Made by a program: the position numbers and the translations under genes. Under the pieces are notes generated by a model. The model saw nothing but the letters and a program-made list of their open reading frames with translations, was not told where the DNA came from and did not search any database. This document shows positions 1-49,863 of a DNA stretch of 49,863 nucleotides, piece after piece (positions within the stretch are counted from its first letter, which is position 1; the number at the start of each line of letters is the position of its first letter). Source of the stretch: Prevotella sp. (GTDB lineage Bacteria; Bacteroidota; Bacteroidia; Bacteroidales; Bacteroidaceae); assembly GCA_017475265.1 (NCBI GenBank), contig JAFVFY010000078.1, positions 1-49,863 of the forward strand. The letters run 5' to 3'.

Positions 1-36
1 GGCTTATTTTTGGCTTATTTTTTGTTGGGCATTTTC

Positions 37-67
37 TTGTCCAATAAGTTCATTTGTTGTACTTTTG
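37..67 (+). promoter_or_regulatory. Bacteroidetes-type promoter for the first gene
   Basis: TTG at 37-39 is followed after exactly 20 nt by TACTTTTG at 60-67, matching the Bacteroidetes primary-sigma consensus TTTG-N19-21-TAnnTTTG. The predicted start near 74 would put the large hairpin at 82-140 in the 5' leader of the gene that starts at 200. Confidence 0.65.
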
Positions 68-81
68 CAGCGACAATTATA

Positions 82-140
82 GGGTCGTGGTGACAGGAAC
101 ATTGACCCGAGTCTGGGTCAAGTGCCTGTCCCCACGACCC
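82..140. repeat. REP-like long hairpin in a 5' leader
   Basis: A 59-nt near-perfect inverted repeat. The left arm (82-108) contains GGGTCGTGG, GACAGG and TTGACCC; the right arm (115-140) contains GGGTCAA, CCTGTC and CCACGACCC; the loop is GAGTCT. The GTGCCTGTCCCC core recalls the dispersed REP-type palindromes associated in many bacteria with REP-associated tyrosine transposases; no such transposase is visible here. It could instead act as a leader RNA structure. Confidence 0.7.
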
Positions 141-199
141 GAATGAGGTCAAATCTGGAGCGGAATTCACTATCACTAACTAATAAAGCATATAGAAAT

Positions 200-1276
200 A
201 TGAGAAACTTTTTTGATTTGTTGGGAAGTAATGCACGCATCGTCGTTGCACTTGCATTGTGCGGGCTTGGAACTTCAAATGCCGTGGCGCAGGGGGAAAG
301 GAGCGATTACATTCCTTTTGTGGAAGAAGGAAAGGTGTGGTACTGTGGTGCGGATGGAAACATAGGCCGGATAACACCTGAGCATCCCGAAGGAGAGGGA
401 ATCGTCTGTGTATTCACCATACATGGCGACACGCTGATAAATGGCAGGGAGTATAAAAAGGTATGCTGCCAGTATGACGATTACTACGGTGACAAGGATC
501 AGCACTACTACTGCGCCGTTAGGGAAGAAGCCTGCTTAGTGTTCATCGTTGAGGAAAAGATGACGGAGGAAAAACTGCTATATGACTTTAGCCGTCCTGA
601 GGAGGAGATAACAACACTCACATATAATAATCAAAAGTTTGCCCGGACAGAAGGCTGGCGGCTTCCTGGTTTCTGTCCAGGACAAATGATGTATGCTGTT
701 TGCATATTTTCAGGGGACGAAATAGACTATTCCAATGCCCCGGGCTTCTGGGTTGATGGCGTTGGCGCACCCGGCACTAACCCTTTCGCCTTTGAATTTA
801 GCAATCATATCATCGACAAACCGAAGCTGGGTAAATACATTTTTGTGCGCACATGTATGAAAGACGGTAAGTATATTTTTAAAATGGACTGGATGGTTTT
901 GCCTGGTGACCCTGAGTGGCAGTGCGCCACCCCCACCATCGCCTACGACAATGGCCGCTTGGTGTTCGGCTGCGAGACGCCTGACGTGGAGTATATCTAC
1001 GAGATAAAATGCACTGACGCGGTCAGCGGTCGCGGCAGCGAGGTGAGCCTCGGCCAGACTTACGAGATTCGCGTCCATGCCACCCTTGATGGCTATGAGG
1101 ACAGCGACGTGGCCGTGGCCACCATCGGATGGCGCAACGGACGGCCAGTGATGGAGGGCTTCAGCAGCGTCACGCTGGGCGATAGCGAAGGCATTAGCGA
1201 CGTGAACGGCGACGGCAAGGTGGACGTGGCCGACATAGCGACCATTATCGACATCATGGCGGGACAGAAGGAATAA
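200..1276 (+). CDS. Secreted protein with a C-terminal half-dockerin-like motif
   Basis: 358 aa of unknown function. I chose ATG at 200 over the upstream GTG at 122, because that extension lies in the hairpin and encodes no sensible leader, whereas the protein from 200 opens with a signal peptide ending around SNAVAQ (about residue 31). Residues about 35-235 are not recognised. From about residue 237 (CATPTIAYDNGRLVFGCET) comes an Ig-like/chitobiase-C-terminal-like module common at the ends of Prevotella secreted proteins, then a single EF-hand-like repeat, DVNGDGKVDVADIATII, at the extreme C terminus. One calcium-loop repeat is half of a classical type I dockerin. The C-terminal third is visibly more GC-rich than the rest, suggesting an added cassette. 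The next gene starts 14 nt downstream. Confidence 0.7.
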   Translation: MRNFFDLLGSNARIVVALALCGLGTSNAVAQGERSDYIPFVEEGKVWYCGADGNIGRITPEHPEGEGIVCVFTIHGDTLINGREYKKVCCQYDDYYGDKDQHYYCAVREEACLVFIVEEKMTEEKLLYDFSRPEEEITTLTYNNQKFARTEGWRLPGFCPGQMMYAVCIFSGDEIDYSNAPGFWVDGVGAPGTNPFAFEFSNHIIDKPKLGKYIFVRTCMKDGKYIFKMDWMVLPGDPEWQCATPTIAYDNGRLVFGCETPDVEYIYEIKCTDAVSGRGSEVSLGQTYEIRVHATLDGYEDSDVAVATIGWRNGRPVMEGFSSVTLGDSEGISDVNGDGKVDVADIATIIDIMAGQKE

Positions 1277-1290
1277 AATACAGGCAGACA

Positions 1291-1788
1291 ATGACTTGTT
1301 TTCTTAGAATTGCCATGCTGGCCATTGTAGTCCAGCTTGGCCAGCCTGAACTATGCGGCAACGGTACAGCCGCACAAACCCTTGACAGCTCCACTTACGA
1401 GTTGCTTACGAAACATAACCTGAAGATTCTGCACATCGGCAATTATAACTATACTTACTACTTGAAATTTTCAAAACATGAGAGACAAAATCAAGAGGTA
1501 AGGGGACAATTAATAGAAAGTGAGGATATCTACAAACGACGTGGCAAGAAGAAACTATATGTAGTTTATTCTATGGAAGGAGAAATCGTTTTGTATAAGA
1601 CGAGAAGAAAAACCAAACTGTTTACAGGATTCAAAGATCCGTTTTTCACAAAGAAGCCTTTAATCTTGTCAAAGTTCGCAGTACTTAAAAAGGCAGAAAA
1701 GCTAAGATCTTTAACGATTGAGGAAATTCGTTCGATGAATCTGAAAAAGTACGAGGGAAGTTACATTAAACTCTTTATACCAGAATAA
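1291..1788 (+). CDS. Small secreted protein, unknown function
   Basis: 165 aa. The N terminus is hydrophobic (MTCFLRIAMLAIVV) and consistent with a signal peptide ending around TAAQ (residues 26-29). The mature part is basic and rich in Lys, Tyr and Leu, with no motif I recognise. The coding sequence is AT-rich compared with most of the window. It lies 14 nt after the preceding gene and is probably co-transcribed with it. It could be a partner of that protein or an unrelated acquired gene. Confidence 0.55.
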   Translation: MTCFLRIAMLAIVVQLGQPELCGNGTAAQTLDSSTYELLTKHNLKILHIGNYNYTYYLKFSKHERQNQEVRGQLIESEDIYKRRGKKKLYVVYSMEGEIVLYKTRRKTKLFTGFKDPFFTKKPLILSKFAVLKKAEKLRSLTIEEIRSMNLKKYEGSYIKLFIPE

Positions 1789-1992
1789 GAGCAGATCACT
1801 GGGGAGGTTTCTTGGACAAGCCAAGCGGCAGAGCCGAGCGCTCTTTGATTACTTTTTCACACGGATATTTTGTTAATTAAGAAATAAGTGATAATTTCAC
1901 AAATGAAAAGGCAATCAACAGATACCAATGACACAACAGCCACGAATGTGAAGCGATTATAAAAAGTGGAGGTCGAAAACGTTTTTCTTTAG

Positions 1993-2033
1993 AGAGAAAA
2001 CGGCTTTCTCTGATAGAGAAAACGGCTTTTTTT
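1993..2033. repeat. 22-bp-period AAAACGGCTTT repeat, two units
   Basis: ACGGC recurs at 2000 and 2022, a 22-bp period, inside GAGAAAACGGCTTT units. The first unit can fold as AGAGAAA/TTTCTCT (1993-1999 with 2005-2011) and the second ends in a T run, so the pair may serve as a terminator for the upstream genes. The same unit occurs in reverse orientation at 26177-26280. Confidence 0.7.
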
Positions 2034-2039
2034 ATGCCG

Positions 2040-2180
2040 ATACCTCACTTACTCACTTTTTCTCTCGAAATGCCTTTATTTAAAGGGGATTCGAGAGGTG
2101 AGGTATCTTGGACGTACCTCACCTCTGAAAACGCCTTTGTACAAAGGGGTTTTGAGAGATTTAGTGAGTAAGTGAGGTAT
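2040..2180. repeat. 141-bp inverted repeat with nested hairpins
   Basis: The outer ends are a perfect 18-bp inverted repeat: ATACCTCACTTACTCACT at 2040-2057 and its complement at 2163-2180. Each half contains its own hairpin: CTCTCGAA…TTCGAGAG around GCCTTTATTTAAAGG, and CTCTGAAAA…TTTTGAGAG around GCCTTTGTACAAAGG. A GAGGTGAGGTA / TACCTCACCTC pair joins the halves. The element could be a MITE-like or REP-cluster (BIME-like) element. It has no coding capacity. The rest of the 1789-2342 gap shows nothing else I recognise. Confidence 0.75.
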
Positions 2181-2265
2181 AATCACGATATGAAGAAATC
2201 CTGAGATTCTTACAACGTTTAAGGATTTTTTTTGAAAAATATTTTAAAGTTTTGATTATTTTATG

Positions 2266-2273
2266 TAATTTTG
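2266..2273 (+). promoter_or_regulatory. Probable -7 element for module A
   Basis: TAATTTTG matches TAnnTTTG. No clear TTTG lies at the usual -33 distance (the sequence there is TTTA), so the promoter may be weak or activator-dependent. It lies about 70 nt upstream of the first FAS1 lipoprotein gene. Confidence 0.45.
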
Positions 2274-2342
2274 CACGCTGAATTGCATAAACGTATGCTT
2301 CTATAGTCAATAATTCAGAACAATAACTATTCCAAAACCTAT

Positions 2343-5321
2343 ATGAATGACCGCTTTTTCTTGTTTGTGAGGAAAAAATGGATTTGTTTTTCCATTGCTG
2401 TGATATGTGGAGGTTTCACGGCATGTACAGACGATTACGACCTTGACGACCCAGGCAATTACCCCTCCTGGCTGGGAGGCAGCATCTATGGAGCCCTCAA
2501 GGATCCTGCCAGCCTTCAGGAAGGCGACAAAGCCATGCTGTCGGGTACTTTCACCAACTACCTTCGCCTTATTGACGACCTCGGCTATGCAGAGACGTTG
2601 TCGAAGACTGGTTCCAAGACCGTCTTTGCCGCCAACGACGAGGCTTTCGACCGCTTCTATGCCAATAACCAATGGGGTGTACATCGTTACGAAGACCTGA
2701 CGCTGGCCATGAAGAAACAGTTGCTCAACTCTTCGATGCTCGACAATGCCCTGCTGGTGGAGATGCTGTCCAACATCTCCGGCACCTCCGACGACCCCAT
2801 CATCCACGGCATGGCTTTGAAGCATGTCACCAGCGCCAGCGTCATAGACACCATCACCCACATGAAGCACCAGCTCGACATGCCCGTGAACAATGACTAC
2901 TGGACGAAGTACTACGACAAGGGTCTCTACGTAGTCATGGATGCCACCCGTCCCATGATGGTGCATTTCACCGAGGAGCAGATGACCACCAACGGCATCA
3001 CGACCCGTGGCAATGACAGCGACTTTGAAGTGGTCACAGGAAACGTTTTCGACCCCGATGAGCACTCTGCCTATATCTTCAGAAACAAGATTATCAGCGC
3101 CGACATCACCTGTAAGAACGGCTATATCCACCAGATGGAGGACGTGCTCGTCCCGCCGGGCAACATGGCTCAGGTCATTCGTAACAACAGCGAGTCGTCC
3201 CTTTTCAGCCGGATGCTCGACCGCTTTAGTGCTCCTTATTTCGATTCGGAGGCTTCCGTAGTGACCAGGAACTACAACGACTACGTCCAGTCATTAGGCG
3301 ACAACACCACTTTGCAGCACATCGACAGTATCTATCAGATGCGCTACATCAGCTCCTATTCACAAGGAAGAAGCCTGATGACAGACCCCAACTACAATGA
3401 GGTCGGCTACGGACTCGTCTACGACCCAGGATGGAACAATTACGATAATGGCTCGGGCGACAACAGCATCCGTGACATTGCCGCCATGTTCGTTCCCACA
3501 GACGAAGCCCTCGCCCATTTCTTCATCGAAGGTGAGGGAAAGTTCCTCATCGAAGAATTCGGAAAGAAAGAAGGCGACGTGCTGCTCAACGACCGTGCCC
3601 ACCTGGCGGAGAACATCGACTCCATTCCTTTGCAGAACGTCCAGCAGCTGGTGAACAACCTGATGAAGCTTTCCTTCGTCGGCACCGTACCCTCAAAGTT
3701 CAGCCACGTCATGGATGAGGCCAACGACCCGATGGGCCTGAGCCTCGATGTGCTGAACCGCACGGACGACAATAAATATAATGTGAAGATAGCCAACAAT
3801 GGAGTCATCTATATGCTCGACAAGATGTTTGCTCCTCCTTCGCTCGTGGCAGTCTCCGCTCCTGTCACCATGAAGAGCAACATGCGCATCATGAATGTGG
3901 CCGTAAACGACGGTAAGGGAACAAAGCCGCTGGGGCTGAACCTGAACTACTACGCCTATCTGCTGGCCATGAGTGCCACCTACGCCTTCTTCATCCCCAC
4001 CGACGATGCCTTCGAGCGTTATTACATAGACCCCTCGTCACTCTCCGACGATGAGCCTCGCGCCCTCAAGTTCTACTATCAGAGCAAGTCGCCCTTCGTC
4101 AATTGCTCTGCCTGGAAGTGCCTCAAGAACTCCGATGGACAATGGGAGATCGGCGACTCCATAGGAAAGGTAAATGCATCCGCCTTCCGCTCACAGTTCA
4201 CCGACCTGCTCAACTATCACACCATCGTGCTCGGCGACGGAGAGAAACTGGGAGACAACGGGAACAAGTATTACAAGACGAAGCACGGAGGAGAAATTCT
4301 CTTTGAAAACGGAGTCGTAAAGAGCGGAGCACAAATCGAAGGCTCAGTTCCCCAATCCACCATCACACAAACCTACCATCAGAAAAACGGAGTGGCCTAC
4401 TCCATCGACCATATCATACAGGCACCTCAGCGCTCCGTCCTCGCTGTTCTGGAGCAAGACGCAGAAACAACGTCACGCTTCTCAGAGTTCCTTAACCTCT
4501 GCAACGACTTCGACATGGACGAGCTTATGGCCTTTGCCAGCGACCGTCTGAGCGAAAAGAACGAGGTGACGAAGAAACAGCGCATGGCTGCCTATCACCC
4601 CTTTGCCGCCAAGAACGGACTTACTGACAACGTCAACTATTTCAACTCATTCAATTATACTGTCTACGCGCCCGACAATGAGGCCATGAAGAAAGCATAC
4701 GCCCTGGGGTTGCCAAAATGGAGCGACATCAAGGCCATCTACGAACCACTCAAGGAACGATTCGAAATAGAGAAAGCCGATAACAACATAAGCCCGGAAG
4801 TACAGGAAGCACGTGACAAGGCACTCGTGATGGTCGAAGAAATCAACAACTTCATACGCTATCACTTCCAGGACAACTCCGTCTATGCCGACAACGTCGT
4901 CGACGCAGGTGTCTATTCTACAGCATGCTCCGATACCCTCGGCATCCGCCAAAGGCTCACCGTAGAGGGAGGAAAGGGACAGCTCCGCGTTACCGACTGC
5001 GCAGGACAGACCATCAACATCGATGCCAACAGCACGACACGATACGTCAATGTCATGACGCGCGACTATGAGCTCAACAAGCGACAGCACGTCATCAACA
5101 ATTCGTCCTTTGCTGTCGTCCATCAAATCAGCACTCCCCTCAATTACCACTCCTCTGAGGCCGCCAACTCTCGACCCTCGACTCTCAACTCTCAACCTGT
5201 TTCGCCTGTTCGCTATGACAGGATGTGGACAGGCAACAATGCCCGTGCCCGCATGGCTAACTACCGCAAGCAGTACGAAGCCACCTACTATAAGCGCTAC
5301 GACTATGATATTCAACATTGA
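2343..5321 (+). CDS. Four-FAS1 surface lipoprotein (module A, gene 1)
   Basis: 992 aa. A signal peptide ends in a lipobox (GFTAC, Cys28), followed by TDDYDLDD, an acidic patch typical of Bacteroidetes surface lipoproteins. Four FAS1 (fasciclin) H1-like motifs are visible: KTVFAANDEAF (about 92), AAMFVPTDEAL (about 380), YAFFIPTDDAF (about 546) and YTVYAPDNEAM (about 772). FAS1 domains are adhesion modules, so a role in binding ligand for the neighbouring SusC/SusD is likely but inferred. The paralogue in module B (913 aa) shares the layout, for example WLGxSIY near the N terminus and the CKNGYI…M segment. The C-terminal tail (about 938-992) is longer than in the paralogue and contains repeat-encoded PSTLNSQPVSP. 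It is the first gene of a seven-gene run; the next start is 38 nt away. Confidence 0.85.
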   Translation: MNDRFFLFVRKKWICFSIAVICGGFTACTDDYDLDDPGNYPSWLGGSIYGALKDPASLQEGDKAMLSGTFTNYLRLIDDLGYAETLSKTGSKTVFAANDEAFDRFYANNQWGVHRYEDLTLAMKKQLLNSSMLDNALLVEMLSNISGTSDDPIIHGMALKHVTSASVIDTITHMKHQLDMPVNNDYWTKYYDKGLYVVMDATRPMMVHFTEEQMTTNGITTRGNDSDFEVVTGNVFDPDEHSAYIFRNKIISADITCKNGYIHQMEDVLVPPGNMAQVIRNNSESSLFSRMLDRFSAPYFDSEASVVTRNYNDYVQSLGDNTTLQHIDSIYQMRYISSYSQGRSLMTDPNYNEVGYGLVYDPGWNNYDNGSGDNSIRDIAAMFVPTDEALAHFFIEGEGKFLIEEFGKKEGDVLLNDRAHLAENIDSIPLQNVQQLVNNLMKLSFVGTVPSKFSHVMDEANDPMGLSLDVLNRTDDNKYNVKIANNGVIYMLDKMFAPPSLVAVSAPVTMKSNMRIMNVAVNDGKGTKPLGLNLNYYAYLLAMSATYAFFIPTDDAFERYYIDPSSLSDDEPRALKFYYQSKSPFVNCSAWKCLKNSDGQWEIGDSIGKVNASAFRSQFTDLLNYHTIVLGDGEKLGDNGNKYYKTKHGGEILFENGVVKSGAQIEGSVPQSTITQTYHQKNGVAYSIDHIIQAPQRSVLAVLEQDAETTSRFSEFLNLCNDFDMDELMAFASDRLSEKNEVTKKQRMAAYHPFAAKNGLTDNVNYFNSFNYTVYAPDNEAMKKAYALGLPKWSDIKAIYEPLKERFEIEKADNNISPEVQEARDKALVMVEEINNFIRYHFQDNSVYADNVVDAGVYSTACSDTLGIRQRLTVEGGKGQLRVTDCAGQTINIDANSTTRYVNVMTRDYELNKRQHVINNSSFAVVHQISTPLNYHSSEAANSRPSTLNSQPVSPVRYDRMWTGNNARARMANYRKQYEATYYKRYDYDIQH
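5166..5201. repeat. CTCTCAAC-type simple repeat inside a CDS
   Basis: Successive CTCTCGAC/CCTCGACT/CTCTCAAC words encode RPSTLNSQP in the C-terminal tail of the first FAS1 lipoprotein. The same word type recurs in frame at 16809-16838 and 18463-18500. Confidence 0.65.
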
Positions 5322-5359
5322 ACAATAATTACGAATTTTGTAATACGAATATAGGAATT

Positions 5360-8300
5360 ATGAATTTTGAATTACGAATTGTGAAGGTACTGTTGCTCAT
5401 CATTGCCACCCAATGGTTAATGGTCAATGGTCAATGGTCAACGGTCTTCGCCCAGCAAATACGTATCTCCGGCACCGTCACCGATGCCATGGGGCCAGTC
5501 ATGATGTGTAACGTCGTCGAGATTGACAACAACAACCGTATCGTATCCAATGCGCAAACCGACATCAACGGAAACTTCTCCATGACCGTCAAGAACGCGA
5601 AGAACAAGCTACGCATATCCTACGTCGGTTACAAGACCGTCACACTACCCATCGGCACCCGGAACAAATTCAATGTCAAGCTTCAGGATGCCACACAGAT
5701 AAAAGAGGTGGAAGTCGTGGCCAAGCGAAAGTTCAACCAAGGAGGACTCGCCATACCAGAGAAAGAGGTCTCGGTCGCAGCACAGACCTTCAACATGGCC
5801 GAAGTAGAGGGACTCGCCTTCACCTCGGCCGACGAAGCCCTGCAGGGACAAATCGCAGGACTTGACATCGTCTCCAACTCAGGTAACCTCGGCTCTGGAA
5901 CGACCATGCGTCTGCGTGGTGTCACCTCCATCAACGGAGACTCCAACCCGCTCATCGTCGTCGATGACAATATCTTCGACAACCCCGACGCCAACTTCGA
6001 CTTCCAGAACGCCAACGAAGAGACCTACGCCTCGCTGCTCTCCGTCAACCCCACCGACATCGAGGACATACAAGTCCTCAAAGACGCCGCAGCAACAGCC
6101 ATCTGGGGCTCACGAGGAGCAAACGGTGTCATCGCCATACGTACAAAACGAGGAGCACGTGGAGCTGTACGTGTAGATTATTCTCTCCGTCTCCAAGCCA
6201 GCTGGCAGCCAAAGGGCTACAACCTCCTCAACGGTGATGACTACACCATGATGCTCAAGGAAATGTACTACAACCCATCCCAGAGCGCTAACGCCACCAC
6301 CAACATCAACGAAATCAACTACAACTACCAGTGGGCAGAGTTCCAGAACTGGAACAACAACACCGACTGGGTCGACGAGGTTCAGCAGACAGCATGGAGC
6401 CAGTACCACTCCCTCTCCATTACCGGCGGCGGCGAAAAGGCCAACTTCCGTATATCTGCAGGATATGACCACCAGAACGGAACCATTATCAAGCAGACAC
6501 TCGACCGATTCACCACGAAGCTCACCCTCGACTACTTCGTCAGCGACCGCATCAAGTTCAGCACCACATTCCCACTCACCTACACCGCCAACAACCGCAA
6601 CTACGACGACAACATCCTGGGACGTGCACAGAAAATCGCCCCTAACATGAGCGTCTACCGACAGAACGGCGACGGAACCAACACCGGTGAGTTCTATGCC
6701 ATGCTGCCGCTAGGAGCAAGCGACGCCGCTGGCTCATCAATGCCTAACACCTCCTCTACCCAGCTGAAAGACATACGAGACCTCGGGAACCCCGTCGCCA
6801 TCGCCAACCTCGCCTGGAGAAAGGAAAAGACCTACCGCATATCACCAGAATTCAAAATCGACTACGACCTTCTCGGCAAGGATGACGACCATACCCGTCT
6901 GAAATATACCGGACTTGTCTATCTCGACATCTTCTCTCAGAGTGAGCCGAAGTACTGGCCTGGCTCACTGGAGACAAAGGGATGGACCGATGGTAAATAC
7001 AACCATAGTCAGGTCTACGACCACAACTCACTTGCAGTCACCACGCGCCACACACTCACCTTCACGCCCCATTTCAACAACGAGGACTTCTATGTCACCA
7101 TGCTCGGACGATGGGAACTCACGACAGCCAACAACAACAGCCAGAACGTGGAGAACAAGAATACGCCCATGGATATCACTTCCCCCACTGTCGATGCCAG
7201 CATCACATCCATGAGCAGTAGTAATGGACAGTCACGCTCCATGTCAATGACCTATACCGGTCACTTCTCCTACAAAGAACGTTACATCCTCGACGCATCT
7301 CTACGAGCCGATGGAACTACCAAGTTCGGCGATGATAAGAAATGGGGATATTTCCCCGGACTCTCCATACGATGGAACATCATCCACGACAAAAACGCCA
7401 TCCCCTTCGGAGAGAACCTACAAGCTGCCCTCTCCATGCTCGCCTTCCGAGCATCATGGGGAGTCGTAGGACGTCCACCGGGCTCCGAATACCTACAGTA
7501 TTCTATGTACAACACATCAGGCGTATATGGTGCACTCGGAAACACCCACAGCGTCACCTACCTCGATGGACTTCAGCTCAACAAGCTCAAATGGGAACGA
7601 ACATCACAATACAACATCGGAGCTAACCTCGGCATACTCAACGACCGCATCACAGCTTCCTTCGACTACTATTTCAAGCGCACCAACGACCTCCTCATGG
7701 GAGGAGTGAAAGTACCATCCACCACAGGATTCTCATCACTCTCATGGGCCAACGTCGGAGAAATGACCAATAAAGGATGGGAGCTCAACATCTATGCCAA
7801 CCGCTTCATCCGAATAAAGGATTTCTCCGTCTCAGCAAACTTCAACATCTCGCAGAACTTCAACGAAATAGTAGACATGGACGAAAGCGTCCTCCAGAGC
7901 ATCAACTCCGAATGGGACCCCTCCAGCCGCAGACAGTACCTTAACCGAATACAAAAAGGTAACCCACTCGGCTCCATCTACGGACTTCGTTACCATGGTG
8001 TCTATCAGTACACCTACGAATACCTCACCAACTTGAAAGCCAGCAATGACTGGGATGGGGAACAGCTACGCAACTATATCAATAACGAATTCCTGGCACA
8101 GGGCAAGACGGCACCAATAGCACTCGATGCTGACGGCAAAGTCATGATGGACGCCTTCGGAAATCCCATACGCCAGGTATATAACTTCAACGAAGGCTCC
8201 TCAACCTATAAGTTCCAGGGTGGCGATGCCATTTATGAGGACGTCAACCACGACGGACAGATTAACTCCCTCGACATCGTCTATCTCGGAAACTCCAACC

Positions 8301-8788
8301 CACACCTCAATGGAGGATTTGGCATCAACCTGCAATTTAAGAACTGGTCACTAAAGACAAGCTTCAACTACCGTCAGGGCATTAAGGTGGTGAATTCTGC
8401 AAAGATGAACCTCGAGCAGATGTTCAACGCCTATAACCAGAGTTCTGCCGTGAACTGGCGCTGGCGTAAGAATGGCGATGTCACGATCATACCTCGTGCT
8501 ATGTTCAATACGGGTTATAACTTCCTCGGCAGCGACCGATATGTGGAAGATGCCTCGTTTGTACGTATGAGTTATGTCCAACTTTCTTATAATTTTAATC
8601 CCAAGGTGCTGAAGCCTCTGGGGTTGCATAGGCTGAACTTCAGTCTCTCAGGACAGAACCTATTCTTCTGGAGCAAGTACAGCGGAACCGACCCTGAACA
8701 TTCGCCCGGTTCATGGGGCATTGCCTACGACTCTTCGCAAACTCCACGCTCGAAGTCTGTGACGATGAATATTCAAGTGGGATTCTAG
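5360..8788 (+). CDS. SusC/RagA-family TonB-dependent receptor (module A SusC1)
   Basis: 1142 aa from ATG 5360. The longer reading from TTG 5318 is less likely because the signal peptide begins at MNFELRIVKV and ends near VFAQQ. Domains in order: carboxypeptidase-D-like regulatory β-sandwich starting ISGTVTDAMG (about 36-115); TonB plug (about 150-290) with DEALQGQIAGLDIVSNSG and MRLRGVTS; and a 22-strand-type β-barrel to the C terminus, ending in Phe. A DVNHDGQINSLDI calcium-like loop lies near 955. It forms the outer-membrane pore that imports a SusD-bound ligand using TonB energy. No STN domain is present, so sigma/anti-sigma signalling through this receptor is unlikely. Leucine CTG is nearly absent and Gly GGA is frequent around 7560-7990, whereas the last 450 bp use CTG and GGC. 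Confidence 0.93.
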   Translation: MNFELRIVKVLLLIIATQWLMVNGQWSTVFAQQIRISGTVTDAMGPVMMCNVVEIDNNNRIVSNAQTDINGNFSMTVKNAKNKLRISYVGYKTVTLPIGTRNKFNVKLQDATQIKEVEVVAKRKFNQGGLAIPEKEVSVAAQTFNMAEVEGLAFTSADEALQGQIAGLDIVSNSGNLGSGTTMRLRGVTSINGDSNPLIVVDDNIFDNPDANFDFQNANEETYASLLSVNPTDIEDIQVLKDAAATAIWGSRGANGVIAIRTKRGARGAVRVDYSLRLQASWQPKGYNLLNGDDYTMMLKEMYYNPSQSANATTNINEINYNYQWAEFQNWNNNTDWVDEVQQTAWSQYHSLSITGGGEKANFRISAGYDHQNGTIIKQTLDRFTTKLTLDYFVSDRIKFSTTFPLTYTANNRNYDDNILGRAQKIAPNMSVYRQNGDGTNTGEFYAMLPLGASDAAGSSMPNTSSTQLKDIRDLGNPVAIANLAWRKEKTYRISPEFKIDYDLLGKDDDHTRLKYTGLVYLDIFSQSEPKYWPGSLETKGWTDGKYNHSQVYDHNSLAVTTRHTLTFTPHFNNEDFYVTMLGRWELTTANNNSQNVENKNTPMDITSPTVDASITSMSSSNGQSRSMSMTYTGHFSYKERYILDASLRADGTTKFGDDKKWGYFPGLSIRWNIIHDKNAIPFGENLQAALSMLAFRASWGVVGRPPGSEYLQYSMYNTSGVYGALGNTHSVTYLDGLQLNKLKWERTSQYNIGANLGILNDRITASFDYYFKRTNDLLMGGVKVPSTTGFSSLSWANVGEMTNKGWELNIYANRFIRIKDFSVSANFNISQNFNEIVDMDESVLQSINSEWDPSSRRQYLNRIQKGNPLGSIYGLRYHGVYQYTYEYLTNLKASNDWDGEQLRNYINNEFLAQGKTAPIALDADGKVMMDAFGNPIRQVYNFNEGSSTYKFQGGDAIYEDVNHDGQINSLDIVYLGNSNPHLNGGFGINLQFKNWSLKTSFNYRQGIKVVNSAKMNLEQMFNAYNQSSAVNWRWRKNGDVTIIPRAMFNTGYNFLGSDRYVEDASFVRMSYVQLSYNFNPKVLKPLGLHRLNFSLSGQNLFFWSKYSGTDPEHSPGSWGIAYDSSQTPRSKSVTMNIQVGF

Positions 8789-8805
8789 CGACCTAAGGCC
8801 TAAAT
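8789..8805. repeat. GGCCTAA intercistronic element, copy 1
   Basis: GCGACCTAAGGCCTAAAT directly follows the SusC1 stop codon. Similar words follow the next two stop codons (10683-10719, 12870-12896), and a weaker version follows SusC2 (18069-18085). The core is close to the palindrome GGCCTTAGGCC. Confidence 0.6.
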
Positions 8806-8831
8806 GATAAATTAAAAATGAAAAATTAAAA

Positions 8832-10682
8832 ATGAGAAATATGAGTTCATTCTTCATTCTTCATAATTCATTCATTAGCAAAGCGCGCAAGCCGCTAAGT
8901 TTATTGTTTATTGTTTATAGTCTATTGTCTTTCGTAGCGTGCAACGACTTCCTGACCATCTATCCTACCGACCGTATTGTGGGTGAGGATTTCTGGAAGA
9001 CGAAGGCGGATGTCGACCAAATGGTGGACGGCTGTTATCTGAGTATGCTGAATGACGAGGTGCAGTCACGTGCCATTATCTGGGGTGCCTACCGTTCCGA
9101 TGAACTGGTGAAGCGCGATGACTATACCGACTTAACCCTTGACAATATCAACGCAGTAAATCTGCTGCCCACGATGGGCTATTGCTCTTGGGCAAGTCTA
9201 TACAAGGTGATTAACAATTGTAACGTCGTATTGAACCATGCCCCTGATGTGATGGCCGTAGACCCGGAGTTCACCGAAGGCGACTACCAGGTGGTGAGGG
9301 CTCAGATGCTGGCACTCCGCAGTCTGTGCTACTTCTATCTCGTGCGTGCTTTCCGCGATGTCCCCTATATGTCTCATTCCGTAGAGAACGACAATGAGAT
9401 AGAGCCTGTTCCCCAGTTGCCACCTGCTGAAGTGCTGGAGCATTGTCTGGATGATTTGCAGGAAGCCCGTCGTTTCATTATGAAGTCGGGCGGTTATGGC
9501 CAGAACGACTGGCGCAACTGGGGCTATATCACTACAGATGCCGTCGATGCCATCATGGCCGACATTTATCTGTGGCGTGCTGCCATGACCCACAACAATG
9601 CTGACTACGAAAAGGTGATTGAACTCGTTGACCGAGTGGTTGAGGCGAAGGATGCCTACTACCAAAAGTACAACACAGAGGTGGTGGGCACAGGCAAGAA
9701 AGACCCCTATCATCTTTATGACGGTGAGTATGCACAGTTGGAAATCTTCCATTTCAATAATGGTAATAGCCGCGAGAGTATTCTGGAGTGGCAGTATAAT
9801 GGTATTAACAATGCCAACTCAGAATTGGAGAAATACTATTATAAGACTGACAACAATGCCCAGCATGGCCGCCTAATGGCATCAAAGATTTTCAATTCAA
9901 TCGAAACTAATGCCAACAAGGAAGGAGCTCAGAAGATGTTCTTCTCCAAGGACGACTATCGTTACTGGAACATCATCTATGATGCCAACAACGCCGAGGC
10001 AGAGCAGCTGTCCATACGAAAAATGGTTTATGCAGAGAGTTCTCAGTCGGTTGTTTCTGTGAAGTCCAATGCAGGCCTGTCGAAGAGTAGTTCGAGAGAC
10101 TTTGACAACTTCCGCCAGAACTGGATTGTCTATCGTATTACCGACCTGATGCTGATGAAGGCTGAGGCGCTGGTCGCAATGATGAGAGATACAGAGGACA
10201 TTGAAGGGGGAGAGCCCACTGAGGACGAAGTGGAGAGAGATGCAAAGTATCTGAAGGAAGCTTTCGATCTGGTGCAGGTTGTGAACCTTCGCTCTATGGA
10301 GAAGAATTCTAAGGACACGCTGAAAGTAACTAACTTCCGGACAAAGGAGGCCATGGAAGCGCTGGTGCTGGCGGAACGGGAGCGTGAGCTCTGTTTCGAG
10401 GGCAAGCGCTGGTGGGACCTGATGCGTTATTGCTACCGTGGCATGAAGGGGGTGAACATCAACCTGACGTTGAACAAACAAGCTGTGGCTCCCCAGTTGC
10501 GCAAACAGATGTTGGATATGATTATCCGCAAATACAAGGCGGGTGAGGGCGATGCCGTTTCTTACAAGATGGATTCTGAGCCATACTTGTATTGGCCAAT
10601 CTATGAGAGTGAACTAAAGGTGAACAACCTGCTGAACCAAAATCCCGTCTGGATTCAGGAGAAGTCTACGGAGAAGAATTAG
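8832..10682 (+). CDS. SusD/RagB-family surface lipoprotein (module A SusD1)
   Basis: 616 aa, the partner of the preceding SusC. The signal peptide ends in the lipobox FVAC, with Cys followed by NDFLTIYP; a second in-frame ATG at 8841 is possible. The N-terminal TPR-type helical half starts with FWKTKADVDQMVDGCY. The C-terminal SusD_RagB signatures are YRITDLMLMKAEALV and ERERELCFEGKRWWDLMRY. SusD caps the SusC barrel and captures ligand at the cell surface. The DNA for the hydrophobic core of the leader is TTTATTGTTTATTG-type simple sequence related to the leaders of the next two genes, although those encode FAS1 proteins. It is 43 nt downstream of SusC1. Confidence 0.92.
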   Translation: MRNMSSFFILHNSFISKARKPLSLLFIVYSLLSFVACNDFLTIYPTDRIVGEDFWKTKADVDQMVDGCYLSMLNDEVQSRAIIWGAYRSDELVKRDDYTDLTLDNINAVNLLPTMGYCSWASLYKVINNCNVVLNHAPDVMAVDPEFTEGDYQVVRAQMLALRSLCYFYLVRAFRDVPYMSHSVENDNEIEPVPQLPPAEVLEHCLDDLQEARRFIMKSGGYGQNDWRNWGYITTDAVDAIMADIYLWRAAMTHNNADYEKVIELVDRVVEAKDAYYQKYNTEVVGTGKKDPYHLYDGEYAQLEIFHFNNGNSRESILEWQYNGINNANSELEKYYYKTDNNAQHGRLMASKIFNSIETNANKEGAQKMFFSKDDYRYWNIIYDANNAEAEQLSIRKMVYAESSQSVVSVKSNAGLSKSSSRDFDNFRQNWIVYRITDLMLMKAEALVAMMRDTEDIEGGEPTEDEVERDAKYLKEAFDLVQVVNLRSMEKNSKDTLKVTNFRTKEAMEALVLAERERELCFEGKRWWDLMRYCYRGMKGVNINLTLNKQAVAPQLRKQMLDMIIRKYKAGEGDAVSYKMDSEPYLYWPIYESELKVNNLLNQNPVWIQEKSTEKN

Positions 10683-10719
10683 CGGTCTACGGCCTAAATG
10701 AGCGGCCTAAGGCCTAAAT
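10683..10719. repeat. GGCCTAA intercistronic element, copy 2
   Basis: Two tandem copies of a GCGG(C/T)CTA(A/C)GGCCTAAAT unit begin directly after the SusD1 stop codon. They match the sequence after the preceding and following genes. Confidence 0.65.
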
Positions 10720-10730
10720 AATAATTAAAA

Positions 10731-12869
10731 ATGAAAAATGAGATATTAAAAATGAGAAATATGATTTGCAAAGCGCGCAAGCTGCTAAGTTTATTATTTA
10801 TTCATTATTCATTATTCATTAGCGTAGCGCTTAGCGCAGCGCTCAACGTAGCGTGTAGGGAGGACATCGACGAGTCGAATCTTTACACATTTACTGGTGA
10901 GACCATCGAGGACTATCTGGTAAACCGCAGCGAGAGGTTCAGTAGCTTCAATTATATCTTGTCGCGTATAGGATATGACAAAATCCTAGCTGCCTACGGC
11001 ACGTATACCTGTTTCGCTCCTGACAATGAGGCAGTGGCGGCCTATGTGGATAGTCTGTACGAGGACATGAGCAACCCTGAACTGCCTCATAACGGTATGA
11101 CAAAGCCTGGATTGGAAGGACTCACCGACTCGCTATGTAATGATATTGCGCTCTTCCACCTGTTGGGTACTGAGGTGATGAGTGTGTATATGGGTAATGG
11201 AATGACGGTGAAAACGATTCTTGGTCGTGAGATTACCACTTCTCTCGATACGACATCAACTAGTTCCCTGGATTCCACATTGACGAGGGTTGCCATCAAC
11301 CGAAACTCTCTGATTCTCAAGAGGGGTATGGACCAAGACTTGGAGAATGGTGTGCTGCATGAGATCAATCGTGTCATCACCCGTTCTAATCTGCTGATCG
11401 CCGGTGAGATGGAGGCCCATCAGGATTTGTACTCTGTTTTCTCGAATGCATTGAAAGCGACGGGTTTGGCAGACACGCTGACGGCCACTAGTCATGATTT
11501 CGAGAAGATTACAATCAAGACGGGATTCTATCTGCCAGAGAAATGTGAAATGGGTTACACCATTTTTGCAGAAACAGACGATGTCCTTGCAGAAAAGGGA
11601 ATCGTCGATGTTGAGACGATGGCTGACTATGCACGACAGGTGTATGCGAACTGTGGGGATTGGTACGATTACGTTAGAACCAATCATGTTGACATCAGTT
11701 TCGGGACGGACTATAAGAACCCTTGGAATGTGCTGAGCATGTTCTTACGCTATCACATCCTTAAATGTAAAATTCCCTTTACCAAGCTGACGAATAGTCA
11801 CAACCAGATTTCGAAGGTTACGCTGGTAGAGTATTACGAAACGATGCTGCCCTACACACTCCTCAAGGTGACAAAGAATGGCTCGAAATGGATGCTCAAC
11901 CGTTGGGAAGCTAATTCGTCGCTGACCGACCAGGTCGCCGAACTGGGTTCTGCAGCCATGCATACCGTGTTGTTTGAGGGTATAGAGCTTGTCGGTGCCG
12001 AGGGGCAGATTTCTCCTACAAACGGTTATATCCATCCTATCAAGAGTGTGCTAGTATATAATACAGATGTGGTGAGGGGGGCTCTGAACGAGCGTCTTCG
12101 TTTCGACGATGCCAGTTTGTTTGGCGAAATGATGTCGAACTCCTTCCGACGCATCAGCGACAAGGAGGTCAACGCACTCAATGGTGGAAAGACAGGAACT
12201 GACGGCGACCTCAGCGGCAGCTATATCCGCATACCGCCTGGCTTCCTGGAGTACATGAAAATCTACAATGGCGATGAAACCCGCCTGTACTATCTGCCTG
12301 GTCAGAGTAGCGGATGGAGTAACTATCAGGGCGACGAGTTCAACTGTAAGGGACATTATGACTTCGCCATGCGTCTGCCACCCGTTCCCGAGGGAACCTA
12401 CGAGCTCCGTATCGGCTACACAGCAGAGGGCAACGAACAGCGTGGCATGTTGCAATTCTATTTGGGTACTTCTTCTGACTTGACTACGATGAAGGCACTC
12501 GACATTCCTCTGGACATGCGTATTGTTCCAGTGAACAATTCAGACCTGACTCCAGATGTGTATACAGGCTGGTGCGACTGGACAAAGCTGGACGACAAGG
12601 GAGTGGAGAGCGATGTGAACATGCGCAATCTGGGATATATGCGCGGCCCGCTCTATTATACCGTGGGCGTCAATTCTGGCAACTATGCACGCAACAACCC
12701 GAAAGACCTGCGTCGCATACTTACCCGTCAGCACTTCGATCAAGGCGAATACTGGTTGCGTTTCAAGAGCGTGCTTGACTCCGACCATCACCAGTTCCAT
12801 CTTGACTACATAGAGTTCTGTCCGGAGAATGTTTACAACAGCACTACCTATATAGAAGACATGTACTAG
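10731..12869 (+). CDS. FAS1 surface lipoprotein with C-terminal β-domain (module A, gene 4)
   Basis: 712 aa; in-frame ATGs at 10752 and 10761 are possible alternative starts. The lipobox is NVAC (about residue 43), followed by REDIDESN. FAS1 H1-like motifs are YTCFAPDNEAV (about 92) and a more degenerate YTIFAETDDVL (about 276). The C-terminal region (about 500-712) contains LPPVPEGTYELRIGYTA and looks like a β-sandwich, possibly ligand-binding. The module B counterpart is the 719-aa protein at 38576, which has the same motif order. The leader DNA is unusual: AGCGTAGCGCTTAGCGCAGC microrepeats encode the end of the signal peptide up to the lipobox. Confidence 0.85.
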   Translation: MKNEILKMRNMICKARKLLSLLFIHYSLFISVALSAALNVACREDIDESNLYTFTGETIEDYLVNRSERFSSFNYILSRIGYDKILAAYGTYTCFAPDNEAVAAYVDSLYEDMSNPELPHNGMTKPGLEGLTDSLCNDIALFHLLGTEVMSVYMGNGMTVKTILGREITTSLDTTSTSSLDSTLTRVAINRNSLILKRGMDQDLENGVLHEINRVITRSNLLIAGEMEAHQDLYSVFSNALKATGLADTLTATSHDFEKITIKTGFYLPEKCEMGYTIFAETDDVLAEKGIVDVETMADYARQVYANCGDWYDYVRTNHVDISFGTDYKNPWNVLSMFLRYHILKCKIPFTKLTNSHNQISKVTLVEYYETMLPYTLLKVTKNGSKWMLNRWEANSSLTDQVAELGSAAMHTVLFEGIELVGAEGQISPTNGYIHPIKSVLVYNTDVVRGALNERLRFDDASLFGEMMSNSFRRISDKEVNALNGGKTGTDGDLSGSYIRIPPGFLEYMKIYNGDETRLYYLPGQSSGWSNYQGDEFNCKGHYDFAMRLPPVPEGTYELRIGYTAEGNEQRGMLQFYLGTSSDLTTMKALDIPLDMRIVPVNNSDLTPDVYTGWCDWTKLDDKGVESDVNMRNLGYMRGPLYYTVGVNSGNYARNNPKDLRRILTRQHFDQGEYWLRFKSVLDSDHHQFHLDYIEFCPENVYNSTTYIEDMY

Positions 12870-12896
12870 CGGCCTAAAGCGGCCTACGGCCTAAAT
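12870..12896. repeat. GGCCTAA intercistronic element, copy 3
   Basis: GCGGCCTAAAGCGGCCTACGGCCTAAAT lies directly after the stop codon. It is the third occurrence of this unit between genes of module A. Confidence 0.65.
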
Positions 12897-12921
12897 AACA
12901 ATTAAAAATGAAAAATTAAAA

Positions 12922-14697
12922 ATGAGAAATATGAAAGCGCTTAAGCCACTAAGTTTATTCATTATTCATTATTCATTATTCTTTAGCGTAGCGCTCATTG
13001 TAGCGTGCAGCGACTGGGATGAGCATTTCGATGCAGAGCGACAAGTTGTGGCGTCACAGAAGGTTTCTTTGTGGGAGAACATCGAGAGTCGTAGTAACCT
13101 TTCGCAATTTGCGGATATCCTGAGAAAGACAGGGTATGACAAGCGTCTGGCCGCCTCTCAGACCTACACGGTGTGGGCACCTGAAAATGAGACGTTCGAT
13201 TATGAGGGCGTATTGTCTTTCAGCAAGGAGCGCATGGTGAAGGAGTTTGTGGAGAACCACATAGCCCGTAACAACTATCCTGCTTCGGGTGAGATAGACA
13301 GCGAGGTGTACATGCTGAATGAGAAGAAGATGCACTTCGGTGGAAAGTCCACATACGATATTCAGGGAGTATCGCTGAAGGGTCTTAACCTGAGCAGTAG
13401 CAATGGTACACTACATACGCTCAACGGCCGTATGCCTTTCCTATCGAGTATCTATGAAGCGCTTGGTAATCTGGACTATCCTATTGACTCCATTAAGGAT
13501 TATATCCTGAGCTATGACGAAAAGATTATCAATGAGAGTAAGAGTAAGGTAGGACCTGTAGTGAACGGCGAGCAGACCTACCTTGACACAATCTATTATG
13601 AGCACAACGACCTTCTGATGCTTTTCGATGCATATATCAACCGCGAAGACAGCAGCTACACAATGGTGGTTCCGACAAACCAAGCCTGGAGCAAGGCATT
13701 GGAAAAGGTAAAAGGCTACTGCAACTACATCCCTTCTTTCAAGGCTGTGGAGAGCATCGAGAACAAGAAGAACGAAACGGTGATACTAAAGGATGCCGAG
13801 GCAATGAAGGACTCAGTGGCAAAGGCGTATACCATCGCAAGTCTGTTCTATAACAACAATCTCTTTGACAACAAGAAACTGAAAACGCTCGCAGAAGGCA
13901 CCAAGCCAACCTGTGACTCACTTGTCACCACCTCCGGTTCCAAGATGTATGCCTACGACGCCGCAAACCTCTTCGACAACGCCAAGAGAGAAGAGATGAG
14001 CAACGGAGCGGCCTGGATTACAGACAGCATCCGAATACCCTCATGGACTATCTGGAATCCCGAGTTACGCTTCGAGGCAGAACACTCCAACCAGTGGGTA
14101 TTCTATAACTACCTCAACGGAGCACCGCTCGTGAGGGAAGTGCAAAAGCAAAACGAGGAAGTATATGGACACGTGTCTAACAACTGCTATATAGAACTGG
14201 AGCCACAAAACGGGTCAGTAAACCCCGACATCTATTTCTACCTGCCTAACGTACGCTCAACAACCTACAACATATATATCGTAATGGTGCCGGCAAACAT
14301 CAACAGTAAGCACTACGCCGGAGAGCTGAAACCGAACCTGATGACTTTTATCGTGGGATATGCCGACGATGAGAAGGGGTCACTCAAGCAGCAGACATTC
14401 AAAAACATAGAGGTAAGGGTCGACTCGTTGGGTGACGAACCAGGAATGACTGATTATACTTCGAGATTGGACACCGTCCTCGTTGGAGAATTCACCTTCC
14501 CCGTCTCCTACCTCGGCTTGTCCTCCGTCGCCAGAAACTACGCCCCCTACCTAAGAGTACGAAGCGCAGTAAGCAACGCAGAAGCTGCAAAATACGACCG
14601 AACGCTGCGCATCGACTGCATCATACTACGTCCCAAGGAACTCGACGACTACATTACAGAGCATCCCGACTACAAATATGATAAAGGACGCTACTGA
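12922..14697 (+). CDS. FAS1 surface lipoprotein (module A, gene 5)
   Basis: 591 aa. The signal peptide contains LSLFIIHYSLFF and ends at the lipobox IVAC, followed by SDWDEHFDAE, an acidic surface-export patch. Two FAS1 H1-like motifs are visible: YTVWAPENETF (about 82) and YTMVVPTNQAW (about 246). The C-terminal part (from about 382, LRFEAEHSN) is a β-rich region of unknown type, shared with the module B counterpart at 40776. A role as a surface adhesin or ligand-binding accessory to the SusC2/SusD2 pair that follows is inferred from gene order. Confidence 0.83.
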   Translation: MRNMKALKPLSLFIIHYSLFFSVALIVACSDWDEHFDAERQVVASQKVSLWENIESRSNLSQFADILRKTGYDKRLAASQTYTVWAPENETFDYEGVLSFSKERMVKEFVENHIARNNYPASGEIDSEVYMLNEKKMHFGGKSTYDIQGVSLKGLNLSSSNGTLHTLNGRMPFLSSIYEALGNLDYPIDSIKDYILSYDEKIINESKSKVGPVVNGEQTYLDTIYYEHNDLLMLFDAYINREDSSYTMVVPTNQAWSKALEKVKGYCNYIPSFKAVESIENKKNETVILKDAEAMKDSVAKAYTIASLFYNNNLFDNKKLKTLAEGTKPTCDSLVTTSGSKMYAYDAANLFDNAKREEMSNGAAWITDSIRIPSWTIWNPELRFEAEHSNQWVFYNYLNGAPLVREVQKQNEEVYGHVSNNCYIELEPQNGSVNPDIYFYLPNVRSTTYNIYIVMVPANINSKHYAGELKPNLMTFIVGYADDEKGSLKQQTFKNIEVRVDSLGDEPGMTDYTSRLDTVLVGEFTFPVSYLGLSSVARNYAPYLRVRSAVSNAEAAKYDRTLRIDCIILRPKELDDYITEHPDYKYDKGRY

Positions 14698-14741
14698 TTT
14701 ACCAATAATGAATTACGAATTATGAATCACGAATTACGAGT

Positions 14742-17700
14742 ATGAGACGATTAAGGTTTTTAATATTTTCATTTTTAAGTTTTATAATCATCCCCACACC
14801 TGCCATTGCACAGGACGATGACGCGACAAGCGAAGAAACGACGACACAGAAAAAGCTAAAGCGCGTTGTCGTACCCTCCTATCCTGTCAAAGAGGTCAAA
14901 GGTATCTGCATCGATGCCGCCACCAAGGCTCCCCTTGCTGGTATCATGCTCAACGCCCTCGGCAACGATAACTTCACCGCGATGACAGATGACAACGGAG
15001 AGTTCATCATCAAGGTTCCTGTCTACACCACGGCGCTCTATGTCCACTCACCACAATACTTAAGCCTCCAAGTGTCCATCTCCGAGCGTTCCGATAACGC
15101 ACAACGCCTGGAAATCCGGATGCTACCCGACAAGTTCCTGCCCATGTTCACCAAGGAGACGAACATCGTGGCCTCCAACACGCAGAGCATCACCAACACT
15201 ACCGCTCATACGATAGAGGAAGATGCCGGGGAAATCATGGGAGCCGATGTACGCACCCTCATACGCTCCGGCAACCCTGGCAACGGAGCCGCCATGTTCA
15301 TACGCGGACTCAATTCACTCAATGCCAATGCACAGCCGCTTATCGTCATCGACGGAGTCATACAGGACATGCAGCAGACACGCACGTCACTACACGACGG
15401 TGACTACACCAACCTGCTACTCAACATCAACCCGGAGGACATCGACAAAGTGACGGTGCTCAAAAACGCCACCGCACTCTACGGAGCCAAGGGTAGCAAC
15501 GGAGTCATACTCATAGAGACAAAGAGAGGTCACTCCATGGCTACTCGCATCGATGCCAATGTCGGCGTGGGTGTCTCACTCCAGCCAAAGCTCCCCACCA
15601 TGATGAACGCCAGCCAATATAGGGTATATGCATCCGAAATGCTCGGCACATATCCCACCATCAGTCAGTTCACAGACCCCACCACCTTCAAGTTTCTCAT
15701 CGATGACCCCTCGAAGTACTATTATGCCATGTATCATAATGAAACCGACTGGACAAAGGAGGTCTACCACACCGCCATGTCACAGAACTACAACATTAAC
15801 GTACAGGGAGGTGACGACATCGGAATGTATAACCTTTCATTAGGATATACCGACGGACAAAGCACAGCACGAGAGAATGGCTTCAACCGGCTTAACGTGC
15901 GATTCAATACCGACATCAGCATACTCAGACAACTGAAGGTGCGCTTCGACATGTCCTACACCAAAATCAACCGTGACGTCTTCGACGGAGGAGCACCCGC
16001 CGACTTCGACGCCGCCCCCGTTTCATCACCCACTTTCCTAGCACTCATCAAGTCGCCATTCCTCAGCCCCTATACTTATAATAATGTCAGCAGATACTTC
16101 TCATCCACACTTTCCGAAGCCGATGACTACCTCACCATGCTCGACACCGACCTCAGCCTCGGAAACCCGACAGCAGTACTAAAGAACGGAAGCGGCATCA
16201 ACAAAAACCGAGTGGAGACGAACCACTTCAACACCGTTATCGCTCCACGCTTTGACTTTAACAGCTGGCTGTCACTGACAGAGACCTTCAGCTATACCCT
16301 CGACCGCATCTCGCAGCGATACTACAGGCCCAACAATGGCATGCCACTCTTCCTTATCGAGGGCATCGGCAGCGTCCAGAACAAGGCGATGTCGATGTTC
16401 GCAAAGGAGACCTCCATTAGCAGCGACACCCGCCTACAGCTACAGAAGCAAATGGGGCCACATTCCCTCAATGCTTTTGTCGGACTCCGATACCTCAACT
16501 TCGCATACGACAATAACCAGCCAGAAGGACAATATGCCAATGCAGCCAACGACAAGACACCCAACATCAGCACCAATATGGACTTCTACGATGCCACAGG
16601 TGCTAACGACGAGTGGCGCAGCCTCACATGGTATGCCAATGCAGACTACAACTACCGCAACCGCTACTACCTACAGGCAACACTGGCCATGGAGGGCAAC
16701 AGCCGATTCGGAAGCGAGGCCAAGGGCGTGAAGATAGCTGGAGTCAAGTGGGGAATCTTCCCCGGCGTACAGCTAGGATGGGCAATCTCAAACGAGGCGT
16801 GGTTCCAGTCTCTCAACGCTCAACACTCAACACTCAGCTTTATCAATTATCTTCTCCTGAAGGCCGGATGGGACCTTAGCGGCAACGACGACATCAGCAA
16901 CTATGCCGCTCGCACCTCCTTCGGCATCAGCAAGTATCTCTGGATGGCCACCGCCGCACAGCTCGATAACATCGGTAACGAGAAAATATCCTGCGAGCGC
17001 ACCAGCAAGTTCAACTTCGGATTCAAGGCCAGCCTCCTCAACAACCGCATCGGCATTGACTTCGACTACTACATTCATCGCACCAACGACCTGCTCACGC
17101 TGAAGCACTTCGATAACCTTGTGGCAGGTATAGACAACTATTGGAGCAACGGCGGTTCGCTAAGCAACACTGGCTTCGAACTCACACTGACCACCAAACC
17201 AGTGGTAGCCAAGTCACTCCAGATAGAGCTCGGCGCATCCATAGGACACTACACCAACAAGGTGAAGTCGCTGCCCAACGACAGCCGCATCTATCTGGAC
17301 GGACAGCAGACCGCACAGGGTTTCACCTCCTCCATCTATGGCGTCGACAACATTGCCACCATCGTCGGACAGCCCATCGGCATGTTCTACGGCTACAAGA
17401 CTACAGGCGTGTTTGCCACCGACCAGGAAGCATCCACCGCTGGTGCCAATGGCTATCTCTACCTCACCGATGCCACCGGCGCACGTAAGAATTTCTATGC
17501 CGGAGACATGCACTTCGTAGACATCAATGGCGACGGCGAGATAAGCGAGGCCGACGAAACCATCATCGGCAATCCCAACCCCGACATTTACGGAAACATC
17601 TTCGCCAATGTGAACTGGAAGAATCTCACCCTCCATCTAGGATTCAACTATTCCCTCGGCAACGACATATTCAACTACCAGCGCAGCATCCTCGAGGGTG

Positions 17701-18068
17701 GCAGCAATTTCTACAACCAAACAACAGACATGACTAACCGCTGGCGTACAGAAGGACAGCAGACTAACGTGCCACGTATCAGCTATGGCGACCCCATGGG
17801 AAACAGCCGCTTCAGCGACCGATGGATAGAAGACGGCTCTTACCTCCGATTGAGAACCCTACGACTCACCTACAAAGTGCCAGTCTCGCTCAGTTGGCTA
17901 CAAGGGCTGTCACTATGGGCTGAGGCCAACAACCTCTTCACCATCACACACTATCTCGGCAGCGACCCTGAATTCTCCGCCAGCAACGCCGTCCTCTATC
18001 AGGGAATCGACCCGGGCAATGTGGCACAGGGACGCACTTTCACCTTTGGCATGAGAATCAATCTTTAA
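14742..18068 (+). CDS. SusC/RagA-family TonB-dependent receptor (module A SusC2)
   Basis: 1108 aa with a signal peptide ending near AIAQ. A regulatory β-sandwich starts at KGICIDAATKAPLAG (about 53-130). The plug contains MFIRGLNSLNANAQPLIVIDGV, and a β-barrel with C-terminal INL follows. VDINGDGEISEADETIIGN near 927 is the usual barrel calcium-like loop. It differs clearly from SusC1, so it is a second transporter class within the same module. Compared with its module B counterpart, it has 7 extra residues at SLNAQHSTLS, exactly where a CTCAACACT-type simple repeat sits (16809-16838). The start lies 44 nt after the preceding gene; the gap is built of AATTACGAATTATGAAT simple sequence. Confidence 0.93.
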   Translation: MRRLRFLIFSFLSFIIIPTPAIAQDDDATSEETTTQKKLKRVVVPSYPVKEVKGICIDAATKAPLAGIMLNALGNDNFTAMTDDNGEFIIKVPVYTTALYVHSPQYLSLQVSISERSDNAQRLEIRMLPDKFLPMFTKETNIVASNTQSITNTTAHTIEEDAGEIMGADVRTLIRSGNPGNGAAMFIRGLNSLNANAQPLIVIDGVIQDMQQTRTSLHDGDYTNLLLNINPEDIDKVTVLKNATALYGAKGSNGVILIETKRGHSMATRIDANVGVGVSLQPKLPTMMNASQYRVYASEMLGTYPTISQFTDPTTFKFLIDDPSKYYYAMYHNETDWTKEVYHTAMSQNYNINVQGGDDIGMYNLSLGYTDGQSTARENGFNRLNVRFNTDISILRQLKVRFDMSYTKINRDVFDGGAPADFDAAPVSSPTFLALIKSPFLSPYTYNNVSRYFSSTLSEADDYLTMLDTDLSLGNPTAVLKNGSGINKNRVETNHFNTVIAPRFDFNSWLSLTETFSYTLDRISQRYYRPNNGMPLFLIEGIGSVQNKAMSMFAKETSISSDTRLQLQKQMGPHSLNAFVGLRYLNFAYDNNQPEGQYANAANDKTPNISTNMDFYDATGANDEWRSLTWYANADYNYRNRYYLQATLAMEGNSRFGSEAKGVKIAGVKWGIFPGVQLGWAISNEAWFQSLNAQHSTLSFINYLLLKAGWDLSGNDDISNYAARTSFGISKYLWMATAAQLDNIGNEKISCERTSKFNFGFKASLLNNRIGIDFDYYIHRTNDLLTLKHFDNLVAGIDNYWSNGGSLSNTGFELTLTTKPVVAKSLQIELGASIGHYTNKVKSLPNDSRIYLDGQQTAQGFTSSIYGVDNIATIVGQPIGMFYGYKTTGVFATDQEASTAGANGYLYLTDATGARKNFYAGDMHFVDINGDGEISEADETIIGNPNPDIYGNIFANVNWKNLTLHLGFNYSLGNDIFNYQRSILEGGSNFYNQTTDMTNRWRTEGQQTNVPRISYGDPMGNSRFSDRWIEDGSYLRLRTLRLTYKVPVSLSWLQGLSLWAEANNLFTITHYLGSDPEFSASNAVLYQGIDPGNVAQGRTFTFGMRINL
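16809..16838. repeat. CTCAACACT-type simple repeat inside SusC2-A
   Basis: The sequence encodes SLNAQHSTLS in the barrel region. The paralogue at 42741 reads NEPWLAKVKGIDYLKL at this place and is 7 residues shorter. Confidence 0.75.
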
Positions 18069-18167
18069 TACGGCTTACGCCTAAATAATAAATGACAAAT
18101 AATAAATAATAAATCTCAGTCAGAAATTGTTTAGGCGAAAAGACAATTGAATAATTAATATCAAAAT

Positions 18168-20033
18168 ATGAAGACTATGATTAACAAGATAAACATGAGG
18201 AGTAAAGAGCCGATAAGTTTATTATTTATTATTTGTTCTTTATTCTTTAGCGTAGCGTGTAGTGACATGTTCGAAACAGAGTCCGACCGTCAGGTATTCG
18301 ACCCGGAACTCGACCAGAAGACCGACTCCATGTTCTACACCCTCGGTATTCTCAAGGGCTTGCAGCAGGTAGCCGACCAATACGTGATGACTGGCGAGAT
18401 GCGTGGCGACCTCGTGGCAACCAATATCTATACTGAGACCGACCTGCGCGACCTGGCCGACTTCTCTCTCAACTCTCAACCCTCAGCAATCAACTCAAAC
18501 AAATTCAATCAGCCCTATCTCTACTACCGCATCATCAATAACTGCAACTATTACATTGCCCACCGCGACACAACCCTCCTCACCGGCAGTCGCAAGGTAG
18601 CCATCCCCGAATATGCTGAGGCACTTGCCGTCCGAGCATGGGCCTATATGCAACTCGCCAAAACCTACGGTGAGGTGCCTTTCTACACCGACCCACTCGT
18701 CAGCATTGGTGATGCCAACCAGAACTTCCCCACCAAGGACCTGCAGGGTATCTGCGACGCATTGGCACCAGAGCTTATCAAGTTCAGTGGCACGCCTGTA
18801 CCCACATACGGCAATATATCCGCAGGCATGCTCAATGGCACCACTAGCTCCGAGGAGAAAATCATACAGTCCGACAAGGCCATGATTCCCGTTGATGCCG
18901 TACTCGGCGACCTCTTCCTTGAAACCAATCAATATGAACAAGCTGCCAAATACTACTTCAACTATATTCTGGTGAATAAGCTCGTTGCCGAACAGGCATA
19001 CGTCAATCCCTCGTCCTACAGACAGGAGCTGGCCGAGAAGCTACCCACCGATGCCGATGTCAATACGGGCGACGGTGACTATTTCACTTGGAGCTCCATA
19101 TTCTCCATCTCAAATCCCAAGGATATTGTTTCCTATATCCCCCTGGCATCCAATGAGCTTCGTGGTGTCACCACCGAGCTGCCACGCTATTTCGGCTATG
19201 ACTTCTACAGCACTACAGGCGGCTCCTCCAACTCAACCCAGCGCTACCTCGTGGACCGACAGATTGATGCTTCACAAACCTATTACCAACTCAGCCAGAA
19301 ACAGGAGTGGTACTACGTCCCCCGCACTCAGAACGCAGCAGCCAACATTGTCAAGACCGCCAACATTGGCGACATGCGCCGTTTCGTCACCATGCGCAGC
19401 GTCAGCAAGCAAGACTCCATCTTCTCCGTCATGACAAAGTTCTTCAGTGCCAATGTGCCCATCTATCGCACGACTACCATCTATCTGCGACTGGCAGAGG
19501 CCATGAACCGCATGGGACAGCCAGAGGCGGCTTTCGCCATCCTGAAAGACGGCATCAAGGACGACCCATCATCCATCTATCTCTATTTCCATCCCTCTGA
19601 CTATGATGAGCGCATGGGTACTCTGGAGTTCCTGGATAAAGTCGTTCCCTTCCTCTCCATGGAGAACAGCGCCATATTCGTCAACAACTGGGGCATACAT
19701 AGCCGGGGAACCAACTATACGCAGGGTGCCTTTACCGGCTACCAGCTCGACACGCTCGTGACACAGAAGATGGCCGAGCTGAACATCACCCCTATGGGTA
19801 ACCTCAATGACACCATCAATGCCGTCGAAGACCTTATCTGCGATGAGATGGCCCTAGAACTTGCTTTCGAGGGCAACCGCTTCGGCGACCTCACGCGCAT
19901 AGCCCGACATAAGAACCTCGCTGGCTTCTATCAATCCAACTATGGTTCAAAATGGCTTGCCGACAAGCTTGCCTACAAGAATCCCAAGGTTTCGCTCCTT
20001 GAAGAAAAAAACTGGTACCTGCCCCTGAAGTAA
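18168..20033 (+). CDS. SusD/RagB-family surface lipoprotein (module A SusD2)
   Basis: 621 aa. ATG at 18177 is a possible alternative start. The lipobox is SVAC, followed by SDMFETESD. SusD features are RAWAYMQLAKTYGEVPFYT in the TPR half, and TTIYLRLAEAMNRMGQPEAAF with DEMALELAFEGNRFGDLTR in the C-terminal half. It should cap SusC2. Relative to the module B SusD2 it has 6 extra residues within SLNSQPSAINSN, where CTCTCAACTCTCAAC repeat DNA sits. This is the last gene of module A; a hairpin overlaps its stop codon. Confidence 0.92.
   Translation: MKTMINKINMRSKEPISLLFIICSLFFSVACSDMFETESDRQVFDPELDQKTDSMFYTLGILKGLQQVADQYVMTGEMRGDLVATNIYTETDLRDLADFSLNSQPSAINSNKFNQPYLYYRIINNCNYYIAHRDTTLLTGSRKVAIPEYAEALAVRAWAYMQLAKTYGEVPFYTDPLVSIGDANQNFPTKDLQGICDALAPELIKFSGTPVPTYGNISAGMLNGTTSSEEKIIQSDKAMIPVDAVLGDLFLETNQYEQAAKYYFNYILVNKLVAEQAYVNPSSYRQELAEKLPTDADVNTGDGDYFTWSSIFSISNPKDIVSYIPLASNELRGVTTELPRYFGYDFYSTTGGSSNSTQRYLVDRQIDASQTYYQLSQKQEWYYVPRTQNAAANIVKTANIGDMRRFVTMRSVSKQDSIFSVMTKFFSANVPIYRTTTIYLRLAEAMNRMGQPEAAFAILKDGIKDDPSSIYLYFHPSDYDERMGTLEFLDKVVPFLSMENSAIFVNNWGIHSRGTNYTQGAFTGYQLDTLVTQKMAELNITPMGNLNDTINAVEDLICDEMALELAFEGNRFGDLTRIARHKNLAGFYQSNYGSKWLADKLAYKNPKVSLLEEKNWYLPLK
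18463..18500. repeat. CTCTCAACTCTCAAC simple repeat inside SusD2-A
   Basis: The sequence encodes SLNSQPSAINSN. The paralogous protein at 46066 reads SVSDDNKYNHP here and is six residues shorter between the conserved DLR and YY positions. Confidence 0.75.
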
Positions 20034-20043
20034 GGGCAGGTAC
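20015..20043 (+). terminator. Hairpin over the stop codon at the end of module A
   Basis: A perfect 10-bp stem, GTACCTGCCC (20015-20024) and GGGCAGGTAC (20034-20043), with the stop codon in the loop. No strong T run follows, so it may be a weak terminator or an mRNA 3'-end stabiliser. The convergent esterase gene ends 40 nt further on. Confidence 0.5.
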
Positions 20044-20082
20044 GTGAAATAAGAAAGTCTTGTACTGACTTGTCTTTTACGG

Positions 20083-22482
20083 CTACAATTTATTCCTAAC
20101 AGCCTTTATCAACTCTGATGAAGGCTGTTCTTTTTCCTCTACGGGCAGCAGATACCAGCGGACGGTCCAGCTGAGCTGCTCGTGAGGCTTTAGCGTGGTG
20201 TAGGCTCCCTGGCTCTCCAGTTCGATGTAGGTCTTGCCACGGTTCACGTACACCTGAATCTCAGCTTCACCAGGAGCGGGAATCCCCTCCAGGCTCCCTT
20301 GACTGGGGGAGGGCAGGTCGTCGAACTTCTTCAGGAGCAGCAGACCATTATTATAATAGGCCAGCCAACCTTTGCCGTCGGCATTTATCTTGCGGTTCTC
20401 GCCTGCTTCGTCTGGCTGATACCACACGACACCATGCTCGGCTTTGAAGGACATAAGTCCTGCAGGGGTGATACCGTCAAGGGGAGCGTCGAAGAAAATC
20501 ACTCCACCATCGTTGACAACACGGGTAATCTCCCAAGGAGCCACCTGACGGGTCTCGTCGCTCTCGTTAATAATGGAATAGGTGACGACTATGGCATTAT
20601 CCTTCTCGTCAACAGCAAACTCCTTGCGGATACGGTATTTCATCTTCTCTGACACCTCGCTAGTCATGACAAGACTCCCTCCGACTCCTTCTTCCACCTG
20701 ATAGGCTCCCTTATCGAACTCCTGTACCGGCGGCCAGTTCCACTCCTTCTGTGGACTTGTCCAGAAGGTGCTGCCGAAGGACTCCGGTGCTGTCTGCTGT
20801 GAGATGACCTCCTGATCTTTGTATTTCAGCGACATAATCTTACCGCCCTTCGTGGGGTAAACGGTCATGGTAACGTCGCCTACCTTCATCTTCTTGCTGC
20901 TCTGCTGGGCACGGAAATCATCAAGCTGCTGGAAACAATGCTTGTCGATAATCTGAGCAAGACGACGGTCGTGGTTATTGCGGATGGTGCATTGGTAGTT
21001 AAAATCCATCAGCTCGCCGTTCTCCTTCGTATAGGGATGCCATTCTGGCAGGCCTTCGATGTTCGGATTACCGTTATGGGCAAACTGCGCCCATACGCTG
21101 CTCATCGTGTCGGCCAGACGAAGATCGGCCTCGGTGGGCTGCGGCAATTCGTTGCCGACATGGTGAAGCGTGTTGAAGCAGAACTTCAGCTCATGTCCAT
21201 GCACACTACCCTTGTTCACGGGTGAGCGCCAGGTGAACATATACATGTAGGTGGGAGCCTGGCGTGTCTCGCTAATGGCATCGGCGGTGATGATGGTCTT
21301 CGGACGGAACAGCCAGTCGATGCTCAGCAGGTCTTGTGGAGAGTGGCCAGGATAAGCCTCGGCAAAGGCGCTGAGATAGCTGTTGGCATCGAAGCCGAAG
21401 GTTCTGAACAGCTCACGGCGAGCCTCGTCCTGTGTCATCGGCTGGTCATAGCGCAGACGCTGCAGTTCATTGAACGTCGTTCCGATGAGAATGGGGATGT
21501 TGTCGCTAATGCTGGCAAAGCCATCCTGGAAAGGCTGTTGCAGCAGCACTTCACCATCAGGCGTAGGTCCGAAGCCCCACATCATCGGCGTGCCGGGCTT
21601 ACGAGTGCCGATGCTGGCAGCCATAGCTCGCTGGCCGGCGGCATAGAGCGTATCGTATGGGACTTTATTAATGTCCTCGATATGCGCTGCGTCGATATTC
21701 AGCTCCTTCAGCACGGCTTGCCCCAGCTCCTCGGTCATCTGCTTAGTGTTCACATTGAGGATGGTGCCACTCATGATGATAGCCTTATGGAAGAGACCCT
21801 TGGCCTGAGGCATGCAGAGTAGCGTGCCTACCTTTCCTCCCCCACCCGACTCTCCGAAAATCGTCACATTGTTGGGGTCGCCGCCAAACTGCCGGATGTT
21901 CTTCTTAACCCATTGCAGGGCTTGCACAACGTCGAGCATGCCTACGTTGCCGGAGTACTTGTACTTACTAAGGGAGGGGTCTGTACACGCAGAGAGGTCG
22001 AGGAAACCGAGGATGTTAAGACGGTGATTGACACTCACCACTACCACGTCCTTCTTGGCCAACTGCATACCGGGATTCCAAGCCGAGGTACCAGAGTCGA
22101 AGCCTCCGCCGTGGAGCCAGAACATGACGGGTTTGAGATTTGAGGTCTGAGATTTGAGGTTTGTCGTCCAAACATTGAGCACGCAACAATTCTCCGACAT
22201 CTCTTTCTCACTTAACTTGCGACCCCAGGTGGTCTGCATGGCCTGTGGTCCCCAGTGGTCGCATACCAAGACACCATCCCACTTGCTGACAGGCTTCGGG
22301 GGCATGAAGCGTTCCACCTTGGCGTAGGGAATACCGAGGAAGCCCACCGTTCCCTCCTGGTCGAAGCCCTCCACTAGTCCTGACTCCGTGCTGACTACCA
22401 TCGGTTCAGCCGTCTGTGCCTTTACAGCTAACAAAGCAGCTGAGGCAAACAGCGCAATGACGAATTTGCTACGCGCAGCCAT
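20083..22482 (-). CDS. Carboxylesterase type B fused to a DUF4380-like domain
   Basis: 799 aa with a signal peptide (cleavage after about AVKAQ). The α/β-hydrolase part spans about 25-530. It has the oxyanion HGGG at 124-127, nucleophile Ser212 in GESGGG (usually GESAGG), a probable acidic residue Glu339 in GTTFNEL and a probable catalytic His428 in SVHGHEL. It likely cleaves an ester, perhaps acyl or feruloyl groups on glycans, in the periplasm or outside the cell; the substrate is not visible. The C-terminal 260 residues (GGKIMSLKYKDQEV, GSTFWTSPQKEWNWPP) resemble DUF4380, a mutarotase-like β-sandwich; the fusion is unusual. Two surface-loop segments, NLKSQTSNLKP (about 108-118) and PSPSQGSLEGIP, are encoded by dispersed simple repeats. 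The start is 31 nt downstream of the rubrerythrin gene, so co-transcription is likely. Confidence 0.85.
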   Translation of the reverse strand: MAARSKFVIALFASAALLAVKAQTAEPMVVSTESGLVEGFDQEGTVGFLGIPYAKVERFMPPKPVSKWDGVLVCDHWGPQAMQTTWGRKLSEKEMSENCCVLNVWTTNLKSQTSNLKPVMFWLHGGGFDSGTSAWNPGMQLAKKDVVVVSVNHRLNILGFLDLSACTDPSLSKYKYSGNVGMLDVVQALQWVKKNIRQFGGDPNNVTIFGESGGGGKVGTLLCMPQAKGLFHKAIIMSGTILNVNTKQMTEELGQAVLKELNIDAAHIEDINKVPYDTLYAAGQRAMAASIGTRKPGTPMMWGFGPTPDGEVLLQQPFQDGFASISDNIPILIGTTFNELQRLRYDQPMTQDEARRELFRTFGFDANSYLSAFAEAYPGHSPQDLLSIDWLFRPKTIITADAISETRQAPTYMYMFTWRSPVNKGSVHGHELKFCFNTLHHVGNELPQPTEADLRLADTMSSVWAQFAHNGNPNIEGLPEWHPYTKENGELMDFNYQCTIRNNHDRRLAQIIDKHCFQQLDDFRAQQSSKKMKVGDVTMTVYPTKGGKIMSLKYKDQEVISQQTAPESFGSTFWTSPQKEWNWPPVQEFDKGAYQVEEGVGGSLVMTSEVSEKMKYRIRKEFAVDEKDNAIVVTYSIINESDETRQVAPWEITRVVNDGGVIFFDAPLDGITPAGLMSFKAEHGVVWYQPDEAGENRKINADGKGWLAYYNNGLLLLKKFDDLPSPSQGSLEGIPAPGEAEIQVYVNRGKTYIELESQGAYTTLKPHEQLSWTVRWYLLPVEEKEQPSSELIKAVRNKL
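20281..20315. repeat. G-rich REP-like repeat inside the esterase gene
   Basis: Read on the minus strand, CTCCCCCAGTCAAGGGAG with the flanking GCCTGGAGGGG forms a CTCCC/GGGAG hairpin and encodes PSPSQGSLEGIP in a loop of the DUF4380-like domain. It resembles the G-rich element at 38636-38672. Confidence 0.6.
22130..22162. repeat. GAGATTTGAGGT simple repeat inside the esterase gene
   Basis: TTTGAGATTTGAGGTCTGAG and the following GATTTGAGGTTTG encode NLKSQTSNLKP between the conserved LNVWT and PVMFWLHGGG blocks, where type B esterases have a variable loop. Confidence 0.65.
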
Positions 22483-22513
22483 TTACAAAAATCGTGTTAA
22501 TAAAAAATGTAGA

Positions 22514-23056
22514 TTAGTAGTTCTCAGCCTTCACTTGGAAGTACGACTGTGGATGATTGCAGACAGGGCACTCCTCGGGAGCCTTCTTGCCGATGACGAT
22601 GTGTCCGCAGTTGCTGCATTGCCAGATGACGTCGCCGTCCTTCGAGAACACACGCTCCTTCTGCACATTGTCCAGCAGCTTACGATAGCGCTCCTCATGG
22701 GCCTTCTCGATGGCAGCCACGCCCTCGAACTTCTCAGCAATCTCAGGGAAACCCTCCTCGCGGGCCTCACGGGCCATACGGGCATACATATCGGTCCACT
22801 CGAAGTTCTCGCCTCCGGCAGCAGCCTCCAAGTTACTGGCTGTGTCCTTGATGGCACCGCCCTCCAGGAGTTTGAACCACATCTTAGCATGTTCTTTCTC
22901 GTTAGCTGCAGTCTCCTCGAAGATGGCGGCTATCTGTACGAAACCGTCCTTCTTGGCCTTTGAAGCCCAGTACGTGTACTTGTTGCGAGCCATAGACTCA
23001 CCGGCAAATGCCTCTTGCAGATTTTTCTCTGTCTTTGTTCCTTTTAGTTCTTTCAT
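22514..23056 (-). CDS. rbr: Rubrerythrin
   Basis: 180 aa. A ferritin-like di-iron domain (about 1-140) has the paired iron-binding motifs [40 protein letters not shown]-terminal rubredoxin-like domain has CSNCG and CPVCNH. Rubrerythrin reduces hydrogen peroxide in the cytoplasm of anaerobes using electrons passed through the rubredoxin iron; it fits an obligate anaerobe. Length and both motifs are normal for the family. It lies 49 nt after the ABC ATPase gene and 31 nt before the esterase gene on the same strand. No own promoter with TAnnTTTG is obvious, so it may be read from upstream. Confidence 0.95.
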
Positions 23057-23105
23057 AATTTTAAGTTTTTAGGGTTATCAATTAATGCTGGGAGTTAAAT
23101 TTATC

Positions 23106-23855
23106 CTAATCATCCTGTGGTATCGGAAGTGCAGCGAGCGCCTCGGCAGCCGACTTGATGTTAGTATTGATGGTATCTTCACGAATCTTACCGTCGCGGA
23201 GGTTGATGTTACGCGAGGAATATTCGGCAATCTCAGGATTGTGCGTGACGAAAATGATAGTGTGCCCCTTCCTGTAAAGTTCTTGGAAGAGAACGAGCAT
23301 CTCGAAGCTAGTGCGCGTATCAAGGTTACCTGTGGCCTCGTCGGCAAGCAGCACGGCGGGGTTATTCACCAGGGCACGGGCGATGGCGACACGCTGCATC
23401 TGTCCACCTGACATCTCGTTCGACTTGTGCTCCATGCGGTCGCCAAGGCCTACCGATTGGAGGGCTTTGATAGCAGCCTCACGGCGCTGCTGGGCATTGA
23501 ACTTCGAGTTATACATCAGTGGCAACTCTACGTTTTCCAGAGCCGTGGTCTTGGGCAGCAGATTGTAGTTCTGGAACACAAAGCCTATCTTCTGGTTCCG
23601 CAGGTGGGCGCGTTGCGTCTTCGACATGGTGCGCACGGAAATGCCGTCAAGGAAATATTCGCCACTGGTAGGCGTATCGAGGCATCCCAATTGGTTGAGC
23701 AACGTGGACTTTCCGCTTCCCGACGTGCCCTGGATGGTGACAAACTCGCCCTCGTAGATTTTAAACGACACACCACGCAGGGCTTTCACCGTCTCAGAGC
23801 CTACCTGGAAGTAGCGCTTCACATTCTGCAGTTCTATTACAACTTTCCTATCCAT
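23106..23855 (-). CDS. MacB/LolD-type ABC transporter ATP-binding protein
   Basis: 249 aa. Walker A GTSGSGKST (43-51), Q-loop FVFQNYNLL (about 92-100), signature MSGGQ (148-152), Walker B LLADE (169-173) and H-loop His205 are all intact. The sequence is typical of ATPases that serve MacB-like permeases in export of peptides, antibiotics or lipoproteins. The ATG directly follows the TAA of the adaptor gene upstream, indicating translational coupling. The C-terminal 25 residues (IKSAAEALAALPIPQDD) form a short extension. The expected FtsX/MacB permease gene is not next to it; rubrerythrin follows instead. Confidence 0.93.
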   Translation of the reverse strand: MDRKVVIELQNVKRYFQVGSETVKALRGVSFKIYEGEFVTIQGTSGSGKSTLLNQLGCLDTPTSGEYFLDGISVRTMSKTQRAHLRNQKIGFVFQNYNLLPKTTALENVELPLMYNSKFNAQQRREAAIKALQSVGLGDRMEHKSNEMSGGQMQRVAIARALVNNPAVLLADEATGNLDTRTSFEMLVLFQELYRKGHTIIFVTHNPEIAEYSSRNINLRDGKIREDTINTNIKSAAEALAALPIPQDD

Positions 23856-25034
23856 TTACCTTCTCTGTTGCTGGTTCTGTTGCTGGTTCCGACCCCTTCC
23901 TGGCCTGGGCATGAAGGGGTTCTGTGCTTGCTGTCCACCTGACATATCGACGGCGGGACCTTCTATCTCGAAGTCGGTGAGCACCTCGGTACCCTCATTG
24001 ATACCGCTGACGATTTCCGTGGTAACACCGTTAGTGGTGCCTATCTCTACCTTATGTGCCTTAAAGACAGGGCCTTCCTGCGTCCACACCTTCAGCGGAT
24101 CCTCCACATCCTCTATCTTCTGTCCCTCGGCCAAGAGTGCCTCATTGGGCATGAAGCGCAGAGCCTTGGCGGGCACTACGAGCACGTCGTTCTTCTCCAG
24201 CGTGTAGATGGTGACGTTGGCGGTCAGTCCGGGCTTCAGTTTCAGGTCGTTGTTGGGGGCGGAGATAACTACCTCGTAGGTGACGACATTGCTCTCTGTC
24301 GTTGCCTGCTGGCGCACCTGTGTGACGTTACCCTCAAAGTGATCCTCGGGGAAGGCATCGACGGTGAACGTCACACGCTGACCCTCCTTCACCCCACCGA
24401 TGTCGGCCTCGTCGATGTCAGCAATGACGCGCATGTCGGTCAAGTCCTGGGCAATAGTGAACAGCTCCGGCGTGTTGAACGAGGCAGCAACGGTCTGTCC
24501 CTCCTCCACGCTCTTCGACAGCACCACACCGTCGATGGGGCTAGTAATCGTAGCATAGCCCAGGTTGGTCTGAGCCTTCTGCACGCTCTGGTTGGAGGTG
24601 GCGACACTCTCGCGGGCTTTGAGGAACGACAGCTTGGCCGACTCAAACTCGTCAGCAGAGACGAGCCCCTTGTCATAGAGCGTCTTATAACGGTTAAAGT
24701 TTGCCTGCTCGTAGTTCAGCGTGCTCTGTGCCGACGAGAGGTTGGCCTGAGCCGTGCGCAGTTCGCTAATGAGGTTGGTCTTGTCAAGCTCGGCGATAAT
24801 CTGGCCTTTCTTCACTACTGAGTTGTAGTCCACATAGAGGTGGCTAACGATACCTGACACCTGTGTGCCCACGGTGACGCTCGTCACAGGTTCAATGGTT
24901 CCTGTGGCAGTAATGCTGTTCTGGATGTTACCACGCTCCACACGAGACGTCTGGAACGATACTTTCTGCTCCTCCTTGCAACTGGCAATGAACACTGCCA
25001 AGAGGACAACTGCAATTACACTAAGTTTCTTCAT
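23856..25034 (-). CDS. MacA-like periplasmic adaptor lipoprotein (HlyD/RND family)
   Basis: 392 aa from ATG 25034; an ATG two codons upstream (25040) is equally readable. The lipobox is FIASC (Cys at residue 19), giving an inner-membrane or periplasm-facing lipoprotein. A lipoyl-like half (TVGTQVSGIVSHLYVDYNSVVKKGQIIAELD), an α-hairpin coiled coil (about 95-165), the second lipoyl half with ITSPIDGVVLSKSVEEGQTV, and β-barrel and membrane-proximal domains follow. The C-terminal tail is rich in Arg and Gln (RGRNQQQNQQQRR). MacA-type adaptors link an inner-membrane ABC permease to a TolC-like outer-membrane channel; neither partner is present in this window. Confidence 0.92.
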   Translation of the reverse strand: MKKLSVIAVVLLAVFIASCKEEQKVSFQTSRVERGNIQNSITATGTIEPVTSVTVGTQVSGIVSHLYVDYNSVVKKGQIIAELDKTNLISELRTAQANLSSAQSTLNYEQANFNRYKTLYDKGLVSADEFESAKLSFLKARESVATSNQSVQKAQTNLGYATITSPIDGVVLSKSVEEGQTVAASFNTPELFTIAQDLTDMRVIADIDEADIGGVKEGQRVTFTVDAFPEDHFEGNVTQVRQQATTESNVVTYEVVISAPNNDLKLKPGLTANVTIYTLEKNDVLVVPAKALRFMPNEALLAEGQKIEDVEDPLKVWTQEGPVFKAHKVEIGTTNGVTTEIVSGINEGTEVLTDFEIEGPAVDMSGGQQAQNPFMPRPGRGRNQQQNQQQRR

Positions 25035-25069
25035 ATACATTGATTTAAATTTGCGACTTTGTATTTTAA

Positions 25070-25170
25070 CAACGGATTAAGACGGATTTCACGGATTTCA
25101 CAGATTAACTATGATTTCACGGAATTTCATTAAAATCAGTTTAATCCGTGAAATCCGTTTTAATCCGTTG
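25070..25170. repeat. 28-bp inverted repeat of AATCCGTGAAATCCGT type
   Basis: The arms at 25070-25097 and 25143-25170 match at 27 of 28 positions, beginning CAACGGATTAA; the inner core is ACGGATTTCACGGATT. An additional TTTCACGGA copy sits in the loop. It lies between argB and the adaptor gene. It may act as a bidirectional hairpin or terminator; it resembles dispersed noncoding repeats found in many Bacteroidetes. Confidence 0.75.
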
Positions 25171-25176
25171 TTTTTA

Positions 25177-25980
25177 TTATCTATCTATTGTTATCATCGT
25201 CCCATGCTGTCCGTCGATGGCTGTCGCGCTGGTGATGACCACCCGTGTCACTCCAGCATCAACAGCCTTCAGGGCGTTCTCAATCTTTGGCAGCATACCA
25301 CCACTGATGGTGCCGTCGGCGCGGTAGGTCTCGAAGGCTTGGTGGTCGATGACGGGGATGACTGACGTGTCGTCATCGGCATCGCGCAGCACGCCGGACT
25401 TCTCGAAGGCAAAAATGAGCGTCACGTCATAGAGCGTAGCCAATGCCTTTGCCGTCTCCGAGGCCATGGTGTCGGCATTGGTGTTGAGGATATGTCCCTG
25501 TCCGTCGTGCGTCAGTGGGGCGATGACGGGCATCATGCCACTGTCTATGAGGCGTGAGAGCATCGTAGCATCCACGCGACGAACATCACCTACGAAACCG
25601 AAGTCGATGCAACGTTTGGAAGCTTCACCCACCATTACGGGGGGGCGGCGGTCGGAAAGAATAATGCCTGCGTCGGCACCAGTAAGGCCTATGGCATTGG
25701 CACCCAAGGCCTGTAGACGAGCCACGACGGTCTTGTTCACCAGTCCACCGTAGACCATTGTCACCACACGGAGCATGTCCTCATCGGTAATGCGGCGGCC
25801 CTCCACCATCTGTGTCTCTATACCCAGCTGGGCGGCAATGGCTGTGGCACGCCGTCCTCCGCCATGCACCAGCACCTTCGGCCCAGGGATGGCCGTGAAG
25901 TCAACCAGGAGCTGCGTCAGCTGTGCGTCGTCCTCGACCACGGCACCGCCTACTTTCACTATCGTTAGTTTCTGTTTCAT
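25177..25980 (-). CDS. argB: N-acetylglutamate kinase
   Basis: 267 aa from ATG 25980 (MKQKLTIVKVGGAVVEDD). The longer reading to 26031 is rejected because a good promoter lies inside it. Amino-acid-kinase family features: KVGGAVV with the ATP-site Lys at 9, LVHGGGRR, GRRITDEDML, and NTNADTMASETAKAL near the acetylglutamate site; GGMLPKIENAL is also family-typical. It phosphorylates N-acetylglutamate in arginine synthesis; some Bacteroidetes use the N-succinyl route, so the acyl group is not certain from sequence. No other arginine gene is nearby. It is the first gene of the minus-strand run. Confidence 0.93.
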   Translation of the reverse strand: MKQKLTIVKVGGAVVEDDAQLTQLLVDFTAIPGPKVLVHGGGRRATAIAAQLGIETQMVEGRRITDEDMLRVVTMVYGGLVNKTVVARLQALGANAIGLTGADAGIILSDRRPPVMVGEASKRCIDFGFVGDVRRVDATMLSRLIDSGMMPVIAPLTHDGQGHILNTNADTMASETAKALATLYDVTLIFAFEKSGVLRDADDDTSVIPVIDHQAFETYRADGTISGGMLPKIENALKAVDAGVTRVVITSATAIDGQHGTMITIDR

Positions 25981-25988
25981 CTTGGGCG

Positions 25989-26019
25989 CAAAGATACTAC
26001 TTTTTTCGCATAACAGCAA
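25989..26019 (-). promoter_or_regulatory. Proximal promoter of argB, almost leaderless
   Basis: On the minus strand, TTG (complement of 26017-26019), 20 nt, then TATCTTTG (complement of 25989-25996). The expected start point lies only a few nucleotides before the ATG at 25980, so the transcript would have almost no leader. This fixes the argB start. Confidence 0.65.
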
Positions 26020-26103
26020 GCACGCAGACAACCATTAGTGCATTGTTTAACGCAGATTAACATCAAGGCCGAATGTTTAATGCTTGATTATGCAATGACA
26101 GTG

Positions 26104-26134
26104 CAAAGGTACGAAGTTTCTCTCTCTCGCACAA
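26104..26134 (-). promoter_or_regulatory. Distal promoter upstream of argB
   Basis: On the minus strand, TTG (complement of 26132-26134), 20 nt, then TACCTTTG (complement of 26104-26111). It would give a leader of about 115 nt for argB. Confidence 0.55.
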
Positions 26135-26176
26135 TATCAGTAAAAAAACTTTACAACAATTTTTATTCTCATAGAC

Positions 26177-26280
26177 AAAGCCGTTTTCTCTACCAGAGAA
26201 AGCCGTTTTGTCTCATAGAAAAAACCGTTTTCTCTACCAGAAAAAGCCGTTTTTTCTTACAGGGATGAAATAACCGTTTT
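26177..26280. repeat. 22-bp-period AAGCCGTTTTCTCT repeat, five units
   Basis: CCGTTTT starts at 26181, 26203, 26225, 26247 and 26274, giving three exact 22-bp steps and one of 27. Units read GAGAAAGCCGTTTT with variable spacers CTACCA/TCATAG. This is the reverse complement of the unit at 1993-2033. It lies between the argB promoters and the promoter of the 1193-aa protein. Apart from this repeat and the promoters, 25981-26595 shows nothing I recognise. Confidence 0.75.
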
Positions 26281-26447
26281 TTTTGCGTCCGCAGCCTATT
26301 GTCGATTTATAAAAAAATCTTTACACCGCAAAAAATGGGAAGTGTCACAGCAACTGATGACAGTAAAGAGAAAAACTGTTGAGAAATCGTTTCTTTTTTC
26401 TTTGTTTCCATAAGTTTTTCCCTCTTTAAGGAATAATAACTAAAATT

Positions 26448-26480
26448 TTTGATACATATTATAAAAAATGAGTACCTTTG
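26448..26480 (+). promoter_or_regulatory. Promoter for the 1193-aa secreted protein
   Basis: TTTG at 26448-26451, 21 nt, then TACCTTTG at 26473-26480. The leader to ATG 26596 would be about 110 nt. Confidence 0.65.
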
Positions 26481-26595
26481 CAAACGAATTGTGTACTGTA
26501 CGCTGGCAACAGGCTATGGAACATGGAAATTCACATTTAACGACCACTATATTTTTTTAATTCTTCTTATTTACTAACTTAAAAAACTGAAACGT

Positions 26596-29500
26596 ATGAA
26601 ACTATCAAAACTTTTCGTTTTGGGCGCCCTGGGGCTGGTAAGCCTTGGCGCTAACGCGGCTGACCTCATCGAGCGCACCGCACCGATTCCAGACGCTGTG
26701 CAGGAGACGCCTGTTGCCTTTGAGATTGGCAAGACCTACATCCTCTACAACGTTGGAACAGAAATGTACTTCACACAGGGAAGTACGTGGAGCACACGCG
26801 GATGCATCGTTCCCAACAAGGCATCGGCAGTGAAGATTCGTGTTGCCAAGTACACCATCGACAATGTGTGGGACGGCAAGACCTACGAAGTTCAGACCTA
26901 CGTGACCAACCGCTCATCATACGGGTGGTACAAGATGACCATGAATGCAAAGAGCGAACAAGGTAATGACCAATTATGGCTCGACCAAACTGGTGGTAAT
27001 TATGAAACTCTCTACGAAATTGTAGGTGCTGAGAAAGAGTACAACGCAGACGTGAACAAAGACGGTACAGTTGACGTGGCCGACATCTCGGCAATCATTT
27101 CGGATATGGCAGGAACAGAATCATATCCTGGTGCCGATGTAAATGGCGACGGTACAGTAGACGTGGCCGACATCTCTGCCGTTATCTCTTATATGGCTGC
27201 ACACTCCAGACAGCTGAAGATGTTTGGCGCCATCAAGGCTCCTTCAGCAGACGGCCCGACATACCGCTTCATGCCCAGCCAGCTGAACAAGACCGAGCAG
27301 AGCGATGGCACACAGTTCGTGGGCTATGCAGGACTGGAGTACGACAGTAGCAATGACAGTTACGACTTCAGCCAGGACAATGGCGGCATCGACGACAAGA
27401 CGGAACGCTTGCCCCTGTCAGCCCTGACCACTGAGAATGTGGACTGGATGTTCTATGCCTTCCCCGCTTTCGATGCCTATGAGAAGTCGAAGGACCTGAA
27501 AGCCCTCATCCTAAAGGCAGAGGCTGTCGGTGCAGACGTAACTGAAGCTGTGGCAGTATACAACAATGAGGATGCTACCGTTGAGCAGATGGAGGCAGCC
27601 ATGAAGGCCCTTAACGAGGCACTTTCTGGAGGCATCAGCGGCTCTGCCGACGCTCCTGGCGATGCTACCAGCCTCATCACCAATCCTGACTTCGACTCTG
27701 ACGGCGACAGTAATGGCGATTCCGACGGATGGAGTGGCACAACTCCCAACATGGTGGGTTCTGGCGCACATGGCCCCGCCTGTGTTGCTGAGCAATACGA
27801 CAAGACCTTCGACACCTATCAGGACATCATAGGTATGCCCGCCGGTGTATATGGACTGAGCGCTAGCACAACCTTCCGTGGTTCCTGGGCCGACTTTGAG
27901 GGCGGACTCGAAGCTGCCGCAAAGCTTTATGCTACAGTCGATAATACAACCTACGAGCACGCTTTTGACAACATGTGGTCGGCCCTGAACACTGTATCGA
28001 TGGCCGGAGCAACAGAATTTGGAACAAATGCTGCCGAGAGAAGTGAGATGCATAATGGAGCAACTTATTACACACCCAATGACCCGTCAGCAGCACGTCT
28101 CTATTTCGAGAAGGGCTACTACCAGAACGCTATTGTATTCGAAAGTGCCAACGGTGGCGCACGCATTGGCGTGAAGAACCCTGCCAAGAATGGTACGGGC
28201 GACAACTGGAGTATCTTCGACACCTTCCGCCTTACCTATTACGGTAATGAGGGTGCTAAGTCCTACAAGGCCTGGCTGAATGACAACGCCTTGAAGCTCT
28301 ATGCCGCTGAGGCCAAGGTCACTAATTCTTACGTGGAGGCCTTCAAGGCATTCGTGAAGGGACAGGCCGTTGAGGATGCCGCTTCTGCAAATGCTGCCTA
28401 CGCTGATGCAAAGAATAGCTCTGAGCTGGCCGACCTGAAGAAGAACATTGCCCTCTGGGGACAGTTCAGCGCTAAGGTGGAAGAGGCTCTGGCACTCGGT
28501 CAGGATCCAGACTTCTCCCAGTATGCAGGAGACCTCGTTGACTACTGCGAAATGGACGCTTTAAGCTATATCGAGCAGGCTACAATGACCAACGAGGAGA
28601 TTGAGGCCGAAATTGCTAAGATTGAGCAGATGATGGAAGAAGTCAAGGAGGCAGCAAAGAACGCTTTGAAGCCGGGTGACGATGTGACGCGCTTCCTCAA
28701 AAACCCCGCCTTCGACTCTAACACCTTCGACGGATGGACGGTTGAAAACACCGGCACCAGCGTAGGTAACACACGTGTAGGCGACAAATGCGCCGAGGCA
28801 TGGCACAACAACGGCTTCGACATCTATCAGGAGATAAAGGACGTACCTGTTGGAATCTATGAGATTTCCGTGCAGGGCTACGTGCGCTATCATGATGGAA
28901 CACAGTCTGTTTCTGATTGGGAGGGCGGCAATGTTCCCAGCAACATTCCTGTATACGTCTACCTGAACAACAACACGACGCAGTTTGCCAACGTTTACGA
29001 GAATCCTATGGAGTCAGGCTTCTTCGCCAATTATTCTGGAGCTACTTACCTTACCGATGGTAATAGCTTTGAGTATCCCGACAACATGACGGCTGCTGCT
29101 GCTGTGTTCGGCCTTGAGGACGATACGAAGAACTACACCAAGAAAGCCTACGGTCTCATTGCCAATGCGGGAGACGTGCTTCGCATCGGTGTGAAGGGTA
29201 CGCCTACAGACTGCTGGGTCATCTTTGACAACTTCAAGCTCACCTACTGTGGCTTCGACGATGCTAACATGATTAAACCCATCCTGGAAGAGGCTATTAA
29301 TTCCATCGACCTCTCTAAGCCCATGGGCAAGTCGGTATATGCAAAAGCAGCCGATGCTCTTAGTAAGGCCAATGATGCCCTGACAAGCGGTAATGGTACG
29401 ACCATGTTCGAAGCTGCAAATGATATTTTCGCCCTGAATGCAGAAATTAATGCTTCCGTGGCTCTCTTTGCAGAACTTCAAGATGCCCTTCAGGGCTTGT

Positions 29501-30177
29501 TGTCGTTCGCAGGAGAAAATGACGGACTGGCAGCGGCTGGGGAAGCTTTGGAATTCTATGAAACAACCCTTGGCAACATTTCACAAGTTCCCACCGCTTA
29601 TGAGGACAGCGACGTTCCTGACTTGATGGACAAGATTCAGGAGTACTACTCCCTTATCCGTGCAGAGGCAGCAGGCATCGACTTCACAAACACCCCTGCC
29701 GATTGCACTGCTCTCATCGCCACACCAAGCTTCGAGAATGAAGTAGGCGAAAACTCCGTAGATGGCTGGAACGCTACTGGCTACAACTTCGGTAACGACG
29801 ACACCCAGAAATCAGCTCTTGCACTGGAGTTCTACAACAAGGCCTTCGACTTGAACCAGACACTCTACGGTCTGCCTAACGGTAAGTATAGAGTGGAGGT
29901 GAACGCCTTCGCCCGCTTGAACGAAGCCAAGACGAACCCTGTCTACCTCTATGCCAACAATGCTCAGGTGGAGGTTATCGACCTTGACCAAGAATCAGGT
30001 ATTGGCGATATGGTATCTGCTGCTACAGCTTTCTCTGCTGGTCAGTACTTGAACACGCTCGAAGTGACCGTGACCGACAAGACCCTGCGCATCGGTATCA
30101 AGAAGGAGACCAACAATGACTCTACCACCGACTGGGTCATCATGGACAACTGGAAACTGTGGTACCTTGGTGAGTAA
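26596..30177 (+). CDS. Secreted multidomain lectin-like protein with internal dockerin-like pair
   Basis: 1193 aa with a signal peptide ending ANA (about 21). Residues 40-150 (ILYNVGTEMYFTQGSTW) resemble a ricin/β-trefoil-like domain, which appears to resume after 205 (TYRFMPSQLN). Two dockerin-like calcium repeats, DVNKDGTVDVADISAII and DVNGDGTVDVADISAVI, sit between (151-202). Next come a short helical FIVAR-like segment and three β-sandwich domains, each opening with a similar phrase: ITNPDFDSDGDSNG, FLKNPAFDSNTFDGW and IATPSFENE…DGW. Helical spacers separate them. The three sandwiches resemble carbohydrate-binding modules; no catalytic motif is visible. Role inferred: a secreted or surface-bound glycan-binding scaffold. 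It has its own promoter and a strong terminator, so it is a single-gene unit between the two modules. Confidence 0.75.
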   Translation: MKLSKLFVLGALGLVSLGANAADLIERTAPIPDAVQETPVAFEIGKTYILYNVGTEMYFTQGSTWSTRGCIVPNKASAVKIRVAKYTIDNVWDGKTYEVQTYVTNRSSYGWYKMTMNAKSEQGNDQLWLDQTGGNYETLYEIVGAEKEYNADVNKDGTVDVADISAIISDMAGTESYPGADVNGDGTVDVADISAVISYMAAHSRQLKMFGAIKAPSADGPTYRFMPSQLNKTEQSDGTQFVGYAGLEYDSSNDSYDFSQDNGGIDDKTERLPLSALTTENVDWMFYAFPAFDAYEKSKDLKALILKAEAVGADVTEAVAVYNNEDATVEQMEAAMKALNEALSGGISGSADAPGDATSLITNPDFDSDGDSNGDSDGWSGTTPNMVGSGAHGPACVAEQYDKTFDTYQDIIGMPAGVYGLSASTTFRGSWADFEGGLEAAAKLYATVDNTTYEHAFDNMWSALNTVSMAGATEFGTNAAERSEMHNGATYYTPNDPSAARLYFEKGYYQNAIVFESANGGARIGVKNPAKNGTGDNWSIFDTFRLTYYGNEGAKSYKAWLNDNALKLYAAEAKVTNSYVEAFKAFVKGQAVEDAASANAAYADAKNSSELADLKKNIALWGQFSAKVEEALALGQDPDFSQYAGDLVDYCEMDALSYIEQATMTNEEIEAEIAKIEQMMEEVKEAAKNALKPGDDVTRFLKNPAFDSNTFDGWTVENTGTSVGNTRVGDKCAEAWHNNGFDIYQEIKDVPVGIYEISVQGYVRYHDGTQSVSDWEGGNVPSNIPVYVYLNNNTTQFANVYENPMESGFFANYSGATYLTDGNSFEYPDNMTAAAAVFGLEDDTKNYTKKAYGLIANAGDVLRIGVKGTPTDCWVIFDNFKLTYCGFDDANMIKPILEEAINSIDLSKPMGKSVYAKAADALSKANDALTSGNGTTMFEAANDIFALNAEINASVALFAELQDALQGLLSFAGENDGLAAAGEALEFYETTLGNISQVPTAYEDSDVPDLMDKIQEYYSLIRAEAAGIDFTNTPADCTALIATPSFENEVGENSVDGWNATGYNFGNDDTQKSALALEFYNKAFDLNQTLYGLPNGKYRVEVNAFARLNEAKTNPVYLYANNAQVEVIDLDQESGIGDMVSAATAFSAGQYLNTLEVTVTDKTLRIGIKKETNNDSTTDWVIMDNWKLWYLGE

Positions 30178-30197
30178 CATCATCCTTGACAGAAGGA

Positions 30198-30239
30198 GTC
30201 GGAGGCCGGAAGGGCCTCCGACCCCTCCTTTTTCTTTGT
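30198..30239 (+). terminator. Intrinsic terminator after the 1193-aa protein gene
   Basis: GTCGGAGGCC (30198-30207) and GGCCTCCGAC (30213-30222) form a perfect 10-bp stem with loop GGAAG, followed by CCCTCCTTTTTCTTTG. Confidence 0.85.
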
Positions 30240-30250
30240 TTCGACAGAAG

Positions 30251-30294
30251 AACAGAAGGACATTAATTCTTCTGACATAAAAACAGAAGGACAT
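30251..30294. repeat. Direct repeat AACAGAAGGACAT
   Basis: Two identical 13-bp copies at 30251-30263 and 30282-30294 upstream of module B. They could be a regulator-binding pair (31-bp spacing, about three helical turns) or chance; no partner is known. Confidence 0.4.
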
Positions 30295-30383
30295 CATTAT
30301 CTGACGGCCCGAAAGGCTGTCCACCGGAACAGAAAGCAATACAACCCTTCAAGGGCTTCCATATATTACTCCACCATATTTAT

Positions 30384-30430
30384 TATACAATATTTATATA
30401 TTATACAATATTTATATATACAATATTTAT
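30384..30430. repeat. AT-only repeat TATACAATATTTATAT upstream of module B
   Basis: ACAATATTTAT occurs at 30387, 30405 and 30420 in a block of almost pure A/T. No TAnnTTTG box is visible in 30240-30476, so this block may be where module B is controlled, perhaps by a nucleoid protein or an alternative sigma factor. The rest of the gap shows only a short CCCTT/AAGGG hairpin. Confidence 0.5.
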
Positions 30431-30476
30431 TTTACAATTGAAGGAACTACGAACAAAACACTTAAATACTAACACT

Positions 30477-33218
30477 ATGAAGAGAAAAACAATTGTAGCG
30501 AAGAAGAGGCGGTGGACCGTGAGAGCTACCTGCGGACTTCTCCTGGGTGCTACAGTAGCCTTGTCGTTGCAGTCATGTAGCGACGATGTGCTTACCGGCC
30601 AGCCGGAATGGCTAGGCAATAGCATCTATGAGCGACTGCAGGAAGAAGGAAACTACTCCACGGTGATACGCCTCATCGACGACCTGAACCAGCGTGAGGT
30701 ACTCGCCCACACCGGCTCCAGGACACTCTTCGTGGCCGATGATGCGGCCTATGCAGAGTGGTTTAAGAACAACTCATGGGGCGTCAGCTCATACGGACAG
30801 CTGACCTCGGCTCAGAAGAAGCAACTGCTCAACAACGCCATGGTGCGCAATGCCTATCTCATCGAGCTGATGTCGAACGCCAACGTCTCGGGAGTCATCA
30901 TGGAGGGAATGGCCATGCGCCGTGAGACAGCAACCACGCTCTACGACACCATCTACGTGATGCCAGTGAGCGAGATGCCACTGACAGGGGCGTGGGCATC
31001 AGTTCGCAACCGTGGAAGGGCCATCCCCATCATGAAGGCAGGAGACCATAGCGACACGCCGCCGATGATACACTTCCTGCCAGCGTACATGCAGTTCCAC
31101 AACATCAACAGCGAGGATCTCGCCATCCTCACCAACGGACAGGCCACCTCTGCACAAGAGGCATGGGTGAACGGAAAGAAAGTCGTTGAACGGGACATCA
31201 CCTGCAAGAACGGATATATTCAGAAGATGGACGGCGTCGTTGAGGGCACACCCAACATGGCGGAAATCCTGCGTCAACATTCGAAGATGTCGATGTGGAG
31301 CCACCTCGTAGACCGTTTCTCGGCTCCCTACTTCGACCGTGAGGGCACCGATGCCTACAACCACGAATACAACAAACAAGACTCGCTCTTCTGCCTACGC
31401 TACTTTAGCAAGCGCTCCTACGGTGGAAGAGCCAATGACCGCTGGCCCGACAACAGTACACAGGCACAGGCTCTGCTGAGCTTCGACCCAGGGTGGAACC
31501 AGTATATCTATGAAAACACCTCGGGCTACGACCTGCACAACGATGCCGGTGCCATGATAGTTCCCACCAACGAGGCGCTGACGGAGTGGTGGAATAACCA
31601 AGGCCGTGACCTGCAGGACGAGTACAAGGAGTGGGACAGCATACCCGATGCCACACTGGCAAAGCTCATCAACGTGAACATGCTGCCAACGTTTAGCGAG
31701 AGTGTGCCCTCGAAATTCGGACACGTGCTCAACGATGCCAAGGAAGTGCTGGGTATCAGCAAGGAGGATGTAGACTCCTGCTTCATGGGCTGCAACGGCG
31801 TGGTCTACATGGTGAATAAGGTGTTCGCGCCGGCTGAATATTCATCTGTGGCATACCCTGCACTGGCCCACGAGTCGACAATGAACATCGTCTACTGGGG
31901 CATCGACCAGCGTAACTTCCTGCCCTACCTGCTCTCCATGGACTCGAAGTATGCACTGCTGCTACCCAACAACGAGGCCATGAAGAATTATATCGACCCC
32001 GCTACCTACGGACGCATGCAGGGCGACAGTCTGGAAAGTCCGCAGCTCATAGAGTTCAAGTATGACCGCACGAAGGGCTCGTCAGAACGTGTACAAGCCA
32101 CTCGCTACAACAGCACCGTCGATGCCGACGGAAACATCACCAAGGGCATACAGGCGGAGGCCAACGTAGACCGTGACCGCTCCTACGGAGTGATTGAGAA
32201 GATGTTCGACGACCTCGTGGACCAGCTCATCATCGTTATCCCCGACAAGACGAAGACCCTGGAGGACTACGTCAAGGAGGGCTACGAATTCTTCAAGACC
32301 AAGGGCGGCACGTTGCTGCGCGTCACCGACAATGGTGGAGCGCTGGCTTTCGAGGGCGGATGGCAGATGGACCACAACCACAAGAAACTCACTGCCAAGG
32401 AGGTGTTCCCAAAGACCAACGGACGTTCTTACCTTTTGGATGAACAGATGCCATTGGCTACGCAGAAGTCGCTTTACATGACACTCAAAGGTCAACCGGA
32501 GTATGAGGGATTCCTCAACCTGTTGGAAAACGACTACAGCGACCTGCTTTCCACACGCATGAACCGCACCTATACCCCTGCCGACGAGGCTCACAACAAC
32601 AAAAATCTGCGCCTTTTCGATAACTATAACTACACCGTGTTCATTCCTTCCACTGAGGCCATTGCCCGTCTGCAGGAGCAGAAACTGCTGCCTACGTTCC
32701 GCGAACTCCGTCAGCTAGACGACAATGGCGAGAGCCTGCTCGACAGCCTCTGCCTGGCAGAGGGGTGGTATGACGCCATGACACCAGAGACGGAAAAGGA
32801 CGAGCTGCAGAAGAAGGTCACCGATGCCATCAAGAACGTCATCAGCGACTTTGTGCGCTATCACGTCATGGACCGCTCGGCAGCCATCGGCCTCGTGCCC
32901 GATGCCGGAATGAACGGCCCCAACAACTACGAGTCGATGAAGCGCAACCCGGAGACAGGACGTTTCTTCCCGCTGAAGGTTAGCTTCGACCAGACTTCTC
33001 TCACCGTCACTGATGTGGAAGGAAACACCAGAACGGTGAAAAAGCGTGAGGGCCTATACAATAATATTATAAGGGAGTACTGGTTCCAGGGCACTGGTAA
33101 CAACAGGCGCCTGTACATGGCCAGCAGTGCCGTAGCACACCTCATAGAAGAGCCGCTGTACTACGAAAAGATGCTGCCTTGGAGGCAGGTAGTGGAAGAA
33201 TACTTAAAGAACAACTAA
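30477..33218 (+). CDS. Four-FAS1 surface lipoprotein (module B, gene 1)
   Basis: 913 aa from ATG 30477; the TTG at 30438 is rejected because it only adds a hydrophilic stretch before the signal peptide. The basic n-region (MKRKTIVAKKRRWTVR) leads to lipobox SLQSC, followed by SDDVLTGQ. FAS1 H1-like motifs are RTLFVADDAAY (about 81), AMIVPTNEAL (about 359), YALLLPNNEAM (about 492) and YTVFIPSTEAI (about 719). It is the counterpart of the 992-aa protein at 2343, sharing phrases such as WLGNSIY, KKQLLNNAM and DRFSAPYFD. It likely presents ligand at the cell surface (inferred). Only 3 nt separate its stop from the SusC1 start, so the two are tightly coupled. Confidence 0.86.
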   Translation: MKRKTIVAKKRRWTVRATCGLLLGATVALSLQSCSDDVLTGQPEWLGNSIYERLQEEGNYSTVIRLIDDLNQREVLAHTGSRTLFVADDAAYAEWFKNNSWGVSSYGQLTSAQKKQLLNNAMVRNAYLIELMSNANVSGVIMEGMAMRRETATTLYDTIYVMPVSEMPLTGAWASVRNRGRAIPIMKAGDHSDTPPMIHFLPAYMQFHNINSEDLAILTNGQATSAQEAWVNGKKVVERDITCKNGYIQKMDGVVEGTPNMAEILRQHSKMSMWSHLVDRFSAPYFDREGTDAYNHEYNKQDSLFCLRYFSKRSYGGRANDRWPDNSTQAQALLSFDPGWNQYIYENTSGYDLHNDAGAMIVPTNEALTEWWNNQGRDLQDEYKEWDSIPDATLAKLINVNMLPTFSESVPSKFGHVLNDAKEVLGISKEDVDSCFMGCNGVVYMVNKVFAPAEYSSVAYPALAHESTMNIVYWGIDQRNFLPYLLSMDSKYALLLPNNEAMKNYIDPATYGRMQGDSLESPQLIEFKYDRTKGSSERVQATRYNSTVDADGNITKGIQAEANVDRDRSYGVIEKMFDDLVDQLIIVIPDKTKTLEDYVKEGYEFFKTKGGTLLRVTDNGGALAFEGGWQMDHNHKKLTAKEVFPKTNGRSYLLDEQMPLATQKSLYMTLKGQPEYEGFLNLLENDYSDLLSTRMNRTYTPADEAHNNKNLRLFDNYNYTVFIPSTEAIARLQEQKLLPTFRELRQLDDNGESLLDSLCLAEGWYDAMTPETEKDELQKKVTDAIKNVISDFVRYHVMDRSAAIGLVPDAGMNGPNNYESMKRNPETGRFFPLKVSFDQTSLTVTDVEGNTRTVKKREGLYNNIIREYWFQGTGNNRRLYMASSAVAHLIEEPLYYEKMLPWRQVVEEYLKNN

Positions 33219-33221
33219 GAT

Positions 33222-36200
33222 ATGAAACAAATAAGATATATTATAATGGCCTTTGCGCTACTGCTGTCCTATACGGCTAGCGCACAGGACATCACGTCGG
33301 TACACGGCACGGTGAGCGACGAAATGGGCGGACTGATGGGAGCCACGGTGTGCGAGGTTGATGGCACGGGGCGTATCATCAACTCAGCCGTCACCGACCT
33401 CAACGGTAACTTCACCATGAAGGTGAAGAACACCAAGGACAAGATACGCTTCACCTACGTGGGAATGAGTCCGCAGGTGCTGCCCATCAACAAGACCACC
33501 TACAACATCACCATGAAATCGGCGACCACCCTGAAGGAAGTCACCGTGAAGTCGAAGAAACGTGCACAGGGCAACGGACTGCCCATTCCTGAGCGTGAAC
33601 TCTCATACGCCACACAGACCATCTCCATGAAGGAGTTCGAGGGTCTGGGCATTACCTCCGTCGATGAAGCCCTTCAAGGACGTATCGCCGGTCTTGACAT
33701 TATCGGAAACTCGGGTGACCTGGGTTCTGGCTCCACCATGCGTCTGCGTGGTGTGTCATCGCTTTCCAGCCTTACTGACTCCAACCCACTCATCGTTGTC
33801 GATGGAAACATCCGTGAGGTGAACCTCGCCGACTTCGACCTCGCTGGAGCCAACAACGAGAAGTTTGCCGAGCTGCTCAACATCAACCCTGAAGACATCG
33901 CAGAAATTCGTGTGCTGAAGGATGCTGCCTCGTGTGCCGTCTATGGCTCGCAGGGTGGTAACGGTGTCATCGAGCTGACCACCAAGCGCGGTGCGCGTGG
34001 AAAACCAAAGCTCACCTACTCGCTGAAACTCACCGGCACCCACCAGCCCAAGGGCTACGACCTGCTTACGGGTGATGACTACACGATGATGCTCAAGGAA
34101 GCATACTTCAACCCCTATCAGGATGACAATGCCTCCGACATTCCCGAGATAAGCTACCACACCAGTGATGCAGAGTTCCGCGACTGGCGGCAGTACCGTG
34201 CCAACACCGACTGGCGCGACGCTGTCACCCAGACGGGTCTCCGCCAGAACCACTACGTCACCATCAGCGGTGGCGGTGAGAAGGCATCGTTCCGCATCGG
34301 CGGTGGTTTCGACCATGAGACGGGTACCATCATCAAGCAGAAACTGAACCGTTTCTCCACCCGCGTTGCTCTTGACTACAACGTTTCTGAGCGCATCCGT
34401 GTGTCGACGAACTTCTCGCTGACCTACACGAAGAACAAGATGAACTACGACGGGCTGTTGGACATCGCTCAGAAGAAGATGCCAAACATGAGCATCTACG
34501 AATATTCACCCACTGGTGAAGTGGTGGGCTACTACACCATGCCACGCGAGGGGCCGTACGCTGGTTCCTCCGTGTTCAACGATGACCAGAAGAAATATGT
34601 AAACCCAGTGGCCTCTGCCAACCTAGCGAAGAATGACCGTCGCACATACGACATGAGCCCTGAACTAGTCATCAACTATCGTCTGCTGGGCACCGACGAG
34701 GATCATCACCGTCTGGACTACCGTGGCTCAGTCTACATGAATATCTTCAACCAGTATGATGACAAGTCCTATCCCTGGGAACTGACACCCCTGAACTATA
34801 ACGCTGACATCAACACCAGCTACCGTGCCTCGTCGAAGAGCGTGTCGTTCAACACAAAGCATACGCTCACCTTCACGCCGAGATTCACCAACAAAGACCA
34901 TGAGGCCATGTTCATGGGTCGCTTCGAACTGACCAGTGGCTCCAGCAACGGTCAGAGCACCAATGCCAAGCGTCTGGCCACGGGCGTGGAGAATCCCTCT
35001 GCTGCCGGACTGGGACTGGAACCTGGCTCCTGGTACAACCAGTGGCGTTCGATGTACTACACCTTCTCCACCCACTACTCCTACAAGGGACGCTACGTGG
35101 CTGACTTCACCGTTCGCGTGGACGGCACCACAAAGTTCGGACCAGGCAACCGCTGGGGATATTTCCCTTCGGGTTCGCTGAAGTGGATTATCAGTGACGA
35201 GCCGTGGATGCAGAAGCTGAAGCCCGTACTCTCCATGTTTGCCATCCGTCCAGGATGGGCACTCACGGGTAACCAGCCTAATCAGAACTACCTCTACACG
35301 TCGAAATACGGCACCGTGAGCAACTATATCGACATGGGTGCCATGTCACCGCTGAACATCCGCCTCACCGACCTGAGATGGCAGAAGAAGTCAGAGTTTA
35401 ACGGCGGTATCGACCTGGCATTCTTCGACGATAAGATTAGACTCACCATCGAGGCTTATCACGCCACTATTACGGACATGCTCATGCCCAACTACCGCGT
35501 GCCCTCCAGCGTGGGATTCACCACTGTTCCCTACCGTAACTCTGGTAAGATGCGTAACATGGGATGGGAGTTCCACATCACTACTAACAGGTTCATCAAG
35601 AAGGGCAAGTTCTACGTAGACATGAACGCCAACTTCGGTAACAACCGTAATGAGATTCTTGAGATGGATGAGTACGTGCTCAACAACCTCAACTCCACCT
35701 ACGACTACAAGAACGGGGAGACGTTGCGGCGCGTACAGCTCCACAACCCCTTCGGTGCCATCTATGGCTTTAAGTTCAAGGGTGTTTACACTCATAACTA
35801 TAAGACCTTCGTGAACCTGAACCTCTCCGATGAGGAGTTCAAACAGTTCACTCAGGGAACGCTTCCCGACGAGTGGTATGCTGATCACGGCTGGGAGAAG
35901 CGCCCCTATACTGCCCCTGTGGTCACTGGTCCTGACGGCGAGTTGATACGTGAGGCAGACGGCACGCCCAAGCGCATGCGCTATGACTACCGCAGCGACG
36001 GAACAGGACATACCAGCTCCCACCAGGGCTTCAACGGTGGTGATGCCATCTACGAGGATGCCAACTACGACGGTAACATCAACGCCCTCGACATCAGCTA
36101 CCTCGGTTCGTCCCTGCCTAAGCTCACCGGTGGTTTCGGTTTCACATTCAACTACGGCGACTGGCGTCTCTCCACACAATTCACCTATCGTGTGGGCAAC

Positions 36201-36611
36201 AAAATCCTGAACTTAGCACGCCTGAACCTAGAGTCGATGATTGGTAACAACAACCAGAGCCAGGCAGTGAACTACCGCTGGCGTAAAGAGGGTGACGTGA
36301 CCACGATGCCACGTGCCATGCATGGTGAGAATGAAGCCTACAACTCGCTCGTCTCTGACCGATACGTTGAGGATGGCTCCTACCTGCGAATGAGCTATGC
36401 ACAGCTTTCCTACGCCATCAACAAGAAATATCTTAAGTGGATAGGACTCAATCGCGTTTCGTTCTACGCTTCCATCAACAACCCCTTCGTCATCACGAAG
36501 TACTCAGGCGTAGACCCCGATATCTCGCAAAGCGGATATGACCCCGCCATCGACCGTGCACAGACACCGCGTTCCAGGAGCTATACACTGGGTATTACGG
36601 TAGACTTCTAA
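33222..36611 (+). CDS. SusC/RagA-family TonB-dependent receptor (module B SusC1)
   Basis: 1129 aa with a signal peptide ending TASAQ. The regulatory β-sandwich starts VHGTVSDEMGGLMGA. The plug has DEALQGRIAGLDIIGNSGDLGSG and MRLRGVSSL. A β-barrel follows, with an EDANYDGNINALDISYLG calcium-like loop and a C-terminal Phe. It is the clear paralogue of SusC1 in module A: both share PKGY(N/D)LL.GDDYTMMLKE and the same domain order. It imports the ligand captured by the following SusD; the substrate is unknown. There is no STN domain. Confidence 0.93.
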   Translation: MKQIRYIIMAFALLLSYTASAQDITSVHGTVSDEMGGLMGATVCEVDGTGRIINSAVTDLNGNFTMKVKNTKDKIRFTYVGMSPQVLPINKTTYNITMKSATTLKEVTVKSKKRAQGNGLPIPERELSYATQTISMKEFEGLGITSVDEALQGRIAGLDIIGNSGDLGSGSTMRLRGVSSLSSLTDSNPLIVVDGNIREVNLADFDLAGANNEKFAELLNINPEDIAEIRVLKDAASCAVYGSQGGNGVIELTTKRGARGKPKLTYSLKLTGTHQPKGYDLLTGDDYTMMLKEAYFNPYQDDNASDIPEISYHTSDAEFRDWRQYRANTDWRDAVTQTGLRQNHYVTISGGGEKASFRIGGGFDHETGTIIKQKLNRFSTRVALDYNVSERIRVSTNFSLTYTKNKMNYDGLLDIAQKKMPNMSIYEYSPTGEVVGYYTMPREGPYAGSSVFNDDQKKYVNPVASANLAKNDRRTYDMSPELVINYRLLGTDEDHHRLDYRGSVYMNIFNQYDDKSYPWELTPLNYNADINTSYRASSKSVSFNTKHTLTFTPRFTNKDHEAMFMGRFELTSGSSNGQSTNAKRLATGVENPSAAGLGLEPGSWYNQWRSMYYTFSTHYSYKGRYVADFTVRVDGTTKFGPGNRWGYFPSGSLKWIISDEPWMQKLKPVLSMFAIRPGWALTGNQPNQNYLYTSKYGTVSNYIDMGAMSPLNIRLTDLRWQKKSEFNGGIDLAFFDDKIRLTIEAYHATITDMLMPNYRVPSSVGFTTVPYRNSGKMRNMGWEFHITTNRFIKKGKFYVDMNANFGNNRNEILEMDEYVLNNLNSTYDYKNGETLRRVQLHNPFGAIYGFKFKGVYTHNYKTFVNLNLSDEEFKQFTQGTLPDEWYADHGWEKRPYTAPVVTGPDGELIREADGTPKRMRYDYRSDGTGHTSSHQGFNGGDAIYEDANYDGNINALDISYLGSSLPKLTGGFGFTFNYGDWRLSTQFTYRVGNKILNLARLNLESMIGNNNQSQAVNYRWRKEGDVTTMPRAMHGENEAYNSLVSDRYVEDGSYLRMSYAQLSYAINKKYLKWIGLNRVSFYASINNPFVITKYSGVDPDISQSGYDPAIDRAQTPRSRSYTLGITVDF

Positions 36612-36725
36612 GACAATAAACAATAAACGTGAAACAATAAACATTGTGCAAAATGAATAAGACATCAATGATAAAAAGATTGACCAGTAAAATAACGGTT
36701 ATTGGTTATTGTTTATTGGTTATTG
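36612..36725. repeat. Leader cassette, copy 1 (5'UTR plus signal peptide)
   Basis: The 114 bp align without gaps to 40735-40848 with 11 mismatches (about 90% identity). The cassette covers the intergenic gap, the start codon and the signal-peptide coding region up to KITVIGYCLLVI, then similarity drops at the lipobox. The genes behind the two copies are a SusD and a FAS1 protein, which are not homologous. Confidence 0.85.
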
Positions 36726-38491
36726 GAATATCTTCCTGCTCCGACTTCCTTGAGATTCCTTCTCGCAGCGAAATCATCCTTGAGGAGTTCTGGAACGAGA
36801 AGAACGACGTGGACAACGTCGTGGCCGGCTGCTATTCGCGCATGCAGGGCGAAGACGTGCTCCAGCGCTTCATCGTCTGGGGAGAGTGTCGCGCTGACAA
36901 TGTGAAGGCTGGCAACCGCATTGATAAGGATGCCAACCTGGATAACGTGCTCAAGGAGAACATCACCACAAAGAACCCCTACACGGGATGGGACGGATTC
37001 TACAGTGTTATCAACCGTTGCAACACCGTCATCAAGTACGCTCCGGGAGTGGCTGCCGTAGACCCTGGCTACACTGAAAGTGAGCTGAAGGCCACCATCG
37101 CAGAGGTGAGCGCCATTCGCGATCTTATGTACTTCTACCTTATCCGTACCTTCCGCGATGTGCCTTACTACACTTACGCCTTCACCGACGATGACCAGCC
37201 CATGGACCTCGTACCTACACCTTTCGAGGCTGTCCTCGACAGTCTCATCACCGACCTGGAGGTGCAGCAAAACAATGCCATGAAGCGCTATGCCATCACT
37301 GATACGTACTACCAGACAGGACGTATCACCAAGTGTGCCATCTGGGCTATGCTTTGCGAGATGTACCTGTGGAAGGGCGACTATGACAACTGCATCAAGT
37401 ATGCCGACTTGGTGATCAATGACAAAAAGGAGCTTCTCAAGGAGCGTCCCAACATCAGCGGCAGCATATCCGGCTCCAGCAATGACAGTCGCACCAATGG
37501 TTTCCCACTTTCCACGGGAGGATTGTCAGGCAGTTCATACGGAAGCTTCTATGGAGACATCTTCACCAGTGGCAAGAGTGTGGAGACAATTTTTGAGCTG
37601 CTTTTCTCGCCCCTGAACAAGAGTCTGGCAGGACGTAAGGGTAGTGGCTGGCCTGGAAACTACGGTGCAGGACGGCTCTACGGATATGCCTCATCGTCGG
37701 CAATGAACGATGCCTTCCTCGACGCATCGAGCGTCGTCTCTGGCGACGGTGGTCGTACCAGTGGACGTTATGTCTACGCCAACGAGAACTATTACGCCGA
37801 CTCTCGCCTCTACATTAACTGTCACCAGGGGACAGGCGACGCCATTCGCAAGTTCGTGACGCAGAGCGTGTCGGTAGGGCAGGCATCGAACCACACTAGC
37901 AAGCCATCAGTAATCTACGGAACATACTACACCCACAGCGTGGTTGACAAGGTTGACTATTACGAAAACAGCTCCTCGTGGGTCATCTACCGCATGGCGG
38001 ACATTCTCCTGCTCAAGGCCGAGGCTCTCTGCCAGAAGCTGCAGGAAGGAAGCACCCAGGAGATTGTGGCCTACAATACGCCCTATCTTGACCAGGCCTT
38101 CACCCTAGTGAATGCTGTTAACAAGCGCGCCGTGGCACAGCCTATATCATCGCTCACCGACACCCTCCAGCGCTCCAAATACAACACTAAATCGGAGATG
38201 GAGGAATTGGTACTCAAGGAACGCCAGCGCGAGCTGATGTTTGAGGGCAAACGCTGGTACGACCTTGTCCGCCGTTCCATGCGCGATGGTAATACGGATG
38301 TCCTCTGCGAGGCCATGGCCAACCGTGAGAGCACCAATGCCAGCTACGTGAACAATTTCTTCGGCAACAGCGGTACAGGCATGTGGGCCATCTTCTGGCC
38401 TTACAATGACGAGGAGACGAAGGTGAGTGCAAACCTTGCCGCCCACCAGAACCCTGCCTTCAGCAGCGGAGAGACGAATATTCAGAAGTAG
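36653..38491 (+). CDS. SusD/RagB-family surface lipoprotein (module B SusD1)
   Basis: 612 aa from ATG 36653; the TTG at 36644 adds only three residues and is not needed. The lipobox is GISSC, followed by SDFLEIPSRSEI. The N-terminal half has FWNEKNDVDNVVAGCYSRM. The C-terminal SusD_RagB signatures are VIYRMADILLLKAEALC and ERQRELMFEGKRWYDLVRRSM. It is the counterpart of SusD1 in module A and the partner of the preceding SusC. Its leader is nearly identical in DNA to that of the FAS1 gene at 40776, not to the other SusD genes. Confidence 0.92.
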   Translation: MNKTSMIKRLTSKITVIGYCLLVIGISSCSDFLEIPSRSEIILEEFWNEKNDVDNVVAGCYSRMQGEDVLQRFIVWGECRADNVKAGNRIDKDANLDNVLKENITTKNPYTGWDGFYSVINRCNTVIKYAPGVAAVDPGYTESELKATIAEVSAIRDLMYFYLIRTFRDVPYYTYAFTDDDQPMDLVPTPFEAVLDSLITDLEVQQNNAMKRYAITDTYYQTGRITKCAIWAMLCEMYLWKGDYDNCIKYADLVINDKKELLKERPNISGSISGSSNDSRTNGFPLSTGGLSGSSYGSFYGDIFTSGKSVETIFELLFSPLNKSLAGRKGSGWPGNYGAGRLYGYASSSAMNDAFLDASSVVSGDGGRTSGRYVYANENYYADSRLYINCHQGTGDAIRKFVTQSVSVGQASNHTSKPSVIYGTYYTHSVVDKVDYYENSSSWVIYRMADILLLKAEALCQKLQEGSTQEIVAYNTPYLDQAFTLVNAVNKRAVAQPISSLTDTLQRSKYNTKSEMEELVLKERQRELMFEGKRWYDLVRRSMRDGNTDVLCEAMANRESTNASYVNNFFGNSGTGMWAIFWPYNDEETKVSANLAAHQNPAFSSGETNIQK

Positions 38492-38493
38492 CA

Positions 38494-38537
38494 GACCCTC
38501 CCCAATCCCCTTCCTTCGAGGACGGGGAATGGATAGA
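38494..38537. repeat. REP-like C/G-rich hairpin after SusD1-B
   Basis: CCCTCCCCAATCCCCTTCC, TTCGA, then GGACGGGGAAT: an imperfect stem with a TTCG-type loop just after the stop codon. It resembles the G-rich element found inside the next gene and inside the esterase gene. It may be a transcript stabiliser or attenuator between SusD1 and the FAS1 genes. Confidence 0.5.
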
Positions 38538-38575
38538 ATGTAAACAGAAAGTTAATAAAACAGAATATAAGCGTT

Positions 38576-40735
38576 ATGAAAAAATATCTCAGTGAAAAGA
38601 CAAGAGGAATATTCCGCTTTATGGTGTATATACTCCTCCCCCTCGCAGGGGGAGGCTGGGTGGGGGTCTCCTGCTCCGATGAACCCGAAGGTGAGTACTT
38701 CTACAGCTTCACCGGCGAGATGGCAAGCGACTACTTGAAGAACAGGCCTGAGCAATACAGCCAGTTCACTAAGATAGTGGAGAAGGCCAAGCTCATGGAC
38801 CTCCTTGCCACATACGGACAGTACACGTGCTTCGTTCCCACCAATGATGCCGTCGATGCCTATCTTAAGAATCGCAACATCAAGAGCATCGACGACTTGA
38901 GCAAGGCCGACTGCGACACCATCGCCCGTACACACATCATCTCTGGTGGTATCCTGAGCACTTTCGACCTCGTTCCCCACGGCACTACAGGCCTCTCTCT
39001 GCTCAACATGATAGGGCGCTACATCAGCACCTCCAACGGAGAGTTGAACGGGCAGCCTGTCGTCATGCTGGAGGGCTTGGCTCACATTGACCTCGAACAT
39101 CAGAACGATACCGTGGAGAACGGCATCATGCAGTCGATAGACCTGGTATTGGAAAAGTCTAACAGCTATGCTGCAGACATCCTGGGCAACAACCCGTCCA
39201 TGGGACTCTTCTACCAGGCCCTTCAGGCAACAGATGTCTACAATGACATCCTCCTCGTGGAAGACGAAGACTACGACGCCAAAAGCTACAAGAAGTACTA
39301 CTACACCTCTGACTTCTGGCGCGAGGTAGCCTGGGTACCCGATACCCGCAAGTATGGCTATACCATCTTCGTGGAACCCGACTCGCTCTATCGGGCAAAG
39401 TTCAAGGAGATGAATATCTCTACCGCCAACGGTGAACTACGGGCACTCTACGACCTGGCCTGCAAGCTCTACGACCCCACCTACCCAGATGATGTCAACG
39501 CCACTGGCCACTCATTCGAGCACCTCACCGACAGCATCAACCCCTTGCGCCGTTTCGTGCAGTACCACATTCTCAACCGCTCGGTACCTGGCGTGGACAA
39601 GCTCACCGCTCCGGTGATGAACGTGGGTAGCACCAACGAGGCCTTCGGTTTCAACACCAAGATTGTGAACCCCGTGGATTGGTATCAGACCCTGCTGCCA
39701 CATACGCTGATGAAGTTCGAGCAGCTCACCGTAGACATCGACGAGCTGGGCAACGATTGTCGCGGCATCGACCGTGACAAGGTAGGCGAACGGTTTATCA
39801 ACCGCCGCTATGCCGCACCAGAGTTCACCCATCGCGGAGCCTGGATAGACAGCCGCGTGGACACGCTCTATGAGCACGACGCCATCAACGGTCACTTCTT
39901 CTATGTCGATGACATAGTGGCCTTTACCAAGGAAGTGCGCGACGAAGTGCAGAACATGCGCATACGCATGGACTTCAGCTCCGTCTTCCCCGAGGTGATG
40001 ACCAACGACCTGCGCCAAAATGGCGACCCCACTAAAGACGATGCCTCCGGCTCGCCCGATGACAGTGCAGTGCCTGTCAATGGCCGTAATTTCTACTTCC
40101 CTGACGGCTATCTTGACGGTGTATCCTTCACCAACTGCTACTGCGTGTTGCGCCGCCCGCACACCAATTTCTGGTCGTGGCAGGGTGACGAGTGGAACCT
40201 CTTTGGCGACTACGACTTCACCTTCCGCATACCACCCGTTCCCTATAGTGGAGAGTGGCAGCTGCGACTGGGATTCTGCGCACTACCCACCCGTGGTGTC
40301 ATGCAGACATACTTCGACGGCATACCGCAGGGTATACCCCTCGACATGACCAAGTTCCTCGATTCAGAATTGTATATCGGCGACCGCTTCGTCAACGACG
40401 AGAAGCTGGGTGATTATAACAATAAGACCGATGAGGAAAAGGCTGAAGAACAGAAGCTTCTGAAGAACCTGAGTGCTTACCGCGACGGCCGTTCGCAGTA
40501 TCACTTCAATCCATCCAGTGGTGAGCAGTACTTCTTCCTTGGTAATCCACGCACCTACCGCCGTGTGCTCTGCCAGACCTACATCGACGCCCATAAGGAC
40601 CACTACCTGCGCTTCCGCGTGGCAAGTGACGGTAAGCAGGGTAACAACAACGAGTTCATGCTCGACTTCTTCGAGATGGTGCCCAAGAGCGTCTATGCCG
40701 TCGATGGCGAGGGAGCCATGGAGGACGACCTCTAA
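38576..40735 (+). CDS. FAS1 surface lipoprotein with C-terminal β-domain (module B, gene 4)
   Basis: 719 aa. The signal peptide is odd: after MKKYLSEKTRGIFRFMVY the hydrophobic part reads ILLPLAGGGWVGVSC, encoded by a G-rich dispersed repeat (38636-38672). The lipobox Cys is followed by SDEPEGEYF. FAS1 H1-like motifs are YTCFVPTNDAV (about 83) and YTIFVEPDSLY (about 262). The C-terminal β-domain has FRIPPVPYSGEWQLRLGF (about 549-566). It is the counterpart of the 712-aa protein at 10731. A weakly hydrophobic, glycine-rich leader could lower export efficiency. Confidence 0.85.
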   Translation: MKKYLSEKTRGIFRFMVYILLPLAGGGWVGVSCSDEPEGEYFYSFTGEMASDYLKNRPEQYSQFTKIVEKAKLMDLLATYGQYTCFVPTNDAVDAYLKNRNIKSIDDLSKADCDTIARTHIISGGILSTFDLVPHGTTGLSLLNMIGRYISTSNGELNGQPVVMLEGLAHIDLEHQNDTVENGIMQSIDLVLEKSNSYAADILGNNPSMGLFYQALQATDVYNDILLVEDEDYDAKSYKKYYYTSDFWREVAWVPDTRKYGYTIFVEPDSLYRAKFKEMNISTANGELRALYDLACKLYDPTYPDDVNATGHSFEHLTDSINPLRRFVQYHILNRSVPGVDKLTAPVMNVGSTNEAFGFNTKIVNPVDWYQTLLPHTLMKFEQLTVDIDELGNDCRGIDRDKVGERFINRRYAAPEFTHRGAWIDSRVDTLYEHDAINGHFFYVDDIVAFTKEVRDEVQNMRIRMDFSSVFPEVMTNDLRQNGDPTKDDASGSPDDSAVPVNGRNFYFPDGYLDGVSFTNCYCVLRRPHTNFWSWQGDEWNLFGDYDFTFRIPPVPYSGEWQLRLGFCALPTRGVMQTYFDGIPQGIPLDMTKFLDSELYIGDRFVNDEKLGDYNNKTDEEKAEEQKLLKNLSAYRDGRSQYHFNPSSGEQYFFLGNPRTYRRVLCQTYIDAHKDHYLRFRVASDGKQGNNNEFMLDFFEMVPKSVYAVDGEGAMEDDL
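38636..38672. repeat. G-rich REP-like element encoding a signal-peptide core
   Basis: CTCCCCCT, CGC, AGGGGGAG (38636-38654) is a perfect 8-bp hairpin, followed by GCTGGGTGGGGGTC. In frame it encodes the LPLAGGGWVGV part of the lipoprotein leader. Related sequence lies at 38494-38537 and 20281-20315. Confidence 0.7.
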
Positions 40736-40848
40736 ACAATAAACAATAAACGTTTAACAATAAACATTGTGCAGAATGAAACAGAATTCAATTATAAAAA
40801 GACTGACCAGTAGAATAACGGTTATTGGTTATTGTTTATTGGTTATTG
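40735..40848. repeat. Leader cassette, copy 2 (5'UTR plus signal peptide)
   Basis: It is about 90% identical and collinear with 36612-36725. The identity is perfect over the last 35 bp (ATAACGGTTATTGGTTATTG and on), which encode the hydrophobic core, and it stops before the lipobox cysteine. Confidence 0.85.
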
Positions 40849-42713
40849 TCTTCGCTTCCTGTTCAGACACCTGGGACGACCATTACGACGGCTCGCTGTC
40901 AAACGCCAGCGGTGGCAACAGTGGCACCCTTTGGGAAGCTATCAAAAGCGATGCCAGCCTGAGTAATTTCGCCAGCGTCATCGAGGGGACGGGGTATAAC
41001 CGATCTCTGAGCAGCAGCCAGGTGTTCACAGTCTTCGCTCCTGTCAACGACGATTTCTCAGCTGCCGACGCAGCAGCGCTCATAGAGCAATATAAATTGG
41101 AGAAAAAGAGCGTCGAAGATGAATACAATACTGTCATCAAGGAGTTTGTGCAGAACCACATTGCACTCTACAACTACAGTGTGTCCTCGGCAAGCAACGA
41201 CAGCATCGTGCTCATGAATGGCAAGTATGCCGTCATCACTTATCAGGGCATTGACGCCAGCGCCTTCAAGGAGAAGAACAAACTCTATGGCAACGGTGTC
41301 CTCTTCACCGTCGAGACCCCCGTCCACTATTCTGCAAACATCTTTGAGCAGCTGCGCAAGGATGCCGATCTGGACAGCGTGCGTTCCTTCGTCCATAATC
41401 CCCTGTTCTACCGTCGTGATTTCGACCCCAGCCAGAGTGTGGCAGGTGGCCTCAACGACTTAGGAGAGACTGTCTACCTCGACTCCGTATGGGTGCAGAC
41501 ATTTAGCATGAAAGATTATTTGGGATATATCCATTCTGAGGATAGTACCTACTGGATGGTGCTGCCCACCAATGACGAGTGGACGCGTATGATTGAGGAG
41601 TACACTCCCTACTTCAACTACAGCCCGAAGGCCGCCGACCTTATTAAAGAGGGTGATGGCACCTTCGACTCCCTATTGTACACCAACCCACGTCTGGCCA
41701 TACTCTCGGGAGTGACCTTCAGCCGCACGACGAATCCCCGCATACTCTCAGGTGAGGTAACCAGTACCACCAACAATGACTCGCTCATGTCATGCAATGC
41801 AGTACTGAACTACAACAACCGTCAATGGAAATGGGGAGCACCCTTCAACTACGGACAGTACTTCAACCCGATGAGCGAGGGTGGTGTGCTGAGTGGAGGG
41901 GCATGGACCAACTGCAGCAACGGACGCATCCTCAAGACCTCTAAGTGGAACATCGACCCGCTACAGAACTTCCTTCGCTGGAACATCAACGAAGTGGAGC
42001 AAGCATATCTCGACATATCGAAATACCAGACCAATGCTACGACAAAAGACTCTGCCTACACAGCCGACACCTACTATCGCAACGTCACCAACGACAAGTT
42101 CTCTGGCCGCGTGTGGAACGGCACGTTTGTGGAGTTCAGCCCGGCAGTGAGTACTGTCAGGCCTATTGTCACCATCGGCCTGACGGGTATGCTCTCCAAC
42201 GTGGGCTACGACATCTACCTCGTCACCGCACCGGCACTGGCTAACGACAGCAATGCCACCACACAGCAGAGCCTGCCCACGAAGTTCAACTGCACCATCA
42301 AATATCCTGATGCTAACGACGTCATGCAGTCCAAGTCACTGGGTACCAACATCACCACGTCGGGCACGAAGATGGACTACATCCTTCTGGCTGAGGACTT
42401 CCAGTTCCCCATCACCTATTACGGTCTCCAAGAGGAGAAGCCCTCTGTGCGAATCGAACTGGAATGCCGCGTGAGTAACAACGAAGTGAAGAACGACCTC
42501 TTCACCCGTACCATGCGCCTTGATTGTGTACTCGTAGTGCCCCACGGCACGTTGCGGCTGGTCGACGACCTTGCAACCGTCAGTCCTGCTCTTGCCGGTC
42601 AGCCGGGTGTCCTCATGTTCCCACATGGATGGAGCGACAAGAAACCTAGCGACGTCACTGATGAAAACATGTTTGAGAACTTCAGGCTGAAAGCCCTGTA
42701 TATGCTCCGATAG
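40776..42713 (+). CDS. FAS1 surface lipoprotein (module B, gene 5)
   Basis: 645 aa from ATG 40776 (the TTG at 40767 is three codons earlier). The lipobox is VFASC, followed by SDTWDDHYDG. FAS1 H1-like motifs are FTVFAPVNDDF (about 84) and YWMVLPTNDEW (about 259). The C-terminal half is β-rich (FVEFSPAVSTVRPIVTIGLTG), similar in layout to the 591-aa protein at 12922. The lipobox-proximal SDTWDDHYD matches SDWDEHFD in that counterpart. The family role is adhesion or ligand binding; the ligand is unknown. Confidence 0.83.
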   Translation: MKQNSIIKRLTSRITVIGYCLLVIVFASCSDTWDDHYDGSLSNASGGNSGTLWEAIKSDASLSNFASVIEGTGYNRSLSSSQVFTVFAPVNDDFSAADAAALIEQYKLEKKSVEDEYNTVIKEFVQNHIALYNYSVSSASNDSIVLMNGKYAVITYQGIDASAFKEKNKLYGNGVLFTVETPVHYSANIFEQLRKDADLDSVRSFVHNPLFYRRDFDPSQSVAGGLNDLGETVYLDSVWVQTFSMKDYLGYIHSEDSTYWMVLPTNDEWTRMIEEYTPYFNYSPKAADLIKEGDGTFDSLLYTNPRLAILSGVTFSRTTNPRILSGEVTSTTNNDSLMSCNAVLNYNNRQWKWGAPFNYGQYFNPMSEGGVLSGGAWTNCSNGRILKTSKWNIDPLQNFLRWNINEVEQAYLDISKYQTNATTKDSAYTADTYYRNVTNDKFSGRVWNGTFVEFSPAVSTVRPIVTIGLTGMLSNVGYDIYLVTAPALANDSNATTQQSLPTKFNCTIKYPDANDVMQSKSLGTNITTSGTKMDYILLAEDFQFPITYYGLQEEKPSVRIELECRVSNNEVKNDLFTRTMRLDCVLVVPHGTLRLVDDLATVSPALAGQPGVLMFPHGWSDKKPSDVTDENMFENFRLKALYMLR

Positions 42714-42740
42714 TATTCACCTCTAAACAATAAGGAAACA

Positions 42741-45700
42741 ATGTCTATGAAACGATATATCTTATTTGGACTTACAATGCTGCTCTCCTCACTTCCTTTG
42801 GGCATGATGGCTCAGGATGATGAGTCTGATGACGAGGAAGAGGGCACGGAGACGTCAGTACGTACGTTTACCCCAAAGCAGAAGCAGTATGAGACGCGCA
42901 CCGTCCGTGGCTCCGTCATCGACGCTGCCACGGGTCAGCCTGTTGCCGGTGCTATCGTGCGCGCTGCAGAGATTGACGGCTACAGCGTACTCACCGAGGA
43001 TGACGGTACCTACACCTTGAAGGTACCAGTGTTTGCCACCGCTCTCCACATCTCCACGCCCGACCATAATGCCGTGCGCATAGGTCTACTGAAGGGTGAG
43101 GAACAGAAGACGGCAATGCTACATGCTGCCATGTTTGTCACCGACTATAGTCAGCAGACCAACGTGCGCAACGATTACATCACCGATGACTTCCGCTTCA
43201 CTTCGGCCATCAACATCAAGGACGAGGTGCAGAAGCAACTCGGCGCACAGGTGTACACACAGACCCACAACGGAACGCCCGGCATCGGAAGCACCATGTT
43301 CATACAGGGTTTGAACTCGCTCAACGTCAATGCTCAGCCACTGATTGTCATCGACGGAGTGATTATCGACCAACAGTATGGACGCACACTGCTCCACGAC
43401 GGTTTCTACAACGACCTGCTGACAAACATCAACCCCTCCGACATAGAGAAGGTCACGGTGCTGCGCAACGGTACTGCCCTCTACGGTGCCAAGGGTGCCA
43501 ACGGTGTCATCCTCATCCAGACACGGCGCAACAAGTCGATGGCCACGCGCATCACGGCCAACGTCTCTGTAGGAGTGGTCACAGAGCCAAAATATGTGTC
43601 TATGATGGATGCCAACCAGTACCGAGGCTATGCCTCCGAGTTGCTCAAGAGCACAGAGACGAGAGAGAAGGCGTTCAACTTCCTCGACGAGCGTCAAATC
43701 AAGGACAACGGCGAGCGCAACTATTTCTACGACCTCTACCATCAGAACACCGACTGGAAGAAGTATGTCTACCACACCGCCATGACCCAGAACTACGGCA
43801 TCAACGTCGAGGGTGGTGACGATGTCGCCAACTACAACCTCTCCGTGGGCTACAGCAATGCTCAGAGCACACTGAAGATGAACGACATGGACCGTCTGAA
43901 CATACGCTTCAATACCGACATCCAACTGCTCCAGCGGCTTGGCGTGCGTTTCGACGCTTCGTTCTCAAACATTACGCGCAACCTGCGCAACGACGGTGCA
44001 CCCTCTACCTACGACGAGGGCACGCCCTCCAGCCCCTCCTTCCTGGCCTACGTGAAGAGTCCCTTCCTCAGCCCCTATAGCTACGGACGCGGTCGCTTCT
44101 CCGACTCACACTACGCAACAGACCCTGAGGACTACCTCACCACAGCCCTCCGCGAATACAGCAACTATAACTGGCAACTGGGCAACCCCGCAGCACTCCT
44201 TGAGTATTCTGACGCTGAGAACAAGAACCACTTCGAGAATTCGCAGCTCAACCTCACCGTCACACCCAAGTGGCAGTTCAATGCCAACCTCTCGCTCTCA
44301 GAGCATTTCAGCTACAACCTGGTGAACACCAGCGAGATGTACTACATTCCCATCAACGGAACGCCCTCCTACTATGTCGCCTCTCTCGATACTTACTGCA
44401 ATAATGAGGTGCGCTCATTAGCCTCAAAGCAGAACAGCGTGCAGAGCGACACCCGTTTAGACTGGCACAATCGCTATGGCGCTCATTACATACATGCCTT
44501 TGGAGGCGTGCGCATCAACTGGGAGAGCTTCACCACCAGTTCGCAGGTGGGTTACAACACCCCTTCCGACAAGACCCCCTTCATGAGCAGCAGCCTGGCT
44601 CACGTGAACGTCACTGGCGTTGATGAGAGCTGGAACGCCCTCTCCTGTTACGTACAGGGTGAGTACAACTACATGAGCCGCTACTACCTCCAGGCCAACC
44701 TCACTATGGATGGCTCGTCACGCTTCGGGCGCGATGCCGGCTCAATCCATCTCTTCAATGCTGCCTGGGCCATCTTCCCGGGCGTACAGGCGTCGTGGGT
44801 GATAAGCAACGAGCCTTGGCTTGCTAAAGTCAAGGGAATCGACTACCTGAAGCTCTCTGCCGGATTCGACGTCAGCGGTAACGATGACATCGACTACTAC
44901 TCCGCGCGCAGCTATTTCACAGCAGGAAAGTTCCTTAACAACGTCAGCGCGCTCTCCTTCGGAGGCATCGGCAACACAGAGATACAGTGGGAGACCACCC
45001 GGCGCTTCAACATTGGTCTCGAAGGCCACTTCCTGAACAACCGCCTGGCACTCAGCGCAAACTACTTCCACGCCATCACCGACAACCTGCTCACGCTGCA
45101 GCAGCTGGGATTCCTCTCCGGCCTTGACTACAACTGGAGCAATGGCGGTAAACTGCAGAACGACGGCTTCGATGTCTCGGCCAACGTGAAGATCATCACC
45201 ACCAAGGACTGGCAATGGCAGGTGGGAGCCAGCGTGGGACACTATAAGAACAAAATCAAGGAGCTGCCTGACGGTGCACAGTATGTCGACAACACCGTCT
45301 ACGGAGCCACCATCCGCACACAGGTGGGCCAGGCTGCCAACCTCTTCTATGGCTATAAGACCAATGGAGTCTATGCCACCGCTCAGGAGGCTACCGATGC
45401 AGGTCTCTACGTGCTTGGCGACAACGGCGTGGAGCACATGGCCTTCGAGGGTGGCGACATGAAGTTCATAGACCTTGATGGCAACAAGGAGATCAACGAG
45501 GCCGACCGCACCATCATAGGTGACCCCAACCCCGACATCTATGGAAACATCTTCACAACTCTCCAATGGAAGCGACTGAAGCTCGACGCACGCTTTAACT
45601 ACTCTCTGGGCAACGATGTCTATAACTATATGCGTCAGCAGCTCGAGGGCGGCTCGCGCTTCATGAACCAGACCACGGCCCTGAACCGTCGCTGGCAGGC

Positions 45701-46019
45701 CGAAGGACAGCAGACCGACATACCCCGCATCACCTTCCAGGATCCCATGGGCAACAGCCGCTTCAGCGACCGCTGGATAGAAGACGGCTCCTATCTCCGT
45801 CTGAAGAGCGTTACACTCAGCTACGACATTCCGCTTAAATCGGAGTTCATTCAGGGATTGCAGATATGGCTGCAGGGCAATAACCTGCTCACCTTCTCCA
45901 AGTACCTCGGCAGCGACCCCGAGTCTTCCATGTCCAACAACGTCATCGGTATGGGTATCGACCTCGGACGCCTCGCACAGAGCCGCAGCTTCGTGGCTGG
46001 AGTGAAGATTAACCTCTAA
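42741..46019 (+). CDS. SusC/RagA-family TonB-dependent receptor (module B SusC2)
   Basis: 1092 aa; ATG 42747 (MKRYILFGL) is an equally plausible start. The signal peptide ends GMMAQ, followed by an acidic stretch DDESDDEEEGTE. The regulatory β-sandwich starts VRGSVIDAATGQPVAG. The plug has MFIQGLNSLNVNAQPLIVIDGV. The β-barrel has IDLDGNKEINEADRTIIGDPNPDIYGN and a C-terminal INL. It is the paralogue of SusC2 in module A, which has a similar acidic linker (DDDATSEE) after the signal peptide. Such an acidic N-terminal linker is not a standard TonB box and is shared only by the SusC2 class here. Confidence 0.93.
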   Translation: MSMKRYILFGLTMLLSSLPLGMMAQDDESDDEEEGTETSVRTFTPKQKQYETRTVRGSVIDAATGQPVAGAIVRAAEIDGYSVLTEDDGTYTLKVPVFATALHISTPDHNAVRIGLLKGEEQKTAMLHAAMFVTDYSQQTNVRNDYITDDFRFTSAINIKDEVQKQLGAQVYTQTHNGTPGIGSTMFIQGLNSLNVNAQPLIVIDGVIIDQQYGRTLLHDGFYNDLLTNINPSDIEKVTVLRNGTALYGAKGANGVILIQTRRNKSMATRITANVSVGVVTEPKYVSMMDANQYRGYASELLKSTETREKAFNFLDERQIKDNGERNYFYDLYHQNTDWKKYVYHTAMTQNYGINVEGGDDVANYNLSVGYSNAQSTLKMNDMDRLNIRFNTDIQLLQRLGVRFDASFSNITRNLRNDGAPSTYDEGTPSSPSFLAYVKSPFLSPYSYGRGRFSDSHYATDPEDYLTTALREYSNYNWQLGNPAALLEYSDAENKNHFENSQLNLTVTPKWQFNANLSLSEHFSYNLVNTSEMYYIPINGTPSYYVASLDTYCNNEVRSLASKQNSVQSDTRLDWHNRYGAHYIHAFGGVRINWESFTTSSQVGYNTPSDKTPFMSSSLAHVNVTGVDESWNALSCYVQGEYNYMSRYYLQANLTMDGSSRFGRDAGSIHLFNAAWAIFPGVQASWVISNEPWLAKVKGIDYLKLSAGFDVSGNDDIDYYSARSYFTAGKFLNNVSALSFGGIGNTEIQWETTRRFNIGLEGHFLNNRLALSANYFHAITDNLLTLQQLGFLSGLDYNWSNGGKLQNDGFDVSANVKIITTKDWQWQVGASVGHYKNKIKELPDGAQYVDNTVYGATIRTQVGQAANLFYGYKTNGVYATAQEATDAGLYVLGDNGVEHMAFEGGDMKFIDLDGNKEINEADRTIIGDPNPDIYGNIFTTLQWKRLKLDARFNYSLGNDVYNYMRQQLEGGSRFMNQTTALNRRWQAEGQQTDIPRITFQDPMGNSRFSDRWIEDGSYLRLKSVTLSYDIPLKSEFIQGLQIWLQGNNLLTFSKYLGSDPESSMSNNVIGMGIDLGRLAQSRSFVAGVKINL

Positions 46020-46065
46020 GCGCTTCGCTAATGAAAAAAGTAATAAATAAAAAAGAAATAAAGCT

Positions 46066-47943
46066 ATGACACATAAAATATGCAAAACAGCTAAAGAACT
46101 GACAGGTTTATTATTTGTTCTTTGTTCTTTATTATTTAGCGCAGCGCTCAACGTAGCGTGTGGCGATTTCTTCGAGCAAGAGTCCGACCACCTCATCTTT
46201 GCCGACAAGGACCACCTCACCAACTGGTCCGACACCGTGTTCAGCGTTACGGGCATCCTCGGCCAGCTTCAGAACATTGCCGACCGCACCATCCTCCTGG
46301 GTGAGGTGCGTGGCGACCTTGTCACGCTCACCGACAATGCCTCTGCCGACCTGCGCGAACTGGCCACCTTCAGCGTCTCCGACGACAACAAGTACAACCA
46401 CCCCAGCGACTACTATTCCGTCATCAACAACTGTAACTACTACATTGCGAATGTAGACACGGCGTTGAGGAGCAACCGTGGCGACTACATCTTTATGAAG
46501 GAGTACATCGCCGTGAAGAGCATACGTGCCTGGACATACCTCCAGCTCGTGCTTAACTATGGCTCCGTACCTTTTGTCACTGAGCCTGTGCTCACGAAGG
46601 ATGCCTCCGAAGCCAACTATCCACGCTATGAGCTGGCTCAGGTTTGCCAGTACTTCATCGATGACCTGACAGGGCTGCCTGAGACCTACGAGACGCAGTA
46701 TCCCAGTCCAGGGAACTATTATTTCTTCCCCATTGACATTGTCCGAGGCGATCTCTACCTCTGGCTGGGCAGCACCATGGGCACTGAGGGAGGAAAGAGC
46801 TACTTCGAGAAGGCTGCACAGGCATACCTGCGCTTCATCAAGCGTCGAAACGAGAACTCCTACTATGCCACCAGCTCGGTACGAGTCATGTGGCCCACTT
46901 CACAGGGTACTACCAACTGGTATATGGCATATGACCTAGACTACATCAGCAGCTTCCTGCTATCACTAGGACACGACGCAGAACTCATTACTGCCGTGCT
47001 GAGCAACAGCACACCTGCACAGGGCTACTACTGCCGTCTTCCGGAGCTATTCAACTCCACTGAGGAGAACGACTACAAAGCCAGCATCACACCCTCACAG
47101 CGCATCATAGAGCTGTCGGAGGCTCAGACCAACTGTGTGGTGTCCAGCAACGCCGGCAATGTCATAGTGACCTATTCACCCTCAGGTCTGAGCAATTACA
47201 TGTCGGGCGACCTGCGCCTTAGTTCCGTTTGGTCGAAGAGAGAACGCACCATCAACAACAACCGTGTGGAGGAGCAGGAGATAAGCAAATACGATTCGCG
47301 CTTCGTGCGTCTCTACCGCCGTACGCTCGTCTACTTGCGCCTGGCCGAGGCCCTTAATCTGGCCGGACAGCCCCGACTGGCATACAAAATCCTCGAACGC
47401 GGACTCACCGACAAGGTCATCTCCGATGAAGTCTACCCATATCTCAACACCGCCGACTCCACCTGGGTGAAGGCTAATGTCAGCTTCCCCGCAGCATTCT
47501 ATGAGACCATTGATGTGAGTGAGTTCAGCAGGGGGCTCTATTCCATATCGGGCAACACGCTCAACACCCTGGGACTGCACAGCCGCGGCTCTGGTTATTC
47601 ACCGCTTAATGAGTACTACAAGCTCGACTATGCAGACTCCATCTGCGTCTCCATGCAGCCTGACAGCACACGCTTCTTCAATGACGCTGCCTACCAGAGC
47701 ATCAAGAAGCGCCAGATGGAACAGGTGGATAGTCTCATCCTCAACGAGGAGGCACTGGAGTTCTCCTTCGAGGGTTACCGCTACCACGACCTCATGCGCT
47801 TCGCCATGCGCAGCGATAATCCCGGGAAGTTCCTCACCGATGCTGTGAACCGTCGCGGCGGCAAGGACACCAGCGCTGGCATCGACCTCACCAACCCCCA
47901 CAACTGGTATCTCCGCTGGGGCAACGGCAAGATTGGCTACTGA
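46066..47943 (+). CDS. SusD/RagB-family surface lipoprotein (module B SusD2)
   Basis: 625 aa. The lipobox is NVAC (SAALNVAC), followed by GDFFEQESD. SusD features are RAWTYLQLVLNYGSVPFVTEP, LVYLRLAEALNLAGQPRLAY and NEEALEFSFEGYRYHDLMRF. It is the partner of SusC2. The leader DNA (TTTATTATTTGTTCTTTG…AGCGCAGCGCTCAACGTAGC) matches leaders in module A, including that of the FAS1 gene at 10731, where AGCGCAGCGCTCAACGTAGC is identical. It is the last gene of module B. Confidence 0.92.
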   Translation: MTHKICKTAKELTGLLFVLCSLLFSAALNVACGDFFEQESDHLIFADKDHLTNWSDTVFSVTGILGQLQNIADRTILLGEVRGDLVTLTDNASADLRELATFSVSDDNKYNHPSDYYSVINNCNYYIANVDTALRSNRGDYIFMKEYIAVKSIRAWTYLQLVLNYGSVPFVTEPVLTKDASEANYPRYELAQVCQYFIDDLTGLPETYETQYPSPGNYYFFPIDIVRGDLYLWLGSTMGTEGGKSYFEKAAQAYLRFIKRRNENSYYATSSVRVMWPTSQGTTNWYMAYDLDYISSFLLSLGHDAELITAVLSNSTPAQGYYCRLPELFNSTEENDYKASITPSQRIIELSEAQTNCVVSSNAGNVIVTYSPSGLSNYMSGDLRLSSVWSKRERTINNNRVEEQEISKYDSRFVRLYRRTLVYLRLAEALNLAGQPRLAYKILERGLTDKVISDEVYPYLNTADSTWVKANVSFPAAFYETIDVSEFSRGLYSISGNTLNTLGLHSRGSGYSPLNEYYKLDYADSICVSMQPDSTRFFNDAAYQSIKKRQMEQVDSLILNEEALEFSFEGYRYHDLMRFAMRSDNPGKFLTDAVNRRGGKDTSAGIDLTNPHNWYLRWGNGKIGY

Positions 47944-47990
47944 TTATCTGAGGAGATTATTTAGCATAACCCATATTGCTCATAACTTTG

Positions 47991-48030
47991 CACCTGCGTT
48001 GGCACAACCGCCAGCGCAGGTGTTCTTTAT
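47991..48030 (+). terminator. Possible terminator after module B
   Basis: CACCTGCG (47991-47998) and CGCAGGTG (48015-48022) form an 8-bp stem, with TGG/CCA able to pair inside, followed by TTCTTTATCTT. Just before it, TAACTTTG (47983-47990) looks like a -7 box, so the hairpin could also be the 5' end of a transcript whose gene has decayed. Confidence 0.5.
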
Positions 48031-48121
48031 CTTAAGATGCAACGCTTCCCCGCCCGTGTTGGGCCACCTGAATTATTCATGAAAATTACGAGGATTAATC
48101 TAATGGCTTTGATTTTTAACA

Positions 48122-48397
48122 CTCTATTATCCCGATGCGGCTATGAGCATCAACGCCTGCCGTGCCTACTTCAAGCTGAAGGGCCTCAAGGCCGATGACC
48201 TTGCTGGAGGAGTCCGCTCCTTCGTGCTCAACTTTGGTGAGGACGGGACGAATGTTATTGAGAAAATTGTAAATAGTATATCGTCAAATAGTAAATCTCT
48301 TGAGGCTTGGTACTCGCTCGACGGGCGCAGGCTCGAAGGCAAGCCCTCGCAGCGCGGCATATATGTGAACAACGGACGTAAGGTCGTGATTAAATAA
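48122..48397 (+). pseudogene. Decayed C-terminal tail of a secreted Prevotella-type protein
   Basis: The reading frame from 48122 gives LYYPDAAMSINACRAYF…VRSFVLNFGED, then AWYSLDGRRLEGKPSQRG and NNGRKVVIK before the stop. This is the usual ending of many large secreted or leucine-rich-repeat proteins of Prevotella. The similarity runs upstream of the only ATG (48143), and an in-frame stop at 48110-48112 cuts it off, so the front of the gene is missing. An 84-aa ORF from ATG 48143 exists but has no signal peptide and is unlikely to function alone. Confidence 0.7.
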
Positions 48398-48465
48398 TAA
48401 GTTTGCCGACCGCGCCGGACGTCACACCTCAAAATAAGAAAAACGACAAGATTTCTTTCAAATTA

Positions 48466-48497
48466 TTTGGAAGTTTCAAAATAAGTTCGTATATTTG
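48466..48497 (+). promoter_or_regulatory. Strong promoter in front of a likely small RNA
   Basis: TTTG (48466-48469), exactly 20 nt, then TATATTTG (48490-48497): a full match to the Bacteroidetes consensus. No ORF follows on the plus strand before the perfect terminator hairpin at 48591. Confidence 0.75.
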
Positions 48498-48502
48498 CAG
48501 CG

Positions 48503-48618
48503 CCAAATGGATTTTTGGCTATCCGGTAAACCTCTTTACTTCGGTAAGGAACTCCGAGGGGAGCAAGCCAGAACCGACACTACTCCAATTAAAAGCTACC
48601 AAACGGTAGCTTTTACTT
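48503..48618 (+). ncRNA. Candidate structured small RNA, about 115 nt
   Basis: Bounded by a consensus promoter and a perfect intrinsic terminator. Predicted helices: GGAT/ATCC (48509-48524); CTTTAC-TTCG-GTAAGG (48534-48549), a UUCG tetraloop closed by C-G; CTCC-GAGG-GGAG (48552-48563); and the terminator. CCTC (48531-48534) could pair instead with GAGG (48556-48559), so two alternative folds are possible. I could not match it to SRP RNA, tmRNA, 6S, RNase P or a known riboswitch. It does not lead into a gene on its strand, which argues against a riboswitch. Confidence 0.6.
48591..48618. terminator. Bidirectional terminator
   Basis: AAAAGCTACC (48591-48600), loop AAAC, GGTAGCTTTT (48605-48614): a perfect 10-bp stem with T runs on both strands. 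It ends the small RNA on the plus strand and overlaps the stop codon of the convergent nuclease gene on the minus strand. Confidence 0.85.
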
Positions 48619-49158
48619 TTCATACCTTTTCTTAAACAACCGATAGAATGATGGGTGGCTCAGTACGAATTTGTCAATTGAAATTCTCTTCCTGCCTTTG
48701 AATATCAAGACTTCCACACCTGAAGGATTAACCTCAAAATACCTCTTTACATCTGATATTAGCAAACGGGTATTATAATCAGTCTGAATATTCAATAGAA
48801 TCCTGTTACATTGCCGGATGGAATCAATCAGGCTTTGGCCAATGGATGACTTGCCATATACGGTTTTCAAATCATATACCCTGAAAGTGTTCTTTTTCTC
48901 AAGGATGAAATCTGGTGTTCGTATTTCGGTGGGATTTGGGAGGACATATACCCTATAGCCAAATTCAACAGCCTTCTTTGCCGCTTGCAATAGATTCTCA
49001 TAGTCATCACTTTGCTTCCCTCCTGTTGTAAATATGTCCTTGTCTGTCTCTAAAGAATGAAACTCCTTCCTCTTTGCTATACGCTCTACCTGACGGGAGA
49101 ACTCCGCTCCATTTAAATCGTGGAGCTTGGCCAATTCAGAAGTAATATCGTTTGTCAT
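48613..49158 (-). CDS. Orphan PD-(D/E)xK-type nuclease, CdiA-toxin-like
   Basis: 181 aa, no signal peptide. The centre carries a PD-(D/E)xK pattern: Glu54 in DDYENLLQA, Asp83 in TPDFIL, and Asp96-x-Lys98 in YDLKTV, followed by a helix with SIGQSLIDSIRQCNRILLNI. This arrangement resembles the C-terminal tRNase toxin domains of CdiA-type proteins and some phage or conjugative-element proteins; the match is from memory of the pattern, not a search. No immunity gene, CdiA-like carrier or phage gene is adjacent. The gene is clearly AT-richer than the SusC/SusD genes, suggesting transfer. It has its own promoter and terminator. Confidence 0.6.
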   Translation of the reverse strand: MTNDITSELAKLHDLNGAEFSRQVERIAKRKEFHSLETDKDIFTTGGKQSDDYENLLQAAKKAVEFGYRVYVLPNPTEIRTPDFILEKKNTFRVYDLKTVYGKSSIGQSLIDSIRQCNRILLNIQTDYNTRLLISDVKRYFEVNPSGVEVLIFKGRKRISIDKFVLSHPSFYRLFKKRYEK

Positions 49159-49186
49159 AGCTGAGCCTAAAAGAAAATACAGGATG

Positions 49187-49219
49187 CAAAGGTACAGCTT
49201 TTCAACAATATAACCAAAA
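49187..49219 (-). promoter_or_regulatory. Promoter of the nuclease-like gene
   Basis: On the minus strand, TTTTG (complement of 49215-49219), 20 nt, then TACCTTTG (complement of 49187-49194); the leader to ATG 49158 would be about 22 nt. This supports the gene being expressed. Confidence 0.7.
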
Positions 49220-49360
49220 TATATTCGGGATTTTGCCTGGCAGGCTTTCGCTTTTGTCTTATAACCCTTTCAATCTCGAACGACCCTGCTGTCGTTTCGG
49301 GATTTATTTCGTACCTTTGCAGCGAGGGTGCGCTGAGATCCGTCAGTTTCGCTGCCCCCC

Positions 49361-49444
49361 TGGGAGCGCGGTCGTCCTCGCCCACATCTGGGAGCGCGGT
49401 CGTCTCGCCCGCCATCTTTGCGGACGGGGACGTCCGCGCTCCCA
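49361..49444. repeat. TGGGAGCGCGG dispersed-type repeat, two direct and one inverted copy
   Basis: TGGGAGCGCGGTCGTC starts at 49361 and 49389 (28-bp step). The inverse CCGCGCTCCCA is at 49434-49444. GC-rich repeats of this type are dispersed in many genomes. It directly abuts the decayed C-terminal tail that follows. Confidence 0.65.
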
Positions 49445-49536
49445 GGTGGTACACCCTCGACGGTGTGCGCATCGACGCCCAGCCGACGAAGAAGGGACTC
49501 TACATCCATGGAGGCAAAAAGGTAGTGGTACCCTAA
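49438..49536 (+). pseudogene. Second decayed C-terminal tail of a secreted protein
   Basis: The frame reads APRWYTLDGVRIDAQPTKKG, then LYIHGGKKVVVP and a stop. This is the same class of terminal motif as at 48122-48397 (YSLDGRRL…RGIYVNNGRKVVIK). The frame stays open upstream through the GC-rich repeat to at least 49300 but has no ATG. A -7-like TACCTTTG at 49312-49319 precedes it. I read it as a leftover gene end joined to a repeat. Confidence 0.6.
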
Positions 49537-49550
49537 GGAGAGATTTTGTC

Positions 49551-49610
49551 TAAGGAATTTAGGAGTCAAGGAGTGGCTGCGCGCAGCTTCCTAAATTCCT
49601 AAATTCCTTA
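49551..49610. repeat. CCTAAATTCCTAAATTCC hairpin
   Basis: TAAGGAATTTAGGA (49551-49564) pairs perfectly with TCCTAAATTCCTTA (49597-49610); the palindrome GCTGCGCGCAGC (49576-49587) sits in the loop. It is probably another dispersed noncoding repeat. Confidence 0.65.
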
Positions 49611-49644
49611 GAGAACAAAGCTCGTACTGAAAAATCTTTACATT

Positions 49645-49717
49645 GACCCCTCTGAGAATCCGATTTTTTGAATGAGTTCCTTGGTGGATTGCGTATAAGC
49701 CAGTTTTGAGAGGGGTC
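49645..49717. repeat. GACCCCTCT inverted repeat
   Basis: GACCCCTCT (49645-49653) and AGAGGGGTC (49709-49717) are perfect complements 55 nt apart. Small hairpins follow (CAGCTATAAGCTG, TCGGTTTTTACCGA). This could be a regulatory region or the edge of a mobile element that continues beyond the window; no coding sequence is visible in 49537-49863. Confidence 0.4.
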
Positions 49718-49805
49718 GTTTCCGCGTTTTTCACGCTACTGCTCAGCTATAAGCTGATTGCCCCTTAAAACTGTTTCGTTTTAGTCGGTTTTTACCGAAA
49801 AAGGT

Positions 49806-49863
49806 GGTCTTGTAGTACAAGACCATATCTTTTGTAGTACAAGACCATATCTTTTGTAGTACA
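49806..49863. repeat. 22-bp tandem repeat containing GTAGTACAAGACC, cut by the window edge
   Basis: GTAGTAC recurs at 49812, 49834 and 49856, exactly 22 bp apart. The first unit is a perfect palindrome: GGTCTTGTA, G, TACAAGACC (49806-49824). There are no spacers of CRISPR type. The array continues beyond the end of the window. Confidence 0.75.

Follow-up and report, generated by a model that had tools for sequence, protein, structure and literature searches.

In solved SusC/SusD systems such as 8aa4, 5t3r and RagA, each complex has one SusC class. In Bacteroides thetaiotaomicron, a locus spanning BT4145-BT4183 has been linked to RG-I utilisation, according to the relevant part of PMC3243724, and the section of PMC8002723 on this substrate sets out an RG-I core composed of BT4164/BT4165, the SGBP BT4167, BT4168/BT4169 and the RG lyase BT4170. 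A FAS1 domain protein is labelled in a polysaccharide-utilisation locus (PUL) with a SusD-like protein in Gramella portivictoriae and other Flavobacteriaceae, in a figure legend of PMC4891872. Here we analyzed a contig of 49,863 nucleotides from a draft genome of Prevotella sp. (JAFVFY010000078.1; the window), which carries two seven-gene modules, A (2343-20033) and B (30477-47943), each reading FAS1-SusC-SusD-FAS1-FAS1-SusC-SusD by Pfam and holding two adjacent SusC/SusD pairs. We consider it likely that each module forms the outer-membrane core of a PUL for plant polysaccharides, chiefly pectic ones (RG-I and its side chains); its seven genes would then probably encode the surface apparatus by which bacteria of the gut and rumen capture and take up fragments of plant pectin and similar fibre.

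All 14 module ORFs are open on the + strand at the lengths first noted, which B1, B3 and B5 reach with an internal ATG as the start; ORFs and Pfam matches thus agree with the initial annotation, which had described two modules of the same gene types, order and strand. Module A consists of the 992-aa FAS1 protein A1 (2343..5321), with FAS1 stretches at about residues 69-166 and 214-271 and further weak ones; the SusC1 protein A2 (5360..8788; TIGR04056, 663.5 bits, cut-off 368.25); the SusD1 protein A3 (8832..10682); the 712-aa FAS1 protein A4 (10731..12869), with FAS1 at 69-217 and a C-terminal part that matches no family; the 591-aa FAS1 protein A5 (12922..14697); A6 (14742..18068; TIGR04056, 561.2 bits, cut-off 368.25), which belongs to the divergent class SusC2; and the SusD2 protein A7 (18168..20033). 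Module B has the FAS1 protein B1 (30477..33218; 913 aa from the ATG, 926 from a TTG upstream at 30438), SusC1 B2 (33222..36611), SusD1 B3 (36653..38491), the FAS1 proteins B4 (38576..40735; 719 aa) and B5 (40776..42713; 645 aa), SusC2 B6 (42741..46019) and SusD2 B7 (46066..47943). Pfam SusC plug and CarboxypepD-type matches were found in A2, A6, B2 and B6, SusD matches in A3, A7, B3 and B7, and Fasciclin matches over the cut-off in all six FAS1 proteins (A1, A4, A5, B1, B4 and B5), that of B5 at 23.9 bits with a cut-off of 22.

Both modules are real, yet they are not the whole set: the draft genome holds six such seven-gene modules, A, B and four more in the same order. A profile search of 121 genomes of the same family found SusC1 and/or SusC2 in 76 and neither in 45. 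A scan of named genomes yielded 80 retained loci, of which 60 had classes 1-6 in strict order; the other 20 were cut by a contig end, carried an extra copy or had a gene missed by the ORF caller or the profiles. With our first, narrow profiles, the strict order was present in 14 of 31 stretches around SusC1 in other genomes of the family. All seven genes stood in order in 12/21 stretches from other families of the same order and in 3/5 from outside it, and the inter-module distances for classes 1-6 correlated at 0.87-0.94 across the 80 modules. Five SusC2-profile matches (G224, G160, G535, G468 and G005) were rejected as modules, each having a single SusC/SusD pair only. The gene order is kept both inside and outside the taxonomic order, which supports the earlier proposal of a constant unit that encodes three FAS1 proteins and two SusC/SusD importers and was inherited or gained as a whole.

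Around the two modules, none of the window genes adjoining A or B matched a glycosidase or lyase family in Pfam, PL11 (RG-I lyase) was absent from the window genes, and the same search of the window returned no HTCS, SusR or sigma/anti-sigma regulator. In the genome itself, the PL11 places among the matches listed (two of six) are C80 and C98. The window scan with Rfam gave no match at the gathering threshold, no tRNA genes were found in the window, and a scan of positions 1-20000 for sigma-70-type promoters was uninformative (28 found, 21.2 expected). Upstream of module B lies B0 (26596..30177, + strand), a 1193-aa protein with a dockerin-type match; in G033 and G108, a protein encoded two genes 5' of the B-type module shares 35-37% identity with it over about 1000 aa. 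Beside module A, a convergent gene (20083..22482, - strand) encodes a protein of the carboxylesterase family, a stretch of which matches DUF4380 below threshold. It is the sole hydrolase seen there, and any link to the module is putative.

The surroundings of other modules are richer. We hand-picked 56 distinct flanking proteins, a sample that gives an association and no rate, and 24 of them matched GH or PL families in Pfam, including rhamnogalacturonan lyases; 8 matched nothing, and others matched CotH, DUFs or sorting domains. PL11 was found in five loci. The G445 module is flanked by PL4, GH28, GH88-family, GH115 and GH2 proteins and the G215 module by a GH78-type rhamnosidase, while in the Prevotella genome itself module C73 adjoins GH127, and C53 adjoins GH8, a GDSL esterase and GH106. 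Other flanking families were GH51-type, GH43, GH31, GH30, GH2, GH3 and GH5. Genes for rhaM, RhaT and an FGGY kinase adjoin the G518 module, and HTCS (hybrid two-component) genes adjoin two modules (L083 and G294). The initial annotation had stated that neither copy encodes CAZymes or regulators and had suggested that the unit is not a classical polysaccharide-utilisation locus. The first statement holds for the seven genes and their immediate flanks in the window but not for the unit generally, as C73, C53 and the relatives demonstrate; the second is not supported, because other modules, C73 and C53 among them, adjoin plant-cell-wall enzymes and two adjoin HTCS genes.

In 8 modules, counted by eye, PL11 was encoded on the SusC1 strand no more than 10 kb upstream of that gene, versus 0.85 expected, the expectation being computed for 118 modules in 47 genomes. 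By clade, PL11 was present in 11 of 22 C73-type loci versus 3 of 38 others (Fisher p 0.0004), a count that takes in four C73-type loci (L028, L030, L032 and L042) whose fetched stretches contained the C-terminal portion of the lyase alone. Against the pectin reading, most modules have no PL11 nearby, neither window module adjoins a glycosidase or lyase, and a published FAS1-containing PUL, labelled in the figure legend of PMC4891872, is of a cellulose/hemicellulose type. For A and B, our leading guess at a substrate is arabinose-rich side chains, because a GH51-type arabinofuranosidase gene adjoins the module in a close relative of B, and GH43 occurs in a relative of A. In G704 the GH43 gene is directly 3' of an A-type module, and in G703 it is five genes away with unrelated genes between; by eye, no obvious enzyme directly follows gene 7 in G697, G699, G701, G702 or G705.

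If the modules are pectin-type cores, the three FAS1 surface lipoproteins would replace the usual surface glycan-binding proteins as binders of the polymer, and the two SusD lids would pass oligosaccharides to the two SusC barrels, with TonB-driven import through SusC1 at least. The six modules of the genome may serve different pectic or side-chain structures, and the degrading enzymes for A and B would be encoded elsewhere in the genome.

Unlike 8aa4, 5t3r and RagA, the modules here nearly always pair two SusC classes and add FAS1 proteins, which raises the question of how the two pairs relate. They may be independent importers of the ordinary kind, encoded in one operon, that take different classes of oligosaccharide and form no joint complex, a possibility compatible with the PUL reading and to which we give a little less than an even chance. 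Identity between SusC1 and SusC2 is only about 25%, and, in the portion of PMC8002723 that covers them, the arabinan and homogalacturonan loci of B. thetaiotaomicron each appear with two SusC/D pairs. Against separate importers, the SusC1 count equals the SusC2 count in 67 of the 76 same-family genomes having either (up to six were scored per genome), and the distance correlation of the two is 0.94; these results indicate shared inheritance of the two classes and are not proof of a complex. The stronger proposal is one obligate machine, present in more than one Bacteroidota order, in which SusC1D1 would be the energised importer, SusC2D2 an accessory or differently driven barrel, and the three FAS1 lipoproteins a shared scaffold capturing pectin. 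SusC2 usually lacks recognisable forms of the TonB-box and plug motifs of SusC1; with a loose motif, an EVVV-type TonB box was found before the plug in 58/80 SusC1 versus 10/80 SusC2 proteins, and SusC2 may have a divergent box. We regard the obligate machine as unlikely.

The three fasciclin-type surface proteins are the unusual feature of the module. Among 36 members each, a Fasciclin match (E 0.1) was found in gene 4 of all 36 and in gene 5 of 35, and no family match beyond FAS1 was found in either gene. In one gene-4 member, the CBM-like domain of PL4 was matched marginally (E 0.039), a hit on which we do not rely. With a loose motif, lipobox-like N-termini were present in 63, 72, 69 and 76 of 82 proteins of classes 1, 3, 4 and 5, respectively, and in 18/20 of class 7. 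By profile, the FAS1 domains match animal FAS1 proteins such as TGFBI and periostin (best E 2.1e-35 and 7.1e-35); solved relatives of the FAS1 proteins covered the FAS1 stretches only, with chance-level E-values for the rest. Under the pectin reading, the FAS1 lipoproteins are probable glycan binders. FAS1 is widely taken as an adhesion domain, and a mussel-symbiont study, in the passage on a highly transcribed FAS1 gene (PMC10199937), and a marine single-cell study, in its corresponding passage (PMC2668756), read it so; with A and B adjoining no GH or PL gene, the modules could, as the initial annotation suggested, be dedicated adhesion or surface machines with FAS1 adhesins and no polysaccharide-utilisation locus. 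We find this improbable, as modules within and beyond the order adjoin PL11, PL4, GH28, GH106, GH78-type, GH51-type, GH43 and GH127 genes, and HTCS regulators and rhamnose genes lie beside other modules.

Less probable still is an importer of the RagAB kind, which would take up peptides or fragments of glycoproteins. Both SusC classes match 8aa4, 5t3r and RagA by profile, and RagA is among their solved relatives, but the best match is chain 8aa4_A at 504-522 bits versus 296-301 bits for RagA (6sli), and the 56 flanking proteins gave just two peptidase-type matches, one to Peptidase_S9 that overlaps an esterase and one below threshold to DPPIV_N within a beta-propeller protein.

The initial annotation had held that each gene resembles its counterpart more than its neighbours, and the bit scores agree: the C73 SusC1 scores 1220 bits with A2 and 140 with A6. 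The class-by-class comparison, on which trees were to decide, left that claim standing, A pairing with C73 and B with C34 in classes 1-6 and in class 7. On sequence grounds, A and B are separate old lineages and no recent duplication. Although about 10 kb of the contig separates them, a recent local duplication can be dismissed, since the SusC1 tree puts A with L021 and relatives and B with G033:C1 and G108:C8 on separate starred branches, and the SusC1 of A is 92% identical to that of L021 versus 47% to that of B.

If the pectin reading is correct, gut and rumen Bacteroidota widely share an import core for complex pectin whose constant form is easily overlooked. FAS1 domains in these bacteria would gain a testable role in glycan capture, PULs without adjoining enzymes, such as A and B, would become assignable by lineage, and two different SusC barrels acting as one complex would become directly testable. 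The cellulose/hemicellulose-like PUL of Gramella portivictoriae and other Flavobacteriaceae, compared through the figure legend in PMC4891872, differs in carrying GH5, GH9 and GH26 enzymes. Compared by gene layout, as given in PMC8002723, BT4164-BT4170 has SusC-SusD, two genes and SusC-SusD, as in the window modules; the SGBP BT4167 is the second of the two genes between the pairs, the position of A5; and the G036 module with its PL11 has the layout of this core plus BT4170. FAS1 goes unmentioned for the B. thetaiotaomicron RG-I locus in the relevant portions of PMC8002723 and PMC3243724, and, compared with BT4164-BT4170 as described there, the Prevotella genome has six modules, several of them with no lyase nearby.

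We found the fourteen genes of the window to be as the initial annotation had described them, with Pfam Fasciclin matches in genes 1, 4 and 5, SusC-type domains in genes 2 and 6 and SusD-type domains in genes 3 and 7 of both module A (2343-20033) and module B (30477-47943). The gap between the modules carries, on the other strand, genes for a carboxylesterase, a rubrerythrin, an ABC ATPase, an HlyD-type protein and an amino-acid kinase, and is closed by B0 (26596..30177, forward strand), whose 1193-aa product gives a dockerin-type match. The draft genome to which the window belongs as contig C114 (135 contigs, 4.75 Mb, 99.1% complete) was searched for fasciclin proteins, and the stretches so located on contigs C73, C53, C34 and C118 were fetched; each held the seven gene types in order. 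The two modules originally proposed are both real, and the genome has six. When all 45 SusC candidates of the genome were scored, the six SusC1 proteins of the modules reached 1590-1941 bits and the next SusC 412. The most distant module is that on C118, whose SusC1 is 34% identical to that of A. Upstream of that module, in the fetched stretches L006 and L007, are two very long ORFs of 3254 and 3176 aa.

We scanned the contigs of named genomes with the six SusC1 proteins, confirmed at least 550 relatives and took the best 80 loci, which came mostly from ruminant and gut Prevotellaceae and Bacteroidaceae and included Xylanibacter muris (L029) and Prevotella communis (L080). Genes 1 to 6 stood in strict order in 60 of these best 80. 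Among same-family genomes, with up to six candidates scored per genome, SusC1 was present in 74 of 121 and SusC2 in 76 of 121, and their counts (totals 150 and 158) were equal in 67 of the 76 genomes with either. The nine genomes with unequal counts were mostly fragmented assemblies, though one of them, G008, has three contigs. SusC2 occurred in 37 of 295 genomes sampled across the order, and the proposed gene order was kept in other families: 12 of the 21 stretches fetched were complete from gene 1 to gene 7, 7 were partial or variant and 2 had no module. A class-level sample at a looser threshold gave 30 of 295 genomes, some of them within the same order. Outside the order, three of five stretches (G445, G518 and G475) were likewise complete and two had single pairs only, as did a sixth class-level stretch, from a genome of the window's own genus (G005). 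On one contig from another family (L210-L212; G227:C7), two modules lay in close tandem, and towards the ends the genes stood in an unusual order.

Across the 80 modules, the distances of gene classes 1 to 6 were correlated at 0.87-0.94. In no more than 49-61% of modules, however, did the nearest neighbour coincide with the one found for SusC1, which leaves room for some exchange or noise. The consistent pairing across gene classes that had been predicted was observed within the genome, C73 being nearest to A and C34 nearest to B in every class; the module nearest to C53 was C34 or B, varying by class. In a SusC1 tree from a quick search, with support by SH-aLRT only, the six modules formed six separate branches, five of them shared with relatives from other species.

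The unit had been read as something other than a classical polysaccharide-utilisation locus (PUL), a view that the neighbouring enzymes do not support: 24 of 56 distinct, hand-picked proteins flanking other modules matched GH or PL families in Pfam, and 8 matched nothing. Here GH51 and GH78 denote, by our own naming, Pfam's arabinofuranosidase and rhamnosidase families. By similarity, 16 of the 80 loci had an upstream lyase of the rhamnogalacturonan lyase family PL11, or the C-terminal part of one (11 of the 16 by profile), with a concentration in the C73 lineage. In same-family genomes, inspection by eye gave at least 8 modules with a co-oriented PL11 no more than 10 kb upstream of SusC1, against 0.85 expected, a figure that is high rather than low because the PL11 counts behind it include fragments; the majority of same-family modules had no PL11 within that 10 kb. 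A PL11 gene, by profile, precedes one module of P. communis (G706, about C1:771000-811000). Outside the order, the G445 module is flanked by a PL4-type rhamnogalacturonate lyase, GH2, GH115, GH28 and a GH88-family protein, and the G518 module by L-rhamnose mutarotase, RhaT and an FGGY kinase. In the window's own genome, GH127 lies directly downstream of the C73 module, and the C53 module has GH8 downstream and, in divergent orientation, a GDSL esterase and GH106. A GH106-type ORF of 1021 aa on C53 (L004:1173-4235) has a ParE-like stretch at its start, which may reflect a gene fusion or a misplaced start.

Outside its own genome, module B is nearest to modules on G033:C1 and G108:C8, in which a protein 35-37% identical to B0 is followed by another large gene (a GH51-type enzyme in G108) and then by gene 1; in the window, B1 directly follows B0. 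Among relatives of module A, GH43 comes directly after gene 7 in G704 and five genes away in G703, and, by eye, none of G697, G699, G701, G702 and G705 had an obvious enzyme immediately downstream of gene 7. Beyond module B, the window has a 181-aa ORF (48613-49158) with a sub-threshold CdiA_C match (21 bits, cut-off 26.6). A perfect 22-bp tandem repeat (49810-49863), inside which the contig ends, is probably where assembly stopped.

In a motif comparison over the 80 modules, which took in just two other SusC proteins of the window's genome, a loose TonB-box motif was present in 58 SusC1 versus 10 SusC2 proteins and a VLKD-type plug motif in 79 versus 2, the SusC2 consensus being VLKN; SusC1 ended in F in 77 cases and SusC2 in L in 79. 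SusC2 may have a divergent TonB box. Fasciclin was matched by 36 of 36 members of gene 4 and 35 of 36 of gene 5, and no second family recurred among them. In 77 of the 80 modules, gene 1 had between two and four stretches resembling FAS1; some of these stretches may be parts of one domain.

Tandem repeats of 7 bp occur at the signal-peptide-coding starts of module genes, in the window at 5411-5446, 12955-12985, 36697-36726 and 40820-40848. The period-7 score was passed by 14 of 42 module genes of this genome versus 0 of 58 other genes of the same stretches, which gave none at periods 5, 6, 8, 9 or 10; in the relatives' 80 loci it was passed by 30 of 526 module genes versus 3 of 289 others. One 30-mer had eight exact occurrences, every one on a module-bearing contig, and 96 places with up to 3 mismatches versus 54 for a reversed control. 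Slippage by 7 bases would alter the reading frame, so phase variation of module genes through these repeats is conceivable. By eye, a G/C-rich, palindrome-like block encodes other module signal peptides (window, about 38630-38675; L006 and L008).

The seven-gene unit is real and strongly conserved, and its most probable role is as the surface core of PULs of the pectin type. The unit itself was not found in the literature searched (open-licence PMC papers), and as far as these searches go four things are new: that the unit is constant, that it includes three FAS1 proteins, that it is multiplied within genomes and that its second SusC is divergent. For RG-I in Bacteroides thetaiotaomicron, a review has the SGBP BT4167 binding, the lyase BT4170 cutting and BT4164/BT4165 with BT4168/BT4169 importing (PMC8002723). 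In layout (SusC-SusD, two genes, SusC-SusD, lyase), that RG-I locus matches the one in genome G036.
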